NCBI GenBank assembly: GCA_913777465.1
Contig: CAJYRQ010000070.1
Coordinates: forward strand, 1 to 35,769
Length of the DNA stretch: 35,769 nucleotides
Source of the DNA: an uncultured Chryseobacterium sp.
Lineage (GTDB): Bacteria > Bacteroidota > Bacteroidia > Flavobacteriales > Weeksellaceae
Direction: 5' to 3'
Part shown: positions 1 through 35,769 of the stretch, one piece after another
Numbering within the stretch: position 1 is the first letter of the stretch
Layout: each line of letters starts with the position of its first letter
Notes under the pieces: generated by a model
The model's database searches: none
What the model was told of the DNA's origin: nothing
The model's input: only the letters and a program-made list of their open reading frames with translations
Translations under genes and position numbers: made by a program

Positions 1-86
1 ATCAAAAGTATATCTGACAACCTATGACTGCACTTATTCTCTATACGGAAGTCTTCAATATTACCAAAATATTCTTGTATGCTCAT
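1..86 (-). CDS. ISAs1-family transposase, N-terminal fragment (runs off left edge)
   Basis: An ATG at 84-86 (minus) opens a frame that stays open to the window edge and gives 28 residues. Visible pattern: F-G-N-I-E-D-F-R near residues 7-14, then C-S-H-R-L-S-D-I-L-L near residues 19-28. The order F..IeDfR....H.LsDILl is typical of the start of ISAs1 / H-repeat transposases. Only the first twelfth or so of a roughly 370-residue protein would be present, so the family call rests on a short stretch. The gene lies just downstream of the immunity gene, on the same strand. Bases 87-141 would hold the end of the insertion sequence, perhaps the segment CATGCGTTTGCCCT at 112-125, but no partner terminal repeat is available to confirm it. 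Confidence 0.55.
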   Translation of the reverse strand, partial: MSIQEYFGNIEDFRIENKCSHRLSDILL

Positions 87-141
87 ACATACAAAGATCT
101 TATTTATTTTTCATGCGTTTGCCCTAATAATAATTCGCTAA

Positions 142-762
142 TTATATCCATTCAGAAGGAATTATAACATTATCCGGACAATTAAAATCCTTAATAACAT
201 CTAGGAATTTTTGAGTTACTCCTATTTCACCATGGTCAACAAAATTAAAAATATCTGCCCCTTTATATGAGTCATAATAGACTTGTAAATGAATTGCATT
301 TTCTTCGCTATTTCTAATAATCAATTTTGATTTTTCTTCATTATATTTATTTAAATATGAATTACAACCTGCGCAAATTCCAATAAAATCACTTGCTATA
401 GGTATATTTCTAACTGGAGGAGCCAAAATAGCTAAATAAACTAACGTAGGAATAGTTGTCATGTCAATATCACTATACTTTTGCTTTACTTTACTAACCT
501 TTATTGGTGCAAAACCATTAATCCCAGCATTTACCAATGCTTCATAAAGATTTTCAGAAACAATTAAAATATTAGAAGCGCTAAGCATATCTTCTCCGTT
601 ATATCTTTCAATTTCTACCTCAACTTTCGAATATTTAATTTCTTCTTTTAACTCTTTATTACATATTTTACATTTAGGTTGTTGTACTTTTGAACTTTTC
701 TTACCTAAATTACCTATCCAACTTTTTGAATTGAAGGTGAATATGTTCTCTTTATTATTCAT
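142..762 (-). CDS. Putative immunity protein, double-CxxC (SitI6-like) family
   Basis: 206 residues, no signal peptide and no membrane segment, so probably cytoplasmic. It carries two Cys pairs, C31-K-I-C34 and C130-A-G-C133, which could form a zinc-ribbon-like metal site. This layout resembles the double-CXXCG immunity family (SitI6 of Myxococcus), though the Gly after each second Cys is missing here. Its ATG shares one base with the stop of the large effector upstream (TAATG at 760-764 on the minus strand), the tight coupling expected of a toxin-immunity pair. Base composition is very AT-rich, like the last third of the effector and unlike the rest of the cluster, suggesting the toxin tip and immunity gene travelled together. 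The immunity role is inferred from position and the Cys pattern, not from a sequence match. Confidence 0.6.
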   Translation of the reverse strand: MNNKENIFTFNSKSWIGNLGKKSSKVQQPKCKICNKELKEEIKYSKVEVEIERYNGEDMLSASNILIVSENLYEALVNAGINGFAPIKVSKVKQKYSDIDMTTIPTLVYLAILAPPVRNIPIASDFIGICAGCNSYLNKYNEEKSKLIIRNSEENAIHLQVYYDSYKGADIFNFVDHGEIGVTQKFLDVIKDFNCPDNVIIPSEWI

Positions 763-3700
763 TAATTAAGTAAATATTTTAAACTGTTAGTAATTGTTTC
801 TATTTCATTTTCTGTTAGCTGTCTTCCTGCTGTCAATTCAGCTTTTCCAATATCATCTAAAGATTGCTTTATAAATACATCTGTTTTTGCGGCAAAATCA
901 ATTATTCTCTTTTTCATATTAGCATCATCAATCATATTTAACGCCTTTAACTCATCTAATTGACTATAAACCTCATTCCAAGCAATTCGGATATCTGACA
1001 AATGAAGAATTTTATTAATATTTCCTTTTGGTATCGCCCTTAAACTTTTCGGAGCATTAATTAATTCTTTTTCAAAAAGATATGCAAAATCAGAACCTTT
1101 TTCAATGAGATGATGAATAACATCATTTGAAATATCAACCTTGTTAGCTAATGCAAATATCTCACGATAATTAGGGGTTTTCGTAAATTCATTCTTATTA
1201 GAAATTTTCATTAATTTCCTTCCTTGTTCATCAATAAACTCATCTCCTTTTCTTAAGCCTTTAGAAACCTCTGCTTTATCTTTTTTAATAATGCTCATTA
1301 AATCTTCACCAGGCATCGGTCCAGACATAATCACAAACAAAGGGTTTATCTCAGCCAGGACTTCCCATCGTTTGCCTTGTATTCTGAGCAATACTTTTTT
1401 AATTCGCATCCGCTCTAAAATGTCATCAGCCAATTTACGTAAAGATTTGCTTAGTTTTCCAAGATTTTTTCCGGCCATGCCTTTAAACAGAACTTTTCCT
1501 TCTTTAATGATGAATTTACTAAAATTCATTACGGATCTTGCTCCTGCTTTAATAAGCTTTATACCACCCTTCACCAGTTGGGTAATCGCTTTTGCGGCTA
1601 CTTCCACTAATTTAAATCCAAGATACATCGCCAGTTCTATCAACGCTGCTGCCAGTCCTCTGCTGAAAGCTTTGGTACCGCCTTTGATCTCTCCGGCCCA
1701 TGATTTGGCAAGTCCGTCAACAAAATGAGTGGCCAATTGTGCGATTGTTACTCCAATGAATACATCTGCCAATATCGGCATAATTACCGGTAATGCCGCT
1801 GTTATCGCTCCCCCTGTAACTACTTCAGCTGCGATAAATACAACCAGTGCAGCAATAATTCCACCTACGACTTTCAGCCAGTTTTTATCCCACCATTGCT
1901 TAATGCCTGTTTTCATCATCTCCCATTTTATTTCGGCACGCTTCATAGGGGTTAAGCCATCATTGAATTTCTGCCCTGATACTTCAGGAGCGCTTTGTGA
2001 TGTTTTGGCTTCTTCCATAACAGAAGACATGGTTCTGGAAGGATCATTACGCTCACCAATAGTTGCCTCTGTTTGTCCTGCTTTTTGCATTCTTTTTAAT
2101 TCAGCCTGCATTTCCGGAGATAATTCTTCGAAGCTTACGACATCTACCCCCACGTTTGCATTCGTCCAGGGCGCTTTTGGCATTCCGTCATCCGAACCCT
2201 GTTCATTACCTACGGATAACAACCCCATTTGCATGGCAGCCATAAGTTCTTCAGGCGATAAAGACTCATCAAGATTTGCACCTAACAATTCTTCCATCCC
2301 GCCTTGTTTTATGGTGTCAAATGTTACTCCGAACAAAGCATCTTTTATATTTCCTAATTTTTCTAGGAGAGCAAGAATATCACCTTTTACAATCATCCCG
2401 ACAACCGTTAAAATACCATCATAAACAGATTGCAGTATACCTAATAACTTGTCTACAGTTTCAGCCAGGAAATCAATCACAGCCACCACTGCTTTTTTGA
2501 AGACTTCAAAGGCCTGGTTCACCAGCTTTTCGGCGACGGCCACATATTTATCGATCCGGGCTTTCAGTCGGTCCCTGATACCGGGGAAAGCTGCCAGGGC
2601 AATGTCCAGAAAGCCTTTGATGACGGAGGCAAATGCTTTGATCAGGCTGACAATGGCTTTTCGCGCCAGTTCCAGGGCTGCCAGCACCAGGGTCTTGGCC
2701 GCTTCAAAAATAGCTTTAACGGCATCCCTGAGCTTGGTGAAAATATAGTTCAGTGCATCTTTCAGGGCGTTGATGAATGCCGAAGCTTTATCGGCTACCC
2801 AGCCGAAGAACCCCCCGCTGGCTTTCTGCTGTTCTGTTTTCTTCTGCCGGGCTTCAGCCTGGGCGGCTTCTTTCTTTTTGAGCGCCTCCGTATTGGCCTT
2901 ATCGACATGTCCCTGGGCGGTGGTTTCGCCTCTGCTTTTTTCCGTCTTGATATGCCCCAGCGTAGCTTTGGCATGGTCGCCGGACTTTCTGGCAAAATCC
3001 GCTTCTGTTTGATCCAGGGCCTGCTGCCACTCAACCCTGGAGCTGTGGACGTCTGACCGGGCATCTTTTACGGTTTTCAGCTGCTTTTCATGCGACCGGT
3101 CCTTTTCTGTTCCGATCTGTGTTTCCGCCGTTTTTTCCTGTTCCAGCACCTTTTGGTCATGCTCCAGTTCGGCAGCCTTGTATTTTTCATTCTCTGTGCC
3201 GATTTTTGTCCGGATGACCGGGGCAAACTGCTCGTTAATTCCGGCTTTGTCAATACCTTCTAATTTTAGTGTTTCAAGAGGCTGTTTTTTAACCGCTTTG
3301 GCGCTTATTTTCCGCGAAGGCTTAAGGATCTCATCTTTTGGTTTCTTAATGATGTCGTTTTCACCGTAGTCTTTATGGATATCATTTTCCGCGTGATCCT
3401 TTTGGATGCCCATGTCATGAGCCGCTTCCTGCTGTTCGATAGCGAGATGCTGTGTATCGGCTTCTCCCGTCAATTGTACCCGGGTATCCTGCTGCATGGC
3501 CGCCGGAATGGCTGAGGTATCCAGTTGGATATTGCCCAATACATGCTGAGCCTGCTTTTCCAGGCCTCCGGTTTGGCCTGCTGCGTTAAAAGAATAGCTT
3601 GTCTTTTTCAGAGGCTCGCTTTGGGTAAAAGAAACTTCTTTTGATTTCGGCTTTTGAGCAACCGGCTGAAGGTTTTTTTTACCAGGTTTCACTGTTTTCT

Positions 3701-4382
3701 TTGCCGGACCTGCTTTACGTTTCGGTTTGGATCCGGTGAAGGCACTGCCGGATTTTGCATTCACTTTAGGAAGCCTGTTCGCCGCTTTTTCAGCCTTGTT
3801 ATTGAAAAGACCGGAACTGCTGTCCTGGACGGCATTGAATTGAGCCGCCAACTCCGTAGCAGGAGCATGTGACAGGTCGGTCAGAGCGTCGTCCGTATTG
3901 CCGGAACCTGCCGGTTTTGCTTTCTGCTGAGCTTCCTTCTGTATTTTGTTTTCCCGGTAAGCCGCCGCCTGCTCCTCCAGGGTCTTTGGCAGATACGTTC
4001 CGGATTTACGGTCCTGATACTCCTGCATCTCATTGATGCTCAGGGTCGCCATATATTTTTTCTCCGCTTCTTTGGTCTCAGGGTGGTTAAGGTCTCCGGT
4101 TGCTGCCAGGCTTTCCTGAAACTTACCGTACCTGATTTCGGCACCCTGGCCGTAAATGGTCTTTGAGCCGTGGACCGGGGCGATGGTTCCGTTCAGGTTC
4201 TTCCTGTCGGAATAAGGGTTGGCCGATCCGGCCGTTACCGCGGTGCTTTCCGGTTTCTGGGTTTGTAAATTGGCAAATTCGGTTACCGGCAGGGGGACCA
4301 CTACAGGCTTTTCAGGCCTCTGTTTTTTGCCCGGGCCGTGAGGATTACCGCTGCTTTTATCTAGAGGTTTTGCTGCTTTCAT
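762..4382 (-). CDS. Large eCIS-associated effector with variable C-terminal toxin tip
   Basis: 1206 residues. Residues 1-142 are nearly the same as the start of the second large gene at 33366. Residues ~150-390 are low-complexity, Lys/Ala/Pro-rich. Residues ~400-520 are highly charged and probably coiled coil. Residues ~525-700 start with a GFFGW motif and form long amphipathic helices of the kind seen in eCIS-associated cargo proteins. Residues ~835-890 are strongly hydrophobic (possible membrane insertion or helical packing). From about residue 1033 the DNA becomes AT-rich and the protein changes character; H1090-H1091 and H1127-L-S-D-I-R-x-A-W-N suggest an HNH/HHH-type nuclease or SitA6-like toxin, but this is inference. 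No DUF4157 HExxH metallopeptidase motif was found. The ATG at 4380-4382 is supported by the match to the paralogue's start. It overlaps the immunity gene by one base. Confident as eCIS cargo, unsure of the enzymatic activity. Confidence 0.75.
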   Translation of the reverse strand: MKAAKPLDKSSGNPHGPGKKQRPEKPVVVPLPVTEFANLQTQKPESTAVTAGSANPYSDRKNLNGTIAPVHGSKTIYGQGAEIRYGKFQESLAATGDLNHPETKEAEKKYMATLSINEMQEYQDRKSGTYLPKTLEEQAAAYRENKIQKEAQQKAKPAGSGNTDDALTDLSHAPATELAAQFNAVQDSSSGLFNNKAEKAANRLPKVNAKSGSAFTGSKPKRKAGPAKKTVKPGKKNLQPVAQKPKSKEVSFTQSEPLKKTSYSFNAAGQTGGLEKQAQHVLGNIQLDTSAIPAAMQQDTRVQLTGEADTQHLAIEQQEAAHDMGIQKDHAENDIHKDYGENDIIKKPKDEILKPSRKISAKAVKKQPLETLKLEGIDKAGINEQFAPVIRTKIGTENEKYKAAELEHDQKVLEQEKTAETQIGTEKDRSHEKQLKTVKDARSDVHSSRVEWQQALDQTEADFARKSGDHAKATLGHIKTEKSRGETTAQGHVDKANTEALKKKEAAQAEARQKKTEQQKASGGFFGWVADKASAFINALKDALNYIFTKLRDAVKAIFEAAKTLVLAALELARKAIVSLIKAFASVIKGFLDIALAAFPGIRDRLKARIDKYVAVAEKLVNQAFEVFKKAVVAVIDFLAETVDKLLGILQSVYDGILTVVGMIVKGDILALLEKLGNIKDALFGVTFDTIKQGGMEELLGANLDESLSPEELMAAMQMGLLSVGNEQGSDDGMPKAPWTNANVGVDVVSFEELSPEMQAELKRMQKAGQTEATIGERNDPSRTMSSVMEEAKTSQSAPEVSGQKFNDGLTPMKRAEIKWEMMKTGIKQWWDKNWLKVVGGIIAALVVFIAAEVVTGGAITAALPVIMPILADVFIGVTIAQLATHFVDGLAKSWAGEIKGGTKAFSRGLAAALIELAMYLGFKLVEVAAKAITQLVKGGIKLIKAGARSVMNFSKFIIKEGKVLFKGMAGKNLGKLSKSLRKLADDILERMRIKKVLLRIQGKRWEVLAEINPLFVIMSGPMPGEDLMSIIKKDKAEVSKGLRKGDEFIDEQGRKLMKISNKNEFTKTPNYREIFALANKVDISNDVIHHLIEKGSDFAYLFEKELINAPKSLRAIPKGNINKILHLSDIRIAWNEVYSQLDELKALNMIDDANMKKRIIDFAAKTDVFIKQSLDDIGKAELTAGRQLTENEIETITNSLKYLLN
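3957..4382 (-). repeat. Long inverted repeat, copy A (effector N-terminal module)
   Basis: About 425 bases encoding residues 1-142 of the first effector. It matches copy B at 33366-33791 in opposite orientation, with several stretches of more than 20 identical bases (for example across the codons for NPHGPGKK and for PLPVTE-x-ANLQTQKPE). Similarity ends sharply after EEQAAAY. Confidence 0.85.
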
Positions 4383-4724
4383 GGAATTGATGTTTTTATT
4401 TGAATTTGTTTTAAAGTAATATAAAGCACGGCGATATCGGCAGTGCTTTATCTACTACCGGATGATCGGAAAGGATCGGGCCGCTTCCGGCTTTGTTCCC
4501 GTGTATTTGGTTTCAGGGTTAATTTTTTTCGGAAAAATTGACTGTTTTTTATATTCAGTTTGTTAAATCAGTTGTGCCATTTTAAAGAACAGAACGATTG
4601 GAAGTTTTAATGAAATTTTTATTGGGCCTGATCCAAAAAATCACTTTAATATCCATAAATCCTGTAAGTGTCTTAACCGAAAGTACTTCCGGCATCCCGC
4701 TTCCATCTTCCAGCCTAAACTCAC
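4383..4724. other. Intergenic gap with one hairpin, no gene seen
   Basis: This 342-base gap separates the tape-measure stop from the effector start; both genes point left. No convincing coding frame was found on either strand. It contains a hairpin next to the effector start (listed separately). I found no TAnnTTTG box for the minus strand, so the effector may be read through from the tape-measure gene or use a promoter I cannot recognise. Confidence 0.5.
4422..4450 (-). promoter_or_regulatory. Hairpin in the effector leader
   Basis: TAAAGCAC at 4422-4429 pairs perfectly with GTGCTTTA at 4443-4450. The 13-base loop contains the palindrome CGATATCG. The hairpin sits 40 bases upstream of the effector ATG (minus strand). 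It could be a weak terminator for the upstream tape-measure transcript or a leader structure controlling effector translation; no long U tract follows it. Confidence 0.4.
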
Positions 4725-6209
4725 TTACCAGTTCACATACACAAACTTTTCCTTCCACGGCAGCTTTACCAAGCCGATGCCCCAGGCCAGCTTATCCAGC
4801 AGGATGTCCTGGGTTTTCCGTTCTACAGTGAGGATGTAATCATAATCGGTGACCACCAGTTTACCGGGACGCTGGAAAAACTCGTTCTGCAACAGGGCGG
4901 CGGATGAATTTTTCATCGGGCTCCAGTTGTGCCGGACGCTTTCGATAACGTTTTTAGCCTCGGTTTTATGTTTGCGCGACAGTTTGATGTGCCGGCTGAT
5001 GGGCTGGTGCGCCGGGATATTGCACAGGAATTTCTCCAAAACCATGTCGTATTCGGGGGCATTGGTCTTTCCGGTAGCGATGTAATGCAGCAAATGGGAC
5101 CCCAATTCGGGATCAAGAAGCTGTTGGGTTCTCGGATCCAGAAGTCCGCAATGCTCAAAAAAGGTTTTGATGAACGGGTGGATCAGGATAAGTCCGGCGT
5201 GTTGCACGTACTGGCCGTCATCGGGTATGGCTTCTTCAGGAATTCTTTCCTCTGATACTGCTTTTTCAAAAAGGGACTGCTCTTTCTTATAAATGGTTTC
5301 CGAAGAAGATTTTGCATTTTCCATGAGATCCGGCTGACGGATTTTCAGGATTTCTGTAATCTCCTTTTCAATTTCTTTTTCTTTAATGAAAGGAAACACT
5401 TTGGCGATGGTCTTCAGATTCTTTCGGATGGCTTCTGCCTGCAATGTTTCTGCCGCTATTAGCTTTACGATTTGCTGAACCAGATATTCCTGAAAGCTGT
5501 TTTTTGACGGATCTGAATATCCTGATACTACAGTCAGAAGTATTTGCCAGATCATCATCCGGTCGGGTGGACTGAGTCCCGGGATAGAACGGATCACCTC
5601 CGGCTCCGGGATGATTTCCTTTTTCTTATCTTTTAAAAGCACCCGGCACAATTGGGCAAGCTGAACATCCGGAAGCTGATGAATCAGGCGGTTCCGTACT
5701 TTTTGCCTGGGTAAAACGGATCTTATGATTTGCGGGAAACGGTCGGCTGAAATCAGGGTTTCAAATACCGTGGGTTCGAGGAAGTTGATTCCTTTTTTAT
5801 CAGGATTCCACCACGGCATCGATCCGTGTTCCAGAAAGTAGATAAAGGTCCGGATCATTTTTTCCGTGTTTCCGACAAGATGGGCTTTGCTGCTGTTTTC
5901 CGTTTCCTGCTCAGCACTTAAGACCGGCTCTGTAATCCCCGACAATTCTTCCTTGAAATGCTGGATGATCATATTTTTCAGTTCCGTATTCAACGCACTG
6001 TTTTTGATTTCCAGATTCAGTTCCAGTTTGGGGATCTGCAGTGTCCGGTCAGGGAATTTTCGCTCCAGCGCATCAATGTATTTTTCGATTTCCGGAAAAA
6101 CGTCCATCGACAAAAAGCTGCTGATATCGTCTTTGATATCATAGGCTTTTTGTTTGTTGCTGACGGTAATTTCAACGAAGACTTTCTGAATGATATGGTC
6201 CTGGTTCAC
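4725..6209 (-). CDS. eCIS tape-measure protein (Afp14/PVC14-like)
   Basis: In Afp-type particles this protein is thought to set the length of the inner tube and sheath. It starts NQDHIIQKVFVEI, the typical opening of the family, and ends with its conserved tail: HAGLILIHPF near residue 350, LLHYIATG, the PEYDMVLEKFLCN block, then DKLAWGIGLVKLPWKEK at the very end. The family start points to a GTG at 6207-6209, giving 494 residues. The frame stays open upstream to an ATG at 6401, but that extension overlaps the better-supported Cys-rich gene and is not family-like. A TTG about 21 bases further upstream is the other candidate. It lies in a leftward unit with the Cys-rich gene and probably the effector, opposite the main structural operon. 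Confidence 0.88.
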   Translation of the reverse strand: MNQDHIIQKVFVEITVSNKQKAYDIKDDISSFLSMDVFPEIEKYIDALERKFPDRTLQIPKLELNLEIKNSALNTELKNMIIQHFKEELSGITEPVLSAEQETENSSKAHLVGNTEKMIRTFIYFLEHGSMPWWNPDKKGINFLEPTVFETLISADRFPQIIRSVLPRQKVRNRLIHQLPDVQLAQLCRVLLKDKKKEIIPEPEVIRSIPGLSPPDRMMIWQILLTVVSGYSDPSKNSFQEYLVQQIVKLIAAETLQAEAIRKNLKTIAKVFPFIKEKEIEKEITEILKIRQPDLMENAKSSSETIYKKEQSLFEKAVSEERIPEEAIPDDGQYVQHAGLILIHPFIKTFFEHCGLLDPRTQQLLDPELGSHLLHYIATGKTNAPEYDMVLEKFLCNIPAHQPISRHIKLSRKHKTEAKNVIESVRHNWSPMKNSSAALLQNEFFQRPGKLVVTDYDYILTVERKTQDILLDKLAWGIGLVKLPWKEKFVYVNW

Positions 6210-6259
6210 GTGAAGGAGGGTTTGATTATACAAAAATGCTGGGGCCGGTGATTTTGTTT

Positions 6260-6574
6260 TTATTTGAATTCCCCTCCCCAGAAGCCGGCAGGGCAGAGGC
6301 TGGCTTTCGATTTTTGCTTTGCGCTCAGCCTGCATCCGCAGCCTCTGATAAAGCCTTCTTTCGGAGAATTTACCACTTCCATGGTCTGCGGGTTGATCCA
6401 TTTCTGGGTATCGCAGTTGTTGCCGTTTTTCAGAGGGCAGGCATTGCAGATTTCTTCCCGGATGGAATAAATCAGTTCTTCGTTTTGATCCGCCAGTCCC
6501 AGTTTTGAGCGCAGTTCGTTAAAATGGCCGCCGATGATCTCATTGCGCTTGCCGAAAATTTTCTTAATATTCAT
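6260..6574 (-). CDS. Small Cys-rich protein of eCIS/phage-like clusters
   Basis: 104 residues with the Cys pattern EEIC-x2-C-x7-C in the first half and GCGCRL ... LCP ... W in the second. Such small Cys-rich proteins recur next to tail-like clusters in Bacteroidota; their role is unknown to me, and a structural metal site is only a guess. It is the first gene of the leftward unit: a TAnnTTTG box at 6601-6608 sits 27 bases from its ATG. It ends about 50 bases before the chosen GTG of the tape-measure gene. Confidence 0.7.
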   Translation of the reverse strand: MNIKKIFGKRNEIIGGHFNELRSKLGLADQNEELIYSIREEICNACPLKNGNNCDTQKWINPQTMEVVNSPKEGFIRGCGCRLSAKQKSKASLCPAGFWGGEFK

Positions 6575-6600
6575 TGGATTAGGTTTTAAATTGATGGGGT

Positions 6601-6608
6601 CAAAATTA
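6601..6608 (-). promoter_or_regulatory. Leftward promoter -7 box (TAnnTTTG)
   Basis: On the minus strand this reads TAATTTTG, a full match to the Bacteroidota -7 consensus. It lies 27 bases from the ATG of the Cys-rich gene, matching the spacing of the rightward promoter. I do not see a clean TTTG at the -33 position, so the promoter may be weak or activator-dependent. Confidence 0.5.
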
Positions 6609-6887
6609 AAAGAAGAAAATCCTTTAAACGAACGATACGGCCCCTCCGTTCAGTCTTTGCAGTAAAGGGAAGAGCAGGGCCTGTCTGAACCGGCGGATAT
6701 CAATTTAACGTGAACCGAAATAGAAATCCGGTAATTGGCCGGGAGAGGGAGGATGGATGCCGGAAGTTTCTTTCCTATTCCAGCAAAACAGCAGCAAAAC
6801 CAAACCCGGTTGGCCTGCCTGAATCTACTGCATTCCGAAGCGGGATCGCATTTGTCTGATTTCTGGTATTTTTAGGTAATGAAATAG

Positions 6888-6917
6888 TTGTTTGATTATA
6901 AGGGTTTTATATTTTTG
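6888..6917 (+). promoter_or_regulatory. Rightward promoter, upstream copy
   Basis: TTG at 6888-6890, a 19-base spacer and TATTTTTG at 6910-6917 match the Bacteroidota consensus. It would start transcription about 120 bases upstream of the Afp16-like gene, making a longer leader that contains the second promoter. Confidence 0.5.
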
Positions 6918-6986
6918 TTTTCAATCGGATTTAAATAAAAATAAAAATTCCATCTACTGCAAAGACAGGTTTGGGACCCTGAAATA

Positions 6987-7019
6987 TTTGTCTTTTGACG
7001 AACCGGAATTGTATGTTTG
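6987..7019 (+). promoter_or_regulatory. Rightward promoter of the structural operon
   Basis: TTTG at 6987-6990, a 21-base spacer and TATGTTTG at 7012-7019 fully match the Bacteroidota housekeeping promoter. The predicted start site is near 7026, leaving a leader of about 20 bases before the ATG at 7045. It is the best candidate for the main promoter of the eCIS structural genes. Confidence 0.65.
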
Positions 7020-7044
7020 CACCATAATACGAAAGAACAAAATT

Positions 7045-7614
7045 ATGATAAGCAAAGTATTGAACGTTTTAAGAGACAAGCTGAATACGGCAGACATTAT
7101 TGAAGATAGTGTGGTTGTAGCAGACGTTGCCAAACATGATGACGGTACTTCGGGCCTGAGCGATAAGGTAATCATTACATTGTTGAATGTTCAGGAAGAA
7201 CCCGCATTGAAAAATGCCCCGAGATACAATAAGATCATGGCAGGTGATGCAGCACTTAAATATGAAATGAGAGATCCTGCCTACATCAATCTGTATGTCA
7301 TGATCTCGGCCAACAGATCGTCTTATGATATTTCACTGGCCAGTATTTCGAAAGTGATTGAAGTTATCCAGGCCAATAATGTATTAAAATACGTAGATAT
7401 AAGTACTGACCGTACTAAAGATTTCAGTTTCAGAGCCGAAATGCATTCGGTTCCGTTTGAGCAGCTGAGCTATGTCTGGGGACTGTTGGGCGGAAAAGTA
7501 ATGCCGTCTGTCCTGTATAAAGTAAGTGTCATCAAAATTGAGGCTGCAGGTCCAGTAGATGTTGCATCAATCGATCAGGTGGATATTAAAAGCATTACGG
7601 TCGATCAGCCCTAA
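7045..7614 (+). CDS. Afp16/Pvc16-like tube terminator (DUF4255 family)
   Basis: 189 residues beginning MISKVLNVLRDKLN, the usual start of the DUF4255 / Pvc16 N-terminal family. Members cap the end of the inner tube and sheath and join the particle's distal end. The pattern NLYVMISANRSSYDISLASISKVIEVIQ and the later EQLSYVWGLLGGKVMPSVLYKV are characteristic. The frame continues upstream to 6892, but the ATG at 7045 is preferred: it matches the family start and lies 26 bases after a consensus promoter box. It is the first gene of the rightward operon, 39 bases before the first sheath gene. Confidence 0.88.
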   Translation: MISKVLNVLRDKLNTADIIEDSVVVADVAKHDDGTSGLSDKVIITLLNVQEEPALKNAPRYNKIMAGDAALKYEMRDPAYINLYVMISANRSSYDISLASISKVIEVIQANNVLKYVDISTDRTKDFSFRAEMHSVPFEQLSYVWGLLGGKVMPSVLYKVSVIKIEAAGPVDVASIDQVDIKSITVDQP

Positions 7615-7653
7615 AGATAAAAAACGAATAACCCTTTAATTTAAATTTAAAAC

Positions 7654-9348
7654 ATGCCAAATCCAACCACTCCGGGCGTTTCCATTCGGGAAAACGCAAG
7701 GCTCCCATATTCGGTTTCGCTATCGGAATCAGCAGTACCGGCATTTATCGGGTATACCGAACTGCAGCCTGCCGGTTATACGGAGCCTCTGAAAATCAGT
7801 TCCCTTTTAGAATATGAACAATACTTCGGGAAAGCAAAAAAAGAAAACATCCGCCTGAAAGACACGAAAGAAGGGGTAACTCTTATAGCGCCACAGGCAA
7901 AATTTCTCATGTATTATTCACTTCAGCTGTATTTTGCCAATGGCGGCGGTCCGTGTTATATCGCTTCGGTAGGAACTTACGGCTCGGAATCAGCAAACGT
8001 GCAGAAATCTGCTCTGGAAACGGGACTGGGTATGACCGATACCATAGGACAACCGCTTCTGCTTGTTTTCCCGGATGCGGTTTCCCTGACTTCCCAAGAC
8101 GATTTTTATGGCCTTTACAATCAGGTAATTGCTAAAGCAGACATCGAAACTCAAAACAGATTTGCCCTATTGGATACCTATTACGGAAATTCGGTTATAA
8201 AATCAGATAACAAGAATACAGTTGAGCGGTTCAGGGACCAAATAAAAACAACCAGCCACGCTGCCGCTTACTTTCCTCATCTGGAAACCGTGCTGAACTA
8301 CACTTTCGATGAAGCCCTGACGCCGATAACCCATACCGGTTTACAGGAAACCGGACAGAGCAGTGCTATTTTTTATGCAAATGAAATTGCCGCTTTGGAT
8401 AGACTGAAAAGCCTGGCAAGCGACGAAATCTCAAGCGGATCCGAAAACTCTTTTGTTCTTGCCGATTTACTGGACCAGGCTATCGATATCGCCGCAAAAG
8501 TGAAAGAGACAGCAGATGTAAAGACCGGTTTAACGACGGTGATCGATAATGCAAGATATCTTTCAGATGCACTTTACAATGGGATCGTTGATGATTTTAA
8601 TGAAAACAGCCCTGTTTTCAACGGAGAATTCGAAGCACTGAAAACAGCTGTTCTCAATGCAAAAGATGAGAAGGGAGATGCAGACGGAATCCTCCTCAAA
8701 GACCTGGAATCCTCCCATTCCGGATTATACCGTCAGGTGAAAGAAATCATGTGGTCTTTAAAAGTTATCCTTCCCCCGTCTTCAGCCATGGCCGGAGTAT
8801 ATGCAAGAACAGACCGGATGAAAGGACCTTGGAAAGCACCGGCCAATGTAAGCCTTAATTATGTAGTGGTCCCGACGGAAAAAATTTCGGATCAGGAACA
8901 GTCGGACCTCAACATCCATTCCACCGGGAAATCGATCAACGCGATCCGTAGCTTCAGTGGAAAAGGCAACCTGGTTTGGGGTGCTAGAACGCTTTCCGGA
9001 AAAGATAAAAACGAGGATGGACAGGATAATATGTGGAAGTACATACAGGTCCGCCGGTATTATGACATGATCCGATATTCACTGAACAGGGTGTTTGTGG
9101 AAAACTTCATCGATGAGCCTAACATTTCCTCTACTTGGCTGCACGCCAAAACAACAGTGGAAAACTTCCTGAACCAGCAGTGGAAAGACGGTGCCCTGGC
9201 CGGCAACACGCCGGAGGAAGCTTACCATATAGAGGCAGCAGGCGATAAAACCAAGCCGAAAACCATGAATGTAATTGTAAAGATCGCGTTGGTACGTCCG
9301 GCAGAATTCATTGTCCTGAATTTCTCTCATCAGTTACAACAATCTTAA
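7654..9348 (+). CDS. Contractile sheath protein 1 (divergent, with insertion)
   Basis: 564 residues of the phage tail-sheath family. The opening TPGVSIRE, the YYSLQLYFANGGGPCYI block near residues 88-103, the PPSSAMAGVYARTDR block near 374-388 and the end RPAEFIVLNFSHQL are shared with the two sheaths downstream. It is the most divergent of the three and has about 125 extra residues at ~225-350 that the shortest copy lacks. In Afp and PVC the three sheath paralogues have separate places along the particle; this odd one may be the minor form next to baseplate or cap. Confidence 0.9.
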   Translation: MPNPTTPGVSIRENARLPYSVSLSESAVPAFIGYTELQPAGYTEPLKISSLLEYEQYFGKAKKENIRLKDTKEGVTLIAPQAKFLMYYSLQLYFANGGGPCYIASVGTYGSESANVQKSALETGLGMTDTIGQPLLLVFPDAVSLTSQDDFYGLYNQVIAKADIETQNRFALLDTYYGNSVIKSDNKNTVERFRDQIKTTSHAAAYFPHLETVLNYTFDEALTPITHTGLQETGQSSAIFYANEIAALDRLKSLASDEISSGSENSFVLADLLDQAIDIAAKVKETADVKTGLTTVIDNARYLSDALYNGIVDDFNENSPVFNGEFEALKTAVLNAKDEKGDADGILLKDLESSHSGLYRQVKEIMWSLKVILPPSSAMAGVYARTDRMKGPWKAPANVSLNYVVVPTEKISDQEQSDLNIHSTGKSINAIRSFSGKGNLVWGARTLSGKDKNEDGQDNMWKYIQVRRYYDMIRYSLNRVFVENFIDEPNISSTWLHAKTTVENFLNQQWKDGALAGNTPEEAYHIEAAGDKTKPKTMNVIVKIALVRPAEFIVLNFSHQLQQS

Positions 9349-9428
9349 AAAAAACAAAGGATCCGTTCAGGATAACCATTCGGAGTCCGTTCCGAGGAAC
9401 AATTAATATTAACTTTAAATTTTAACAA

Positions 9429-11147
9429 ATGAATTACAAAACCCCTGGAGTCTATGTGGAGGAGCAGACCAAATTCCCGCCTTCCATAGCACAAGTTGAA
9501 ACGGCAATTCCTGCTTTTGTCGGATATACGGCAAAAGGGCCTCAGAAACCGGCGCGGATCTCTTCGATGCTGGAATATGAAAACCTTTTCGGAAAAGCGA
9601 ATCCGGAAGATTTCGCTGTAGCCTTTAAAGACGGTGTTGCCACTGCAACTCAGACAAGCGTCAGCGATTATAAAATGTATTATGCCATGCAGATGTATTT
9701 TGCCAACGGCGGTGGTCCGTGCTATATCGTTTCTGTAGGAGATTATACCGATGAAGTGGCTGTAGGTACAGCTGAGGCACCAAAAACTTTATCATACGGT
9801 CTCGAACTTCTGAAAAAGGAAGACGAGCCGACGCTGATTGTTTTTCCGGATCTTCAGAGCCTGGTAAACAATACCGATGATGTTGTGGCTGCAACTGCTG
9901 CAAAAACCCTTGCAGATAATAATAAAACGGCGGCCGGTAATGCCAAGGCTGCAGCGCAGGCAGTATCGGAAGCTGTAACGGGTGCTGATGCAGAGACTGC
10001 CGGTGAGAATGCTTTTGTAAAAGCGAATACATATACGGTTACAGATGCTGGTAATCTTTCGCAGGTTGCCGTAAGACAGGCGGCCCAGGCTGTTGCAGCT
10101 GCTGCTCAAAACGCTGCAAATGCGGTAAATGCTACAGTGGCTACGGTAAAAGCTGCCGCTCAGGCTGTTGCTGACGTTTATGAAAATTATCGGATTACTG
10201 CTACAGGAAAAGCTGATGCTGCCAAAGAAGCCAGCGATGCTGCTGCTTTAAGAGTCAGTCCTGCTTCGATTGGTGAGTCTTACGCTTTGTACAACAGTGC
10301 TTTGAATCAGGCGGAATTCATGAAAGACCGTTTCGTTATTATGGACGTTCTGGGAAGTGAGGTTGCTTTCAGAGATAAAGTAAACGCATCAGGCCTGAAA
10401 TACGGTGCCGCTTACTATCCGAAATTAAAAACGGTTTTAAGCTTTGAATTCGATGAGGCTGAAGTTTTGGTAACCGGTCCGTTCGGTATTAAATACCTGA
10501 CTGACTTAAAATCCACCAGTTCGGATTTATACAATCAGGCTAAAAATGCGATTACCTCAAAACAGATCGTAATGGCTCCGTCGTCAGCAATGGCCGGTGT
10601 CTATGCCAAAGTAGACAGCACTTCCGGCGTATTCAAAGCACCGGCGAACGTAGGACTGAACTATGTAGTGGCACCGATGGAAAAAATTTCTCAGGATAAG
10701 CAGGACGATCTCAATGTAGATGCAACTGCCGGAAAATCCATTAATGCGATCAGGACTTTTACCGGAAAAGGAACCATGGTTTGGGGCGCAAGAACCCTGG
10801 ACGGCAACAGCAACGAGTGGAGGTATGTGTCGGTAAGGCGTTTCTTCAACATGGTGGAAGAATCCGTGAAGAAATCTACCGAGCGTTTCGTTTTCGAGCC
10901 CAATACGGCCAATACCTGGGTCCGGGTACAGACCATGATCGAAAATTTCCTGAATCAGCAATGGAGAGACGGTGCATTGGCGGGAAGCAAGCCGGAAGAA
11001 GCCTATTATGTAAGCGTGGGCTTAAACAAAACCATGTCTGCCAAGGATATCCTGGAAGGAAGAATGATCATCGAAGTCGGGATGGCTGCGGTCCGTCCGG
11101 CAGAATTCATCGTGCTTCGTTTTTCCCACAAGCTGCAGGAAGCTTAA
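9429..11147 (+). CDS. Contractile sheath protein 2 with Ala-rich insertion
   Basis: 572 residues. The start (TPGVYVEEQTKFPPSIAQVETAIPAFVGYT) and most of the C-terminal half match sheath 3. Residues ~147-277 (bases ~9867-10260) form an Ala-rich, helix-prone stretch with repeated AAxAVxxA patterns that sheath 3 lacks; the flanking sequence resumes with YALYNSALNQAEFMKDRFVIMDV, which sheath 3 has directly after its own EDEPTLIVFPD. The core sheath fold should be intact and the insert probably projects from the outer surface. It is followed 42 bases later by a tube gene, forming a sheath-tube pair that recurs downstream. Confidence 0.93.
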   Translation: MNYKTPGVYVEEQTKFPPSIAQVETAIPAFVGYTAKGPQKPARISSMLEYENLFGKANPEDFAVAFKDGVATATQTSVSDYKMYYAMQMYFANGGGPCYIVSVGDYTDEVAVGTAEAPKTLSYGLELLKKEDEPTLIVFPDLQSLVNNTDDVVAATAAKTLADNNKTAAGNAKAAAQAVSEAVTGADAETAGENAFVKANTYTVTDAGNLSQVAVRQAAQAVAAAAQNAANAVNATVATVKAAAQAVADVYENYRITATGKADAAKEASDAAALRVSPASIGESYALYNSALNQAEFMKDRFVIMDVLGSEVAFRDKVNASGLKYGAAYYPKLKTVLSFEFDEAEVLVTGPFGIKYLTDLKSTSSDLYNQAKNAITSKQIVMAPSSAMAGVYAKVDSTSGVFKAPANVGLNYVVAPMEKISQDKQDDLNVDATAGKSINAIRTFTGKGTMVWGARTLDGNSNEWRYVSVRRFFNMVEESVKKSTERFVFEPNTANTWVRVQTMIENFLNQQWRDGALAGSKPEEAYYVSVGLNKTMSAKDILEGRMIIEVGMAAVRPAEFIVLRFSHKLQEA

Positions 11148-11290
11148 GCTTTAAACCAAAATTAAATCAACCCAAATTAAATTAAAAATATGAGTACATA
11201 CCCATTAGTGAAGTTTGCCTTTGAAGTAGACTGGGGCGGAACCAAAGTAGGATTTCAGGAAGTATCGGGCCTGAATATCGAAACCGACGT
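11130..11290 (+). repeat. Duplicated sheath-end/leader/tube-start segment, copy 1
   Basis: The end of sheath 2, the A/T-rich leader and the first ~35 codons of tube protein 1 are nearly identical in DNA to copy 2 at 13026-13187. Intergenic identity is not explained by protein constraint, so it marks a fairly recent tandem duplication or gene conversion. Confidence 0.8.
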
Positions 11291-11627
11291 GATCGAATAC
11301 CGGCACGGAGCCAGCCCGGATTTCAGTAAAATGAAAATGCCTTCCATGAGAAAATATAACAATATTACGCTTAAGAGAGGAACATTTAAGGCAGATAACG
11401 AATTTTATGCCTGGTTCCAGACCATGCAGGGCAACACGGTAGAGCGCCGATCCATCACGATCTCCCTACTCGATGAAAACGGGGAACCTGCCGTAATCTG
11501 GAAGGTAAAAAATGCATTTCCTGTAAAATTACAGTCGACGGATCTTAAAGCCGAAGGCAACGAGGTCGCCATTGAAACGCTGGAATTGGCCCACGAAGGC
11601 TTAACCATTGAACATAATGCCAATTAA
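11190..11627 (+). CDS. Inner tube protein 1 (Afp1/Hcp-like)
   Basis: 145 residues of the phage T4 gp19-like tube family (Afp1/Pvc1). Key blocks: FAFEVDWGGTKVGFQEVSGL near residues 8-27, YRHGASPDFSK, ITLKRGTF and the C-terminal EVAIETLELAHEGLTI. Subunits stack as hexameric rings to make the tube that is pushed out on sheath contraction and whose bore can carry cargo. It is paired with sheath 2. The upstream A/T-rich leader is almost identical to the leader of tube protein 2. Confidence 0.93.
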   Translation: MSTYPLVKFAFEVDWGGTKVGFQEVSGLNIETDVIEYRHGASPDFSKMKMPSMRKYNNITLKRGTFKADNEFYAWFQTMQGNTVERRSITISLLDENGEPAVIWKVKNAFPVKLQSTDLKAEGNEVAIETLELAHEGLTIEHNAN

Positions 11628-11645
11628 TTTAAAAATTTTTAACCA

Positions 11646-13043
11646 ATGACTTACAAAACACCGGGAGTCTTTATCGAAGAAATCCCAAAATTCCCACCAT
11701 CCGTAGCGCAAGTTGAAACCGCTATTCCTGCTTTCGTAGGATATACCGAAAAAGGACCGAAAAACGAGCCGACCAGGATTACTTCATTGCTCGAGTACGA
11801 AGCGCTTTTCGGAAAAGCAAAGAACGAAACATTCTCTCTTACCATTGAAGACAGTGCTATTGCTGTAAGCGGTACCATGAGTTCTTTCAAAATGTATTAT
11901 GCCATGCAAATGTATTTTGCCAATGGCGGCGGACCATGTTATATTGTATCGGCAAATACTTTTACAAGTGCAGGTACAAATAACAGTGTCGTAAACAATA
12001 CAGTAAAAGTTGAAGAACTGAAGGCCGGTCTTGCTACTTTGGAAAAAGAAGATGAGCCTACGCTGATTGTTTTTCCGGACGCTGAAACATTAAGTATCGC
12101 CGATGCTTGTGCAGTTTACGGAAATGCTCTGGACCAGGCAGAGATGATGAAGGATCGGTTTGTCATTATGGATGTTTCAGGAAATTCTTCTGATCCTGTA
12201 TCTGATTTCAGACTGAAATTAACAGCCGGAACAAGCGGCAAACGTTTAAAATACGGTGCTGCCTATTATCCGAAACTGGAAACCATTTTAAGTTACAGCT
12301 TTGAGGATAAGGATGTTGCTGTTACCAGCCTGAAAGAAAAAAATGCGGCCGGAGATCTTGTCCCTGTTTCAATACCAACGGGTGAAAATAATCTGGTATG
12401 GTTGAAAAATAACAGATCTGCGTTGTATAATATGGCAAAAGATGCAATCGAATCTAAAAGAGTTGTCATGGCACCATCGTCATCAATTGCAGGGGTTTAT
12501 GCCAAAGTAGACAGCACTTCCGGGGTATTTAAAGCGCCGGCTAATGTAGGACTGAACTACGTGGTAGAACCGGTTGTAAAACTTTCTCCTGATGATCTGG
12601 ACAAACTGAACGTAGATGCGGACTCCGGAAAATCCATCAATGCGATCAGAACGTTTGCCGGTAAAGGAACCATGGTTTGGGGCGCAAGAACCCTGGACGG
12701 CAACAGCAACGAATGGAGGTATGTGTCGGTAAGGCGTTTCTTCAACATGGTGGAAGAATCCGTGAAAAAAGCCACCGAACGTTTCGTTTTCGAAGCCAAT
12801 ACGGCCAATACCTGGGTAAAGGTACAGGCGATGATCGAGAATTTCCTGAACGAACAGTGGAAAAACGGAGCATTGGCGGGAAGCAAGCCGGAAGAAGCGT
12901 ATTATGTAAGCGTAGGCTTAAACAAAACCATGTCTGCCCAGGATATCCTGGAAGGAAGAATGATCATTGAAGTCGGGATGGCTGCGGTTCGTCCTGCAGA
13001 ATTTATCGTGATCCGTTTTTCCCACAAGCTGCAGGAAGCCTGA
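11646..13043 (+). CDS. Contractile sheath protein 3 (shortest copy)
   Basis: 465 residues, near the usual size of a minimal eCIS sheath. Starts TPGVFIEEIPKFPPSVAQVE and ends RPAEFIVIRFSHKLQEA. The last ~180 codons are almost identical to sheath 2 in DNA as well as protein, while the middle differs, showing duplication with later conversion or exchange. It lacks the Ala-rich insert of sheath 2. Gap to the tube gene before it is 18 bases and to the one after it 43. Confidence 0.93.
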   Translation: MTYKTPGVFIEEIPKFPPSVAQVETAIPAFVGYTEKGPKNEPTRITSLLEYEALFGKAKNETFSLTIEDSAIAVSGTMSSFKMYYAMQMYFANGGGPCYIVSANTFTSAGTNNSVVNNTVKVEELKAGLATLEKEDEPTLIVFPDAETLSIADACAVYGNALDQAEMMKDRFVIMDVSGNSSDPVSDFRLKLTAGTSGKRLKYGAAYYPKLETILSYSFEDKDVAVTSLKEKNAAGDLVPVSIPTGENNLVWLKNNRSALYNMAKDAIESKRVVMAPSSSIAGVYAKVDSTSGVFKAPANVGLNYVVEPVVKLSPDDLDKLNVDADSGKSINAIRTFAGKGTMVWGARTLDGNSNEWRYVSVRRFFNMVEESVKKATERFVFEANTANTWVKVQAMIENFLNEQWKNGALAGSKPEEAYYVSVGLNKTMSAQDILEGRMIIEVGMAAVRPAEFIVIRFSHKLQEA

Positions 13044-13187
13044 GCTTTAAACCCAAATTAAATCAACCCAAATTAAATTAAAAAAAATGAGTACATATCC
13101 ATTAGTAAAGTTTGCCTTTGAAGTAGACTGGGGCGGAACCAAAGTAGGATTCCAGGAAGTATCGGGCCTTAACATCGAAACCGATGT
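13026..13187 (+). repeat. Duplicated sheath-end/leader/tube-start segment, copy 2
   Basis: Second copy of the segment at 11130-11290, here joining sheath 3 to tube protein 2. Confidence 0.8.
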
Positions 13188-13518
13188 GATCGAATACCGG
13201 CACGGAGCCAGCCCGGATTTCAGTAAGATCAAAATGACCGGTCTTCAGAAGTTCAGCAACATTACCTTTAAAAGAGGGACCTTCAAATCGGACAACGAAT
13301 TTTATACCTGGTTCAAAACCATGCAGGGCAACACGGTAGAGCGCAGATCCATCACAATCTCCCTGCTCGACGAAAACGGGGAACCTGCCGTAACCTGGAA
13401 AGTGAAGAATGCGTTCCCTGTGAAATTACAGTCGACGGATCTTAAAGCGGAAGGAAATGAAGTAGCGGTGGAGACGCTGGAGATCGCGCACGAAGGTTTA
13501 ACTATTGAAAATAACTAA
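13087..13518 (+). CDS. Inner tube protein 2 (Afp1/Hcp-like)
   Basis: 143 residues, near identical to tube protein 1 over most of its length; differences cluster around residues 49-75 (KIKMTGLQKFSNITFKRGTFKSDNEFYTWF). Having two almost equal tube subunits suggests separate sectors of one tube or alternative particles. It is followed 2 bases later by the Afp5-like gene. Confidence 0.92.
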   Translation: MSTYPLVKFAFEVDWGGTKVGFQEVSGLNIETDVIEYRHGASPDFSKIKMTGLQKFSNITFKRGTFKSDNEFYTWFKTMQGNTVERRSITISLLDENGEPAVTWKVKNAFPVKLQSTDLKAEGNEVAVETLEIAHEGLTIENN

Positions 13519-13520
13519 TC

Positions 13521-13988
13521 ATGGCTGTTTTATATCCTCCCACCAGTTTCTCTTTTATCGTTAACGGGATCTCGACCACAGAGGGTATTGACTCCAGATT
13601 TCAATCGATATCCGGGTTATCGACCGATATTGCCACTGAAGAATATGCCGAAGGAGGCGAAAACAGGTTCGTCCATCAGCTTCCCCTGCGTCCCAAATAC
13701 CCTAACTTAGTTCTTAAACGCGGATTGCTCGTCAGTTCAGGATTGATAAGCTGGTGCAGAAATGCGATGGAAAACTTCGAGTTTGAACCCAGGGACCTTA
13801 TTGTTTCCCTAGCCGGAGGACTTCGGTCTACAGCGCCTTTAATGGTCTGGAATGTAGTAGGAGCCTATCCCGTACGCTGGGAAGTGTCGGAATTCAATGC
13901 AGAGGAAAGCAAACTGGCCGTTGAAACCATAGAGCTGAAATACCGGTATTTCACAATCCCTTCATCGCTGGCAAGCCTGGGCTTGTAA
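13521..13988 (+). CDS. Afp5-like tube protein (tube initiator)
   Basis: 155 residues of the phage tail tube family, clearly distinct from the two main tube proteins: FSFIVNG, QSISGLS near residues 28-34, VLKRGLL and the end SKLAVETIELKYRYF. In Afp/PVC this position (after sheath and tube genes, before the DUF5908 gene) belongs to the protein that starts the tube on the baseplate. It lies 2 bases after tube protein 2. Confidence 0.85.
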   Translation: MAVLYPPTSFSFIVNGISTTEGIDSRFQSISGLSTDIATEEYAEGGENRFVHQLPLRPKYPNLVLKRGLLVSSGLISWCRNAMENFEFEPRDLIVSLAGGLRSTAPLMVWNVVGAYPVRWEVSEFNAEESKLAVETIELKYRYFTIPSSLASLGL

Positions 13989-14185
13989 TTTCTACATCAG
14001 ATCCGGGCACGTGGAAGCGTGTTCTGAAAACAAAATTTTACCAAAATCATTTTTGATAAAAGACAAAAGACTGGTCTTACAGGCGGGTCTCAGTACCCTT
14101 TATGTGTCCGGATTTTAAAATAATACACGTTAAATCATTGGTTGTTAGTAATTTATTTATTAAAAATCAATTAAAACTAAACGAA

Positions 14186-14347
14186 ATGCCAATAGAAATA
14201 AAAGAGCTTCACATTAAAATAAATGTGGACGAAAAAGCCGCCGCAACCTCAACTGCCGCCTCGATAGACGAAACGCAGATCATGCGGGCGGTCAGCGAAA
14301 GTGTGGAACAGGCCGTCAATATAGAACACCGTAAAAAAGAAAGATAA
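14186..14347 (+). CDS. DUF5908 small protein (Afp6-like)
   Basis: 53 residues: starts MPIEIKELHIKINV and ends in a charged tail EHRKKER, typical of DUF5908 proteins that sit at this place in eCIS clusters. Their role is not known to me in detail. The frame is open from 14102, but the ATG at 14186 gives the family start. The stop overlaps the next ATG by one base (TAATG at 14345-14349), so translation is probably coupled. The preceding 197 bases hold no gene or clear promoter. Confidence 0.85.
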   Translation: MPIEIKELHIKINVDEKAAATSTAASIDETQIMRAVSESVEQAVNIEHRKKER

Positions 14348-15081
14348 TGGCAGGAGCAATTACAAAATTAAATATAGTCAGTTACACGGATTCCAGCTAC
14401 AAGACTACAATAGGTAATCCTTTTTCAATTTTAATTAATCCGACAGGATATTCTTTCACCCGTAAAAATGAATTGAATCCGGATTCTGCAATAGGAGCAA
14501 GTGACAGTAATTTAAACTACATTAAAACGCTTCCTTCAGAACTTAAACTGGAATTTTTATTTGACGGAACCGGCGTTACTCAGGCAAACTCCGGGAATAA
14601 GTTAGTAAATAAGATTGCCGAAAAAGTAGGAATTAAAAAAGACGTTTTTAGAAAAAATGCTGTATCAACACAGTTAAAGGATTTTTATTCAGCTACCGGT
14701 AACTATGATGGATCCATTCACAAACCTTATAATGTAGAGCTTACCTGGGGAGAATTTCAATACAAAGGAATGCTTTCGGAATTTACAATAGACTATAAAT
14801 TATTTGATAATGAAGGTAAACCATTAAGAGCCATAGGTAAAGCAACATTTCATGGATCTGTTTCCAATGAGTTGGGAGCTCTGATGGCAAATAAAAGATC
14901 CCCTGACCTCACCCATAAAAGAACTATACAGGATGGTGACACTTTGCCTTTAATGACTAAAAGGATTTACGGAGATTCCAAGTACTACCTCGAAGTGGCC
15001 AAAGCAAACAACCTGATTAATTTCAGGCAGTTGGTGCCGGGCGATGAGCTCTACTTCCCACCCATCGAAAAAATTTCATAA
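14347..15081 (+). CDS. LysM-bearing baseplate adaptor (Afp7/gp53-like)
   Basis: 244 residues. The N-terminal part (PSELKLEFLFDGTG near residues 58-71) is that of the eCIS tube-baseplate adaptor family. A LysM domain covers about residues 188-244: TIQDGDTLPLMTKRIYGDSKYYLEVAKANNL...LVPGDELYFPPI. In Afp and in phage T4 gp53 the LysM-like domain locks the spike and tube to the baseplate rather than binding cell wall. Directly followed by the spike gene one base later. Confidence 0.88.
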   Translation: MAGAITKLNIVSYTDSSYKTTIGNPFSILINPTGYSFTRKNELNPDSAIGASDSNLNYIKTLPSELKLEFLFDGTGVTQANSGNKLVNKIAEKVGIKKDVFRKNAVSTQLKDFYSATGNYDGSIHKPYNVELTWGEFQYKGMLSEFTIDYKLFDNEGKPLRAIGKATFHGSVSNELGALMANKRSPDLTHKRTIQDGDTLPLMTKRIYGDSKYYLEVAKANNLINFRQLVPGDELYFPPIEKIS

Positions 15082-15082
15082 C

Positions 15083-16828
15083 ATGAACAACAGCGGATAC
15101 ATACAAACAGCAAAAAACGCGGACCTGATTACCTTTAAAGTAATGTCCGGCGGTACGGAACTACCGGGCAGGTATGGAATTACCCACATTGTCGTGGAAA
15201 AAGAAATCAACAGGATTCCCTATGCCCGTATTACCATCCTGGACGGCAGCGCGCCGGAGCAGGATTTCAAGCTGAGTAATGAAAACCTGCTGATTCCCGG
15301 GAAAGAAATCGAAATTACAGCCGGATACCATTCCGAGGAAGAGACCATCTTCAAAGGGGTTGTCGTAAAACACAACATCAAAGTAAGAAGCGGTTCTTCT
15401 TACCTGATCGTAGAATGCAGGGACAAAGCCGTGAAAATGACGCTGGGAAGAAAAAGCAAATACTTCTACGACAGCAAAGACAGCGAGGTCATGGAAGAAC
15501 TCATCGGCAACAGCGGGCTGAAAGCTGAGGTTGAAGCAACTTCAAATTCCCACAAGGAACTGGTGCAGTACCGCGCTTCCGACTGGGATTTTATGCTGAC
15601 CCGCGCCCAGGCCAACGGAAAGCTCTGCTTTGTTGAAAACGGAACGGTAAAAATTGCCAAACCGGATTTCAGTAAAAAAGAAGTGGAAACAGTAGTTTTC
15701 GGATCTTCTGTCCATGAGTTCGACGGCGAAATCGACGCCAGGGACCAGTTCAGTAAAATTACCGCCAAAACATGGAGCTATACAGATCAGGAACTTACCG
15801 AAGTGGAGGCCCAGGATCCGGGCATCAGCCTCAACGGAAATCTCTCATCAGGGGACCTCGCAAAAGTTTTCGGCATTGAAGACCTGCAGCTTAAGCACGG
15901 CGGAAATCTTACCCAGGGCGAACTCCAGGAATGGGGCGATGCCAAAGCAACCATCCAGCAGCTGGCCAAAACCCGGGGACGGGTAAAGTTCCAGGGAATT
16001 CCTTCCGTACTGCCCGGTGTTACCTTAACGCTTCAGGGCGTAGGAAACCGGTTCAACGGAAAAATATACGTCACCGGCGTCCGTCATGAAATTGCTGACG
16101 GAAACTGGCTGACGGATGCGCAGTTCGGACTTTCGCCGACCTGGTTTTCGGAAACTTATGATGTGAGCGAAATGCCGGGTTCAGGGATCATTCCTTCCAT
16201 CAGCGGGCTGCAGATCGGTGTAGTATCGCAACTGGAGTCGGACCCTGATGGCGAAGACCGGATTCTGGTGCAGATCCCGATCATCAATAATGAAGAAGAA
16301 GGAATCTGGGCGAGAGTCGCTACCCTGGATGCAGGAGAAAACAGAGGGTCGTTCTTCCGGCCGGAAATCGGTGATGAGGTGATTATCGGGTTCATCAACG
16401 ACGATCCCAATGACGCCGTTGTACTCGGCATGCTGAACAGCAGTGCCAAGCCGGCCCCGCTTACCGCTTCCGACGATAACCACGAAAAAGGATTCGTTAC
16501 CCGGAGCGAAATGAAGATGATTTTCAATGACGATAAAATCTCTTACACTCTGGAAACCCCGAAAGGCAAAAAGCTGATTCTCAACGAAGACGAAGATGCC
16601 GTTAAGATTGAAGATGAGCATGCCAATAAACTGACGCTTAATAAAGACGGCATCAGCATAGAGAGTGGAAAAGACATCAGGATCAAGGCAAAAGGCGACA
16701 TTAAGATGGAAGGAACCAATATCAGTATAAAAGCTTCAGCACAGTTTAAGGCGGAAGGAAGCTCGGGCTCGGAGCTTAAATCCGGAGCCGTCACCATAGT
16801 AAAAGGATCACAGGTAAAAATCAATTAA
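15083..16828 (+). CDS. VgrG-like spike protein (Afp8/Pvc8)
   Basis: 581 residues fusing gp27-like and gp5-like parts. Residues ~1-360 are the gp27-type hub; ~375-455 form the OB-fold (EEGIWARVATLDAGENRGSFFRPEIGDEVIIGF); ~480-575 end in short repeats of the beta-helix kind (SGKDIRIKAKGDIKMEGTNISIKASAQFKAEG). It is the central trimeric spike that carries the PAAR tip. The start at 15083 follows the previous stop by one base; a start further upstream would overlap the LysM gene. No extra C-terminal toxin domain is present. Confidence 0.93.
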   Translation: MNNSGYIQTAKNADLITFKVMSGGTELPGRYGITHIVVEKEINRIPYARITILDGSAPEQDFKLSNENLLIPGKEIEITAGYHSEEETIFKGVVVKHNIKVRSGSSYLIVECRDKAVKMTLGRKSKYFYDSKDSEVMEELIGNSGLKAEVEATSNSHKELVQYRASDWDFMLTRAQANGKLCFVENGTVKIAKPDFSKKEVETVVFGSSVHEFDGEIDARDQFSKITAKTWSYTDQELTEVEAQDPGISLNGNLSSGDLAKVFGIEDLQLKHGGNLTQGELQEWGDAKATIQQLAKTRGRVKFQGIPSVLPGVTLTLQGVGNRFNGKIYVTGVRHEIADGNWLTDAQFGLSPTWFSETYDVSEMPGSGIIPSISGLQIGVVSQLESDPDGEDRILVQIPIINNEEEGIWARVATLDAGENRGSFFRPEIGDEVIIGFINDDPNDAVVLGMLNSSAKPAPLTASDDNHEKGFVTRSEMKMIFNDDKISYTLETPKGKKLILNEDEDAVKIEDEHANKLTLNKDGISIESGKDIRIKAKGDIKMEGTNISIKASAQFKAEGSSGSELKSGAVTIVKGSQVKIN

Positions 16829-16833
16829 TCACC

Positions 16834-17124
16834 ATGAAACCGGCAGCAAGAATTACAGATATGCATACCTGCCCGATGGTCACGGGAAATGTGCCGCATG
16901 TGGGCGGGCCTGTCATCCCGGCAGGGGAACCGACGGTGCTCATCGGCGGAAAACCGGCCGCAAGAGTAGGGGATAAAGCCGTATGCACCGGCCCGCCGGA
17001 TACCATCGCCTCAGGATCATCAAGCGTTCTGATCGGTGGGAAGCAGGCCGCAAGAATGGGAGATTCTACCGCTCACGGAGGAGTCATCACCGCAGGAGAA
17101 GCCACGGTTCTCATAGGCGGATAA
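16834..17124 (+). CDS. PAAR-repeat tip protein (Afp10-like)
   Basis: 96 residues with PAAR-like repeats: MKPAARITDMHTCP, KPAARVGDKAVCTG and KQAARMGDSTAHGG. Candidate metal ligands are H11, C13, the Cys in KAVCTG and the His in TAHGG. It should cap the spike with a sharp metal-bound point. It has no extension, so it is not itself a cargo fusion. Here PAAR precedes the gp25 gene, the reverse of the Afp order. Confidence 0.94.
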   Translation: MKPAARITDMHTCPMVTGNVPHVGGPVIPAGEPTVLIGGKPAARVGDKAVCTGPPDTIASGSSSVLIGGKQAARMGDSTAHGGVITAGEATVLIGG

Positions 17125-17177
17125 GAAAATCTTCCTGAACAGGAAACCGCTGTTTACCATCATCTGAAAATATAAAA

Positions 17178-17230
17178 ACATCCGCAAAAGAACGCCGGGA
17201 AGGCTAAAAGTTCCGGTTACGGAAGGATGT
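17178..17230 (+). promoter_or_regulatory. Imperfect hairpin between PAAR and gp25 genes
   Basis: ACATCC at 17178-17183 pairs with GGATGT at 17225-17230, with weaker pairing between CCGGGAA and TTCCGG inside. It lies in a 130-base gap, one of the larger ones inside the structural operon, and might tune processing or readthrough. Pairing is short, so this is tentative. Confidence 0.25.
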
Positions 17231-17254
17231 GAACCCAATAAAAACAAATAACGT

Positions 17255-17665
17255 ATGAATATAAATACAGATTTTTTAGGAGTAGGCTGGAGCTTTCCCC
17301 CCGAATTTAACGAGACGGAAGGAGTCCTGGAAATGACCACCGATGTGGAAGACATCAACAACAGCCTGATCATCCTGCTGTCCACACGTCCGGGCGAACG
17401 CGTAATGTTCCCGGATTACGGTTGCGACCTGCAGGAGATGCTTTTCAAACCGCTGGACCTTACCCTGATCACCCAGATGAAAGGGATTGTAGAACGTGCC
17501 ATTTTATATCATGAACCCAGGATAAATATTCTGAATATTGACATTGATGCCCAGGAGGAACTTCACGGGGAAGTATTGATAAAAATTGATTATGAAGTAA
17601 GAAACACCAATACCAGAAGCAATATGGTTTTCCCTTTCTACAAAGGGGAAGCTACCGAAATATAA
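17255..17665 (+). CDS. gp25-like baseplate wedge protein (Afp9-like)
   Basis: 136 residues of the GPW/gp25 family. Key blocks: VGWSFPPEF near residues 9-17, EDINNSLIILLSTRPGERVMFPDYGCDL near 34-61 with the conserved PGER, and DYEVRNTNTRSNMVFPFY near the end. The protein starts sheath assembly on the baseplate. It is followed by a 90-base gap and the baseplate J gene. Confidence 0.93.
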   Translation: MNINTDFLGVGWSFPPEFNETEGVLEMTTDVEDINNSLIILLSTRPGERVMFPDYGCDLQEMLFKPLDLTLITQMKGIVERAILYHEPRINILNIDIDAQEELHGEVLIKIDYEVRNTNTRSNMVFPFYKGEATEI

Positions 17666-17754
17666 ATAAATCCGGGAGGTCCGTAGCTATGTTGAATACC
17701 ATCAGACATCACATGAAGTATTGCATCTGACCATCGAAATATAACTATAAACTA

Positions 17755-20700
17755 ATGAAAAAAACAGATACATTTTCGCATTACCGCGAAGGAAAATCAC
17801 AAATGCAGCGCTTTTTAGCAGAATTGGACCCCGGCAATCTAGAATTGCACGATTTCGATCTGTTCGACTGGCTGTTGTTTGCTAATAATTTTGCCAGGCA
17901 TGTCAATTATTTCCACAAAGATGATCCTGCAACACCGAAAGGAAACTGGGGGAACTTCTTCCTTGGTGATGATGGCCATACCGTTCCGCGCAGGGAAAGC
18001 GTGGAATACAAACAAATGAAAAAGCAGGTTACGGATCTTATTTCCCGGTTTGAACAGGACAGCAACCTGACGCCTCACCTGACGCTGTTCGTTTGCTTCC
18101 TGAAACTGCTGGATTTCTCCAAGAAAGCGTTCAATAACCTGACCAAAAGGCACCTGGATTTTTACTACAGCGAAATCCTGCAGATGGAGAAAAAAAATGC
18201 CAAAGCAGACCAGGTCTACGTGATTTTCGAGCTGGCAAAAAAGGCCCTTCAGGAAAGGATTCCCGACGGAACCCTGCTGGATGGCGATAAGGATGCCGAC
18301 GGAAAAAAACGGATCTACAAAACCGGAGAGGAGCTTATTGCCAATCAGGCAAAAGTAGCGGAAATCAAAAGTTTCCTTAATGATAATGAAAAGCGGGAGC
18401 TGAAAATGGCTCCGGTAGCCGATACGGCGGACGGCCTTGGCGAAAAACTGCCGGAAGACAGCCGCTACTGGTGGCCGTTCGGATATAATTCGGATGAAAC
18501 CGCTTCCGGAAAATCCATTTACAAGGAACTTCCGGAAGCTAAGCTGGGCTTTTCCATAGCATCTTCCTTGTTTGACCTTAAAGAAGGCGAAAGAACGGTA
18601 ACGGTGGCCATCACCTTCAACAAAAATTCGGCGCAGAAACTTCAGAACCTTGCCAATGAGGATCTCGAAAGCAACATCAAAGTACTTTGCAGCGGGGAAA
18701 AAGAATGGCTGTCGGGCTTTGTCCTGAAATGCCTGAAAAATGACGGTGCACGTCTGGAACTGTCTTTCACTTTATTAAAAGACGACCCTGCCATCGTGCC
18801 TTATAATAAAAATGTGCTTGCAGAAAATTTCCGGACCGGACTTCCGGTGGTGAGATTTATGATCGAAGGGCAGAAATACTACGACGTTTACGAAGCCCTT
18901 TCGGAAAAGCCGGTAAAGGACATCGAAGTATCGGTGGATGTAAAAGGGATAAAATCCGTACAGATTGAAAATGACAACGGGGCGTTGAATTCGGAGAAAC
19001 CCTATTACCCGTTCACGGCACAGCCCGTTAAAGGCTCTAATTTTTATATTAAATGCCCCGAAATGTTTTCCAAAAAATGGCAGAAGGCAGACATCTCCGT
19101 CAACTGGAAAAATACACCGGATTCTCTAAAGGATCTGTATAACGCATACGTTATCCAGCCCAACCAGAACATCAGCCTGAAAGATTTTGAAACCCTGAGA
19201 GGTTCTTCGATCGTAAGTGCCGATGCTTACTTTAAAGCAGATATTGCCTTGCTGGACAAAGAAACCTGGAATACGGCTTCCCATGATATCACGCTGTTTG
19301 ACAAGGCAGAGGGCCTTTACAAAACCCGTTTTTCCGTCAGCAGCATCAGCGGTGAACCGGGTACTTCCGAGGCTTTGCGCGTGACACTGAAACAATCGTT
19401 CCTGCAGGATGTGTATCCTAAACTGTATACCCTGGCGTTATCGAGCAACCCAAAAGAGAATAAACTGATTCCCAATGAACCGTATATTCCGTTTGCCGAA
19501 GATATCGAGCTGAATTATACTGCTTATGAAACCGCCTATTCTTACCTGAGCAGGGATAAAGATGGGCTGGCTTCGAAAAATGCAGGGATGCAGGTGTACC
19601 ATGAAGATGTTTTCGGGCAGTACGAAAAAGAAGTTGAAACCGTGAGCCTGGTGCCGGTGCATGAAAGCGGAGGCGAATTATACATCGGCCTGGAAGCCTT
19701 GCCGCAAACTACGGTTTCCTTACTGATCCAGATGCTGGAAGGAAGTGAAAATGCACTGGTGGATACTTTTGAAGAAAAAGAATATATCCGTTGGCACATT
19801 CTTTCAGGAAATACGTGGGTGGATTTATCCGACTACATGCTGAAAAATGAAACCCGGAAATTCCTGGAATCCGGTATTGTCAGGTTTAAAATACCGAAAG
19901 ACCTCAACACCGGTCATACGGGATTTACCGACGGACTGGTATGGATCAGGGCAAAATCGAGCAGGAGCTACGATGCGGTATGTAAAATCCAGGGGATCTA
20001 TACCCAGGCGGTTCGGGCGGAATTTGAAAACCATGAGAATGAGCTTTCCCATCTCGGTACCGGCCTTAAGGCTAACACCATTACGAAGCTGATCACCCGT
20101 GTTCCCCAGGTAAAATCGGTGAGCCAGCCGTACAACTCCTTCGACGGGAAATACAAAGAAACCGATCCGGAATACTACCGGAGGGTAAGCGAAAGGCTGA
20201 GGCATAAGAACCGGGCCGTTACCCAATGGGATTACGAACACCTGGTGCTGCAGGAATTCCCGGAAGTATTTAAAGTGAAATGCCTGAACCATACTTCTGA
20301 AAACTCCTACATGGCTCCGGGGCACGTTACCCTGATGGTGGTGCCGGATATCAAAAACAAAAATGCTTTTGACGTCTATCAGCCAAGAGTAAGCAGGGCC
20401 AGCCTGAGCAGGATTCAGACCTATATTAATGAATTGAATGCGATGCAGGCCCAGGTCCGGGTAGTTAACCCGAATTATAAGGAAGCGCGGGTGGAAGCGG
20501 GCGTAAGGTTCTATGAGCAGTATGACGAATCCTTTTATACCAGGCAGCTGGACGAAGATATTAAAAAATACATTTCGCCATGGGCCTTTACGGAATCCAA
20601 AGACATCGATTTCAATATCAAACTGAATGTCAATCAGCTCATCGCCTATCTGGAACAGCTGTATTATGTGGATTATATCGGTGAAATAAAAATATTTGTG

Positions 20701-20814
20701 AATAACGCTTTACAGAAACAGTCTTTAATTGAAGTGGATCCCAAATCGATCCTGGTCTCGGCCAAGCAGCATACAGTGGTAATGGCAGATGAGGGATGCA
20801 GGCAAAACAAATAA
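17755..20814 (+). CDS. Baseplate J / Afp11-like protein
   Basis: 1019 residues, the size usual for eCIS Afp11. The C-terminal ~250 residues contain the baseplate J-like block: ITRVPQVKSVSQPYNSFDG, TDPEYYRRVSERLRHKNRAVTQWDYEHLVLQEFPEVFKVKCLNH and the later EARVEAGVRFYEQYDESFY. Such proteins form the baseplate wedges with the Afp12-like partner. The start MKKTDTFSHYREGKSQMQRFLAELDPGNLEL is family-like. The next gene begins 15 bases after the stop. Confidence 0.9.
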   Translation: MKKTDTFSHYREGKSQMQRFLAELDPGNLELHDFDLFDWLLFANNFARHVNYFHKDDPATPKGNWGNFFLGDDGHTVPRRESVEYKQMKKQVTDLISRFEQDSNLTPHLTLFVCFLKLLDFSKKAFNNLTKRHLDFYYSEILQMEKKNAKADQVYVIFELAKKALQERIPDGTLLDGDKDADGKKRIYKTGEELIANQAKVAEIKSFLNDNEKRELKMAPVADTADGLGEKLPEDSRYWWPFGYNSDETASGKSIYKELPEAKLGFSIASSLFDLKEGERTVTVAITFNKNSAQKLQNLANEDLESNIKVLCSGEKEWLSGFVLKCLKNDGARLELSFTLLKDDPAIVPYNKNVLAENFRTGLPVVRFMIEGQKYYDVYEALSEKPVKDIEVSVDVKGIKSVQIENDNGALNSEKPYYPFTAQPVKGSNFYIKCPEMFSKKWQKADISVNWKNTPDSLKDLYNAYVIQPNQNISLKDFETLRGSSIVSADAYFKADIALLDKETWNTASHDITLFDKAEGLYKTRFSVSSISGEPGTSEALRVTLKQSFLQDVYPKLYTLALSSNPKENKLIPNEPYIPFAEDIELNYTAYETAYSYLSRDKDGLASKNAGMQVYHEDVFGQYEKEVETVSLVPVHESGGELYIGLEALPQTTVSLLIQMLEGSENALVDTFEEKEYIRWHILSGNTWVDLSDYMLKNETRKFLESGIVRFKIPKDLNTGHTGFTDGLVWIRAKSSRSYDAVCKIQGIYTQAVRAEFENHENELSHLGTGLKANTITKLITRVPQVKSVSQPYNSFDGKYKETDPEYYRRVSERLRHKNRAVTQWDYEHLVLQEFPEVFKVKCLNHTSENSYMAPGHVTLMVVPDIKNKNAFDVYQPRVSRASLSRIQTYINELNAMQAQVRVVNPNYKEARVEAGVRFYEQYDESFYTRQLDEDIKKYISPWAFTESKDIDFNIKLNVNQLIAYLEQLYYVDYIGEIKIFVNNALQKQSLIEVDPKSILVSAKQHTVVMADEGCRQNK

Positions 20815-20828
20815 GAAGAAATATAATT

Positions 20829-23591
20829 ATGTCAGAAAATAAGCACATCAGCATACCCAAAAATGTAGAAACCGGAGATCAGACCGATTTTCATTTTCTG
20901 CGCAGGACCGGTATCGAATATATAGAAAAACTGGGTGGAAAGCTCTGGACGGACTACAACTCCCACGATCCCGGGATCACCACGCTGGAAGTTTTAAGCT
21001 ACGCCATTACGGATCTCGGGATGAGAATGAACCTGAATACCGCAGATCTCCTGGCTTCAAAGGATGCCGGTAAAGACATCCATTCCCAATTCCTGAAAGC
21101 AACGGAGATTTTACCTTCAAAACCCCTGAATGATCTCGATTACAGAAAGCTGTTTATCGATATCAGCCTGGAGCCGGATTTTAAAAGGCCCATCCTGAAC
21201 TGCTGGCTGGTTCCCAGAACTGAAAAAATCTATGTAGACTGTAAAACAGGAACCATGGATTTCAATCCGATCGGGGAGAAGCCGCAGGACTTTACTGTAA
21301 AAGGACTTTATGACCTCTATGTAGACTATTCCGACGATCTGGATACTGAAGACAGCCGATGCAAAAGGGCTAACGTGAACTATGAGATATTGGAACGCTA
21401 CCATGCCAATAGGGGGCTCTGTGAAGACCTGGTGGAAATTAAAGAAGTGCATACCCAGAAAATTGCCGTATGTGCCAGGATCGGGCTGGTGAATAAAGCC
21501 GATGAAGAACTGGTACATGCCAAGATATTGAAAACAATTAACCATTACCTGGCGCCGGAAGTACCGTTTTACTCACTGAAACAGATGCTTGACAAAGGGC
21601 TGACGACGGATGAAATTTTTGACGGCCCGCTTCTGGAAAATGGGTTTATCGATACGGAAGAACTCAGAAAAAGCCAGCTGAGAAAGGAAGTCCGTCTTTC
21701 GGATATCATCAGCGAAATCATGAAAGTCGACGGCGTAAAAGAAATCCATGAGATTTCCATTGCCGGCTGTGACAATGCTGTGAGCCAGACCAACGACTGG
21801 CTGATCTGCATCGAAAACGGTAAAAAACCGGAACTGTGCGATTTAAGCTCGTTCAGCTACAGCAAGGGCTCCCTTCCGCTGAACATCAATGAGAAAAAAG
21901 TAGAGGAATATTTAAAAACGCTTAAAAAAGAAGAAGATGTCCTTCGTGACGATGCCAAAAAAGATAAAGAGCCGGCACTGCCGAAAGGAACGGCCCACGA
22001 CATCGGAAACTATGCCTCTATTCTTAATGAATTTCCGGATACCTACGGCGTCGGGATCTCAGGGATCATCGGAGATAAAACACCGGAGCGGGAGGCTTTG
22101 GCCAAACAGATGAAAGCCTACCTCTTGTTTTTTGATCAGATCCTGGCCGGCTACTTCAAACACCTTGAAAAAGTAAAAGAAGTATTGAGTATTGACGGCG
22201 GTTTGAAAAGGACCTATTTTACCCAGGCTCTAAAAAACATCAAAGGCTTTGAAGAGCTGGTTTCCGGTTATGATTCAGGCAGCGAAGATACACTTACCGA
22301 TGCCCTTTACAAAGAACTGGACAACAGTGTGGAAAGAAGAAACGAAGTGCTCGATCACCTGATTGCCCGTTTTGCGGAAACCTTCAGCGATTATACGTTC
22401 GTGATGAAATCGCTGTACGGAAAATCTACCGACGAGATCGTATTAAGCAATAAAGAAAATTTTTTAAAAGAATACCAATCCTTAAGCAGGGACCGCGGGT
22501 TGGGTTACAACTATACCCTGGCTTCTGAAACGGATGTCTGGAATACCAAAAATATTTCCGGGGTACAGAAGAGGATTGCCCGTCTGCTTGGAATTAAAAA
22601 TTATACCCGGAGAAGCCTTTCCCAATCTCCTGTTCTGATTATTAAAACACCCGGTATCAATGGTAAAGCCAATTATACCTGGAAAATAAAAGATGCTGAC
22701 GGCGCTATTATTCTGTCCTCCGTGAATACCTATGAGATCGAATATGCGGCTACCAAAAACCTGAACGAAGCCATCTATCAGACCATCCAGATCGATGAGG
22801 AAGACCTTGAAAATGCTTTGAACGCATTTGAAAAAGACCCCGGTAAGAACAGCCTGATCGGAAATATACAAATCCGTCTTTCCGGTGGGGGCAATTATTA
22901 CTTCGATATTTTGGATGATTCAGGAAACGTAATGGCCAACCATAAAAAAACCAATCCTTATTCAGGCGTGAAGGAGCTGATCACCGGAATTCAGAATATC
23001 GTAAGGTATTTTAAATACGATTTTACGGAAGAAGGTATTTTCCTGGTGGAGCATCTGATGCTGAAGCCGGTACTGAAGAACTATAAACTCATGGGAGGGA
23101 TCGGCTGTATGTCGGTCGGGAAAACATTTAAGGTCATGTACGATCTCAATGTTACCGGGGCGTCCTTTATGTCGTCCTGTGAGGAAGATTGCGAAGCCGA
23201 TGTTTTCGATCCTTATTCTTACCGTGTAAGCATTGTCCTTCCGGGATTTGCCTACCGTTTCCAGGATCCTGATTTCAGGCGTTATGCCGAAACGGTGATC
23301 CGCCAGGAAATTCCGGCCCATGTTTTAGCAAAAATCTGCTGGGTCGGAGACCGGATGAGCGAAGTACAGACCGCCCAAAGCGATTTGTCTGAATTTGAAA
23401 CGGCTTTCAAAACCTACCTTACCGACAAATCCAGAAACAACCTTCCTGATCTGGGAAACAGCATCAAGAATTTGCTGGCTGCGCTTGCCAAACTGAATAA
23501 TATCTACAGGCCGGGAAGACTTTTGGATTGCGCGGCAGACGATAACGACAGCCTGGACGGAAAAATAATCTTAGGACAATCCAACATATAA
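20829..23591 (+). CDS. Afp12-like baseplate protein
   Basis: 920 residues. The N-terminal block LGGKLWTDYNSHDPGITTLEVLSYAITDLGMRM (about residues 38-70) is the signature of Afp12-like baseplate components; the C-terminal third has the companion motif FLVEHLMLKP and VVLPGFAYRFQDPDFRRYAETVIRQEIPAH-type sequence. It probably pairs with the baseplate J protein to make the wedges. The frame is open from 20796, but the ATG at 20829 avoids overlap with the preceding stop and gives the conserved start MSENKHISIP. Confidence 0.87.
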   Translation: MSENKHISIPKNVETGDQTDFHFLRRTGIEYIEKLGGKLWTDYNSHDPGITTLEVLSYAITDLGMRMNLNTADLLASKDAGKDIHSQFLKATEILPSKPLNDLDYRKLFIDISLEPDFKRPILNCWLVPRTEKIYVDCKTGTMDFNPIGEKPQDFTVKGLYDLYVDYSDDLDTEDSRCKRANVNYEILERYHANRGLCEDLVEIKEVHTQKIAVCARIGLVNKADEELVHAKILKTINHYLAPEVPFYSLKQMLDKGLTTDEIFDGPLLENGFIDTEELRKSQLRKEVRLSDIISEIMKVDGVKEIHEISIAGCDNAVSQTNDWLICIENGKKPELCDLSSFSYSKGSLPLNINEKKVEEYLKTLKKEEDVLRDDAKKDKEPALPKGTAHDIGNYASILNEFPDTYGVGISGIIGDKTPEREALAKQMKAYLLFFDQILAGYFKHLEKVKEVLSIDGGLKRTYFTQALKNIKGFEELVSGYDSGSEDTLTDALYKELDNSVERRNEVLDHLIARFAETFSDYTFVMKSLYGKSTDEIVLSNKENFLKEYQSLSRDRGLGYNYTLASETDVWNTKNISGVQKRIARLLGIKNYTRRSLSQSPVLIIKTPGINGKANYTWKIKDADGAIILSSVNTYEIEYAATKNLNEAIYQTIQIDEEDLENALNAFEKDPGKNSLIGNIQIRLSGGGNYYFDILDDSGNVMANHKKTNPYSGVKELITGIQNIVRYFKYDFTEEGIFLVEHLMLKPVLKNYKLMGGIGCMSVGKTFKVMYDLNVTGASFMSSCEEDCEADVFDPYSYRVSIVLPGFAYRFQDPDFRRYAETVIRQEIPAHVLAKICWVGDRMSEVQTAQSDLSEFETAFKTYLTDKSRNNLPDLGNSIKNLLAALAKLNNIYRPGRLLDCAADDNDSLDGKIILGQSNI

Positions 23592-23603
23592 AAATTGATA
23601 ATA

Positions 23604-26600
23604 ATGAATGCTAAATTAAATAATATAACCACCCAATACAGAAAATTCAACGAAAACCAGGCGTTGACGGATGGGCAGCTGAATGAGTTCATCGACTATT
23701 TTGAAGACCAGGACCGGATGTCCAGAACCCGGCTGAGCGGGGTAGGCGTTGCGTGTGGCTTTAAACCGACTTTCGTGGATCCGGGCGTTGAACACAACGG
23801 TTCCGGGGCCGTAGATAATGATGCTGCAGGAGCGATTGTTATCACCCAGGGAACTGGGGTAACTACGGACGGCGACCTCATTACCCTGCGCCGGAAAGGA
23901 GACAGTGCCTCTGAAGCAACCATCAACTTCAGCACTGAAAATTACAGATATTACAGGGCGTACAAGGATGTGGCCTATTATGATCACTTTAAGATCAATG
24001 GAAAACAAATTCCTCTTGCAGAGTTGCTTACTAAATCTGAATATGATTCGGCAAATGATAAAAGTAATATAAAAAGCGTTCGGGAAATTGCCAACCTGAG
24101 AGATCAGGTGGTAATTCTCTATCTGGAAAGCTACTCCAACGAAGAAACTCCCTGTCAGGATGCCAACTGCGACAATACCGGTGCCGAGCAGGTATCTAAT
24201 CTGAAGGTCTTACTGGCAGATTCAAAAGTGCTTGCCGAGCTTCTTGCCAAAGGGGATGCGAAAGACAGCCTTTACAAACTTCACAACGGCTACCAGGATC
24301 TTTTCGATAATTTACCGGCCATCGAAGCCAGAAGGGTGATCCTGAATTCCGGTATTGCCACGGCAGGAAACTTAAAAACCGTATTTCAGGATGCGATCGG
24401 TGAAGTAACGGCCTTCTGTAACGGTTTCAATGCCATCGCGGAAACCTTTAACGTAAGCCCGGACCTGCGGGGAGATGAACTGATAAAAAAAGTGAAACAG
24501 GTCTTAAAACCTACTGCCTCAGGTTTAGATGATTACCAGTACCGGTATGACCTGCTGAAGGACCTGATCGATACCTATAACGAGATAAAAAGTTTACTTC
24601 TTCATCTCAACGCAGAATGCTGCCCGGACATCGCTTCTTTTCCTAAACACCTGATGCTGGGAACGGTGAACGGATCCCTGGAGCTTGGAGCGCGGACCCC
24701 TTACCGCCACGCTTTTTACCACTCGCCGGTTACCACCCGTGATGATGAGAACTATGAAAGAATTGTAATGCTGGCCAACCGCTTCGTGCAGAAAGTAAAG
24801 GCATTCCAATCGTACAGAGGGCCTGTGAAAATTACCCCTTCCCATCTTCAGGTAAGATTGGGTGATAAAGCCATTCCTTACTACTATGATGTCGATCAGT
24901 CATTGCTCACTAAATGGAATTTTGAAAAAACAAAAACCGACCGGGAAACATATAATTTAAGTTATCATACAGATAACCTGGCAGGAGACGATTATGTTCA
25001 GAACCCTTTGAATTATAATATTGATAACAATGACTTCTATAGAATCGAAGGTCACCTGTACCTCCCTTATAAAACGGCATTGCAGAATATCAATGATCTC
25101 AAAGCCCAGTATGGATTGGCTTTCGATGTTATTGCACTGGTTTTGGACAAAGGTGAGAAGACCGGGGGAGATACTCCGGTTAAAGAAAAATCAGTATCGA
25201 TTGAGGATCTTAGAAAGCAATTGGAGTCGATTTCCAGCGATATCAGCAAACAGAAGAAAGATTCGCAGAGTACTTTATTTAATATTTCCAGATTAGACGA
25301 AAAATTAAGGTTATTAAACAAAGCTGAATTTTCTAAAGAGGGCGAGGGTGTAACCGTTGTAAGAGAGGATCCTAAGAAAGATGATGTCGTAAGCGAGCTT
25401 TTAAGCGAGTTTTTAGAAAGAAAATCCGGACTGGAACATATGGCCGGGGTGGAGCCGGGCGGAACCTTCGTTTTGATCTATGCTTCGGAAACCGATAACC
25501 AGGTGCTTGCGGATTTCTCGCTGCCATATTTGTGCTGTTCTAAAAAAGAACCGGTATTCCTGGTACTACCTGCAAATCAGCTTTGTCAGAATGACGCTCC
25601 GGTTCCGATGACTATTGTTCCGTTGGACGGTCAGGTAAAAGCATTTGTAAATGGCGTTCAGGTACCTGCCGTAACGCAGTCCGGAGGGCAGAATTTCTTT
25701 AATCCTGCTTTGGTAAATTCAGCGTATTTCGGACAGACAATTACATTTACGGTAAACGATGATCCGGTTGATACACAAATGAAGGTATTCGAACAACCAA
25801 GTATCACCGTTAATGTGGGAGAGGTAACATATGGCGAAAATGTTAATAATCCGCAGGCAACAGTTACTTTCAGCATTACCGGTCACCAGCCTGGATATTC
25901 TTATGATTGGGATTTTGATGACAACTCATCGGATAATCCCGTACCGGATGTCAATGGGAATATTACGCATACATATTCATTGGGAGTAGCCGGTCAGGAA
26001 GATATATACAGGCCTTCTGTAACCGTTAAAAATAGAAATGGATGCAGTACCACCTGCCAGATTCCTCCTGTTACGTTAAAATTAGTCATTAATAAAAACA
26101 CAAGAATATTTATCTATTTCGATTCTTCCGGATCTATGGATACCACCCTGTATCCTTTGCAAAGTATGAGGGATACCCTTCTTAAGAACAAATTATTGCC
26201 ATTATATGGAAACGATTCTACGGCTTACGATGAGAAGGTAAAGGTAATTTCTAATTATACGGAAAGAACATTTGACTTTTTAAATATGGAGAATCAGCAG
26301 GCTCCGGAAGGTAATGTTATTGTTATGGTTTTCCAGGATGAAGCTAATCCAATTTACCATTCTTCATCAATTACGCCCAGAACCAGTGGATTTTCAAGCG
26401 ATATCAGAACTTTAAAAAACAGGATTGCAAACAATTTCGGTACTAATAATCCGAATTATTACAGAGGAATTATGTTCCAGGTCGACGGAGATGAAAGATT
26501 CAAACAGCTGATGATGGCTGTGGAAACAGGTTCCAATGCTGCTTATCCTGCAGAATTCAATCTTCAGTCCGAAGTATCGGCAGGAAAAGTAATATTTAAG

Positions 26601-26687
26601 TATAATGTTCCGGATGGAGATTCGCCTGCTAATTATTTAAACAGGGTTGTTGGTGCACTCCAGGAGTTGGGTTATAATATTCCTTAA
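23604..26687 (+). CDS. PKD and von Willebrand A-like surface/baseplate protein (paralogue 1)
   Basis: 1027 residues. Residues ~1-650 are shared with the next gene: NITTQYRKF at the start, EFIDYFEDQDRMSRTRLSGVG near 27-47, the CQDANCDNTGAEQ block near 185 and DIASFPKHLMLG near 350. A PKD-like domain spans ~732-815 (SYDWDFDDNSSDN...HTYS...VTVKNRNGC). Residues ~830-1027 resemble a vWA domain with the MIDAS-type motif DSSGSMD, which would bind a divalent ion and a partner. A coiled-coil-like stretch lies near 540-590. No signal peptide, as expected for a particle component. It takes the place where Afp has its fibre gene. The ATG at 23604 is chosen over the TTG nine bases earlier. Confidence 0.75.
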   Translation: MNAKLNNITTQYRKFNENQALTDGQLNEFIDYFEDQDRMSRTRLSGVGVACGFKPTFVDPGVEHNGSGAVDNDAAGAIVITQGTGVTTDGDLITLRRKGDSASEATINFSTENYRYYRAYKDVAYYDHFKINGKQIPLAELLTKSEYDSANDKSNIKSVREIANLRDQVVILYLESYSNEETPCQDANCDNTGAEQVSNLKVLLADSKVLAELLAKGDAKDSLYKLHNGYQDLFDNLPAIEARRVILNSGIATAGNLKTVFQDAIGEVTAFCNGFNAIAETFNVSPDLRGDELIKKVKQVLKPTASGLDDYQYRYDLLKDLIDTYNEIKSLLLHLNAECCPDIASFPKHLMLGTVNGSLELGARTPYRHAFYHSPVTTRDDENYERIVMLANRFVQKVKAFQSYRGPVKITPSHLQVRLGDKAIPYYYDVDQSLLTKWNFEKTKTDRETYNLSYHTDNLAGDDYVQNPLNYNIDNNDFYRIEGHLYLPYKTALQNINDLKAQYGLAFDVIALVLDKGEKTGGDTPVKEKSVSIEDLRKQLESISSDISKQKKDSQSTLFNISRLDEKLRLLNKAEFSKEGEGVTVVREDPKKDDVVSELLSEFLERKSGLEHMAGVEPGGTFVLIYASETDNQVLADFSLPYLCCSKKEPVFLVLPANQLCQNDAPVPMTIVPLDGQVKAFVNGVQVPAVTQSGGQNFFNPALVNSAYFGQTITFTVNDDPVDTQMKVFEQPSITVNVGEVTYGENVNNPQATVTFSITGHQPGYSYDWDFDDNSSDNPVPDVNGNITHTYSLGVAGQEDIYRPSVTVKNRNGCSTTCQIPPVTLKLVINKNTRIFIYFDSSGSMDTTLYPLQSMRDTLLKNKLLPLYGNDSTAYDEKVKVISNYTERTFDFLNMENQQAPEGNVIVMVFQDEANPIYHSSSITPRTSGFSSDIRTLKNRIANNFGTNNPNYYRGIMFQVDGDERFKQLMMAVETGSNAAYPAEFNLQSEVSAGKVIFKYNVPDGDSPANYLNRVVGALQELGYNIP

Positions 26688-26697
26688 TTATAGTAAC

Positions 26698-26735
26698 AAT
26701 AACTTCTCAGGTAGAAGCTTACCTGAGAAGTTATT
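26698..26735 (+). terminator. Perfect 16-bp hairpin between the two PKD genes
   Basis: AATAACTTCTCAGGTA at 26698-26713 pairs fully with 26720-26735 around the 6-base loop GAAGCT. It begins 11 bases after the stop of paralogue 1 and ends 36 bases before the start of paralogue 2. The sequence after it is TATAAAC, not a run of Ts, so it may stop only part of the transcripts or protect the upstream message. Confidence 0.65.
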
Positions 26736-26771
26736 ATAAACAGCTTAACAACATCATAAAAATGAATTATA

Positions 26772-29651
26772 ATGAATCAATTAAGTAATATAACTACCCA
26801 GTACCGCAAATTCAGTAAAGGGCAGTACATAGAGCATACCCAGTTCAACGAATTTCTGGATTTTTTTGAAGACCAGGACCGCCTGTCCAGGATAGCGCTT
26901 CAGGGTGTGGGCATTGTGTGTGGCCTTAAGCCCGGCCTTGTTTATAACAATAGGCTTTTAAGTGCCATACAGCTTTCTCAAGGCATTGCGGTAACTACAG
27001 ACGGAGATCTGCTTACATTAAATGATACAAATAAAGCAAGTGAAGATTTGTATGTAAGTGATCTGAAAACCATCGATCTGCAAAATAAAGATTACACCCA
27101 TTTTAAAGTATATGACAATTTCAAAGTTAAATATCCGGCATTCTATGATAATGGCAATCAGATTGAACTCTGGGAATTGGTTTCCGGCCGGGAAGCCGGC
27201 TCCGATTCTCAACCCATCAGTAAACTGTCGGACATGGCAGATAAATACCTTCTGTTGTATCTCGAAAGTTATGAGAAAGAAGTGAAGCCCTGCCGGGGGG
27301 TGGATTGTGATAACCACGGAATCCGGCAGATCCGGAATCTGAAAGTGTTGGTTACAACAAAAAACGGAATAGAAAATATCCTTAAAAAAGACAGGATACA
27401 GCGCCATGCTCTTTTTATAAAAGATATTTTAAAAGCTGAAAAACAGGAAAGGGTTATTATCGAAAGGCTGCTTTTAGATAAAGGAGCCGAAGCACAGATT
27501 TATATATCTGATGTAAAAGAATTATATCTCAAAGCACTGGAAAAGAATGACTACGGAGCGTCTGTTTTTAAAAAAATCAACGCCATTTCCCAGGTCATCG
27601 GCCTCCCTGTCCTGGATCATGAGAAATTTAAAAGTTTATTAAAACAGTATTTTAATCGGAATATCGGTTTTCAATATGCTTATGACCTGATAAGGGATTT
27701 GATGGATACCTACGCTGAAATTATAAATGTACTTCCCGGATCATTTACCGGATGTATGCCGGATTTAGCCTCTTTTCCCAAGCACGTCATGCTTGGAAAA
27801 TTAAGCTCGGATATTCAGTTGGATGCCTGTAGACACCGGTTTTACAACTCTCCGGTTCTGGTTGATGAAAAACAAACCCGACAGGTAAAATTCCTGATTG
27901 AACGCTTTACGCAGCAGGTGGAGAACTTTAAATATTCGGGGCTTCAGGACGGAGCCGAAATTAAAGTTACCCCGTCGCAAAAGCTAACTTCTTTGGGAGA
28001 TAAGGCCATTCCATTTTACTACAATATTACAGAAGGCTTTTTAAAAGTATGGAATTTTGATAAAACAGCAAACAGGTCATCCGGTGAAAATCGGGCATAT
28101 GATACTGCTGTATTGTCATCGGCTGGGCATATACAGAATCCTGTAGATTTTAATCTGGATAAAAATACATTTTATAATATAGAAGGACATCAGGGAATGC
28201 CCTATGAGACTGCATTTGAGCAGCTGAAAGAAATCCGGGACAGGCAGCAGCTCGGATTTGATATTATGCTTTTATCTTTCGAAGAGTTAAATAACAATAA
28301 AGATCTGTTTAAAGCTTATTTCAATGAATATGTTGATAAGCATCCCGGATTGGAGCATAAACGCGGTGTCGAGCGTGGTGGTACCTTTGTCATGTTTTAC
28401 GAGATCAATGGAAAGGAAATCAATATTATGGCAGATTTCTCGATTCCGTATACTTGTTGTACGCCAAAACCTAAAATTCAGCTGAGTTTGCCGGCATCCG
28501 TTGTTTGTTCCGAATCCGAATCCTTACCTTTTACAGTATTTCCTGTTAATGGTGTGGTAACTGCCCGCGTAGGAACTAATCAGCAAGGTGGCGTAGAATT
28601 CAGCAACGGAAGGTATTTCTTCAATCCGTCAGCCATAAGCCCGGCACTTCGTGGTCAGGATATTGCCTTCAATGTAAACGGGAAGCCTGTTAACTGCCGC
28701 ATCAAAGTGATCGCGCAGCCTGATATAAAGATTGTTGTTGATTCCGTTTTCTATCCGGAAAGTGCATCAATGGCAACAACAGTAAACTTTATTGTTTCCG
28801 GACCTGGATTCAAAGATTATAATTACCGCTGGGATTTTCTGGATAATGGAAATGCCATAACATCAAATCCGGATATAGAAGGAAATGTACACTATACATT
28901 TTATAATCTCGACCGTGCAAAGATTCCAACGATAAAAGTGAAAGTAGAAGGCGGCGGATGTATACAGGATATCACTATTGATGATTGGTATAATGCTCCT
29001 GTTGAAGAGAATAAAGTTCCTGTTGCCATAGCTAATGCATCATCTACGAATATACAGTTGCCGACAAATTCAATAGAACTGAAAGGTTCTTCCAGCTATG
29101 ATTCTGATGGAACTATAGTTTCATACTTATGGAAACAGATAGGTACTACTCCGTCAACTGCAAACATAAGTAATCCAAATATAGCTGATACAACCGCTAC
29201 GGGATTGGTAGAAGGAAATTATACATTCCAATTGACGGTTAAAGATAATCTGGGAGCCATAGCGTCAGACGAAGTTAATATTACTGTAAATAAAGCTGTT
29301 AAACTTCCTTCACTTACTGAAATCGGTAATACAACAACAGGCTCAGGATCAAATGGGTCAAGAACTCAAACTTTTAAAGTAGGACCGAATGTATCAGAAG
29401 GCAATAAATTCGAGATCGAAGTTTACAGTGTTGTTCTCACAGTAATAGCTACAGCTGCCGATACTCCAAGTACGATTGCGTTGAAACTTAAAGAACTAAT
29501 TATTAATACCAGCAGGCAACAATGGAATGCATTTGGAACTGCACCAACAGAAGCATTAGGATTTCCTCCTAAAGCATCATCGTTAGGTGATGTTCTGGAA
29601 ATATTCCTTAATTATCAGAACCAATTTTTTGGTAATGCGTCAGTTAGTTAG
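26772..29651 (+). CDS. PKD-containing fibre-like protein (paralogue 2)
   Basis: 959 residues. Residues ~1-640 match paralogue 1 (NITTQYRKFSKGQYIEHTQFNEFLDFFEDQDRLSR, CRGVDCDNHGIRQIRNLKVL, DLASFPKHVMLG). A first PKD-like domain is at ~654-735 (YNYRWDFLDNG). A second, of the SYDSDGTIVSYLWKQ type, is at ~749-840. The last ~115 residues are unlike paralogue 1: GNKFEIEVYSVVLTVIATAADTPSTIALKLKELI resembles small domains of phage tail and surface proteins. The second half is more AT-rich than the first. I infer a particle surface or target-binding protein whose tip has been exchanged. It is the last gene of the rightward structural unit and is followed by a strong terminator. Confidence 0.7.
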   Translation: MNQLSNITTQYRKFSKGQYIEHTQFNEFLDFFEDQDRLSRIALQGVGIVCGLKPGLVYNNRLLSAIQLSQGIAVTTDGDLLTLNDTNKASEDLYVSDLKTIDLQNKDYTHFKVYDNFKVKYPAFYDNGNQIELWELVSGREAGSDSQPISKLSDMADKYLLLYLESYEKEVKPCRGVDCDNHGIRQIRNLKVLVTTKNGIENILKKDRIQRHALFIKDILKAEKQERVIIERLLLDKGAEAQIYISDVKELYLKALEKNDYGASVFKKINAISQVIGLPVLDHEKFKSLLKQYFNRNIGFQYAYDLIRDLMDTYAEIINVLPGSFTGCMPDLASFPKHVMLGKLSSDIQLDACRHRFYNSPVLVDEKQTRQVKFLIERFTQQVENFKYSGLQDGAEIKVTPSQKLTSLGDKAIPFYYNITEGFLKVWNFDKTANRSSGENRAYDTAVLSSAGHIQNPVDFNLDKNTFYNIEGHQGMPYETAFEQLKEIRDRQQLGFDIMLLSFEELNNNKDLFKAYFNEYVDKHPGLEHKRGVERGGTFVMFYEINGKEINIMADFSIPYTCCTPKPKIQLSLPASVVCSESESLPFTVFPVNGVVTARVGTNQQGGVEFSNGRYFFNPSAISPALRGQDIAFNVNGKPVNCRIKVIAQPDIKIVVDSVFYPESASMATTVNFIVSGPGFKDYNYRWDFLDNGNAITSNPDIEGNVHYTFYNLDRAKIPTIKVKVEGGGCIQDITIDDWYNAPVEENKVPVAIANASSTNIQLPTNSIELKGSSSYDSDGTIVSYLWKQIGTTPSTANISNPNIADTTATGLVEGNYTFQLTVKDNLGAIASDEVNITVNKAVKLPSLTEIGNTTTGSGSNGSRTQTFKVGPNVSEGNKFEIEVYSVVLTVIATAADTPSTIALKLKELIINTSRQQWNAFGTAPTEALGFPPKASSLGDVLEIFLNYQNQFFGNASVS

Positions 29652-29697
29652 TGTAATAGTAACAAAAATTATATTTAAATTATAATTAATAAAAAAT

Positions 29698-29726
29698 AAA
29701 AATCCTCAATCAATTTGAGGATTTTT
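29698..29726. terminator. Bidirectional intrinsic terminator
   Basis: AAAAATCCTCAA at 29698-29709 pairs perfectly with TTGAGGATTTTT at 29715-29726 around the loop TCAAT. T runs on one strand and A runs on the other let it work both ways, ending the structural operon (plus) and the repressor gene (minus), whose stop is at 29751. Confidence 0.85.
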
Positions 29727-29750
29727 ATTCACCTGAAAACAGCAGCTTGT

Positions 29751-30413
29751 TCACCTTCTGTTGTTTTTCCGCCTGGTACTGATGATGTTGAATAATTTCG
29801 CAACATCATCCAGGTGGATTTCAAAGTCATCATAATATTCATTCAGGGAATGAAGGGTGATGATGCCTTTTTCCACGTCGTGTTTAATGATGCGTTTCAC
29901 CAGGATCCCTTTTTCTTTGTGGACGATCACAAAATCCCATTTGTCATAGTGCAGCTTGCTCATCCAGTAATCCTGTCGGATATTCCGGCATAAAATAATG
30001 TCGCCTTCCAGGTAGCTTTCGTAAGAGCCGTCATCCATACTGTCTCCTTTTACTTCAAAGCACATATATTCACCACGATGCTCTACATCATCGGTAAAAG
30101 GAATTACCGGCAGGCTTTCCATATATTCTTCGTCGGCAAACCCGTTCAGGTAACCGGCCTGGGCATACTGGTTCGCCAGCGGGACATACATTACCTTCAG
30201 CTCCGAAAATATGACGGGGGATGCACTGTTTTTCGTTTTGCGCTCTTGTTCTTCCAGCAGGTTCTTTACGAAATAAGCTGTTGTTTCCGGTATTTTCCGT
30301 TCGCCTTTTTCCCAGTACTGTACTGCTCGTGTTCCGACGCCAATCGCCTCTGCAATTTCTGCCTGCTTCATCCTGAGCTGCTTCCTGATCTGTTTGAATT
30401 CTAAATGAGTCAT
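29751..30413 (-). CDS. XRE-family repressor with S24 (LexA/CI-like) peptidase domain
   Basis: 220 residues. The N-terminal helix-turn-helix covers residues ~5-55 (LRMKQAEIAEAIGVGTRAVQYWEKGERKIP). The C-terminal S24 domain has the Ser in VKGDSM (S125) and the Lys in GILVKRI (K173), the catalytic pair of LexA and phage CI. A likely self-cleavage site is A86-G87 in YAQAGYL. Such proteins repress lytic genes until RecA-stimulated self-cleavage. It sits between the structural operon and the lysis genes and faces a perfect palindrome 63 bases upstream of its start. It is the likely controller of the cassette and of its own gene; whether it also acts on the structural promoter cannot be told, as I saw no second full palindrome there. 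Confidence 0.88.
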   Translation of the reverse strand: MTHLEFKQIRKQLRMKQAEIAEAIGVGTRAVQYWEKGERKIPETTAYFVKNLLEEQERKTKNSASPVIFSELKVMYVPLANQYAQAGYLNGFADEEYMESLPVIPFTDDVEHRGEYMCFEVKGDSMDDGSYESYLEGDIILCRNIRQDYWMSKLHYDKWDFVIVHKEKGILVKRIIKHDVEKGIITLHSLNEYYDDFEIHLDDVAKLFNIISTRRKNNRR

Positions 30414-30475
30414 TTTGATACGTTTATCATTAATTATAAAAAAAGACGCAAAATATTTCTTTTTTTATTTCGTAA

Positions 30476-30494
30476 ATACGAACATTGTTCGTAT
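30476..30494. promoter_or_regulatory. Palindromic operator, probable S24 repressor site
   Basis: ATACGAAC at 30476-30483 and GTTCGTAT at 30487-30494 are perfect inverted halves around ATT. The site is upstream of the repressor gene (which reads leftward) and overlaps a rightward -7 box, the expected layout for a repressor controlling itself and divergent genes. Confidence 0.75.
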
Positions 30495-30499
30495 ATTTG
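30492..30499 (+). promoter_or_regulatory. Rightward promoter -7 box overlapping the operator
   Basis: TATATTTG fits TAnnTTTG. Its first three bases are the last bases of the operator palindrome, so bound repressor would block it. At the -33 position only a weak TTTCG (30468-30472) is seen, 19 bases upstream. Confidence 0.55.
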
Positions 30500-30736
30500 T
30501 CTCGCTAATAAGAAATAACAGCACAAATATACAGAATTATATTGATAGTTTTATATTGTTTTGATAATTAATTCCTTTATTTAAGCCGGAAAGAGAATGA
30601 TAGTCAAAAAATTAAGATTAAACTTATTGCCTGATATATTTGCGGCCGGAATTTAATTTTTGTTTCAGACGGTACCCTGTAAAACAAAAAAGCAATGTGA
30701 AAAAGTAAAAAGTGCGGTTTTTAAAGCCCTGTTAAA

Positions 30737-30750
30737 TAATTTTGTTCGTA
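30737..30750 (+). promoter_or_regulatory. Second rightward promoter box with operator half-site
   Basis: TAATTTTG at 30737-30744 matches the -7 consensus and is overlapped by the operator half GTTCGTA at 30744-30750. No clean -33 box is visible. It could drive the 52-residue HTH-like gene at 31104 under weaker control by the same repressor. Confidence 0.4.
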
Positions 30751-30901
30751 TTCAGATAGAAGACTGGTAAGGAAAGTCTCTCAGATACCTAAAGAACAGC
30801 CGGCTCCGATGCTTCACTTATTGAGCGAACGTAATAAACTGTCAATGTGTTGATAAATATTATTTATTAAACATCAGCAGCTTTATCGACTTGAACGGAA
30901 A

Positions 30902-30955
30902 TTCAGAAAAAAGCGGCCGGCCATTTTGGTCGGAACCCCCGGGCCTTCTTCTGAA
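30902..30955 (+). other. Imperfect long hairpin in the leader of the small HTH gene
   Basis: TTCAGAA at 30902-30908 pairs with TTCTGAA at 30949-30955. Inside, CCGGCC (30917-30922) pairs with GGTCGG (30928-30933) with one G-U pair. It may be a leader structure or a terminator for a short transcript from the operator region; I know no family that matches. Confidence 0.3.
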
Positions 30956-31103
30956 AATCAAAACAACCAATTCATCTCATCAGATATCCTCCGGAGGCTC
31001 TAACGTCAGCCTTTGCAGATCTTTTACGCATTTATTCCAATAATAAAACGTTAAAGAGCAGGCCGGATGATGGTAGAAAAAATAACTTTTAACCTTAAAG
31101 AAA

Positions 31104-31262
31104 ATGAAACGAAGTAAAGAATTAACAGAAAAAAGAAAAGATTTTGTCAACGATTATGTAAAACGCAATCAGGACAAACAGATGAAAGTCATTGTAACGG
31201 AACTTACGGAAATGCTGTTTTTATCGGAAAGGACAATCTATAACATCATTGTCCAGGATTAG
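31104..31262 (+). CDS. Small helix-turn-helix-like protein, 52 residues
   Basis: A short, very basic and charged protein, starting MKRSKELTEKRKDFVNDYVKR. The end, VTELTEMLFLSERTIYNIIVQD, reads like the second half of a helix-turn-helix in which LSERTIYNII would be the recognition helix. Such minimal HTH proteins occur near tail-like clusters and prophages in Bacteroidota. A short A-rich leader (AAAGAAA) precedes the ATG. Probable small DNA-binding regulator between repressor and lysis genes. Confidence 0.6.
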   Translation: MKRSKELTEKRKDFVNDYVKRNQDKQMKVIVTELTEMLFLSERTIYNIIVQD

Positions 31263-31499
31263 GCAGGTTTTTATAGTATGAATAATTAAAAATAATGAAA
31301 TCGCTTCACGGCCGGAATTCAATAAACCAAATCCGGAAATCATATATCTTAAACCGAGAATCCTTTCCGGCTATTGAAGCGATATCTGCATCCATCCATC
31401 TCCCGGTTCCTTACATAAAAGCTGGTACACGAAATGCCTTTGCTGCCTTTAAAACAATTTCCGCTGTAATCATCAGCGCTGAGCTTTATAAAAGCATCA
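31263..31499. other. Gap with no supported gene
   Basis: 237 bases between the small HTH gene and the 55-residue ORF. Open frames exist on both strands but have neither recognisable domains nor good start contexts. No hairpin or consensus promoter was seen. Confidence 0.4.
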
Positions 31500-31667
31500 A
31501 TGATCCTTCCTTTTAAGCCGAACAAAGGCCGTTTCGTTTTATTTACTGAAGACATCAACGCACAATGGGCAGAATATACCGCCAGGGTAATTGCGCTGCT
31601 CCGTCCGGGAGACCATCCCGTACCAAAACAATTAAAGGCTGTAACCCGACATCTTTCCCAAATTTAA
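31500..31667 (+). CDS. Small hypothetical ORF, 55 residues
   Basis: ATG at 31500 and TAA at 31665 give 55 residues starting MILPFKPNKGRFVLF, then EDINAQWAEYTARVIALLRPGD and KQLKAVTRHLSQI. The composition is protein-like (balanced, amphipathic). Competing frames across 31295-31558 on both strands look less natural. I do not recognise a family. It might be a small cassette protein or a remnant of a longer gene, as the frame has a stop not far upstream. Confidence 0.35.
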   Translation: MILPFKPNKGRFVLFTEDINAQWAEYTARVIALLRPGDHPVPKQLKAVTRHLSQI

Positions 31668-31812
31668 ATTTGCCGTTATCTTACGAAGGTAATCACCGTT
31701 TTTCTTTTGGTCCGTTGCTGTTAGGTAAAGACTTAAACATCTCCTGCTCACTAAGACAGGAACATCGATCCGATTGGGTAAAAACAATAACCACCATATC
31801 CATTTTATAACC

Positions 31813-31971
31813 ATGAAAAAGAAAAAAAACAAAAAGAACAAAGAAAAACTGCAAAAGCCGCGTAAAGACATCAGCGAACTGATCGACGAGCTTGCCTATA
31901 TCAACGAAGGTGAAAATATCCTGAACAGCAAAAAATTCTTAGAAGGTCTGTACATGCTGGAGCATGAATGA
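31813..31971 (+). CDS. Small Lys-rich hypothetical protein, 52 residues
   Basis: Starts with a Lys-rich stretch of about 18 residues (MKKKKNKKNKEKLQKPRK), followed by an acidic, helix-prone half: ISELIDELAYINEGENILNSKKFLEGLYMLEHE. Unknown family. It is preceded by a TAAATTTG box at 31665-31672 and lies 42 bases before the holin-like gene, so it probably belongs to the lysis transcript. The frame is open further upstream, but this ATG fits the start of the charged segment. Confidence 0.5.
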   Translation: MKKKKNKKNKEKLQKPRKDISELIDELAYINEGENILNSKKFLEGLYMLEHE

Positions 31972-32012
31972 ATCTCTGAAAATGCCTGAATTTTTTAAAT
32001 ATATAGGAAAGA

Positions 32013-32390
32013 ATGAGTTTGGATAGTGTAAAAGCCTTATTAATCGGAACTGCCATTGCATTCTCCGGAGGATTATTAAGGGTATTGATTTCAATACAGA
32101 ATAAAGAAAAGAAACAGCTCTGGGAACACTTCGTTACGTTGGCCATCGTAATGATCGTCGGTTTCACCATGAGCTACGTCATGAGCAGGGCCGACCTTCA
32201 TGACAAATGGTACTCCACAGGCATATTGTTTGTACTCGGCTATGGCTACGACAAATTCCTGAAGATGATTACCACCAATCTGCCGGAATGGATCGAGAGA
32301 GCGGTAAGCCTCTACATCGAAGGCCGGTATGGCGTGAAGACCACCAGGCCGGCTGCCGGTGAGGAAGAAAAGAAAGACGATCCCGTTTAA
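32013..32390 (+). CDS. Holin-like membrane protein
   Basis: 125 residues with two to three hydrophobic segments: ~6-26 (VKALLIGTAIAFSGGLLRVL), ~40-58 (FVTLAIVMIVGFTMSYVM) and ~68-82 (STGILFVLGYGYDKF), followed by a charged, Lys/Glu-rich tail. Size, topology and the tight link to an amidase gene suggest a phage holin that makes inner-membrane holes so the amidase can reach the wall. Sequence alone does not name a holin family. The amidase ATG is 22 bases after its stop. Confidence 0.7.
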   Translation: MSLDSVKALLIGTAIAFSGGLLRVLISIQNKEKKQLWEHFVTLAIVMIVGFTMSYVMSRADLHDKWYSTGILFVLGYGYDKFLKMITTNLPEWIERAVSLYIEGRYGVKTTRPAAGEEEKKDDPV

Positions 32391-32412
32391 AATAAAATTA
32401 ATAATAAAAATC

Positions 32413-33057
32413 ATGAATATCATCAGTCACAGTTTTCCTGAAAACCAGTATTACCGGGAAGTTACCGCAAAGAAAGGAATCGTGCTGCACCATACGGTGT
32501 CGGGAGATTCGGTGGAAGGAGACATCAGCTGGTGGAAATCCACAGCAGAACGGGTGGCGACGCCCATCATCATTGCCCGGGATGGCGGGATCCATCAGCT
32601 GTTTTCATCTAAGTACTGGGCGCATCATCTCGGAATTAAAAAAGCGCATTTCGCACAATTCGGGCTTCCTGAAACGAATACCCAGCGAAATAAGGAATTC
32701 ATCGGCGTCGAGCTCGACAGCTGGGGTGGCCTGACCTTAAAAAATTCAAAGTATTACTCGTTCTCCGGGCAGGAAGTGGCTGCAAAGAATGTAGTGAAAT
32801 ATGAAAAAGAATTCAGGGGTTACCGGTTTTACGAAAAGTATACCGATGCCCAGATCGCTTCCCTGAAAGAACTTCTGGTCCACTGGGGAAAGCAGTACGG
32901 CATCTCCCTGAAATACAAAGGGAATGTCATGTTTGAATTTAATAAAAGGGCGTTGGGCGGCGAAAGCGGCATCTGGGCGCACGTCTCCTTCAGACCCGAC
33001 AAATCGGATGTCCACCCGCAGCCGGAACTGATCCGCATGCTGGAATCGCTGGCATAA
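32413..33057 (+). CDS. N-acetylmuramoyl-L-alanine amidase (endolysin-like)
   Basis: 214 residues of the amidase_2 / PGRP fold, which cuts the amide bond between muramic acid and the stem peptide of peptidoglycan. Visible blocks: GIVLHHTVSGD near residues 20-30 (metal-binding His), WWKSTAERVATPIIIARDGGIHQLFSSKYWAHHLG near 41-76, EFIGVELDSWG near 97-107 and the C-terminal VSFRPDKSDVHP, with a late His and Asp. There is no signal peptide, so export would depend on the holin. The frame is open from 32359, but the ATG at 32413 avoids overlapping the holin gene. Confidence 0.88.
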   Translation: MNIISHSFPENQYYREVTAKKGIVLHHTVSGDSVEGDISWWKSTAERVATPIIIARDGGIHQLFSSKYWAHHLGIKKAHFAQFGLPETNTQRNKEFIGVELDSWGGLTLKNSKYYSFSGQEVAAKNVVKYEKEFRGYRFYEKYTDAQIASLKELLVHWGKQYGISLKYKGNVMFEFNKRALGGESGIWAHVSFRPDKSDVHPQPELIRMLESLA

Positions 33058-33067
33058 AAAATATCCG

Positions 33068-33126
33068 TGGGAGGTACTTTACTGCAGCTACAGAACCGTA
33101 GAGGCAAAAAGCTGGCAGTTCTCCCA
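33068..33126 (+). other. Bipartite hairpin after the amidase gene
   Basis: TGGGAG (33068-33073) pairs with CTCCCA (33121-33126), and ACTGCAGCT (33081-33089) pairs with AGCTGGCAGT (33110-33119) with one bulged G. It starts 11 bases after the amidase stop and is followed by an A-rich stretch, not Ts, so it is an RNA-stabilising element or a structured leader as much as a terminator. Confidence 0.4.
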
Positions 33127-33170
33127 AAAAAGTACGAATTTTAACCCTGAAAACTAAAACATGAGAACAG

Positions 33171-33236
33171 AACCCGAAACGGTCAGGCACGCGTGTTTCT
33201 CATCACTAAGCCGATACCGCTTCGGGTTTATTTTTT
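33171..33236 (+). terminator. Probable intrinsic terminator after the lysis genes
   Basis: AACCCGAAACGGT at 33171-33183 pairs with ACCGCTTCGGGTT at 33216-33228 with one mismatch, followed by a T-rich tail up to 33236. The 32-base loop is long for a terminator. It would separate the lysis cassette from the second effector gene. Confidence 0.55.
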
Positions 33237-33365
33237 AAACCCTTCATAAAACATCCTTCACCCGCAAATCCGGTGTTCCGGATCCTGAAGGCAGCCTGTA
33301 AATCATGACCGTCGGTTATATTACAGGTATTTTAACCCAAATTTAAAATTAAAAACATCCAATCC

Positions 33366-33791
33366 ATGGAAGCAGCACAACCTTTACATAAAGGCAGCAG
33401 TAATCCTCACGGCCCGGGCAAAAAACACAAGCCCGAAAAGCCGGTGGTGGTCCCCCTGCCGGTAACCGAAGTTGCCAATTTACAAACCCAGAAACCGGAA
33501 ACCACCACCATAACGGCCGGATCGGCAAATCCCTCTTCCAACAGGATGAACCTGAACGGAACCATCGCCCCGGTCCACGGCTCAAAGACCATTTACGACC
33601 AGGGTGCCGAAATCATGTACGGCCGTTTTCAGAAAAGCCTGGCCGAAACCGGAGACCTTAACCATCCCGACACCAAAAAGCTTGAAAAAGGCTATATGTC
33701 TACCTTAAGCATCAGTCAGGTCCGGGATTACCACAACCTGAAAAACGGGACGTACCTGCCAAAGACCCTGGAGGAGCAGGCGGCGGCTTAC
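33366..33791 (+). repeat. Long inverted repeat, copy B (effector N-terminal module)
   Basis: Counterpart of copy A in the opposite orientation, 29 kb away, encoding residues 1-142 of the second effector. The pair flanks the whole eCIS cluster and could recombine to invert it. Confidence 0.85.
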
Positions 33792-35769
33792 CAGGCAGCT
33801 AAAAGCAGCTCCGAAGCAGAAGTTCCGGCAGCTTCTGGATCAGATGCTCCGGTCGAAAGCAGTCCTGTAGTGGATATTGCAGCGGAATCCGGGATGGATG
33901 AAGGATTTGCCCTTCCCGAAATCCAGGAAGACGCCGTAAGAACAACACCGACGAGTTCCAACAGTGACCCGAATTTTAACCACACCGTCGGTTTGGTTAA
34001 GACTACGGCAAAAGCAAAACGGGCTCACGCCACGAAAGAAAAAGCGGAAGCCCATGCCAATGCCGCCGCGGCCGTGCCGGCCGGAGAACGGAAATCGCAG
34101 GCAAAGGGCCGGCAGGTACAACAGCTGGACCAGCAGAAGACCGGTTCTTTCAGCGCAACCGGTTTCAAGGTAAAATTAAGGGACAAAATCAAGAGCATCA
34201 ATTTACCGGCAAAACAGGGAGATGCGGAAAACTTTAAGAATCGGAATAACATCAACGCCGTCAACGGATTGATTAAACACGATGTCATGGTTTCCAAAAA
34301 CAGCGTTACGGGAGGTATTGAAACGGTTGCCAGGCAACAGCCCGATGAGACGAAAGTTGCACTGCGTACGGCAACAGCTTTGCCTGATCCGAAAATAGGT
34401 TCCAAGGTCAGCATCAGAGCAACGGAGGCCATGCCGCCTAAACGGGGCGACTCCGAATTAAGCCAGCCCATTGCTAAAAGCTATAAATCCGTTGAGCAGC
34501 AGTTTGCCAAGAATCACATCACCGATGAACAGCTGGCCAAATCGAATGAGCCGGACTTTATCAATGCCCTGAATGCCAAAAAAGCAGCCAAGGCCCATGC
34601 AGAGCAGGCACCCGGAGAATTTAAAAATGCTGAAAGCAAAAAACTGGAGGCGTCCAAACGTGAAGCGCAGGGCAAAACCAACAGCACGATGGACGGGATG
34701 CACCAGAGCAGGAAAGGATTGCTGGACAGCGTAACGAACAAACAGCACAAAGCCGGTGAGAAAAATACGGCTAAACACCAGGAGGTGGTCGATAAGCTGA
34801 ATGCCATTTATGCAGAGACGAAAAAAACGGTAGACGGGCAACTGGGTGATCTGGAAACCAAAGTCGCCCAGTTGTTTGACGACGGTGCCAAAAAAGCCAA
34901 AGATGCTTTTGAGATGGAAGTCACCCAAAAACTGGAAGCATACAAAGCCAGACGCTATGGCGAATGGTATGATGTCCGCGGCTACGGCAACCGGATCGAA
35001 GATGCCTGGAATAAAAAACTGCCGGACGAGGTAGACAAGTATTATAAACAGGGCAAGGATCATTTTATGACCGCAATGGACGGCGTGATCACGAAAATTG
35101 CAGAACTGGTCACCACCCGGCTGAATGCCGCCAAAGCGTCCATTACTGCCGGACGACAGAAAGTGGTTTCCTTTATTAAAAACCTTCCGGCGGATGTAAG
35201 GAAAGCCGTTAAAGGGGATATCGATGCCATCCAGGGGCAGTTTAAGGAGCTTGAGAATTCCATCAGTGATAAAGAATCCTCACTCATCGATTCACTGGCA
35301 ACAAAATACAACAACGCCCTGAAGGAAGTGGACGAGCTGATTGCCGATATCAAAAAACGCAACCGCGGCTTCCTGGCAGCAGTAGAAGATGCCACGGTGG
35401 GAGTCGCAAAAACAATCATGGAAATCCGGAAGACGCTTACCGAATTACTTTCCGGAGCCGTAAGTGCCGTCATGGCAATCGTCGCGGACCCGATCGGGTT
35501 TTTATCGAATCTGATTGCCGGGGTTTCACAGGGAATCTCCAATTTCGGGACCAACATCTGGACGCACCTGAAAAACGGTTTCTTCGGATGGCTGACCGGG
35601 GCAATGAAGAATATTTCTTTCACCCTGCCGGAAGACCTGTTTTCGTTAAAAGGGATTTTCTCCATGAGCTCCCAGATCCTTGGCCTGACGTGGAACGATA
35701 TCAGAAGCATCGGTTCCTCCGTGGTGGGAGAACCGGTCATGAAAGTGCTTGAAACCGGTTCCGAGAAAG
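33366..35769 (+). CDS. Second large eCIS effector, C-terminus beyond window
   Basis: The frame is open from the ATG at 33366 to the right edge: 801 complete codons, with no stop. Residues 1-141 match the first effector closely (NPHGPGKK, PVVVPLPVTE, ANLQTQKPE, NLNGTIAPVHGSKTIY, GTYLPKTLEEQAAAY), which fixes the start. Residues ~145-470 are Lys/Ala/Glu-rich, low complexity and probably coiled coil; ~500-700 are long charged helices. From ~737 the block GFFGWLTGAMKNISFTLPEDLFSLKGIFSMSSQILGLTWNDI, common to eCIS-associated cargo proteins, appears just before the edge. The toxin tip, and any immunity gene, must lie to the right. No HExxH motif is seen. Confidence 0.8.
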   Translation, partial: MEAAQPLHKGSSNPHGPGKKHKPEKPVVVPLPVTEVANLQTQKPETTTITAGSANPSSNRMNLNGTIAPVHGSKTIYDQGAEIMYGRFQKSLAETGDLNHPDTKKLEKGYMSTLSISQVRDYHNLKNGTYLPKTLEEQAAAYQAAKSSSEAEVPAASGSDAPVESSPVVDIAAESGMDEGFALPEIQEDAVRTTPTSSNSDPNFNHTVGLVKTTAKAKRAHATKEKAEAHANAAAAVPAGERKSQAKGRQVQQLDQQKTGSFSATGFKVKLRDKIKSINLPAKQGDAENFKNRNNINAVNGLIKHDVMVSKNSVTGGIETVARQQPDETKVALRTATALPDPKIGSKVSIRATEAMPPKRGDSELSQPIAKSYKSVEQQFAKNHITDEQLAKSNEPDFINALNAKKAAKAHAEQAPGEFKNAESKKLEASKREAQGKTNSTMDGMHQSRKGLLDSVTNKQHKAGEKNTAKHQEVVDKLNAIYAETKKTVDGQLGDLETKVAQLFDDGAKKAKDAFEMEVTQKLEAYKARRYGEWYDVRGYGNRIEDAWNKKLPDEVDKYYKQGKDHFMTAMDGVITKIAELVTTRLNAAKASITAGRQKVVSFIKNLPADVRKAVKGDIDAIQGQFKELENSISDKESSLIDSLATKYNNALKEVDELIADIKKRNRGFLAAVEDATVGVAKTIMEIRKTLTELLSGAVSAVMAIVADPIGFLSNLIAGVSQGISNFGTNIWTHLKNGFFGWLTGAMKNISFTLPEDLFSLKGIFSMSSQILGLTWNDIRSIGSSVVGEPVMKVLETGSEK

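Follow-up and report, generated by a model that had tools for sequence, protein, structure and literature searches.

Organization of the locus

The stretch of DNA analysed here (the window, 35,769 nucleotides) comes from a Chryseobacterium-group genome and corresponds exactly to one whole contig, past whose end the gene cluster continues. The window holds most of an AFP/PVC-type eCIS: Pfam matches identify the sheath, tube, spike, PAAR, gp25 and baseplate J proteins, a CIS tape measure and a Pvc16-like protein. The structural genes and the candidate cargo genes that flank them are laid out as follows.

142..762, minus strand: 206-aa protein after the 1206-aa gene, no Pfam match over cut-off
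762..4382, minus strand: 1206-aa protein, candidate cargo by comparison with relatives' left flanks
4725..6401, minus strand: eCIS tape measure (CIS_TMP; PF19268, E 3.4e-106)
7042..7614, plus strand: Pvc16-like protein (Pvc16_N; PF14065, E 6.7e-27)
7654-9348, 9429-11147 and 11646-13043, plus strand: three sheath genes (PF17482, PF04984), in the block 7654..13043 with a tube gene
11190-11627, plus strand: tube gene between sheath genes 2 and 3 (PF06841)
13087-13518 and 13521-13988, plus strand: two further tube genes (PF06841)
14102..17665, plus strand: DUF5908, CIS_tube, spike (Phage_GPD/base_V), PAAR tip and gp25 baseplate genes (Pfam)
17755..23591, plus strand: baseplate J protein (PF04865) and a 931-aa protein, perhaps baseplate
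23595..29651, plus strand: two PKD-containing proteins, probable fibres; PKD matches of the first below cut-off
33366..35769, plus strand: 5' part of a gene for a large protein (candidate cargo), truncated where the contig stops

Comparison with relatives moved the start of the Pvc16-like gene from 6892 to the ATG at 7042. The 931-aa protein has a weak match to TIGR02243 (E 0.0018, far below the cut-off). Among the left flanks of 20 relatives, 5 match the N-terminal 680-1049 residues of the 1206-aa protein, whose last part gave a single weak match (33%); relatives of the protein from 33366 are 1205-1394 aa long, with a conserved N-terminal part and a variable C-terminus. Four proteins searched against a defence-system library gave no match. 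An eCIS AAA+ ATPase is encoded in relatives (the G019 protein matches PF00004 at E 1.9e-27): 11 of the 20 right-hand loci contain its gene, most of the others being too short to reach it, and the window contig stops before the ATPase.

After the fibre genes comes a second group of genes and sites.

29751..30413, minus strand: XRE-S24 repressor of the CI/LexA type (PF00717, PF01381; A86-G87 site, Ser125, Lys173)
30477..30493, no strand: putative operator TACGAACATTGTTCGTA, a conserved perfect palindrome
30492..30499, plus strand: rightward -7 box TATATTTG, overlapping the putative operator, conserved in 21/21 leaders
30524..30531, minus strand: -7 box of the promoter that reads the repressor gene leftward, opposed to the rightward box, conserved in 21/21 leaders
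31104..31262, plus strand: conserved 52-aa protein, candidate activator (HTH-like C-terminal motif seen by eye)
31813..31971, plus strand: second small ORF, 52 aa and lysine-rich, conserved in the leader alignment
32013..32390, plus strand: holin-like membrane protein, 125 aa (weak family matches, membrane segments)
32413..33057, plus strand: Amidase_2 endolysin, 214 aa (E 2.6e-11)

The initial annotation had described eCIS structural genes next to an S24 repressor with a palindrome, a holin-like protein and an amidase. All of these components are indeed present, but the repressor, operator, holin-like protein and amidase lie within the cluster rather than beside it. None of the 30 window ORFs that were scanned (of 104 listed, leaving out the ORF from 33366; several of the 30 are overlapping, unlikely genes) is a capsid, terminase or integrase gene.

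Distribution in the genus

A sample of 148 genomes from the genus contains 47 that carry the S24 ortholog, the 52-aa gene (one copy each) and the holin, always all three together and in the same order; in every one of the 47, the S24 gene is divergent and the 52-aa gene precedes the holin on the same strand. The window's tube type is found in these same 47 genomes, 46 of which have tube 1 or 2; in G056 tube 3 alone is present, at the end of a contig. Wherever a right-hand locus extends as far as the ATPase (11 loci), the module sits between the fibre genes and the ATPase, and around the second eCIS type of the genus the module genes are unmatched within about 20 kb (5 loci read). The palindrome with its -7 box was found in 35 of 36 named loci, and 34 of the 36 named records lack "MAG" in the title, so that many of them come from cultured strains. 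A Flavobacterium locus (L122) also has the S24, 52-aa, holin and amidase genes, with an imperfect palindrome.

This distribution bears on whether the repressor and holin might simply be the remnant of a prophage, or of another mobile element, lying beside the eCIS without a role in it. Such an origin would fit the spanin-GH24 pair that a prophage-like region (L081) has downstream of its holin, as well as the IMG/VR contigs that hold 65-66% relatives of the S24 and holin proteins. The sharing of the same 47 genomes with the tube type, the position between fibre genes and ATPase and the absence of the module from the second eCIS type all speak against it; we therefore consider this explanation largely refuted by co-occurrence, very improbable, and reject it.

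The repressor and its putative operator

The S24 protein has the sequence features of a self-cleaving repressor of the CI/LexA kind: HTH and S24 domains, an Ala-Gly site and the Ser and Lys residues. The Ala-Gly site and the Ser/Lys dyad are invariant in all 14 aligned orthologs, a set that includes L094 (on the same contig as L011); the reading of these residues at 30 loci left out L011 and L012 and took the lysine of L023 by eye. Foldseek placed the lambda repressor (3bdn, E 2e-5) as the best match of a predicted model of middling confidence (mean pLDDT 65.7), whose fold also matches LexA. A search of solved structures with the S24 sequence or profile returned HTH-domain and likely chance matches and no full CI or LexA.

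From the cleavage residues and the fold we infer that the repressor would be inducible by DNA damage via RecA. Lysis could nevertheless be real and its trigger a different one, with the S24 protein sensing another signal or switching stochastically. SOS-independent production of pyocins reportedly exists. In the draft genome, just two proteins pass the Pfam cut-off for S24, the window repressor and a UmuD-like protein (two weaker relatives occur besides), which gives no clear sign of a LexA-type SOS response, and LuxR-type regulators have been tied to some eCIS loci in the portion of the literature available to us (PMC8213781). Given the invariant cleavage site and dyad, together with a model fold matching both lambda CI and LexA, we regard a trigger other than DNA damage as rather unlikely.

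In the window, the palindrome TACGAACATTGTTCGTA is the sole match at up to 3 mismatches (0.14 expected); in the draft genome it is the only perfect match, with 4 other sites at 3 mismatches. Just two -7 boxes are conserved throughout the 21 aligned leaders (which include L041, from the same genome as L012), and only one of them is a rightward box before the holin. The repressor may act where the palindrome and the rightward box overlap.

Holin-like protein, endolysins and spanin

The holin-like protein has two clear hydrophobic segments and weak family matches, below curated cut-offs (PF16083, E 0.0023; phrog_785, E 0.00076). For the amidase, ATG 32413 is a more probable start than GTG 32359. 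The initial annotation was right that an amidase is present; we reject it as the usual lysis enzyme of such clusters, since it is a local variant found in 4 of 47 genomes. Most relatives instead carry a GH24 phage lysozyme and a u-spanin-like lipoprotein gene further downstream; 39 of the 47 genomes have both on the holin's contig and strand, past the holin, and 2 have them on other contigs. In those 39, from which the window's own genome is absent, a distance of 9.8-45 kb separates the holin from the GH24 endolysin. The order ATPase-spanin-GH24 holds in 7/7 right-hand loci with all three genes.

A peptidoglycan-hydrolase domain occupies the lysis slot as Amidase_2 in the window and as GH24, Amidase_3 (G052) or a GH19-like enzyme (G117) in relatives. 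Of the 6 genomes that lack GH24, 4 have Amidase_2, as against none of the 41 that have GH24; the G014 assembly has neither. Because the genomes that lack GH24 belong mostly to one clade, the exchange of endolysins represents few events. A u-spanin is defined by an N-terminal lipobox and a C-terminal membrane segment, and the relatives' proteins have both, although no family match supports them. We found no homolog in the window's clade, nor any spanin layout in a scan of that clade; the same scan recognised just 5 of the 7 known spanin genes, and that of G052 escaped it.

We take the swapping of unrelated endolysins beside a constant holin as the best evidence that these genes would serve lysis. 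The holin might instead help to export the large cargo-like neighbour or another enzyme, in which case the producer would not lyse and particles would leave otherwise. The holin is constant, and in 20 of 21 sequences the first plus-strand ORF to follow the holin (or the amidase) encodes a large protein; in L036 a 72-aa ORF comes first. Holin-assisted export does not readily explain, however, why most relatives have an endolysin and u-spanin set or why endolysins are exchanged in phage fashion, and it seems to us improbable.

The structural promoters

The divergent structural promoters carry a different sequence.

6651..6666, minus strand: box TTTACTGCAAAGACTG in the promoter of the tape-measure gene, -7 box 56 nt further on
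6953..6968, plus strand: box TACTGCAAAGACAG of the structural operon promoter, -7 box TATGTTTG 57 nt on

The two boxes are paired, divergent, fixed in spacing and unlike the palindrome. Of the 47 genomes that have the 52-aa gene, 44 also have this pair, whereas none of the 101 that lack the gene does, and the box is not in right-hand loci, save for one match with 1 mismatch in L035. As a regulator of the structural promoters the palindrome is ruled out at 3 mismatches in the window and the draft genome. Direct control of particle production by this repressor is therefore not supported, the palindrome not being repeated at these promoters and another box standing there. The repressor could still act on the structural genes through sites unlike the palindrome, and the two do co-occur; with no second palindrome at up to 3 mismatches in the window and a common box at fixed spacing, we think direct control of this kind has a poor chance of being correct. 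If particle production is linked to the repressor, the link is probably an indirect relay in which the structural operons are switched on via the different box.

Perhaps the 52-aa protein is the switch for these promoters, which is the weakest step of our explanation. Its gene varies by 0.053, 0.029 and 0.24 at the three codon positions. The protein has no match in Pfam at E 0.1 and so is not PrtN by that test. As its AlphaFold model is a single long helix and its PDB profile matches are weak (best E 0.052), the HTH label comes down to a motif judged by eye.

A model for particle release

Our preferred interpretation, to which we give a probability of about two in three, is that this AFP/PVC-type eCIS cluster has a built-in lysogeny-style switch and lysis module, with lysis set off by repressor cleavage. 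The leftward-transcribed S24 repressor would bind the palindrome that overlies the rightward promoter's -7 box; this opposing promoter would read the 52-aa protein, the holin and, between them, the second small ORF. Self-cleavage at Ala86-Gly87, presumably through RecA after DNA damage, would release the rightward transcript; the holin would then open the inner membrane, the endolysin (Amidase_2 here; GH24, GH19-like or Amidase_3 elsewhere) would cut the wall, the u-spanin of most relatives would disrupt the outer membrane, and particles would exit from a dying subset of cells. Control of lysis by the repressor, as the initial annotation proposed, appears well supported by conservation, gene order, operator/promoter overlap and endolysin exchange. 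With a repressor switch and cell-bursting genes built into the cluster, particles are probably released when some cells lyse deliberately.

More tentatively, and at odds somewhat below even, there may be a two-step DNA-damage relay: the CI-like repressor would block the transcript for the holin and a 52-aa activator, which would fire both divergent structural promoters through the fixed-distance box, using parts unrelated to PrtN. If this is true, a single cleavage event would start both assembly and suicide lysis.

A repressor, a putative operator, a small conserved gene and a holin are common to 47 genomes of one genus, most of which also have an exchangeable endolysin slot. This makes induction and release testable with mitomycin C and by removing single genes, and the module sets this eCIS apart from the module-less second type of the genus.

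Comparison with known systems

Our literature search returned nothing combining "contractile injection system" with Chryseobacterium, and among the matches listed for eCIS, LexA and holin no title concerned such a switch. Lambda CI and LexA combine HTH and S24 domains with the Ala-Gly, Ser and Lys residues, and their operators overlap promoters. The repressor here is like them in these features and in having a putative operator over a promoter, and unlike them in its single palindrome, its Bacteroidota -7 boxes and its placement in an injection-machine cluster. AlgoCIS, from Algoriphagus machipongonensis, a member of the Bacteroidota, is likewise an eCIS of that group. It was purified from culture supernatant, and the main text makes no mention of a holin, repressor or mitomycin (PMC8894135).

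The available portions of three papers state the release of AFP/PVC-type eCIS mostly as "by lysis" and name lysis genes only for the Serratia antifeeding prophage (Afp) (PMC8213781, PMC12961389, PMC8894135). Afp is, like our cluster, a true eCIS with predicted lysis genes, in its case an endopeptidase-holin-lysozyme cassette that lies upstream, with no CI-type repressor described in the part of the source at hand (PMC12961389); here the lysis genes are inside the cluster and split. Among the closest parallels are the R-type pyocin (tailocin) clusters, which, according to the available part of the source, have PrtR/PrtN, a holin-lysin-spanin set and a suspected repressor-activator relay (PMC10598620). 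Like them, the present cluster has a CI-type repressor and lysis genes together, with a suspected relay; it differs in its AFP/PVC-type particle, ATPase, cargo-like proteins and Bacteroidota host, and in most relatives the endolysin and spanin are far from the holin. It differs too in a small protein without a Pfam match and in boxes on divergent structural promoters.

Switch and lysis genes belong to the eCIS cluster

The draft genome behind the window comprises 4.4 Mb in 109 contigs, and the window is the whole of contig C70. By Pfam it holds a near-complete extracellular contractile injection system (eCIS) of the AFP/PVC type; no RNA families or tRNAs were found in it. The relevant features are as follows.

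− strand: tape measure (CIS_TMP; Pfam)
+ strand, in order after CIS_TMP: Pvc16-like, three sheath, three tube, DUF5908, CIS_tube, spike, PAAR, gp25, baseplate J, a 931-aa protein and two PKD proteins (Pfam)
29751-30413, − strand: XRE-S24 repressor gene (S24)
30477-30493: operator palindrome
30492-30499, + strand: rightward -7 box, overlapping the operator; 21/21 sequences
30524-30531, − strand: leftward -7 box, facing the rightward box; 21/21 sequences
31104-31262, + strand: 52-aa gene
32013-32390, + strand: holin-like gene
32413-33057, + strand: Amidase_2 gene

The S24 gene lies 100 bp past the last PKD gene. Judged by this gene, the window's closest named relatives are Chryseobacterium sp. 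SN22 and C. hagamense, at 98%, and Chryseobacterium accounts for 35 of the 36 named loci. Across an even sample of 148 genomes of the genus, 47 carry the 52-aa gene, and exactly these 47 also carry the holin gene and an S24 ortholog, the latter with ≥85% full-length identity in 46 and as a split gene in G062. A looser cut-off gives 52 genomes, the additional five being 32-43% matches that were left out. The gap from S24 to holin is 1299-1696 bp in 46 genomes (1815 from the script for G062, owing to the split), and the 52-aa gene lies upstream of the holin gene on the same strand in 47/47. Tube proteins of the window type (~78-100% identical) occur in 46 of these 47 genomes, in most of them some 18-20 kb off on a shared contig; tube 1 is on a separate contig in G001, G024, G041 and G116, and in G056, whose contig starts within the tube genes, tube 3 alone is visible. 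One poor assembly (G039; 87% complete, 410 contigs) has a window-type eCIS on a 6-kb contig, with no module found.

A second tube type (59-62%) is found in G064, G071, G087, G093, G094, G103, G104, G109 and G142, all of which lack S24, 52-aa gene and holin, and further types (42-50%) occur in G006, G008, G113 and G114. All five second-type loci that were read (G071, G093, G104, G142 and the second locus of G073) are eCIS with at least 10 gene matches each, and none has an S24, 52-aa gene, holin, amidase, GH24 or spanin match within ~20 kb; a broken GH24-like match in G093 and a weak amidase match in G094 lie elsewhere in those genomes. Both tube types coexist in five genomes, the second-type loci being additional in G026, G073, G077, G096 and G135. 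In Flavobacterium supellecticarium (L122), S24, 52-aa gene, holin and amidase stand in the same order with PKD fibre-like genes, which suggests that the module either crossed genera or predates the genus.

A lambda-like repressor predicted to act at the rightward promoter

The repressor carries HTH_3 and Peptidase_S24 domains. An alignment of 14 sequences, some of them relatives at 49-57% identity, shows no change at Ala86-Gly87, Ser125 or Lys173, and the same residues were found in 28/28 script-parsed loci (28 of 30 parsed; one lysine by eye). A Foldseek search with a model of middling confidence returned lambda repressor first (E 2e-5), followed by a lambda-186 hybrid and LexA. An order-wide search of 395 genomes gave 16 matches past E 1e-40, of which 14 come from the genus and the other two stand at 49-56%. 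The single other S24 domain above cut-off in the draft genome belongs to a UmuD-like protein beside a UmuC-like one; two weaker relatives also occur there.

The operator, CGAACANTGTTCGTATATTTG, is present in 35 of 36 named loci and in imperfect form in L122. Two boxes of the form TAnnTTTG, the Bacteroidota -7 consensus, are the only ones kept between S24 and holin in 21/21 sequences; any further rightward box ahead of the holin gene is common to at most 3/21. Given these positions, the repressor would overlie the rightward promoter and be positioned a little downstream of its own start. The 52-aa gene is real: over 36 loci, variation at its first, second and third codon positions is 0.053, 0.029 and 0.24. 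Upstream of it lies a possible hairpin (window 30986-31010; AGGCT/AGCCT, with AAAGAC/GTCTTT in relatives), and the changes among relatives' leaders appear to preserve pairing.

A paired box at the structural promoters

No second operator stands at these promoters: the window has no other site within 3 mismatches, and the draft genome no other perfect match. Both divergent promoters between the tape measure and Pvc16-like genes instead share TTTACTGCAAAGACWG, whose first bases vary slightly. An exact copy of its 12-base core lies on each side in 20/21 sequences (20 left-hand loci plus the window), L074 having one mismatch on one side. The box lies 57 nt from the -7 box in 21/21 on one side and 56-57 nt in 20/20 on the other, where L074 is unmatched, and the intervening sequence varies despite the fixed distance. 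When all 148 genomes were searched for exact, divergent pairs within 1 kb, these were found (264-737 bp apart) in 44/47 genomes with the 52-aa gene and in 0/101 without it, 10 of which have stray matches. The pair is absent from G033 and G041, each with one exact box on an eCIS contig, and from G056, which has none.

The paired box resembles a site for an activator, and the natural candidate for that activator is the 52-aa protein, since its gene has the box pair's distribution and is transcribed from the repressed promoter. S24, however, shares this distribution as well, and a helix-turn-helix nature of the 52-aa protein is weakly supported.

One holin, several endolysins

Family matches to the window's holin-like protein are weak; its endolysin is an Amidase_2 enzyme. 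Amidase_2 follows holin in 4/47 genomes (G000, G013, G019, G033), all lacking GH24; the remaining amidase matches are in G098 (56%, without holin) and four at 31-33%. In the F. supellecticarium locus, too, holin is followed by the amidase (79%). Most other module genomes carry a GH24 phage lysozyme (PF00959 E 5.1e-30; phrog_7 E 4.2e-42); the gene ahead of it encodes a lipoprotein whose membrane segment is C-terminal, the layout of a u-spanin. Both genes lie past holin on the same strand, at 9.8-45.2 kb, in 39/47 genomes (counting G117, whose GH24 match spans just 82 residues, and G001, whose gene is truncated at a contig end), and on other contigs in G041 and G116. The exceptions are the most informative. 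G117 keeps the spanin beside a GH19-like endolysin (phrog_181 E 6.2e-50; Pfam GH19 E 0.023, below cut-off). G052, without GH24, has an Amidase_3 enzyme (E 2.6e-16) and, immediately before the ATPase, a different lipobox-plus-membrane protein (judged by eye). G014 has neither amidase nor GH24, and its contig stops early. Four different peptidoglycan hydrolases thus appear to fill one role beside a constant holin, with counts referring to genomes rather than exchange events, the amidase genomes being closely related.

The spanin-GH24 pair, with a 97% identical lysozyme, also occurs in L081, immediately after a holin (phrog_14914 E 7.9e-47) and with a tape measure (PF20155 E 1.8e-28); this region looks like a prophage. 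A holin relative (66%) comes from a 47.9-kb IMG/VR contig, where its neighbours look phage-like by eye. In L127 (G000:C101), UmuD-like and UmuC-like genes lie close to a GH19-like endolysin gene (by eye), perhaps a prophage lysis end.

Candidate cargo

Past holin or amidase, the first + strand ORF is a large protein in 20 of 21 sequences (20 right-hand loci of 7-20 kb each, plus the window); in L036 a 72-aa ORF comes first. An AAA+ ATPase is reached by 11/20 right-hand loci, and ATPase, spanin and GH24 keep one order in 7/7 loci holding all three. Mean identity in the large protein family is 40-63% over 1100 aligned columns and 14-25% past column 1200 (16 sequences), which has the look of an exchangeable cargo. 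At the left end, a 1206-aa protein (762-4382, − strand) is matched over its N-terminal 680-1049 residues in 5/20 relatives, and its C-terminal part has one weak match among the 20; a 206-aa gene (142-762, − strand) comes after it, and this end of the window is locally GC-poor (33%). The two look like a second cargo with its partner.

Proposed mechanism and comparison with known systems

Most likely, the bound repressor keeps the rightward promoter closed until DNA damage produces RecA filaments, which would trigger its self-cleavage. The 52-aa protein, a small ORF and the holin would then be transcribed, the 52-aa protein may next open the box promoters for particle assembly, and holin, endolysin and spanin would lyse the cell.

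The system would work like the PrtR/PrtN-controlled pyocin clusters described in PMC10598620 but is not one of them, since its particle is of the AFP/PVC type and its 52-aa protein gave no PrtN match by Pfam. A lysis cassette is predicted for Afp (PMC12961389), and Geller et al. (PMC8213781) present the LuxR-type GerE as the first conserved eCIS regulator. Our search, with preprints and most subscription papers outside its reach, found no literature on a contractile injection system together with Chryseobacterium.
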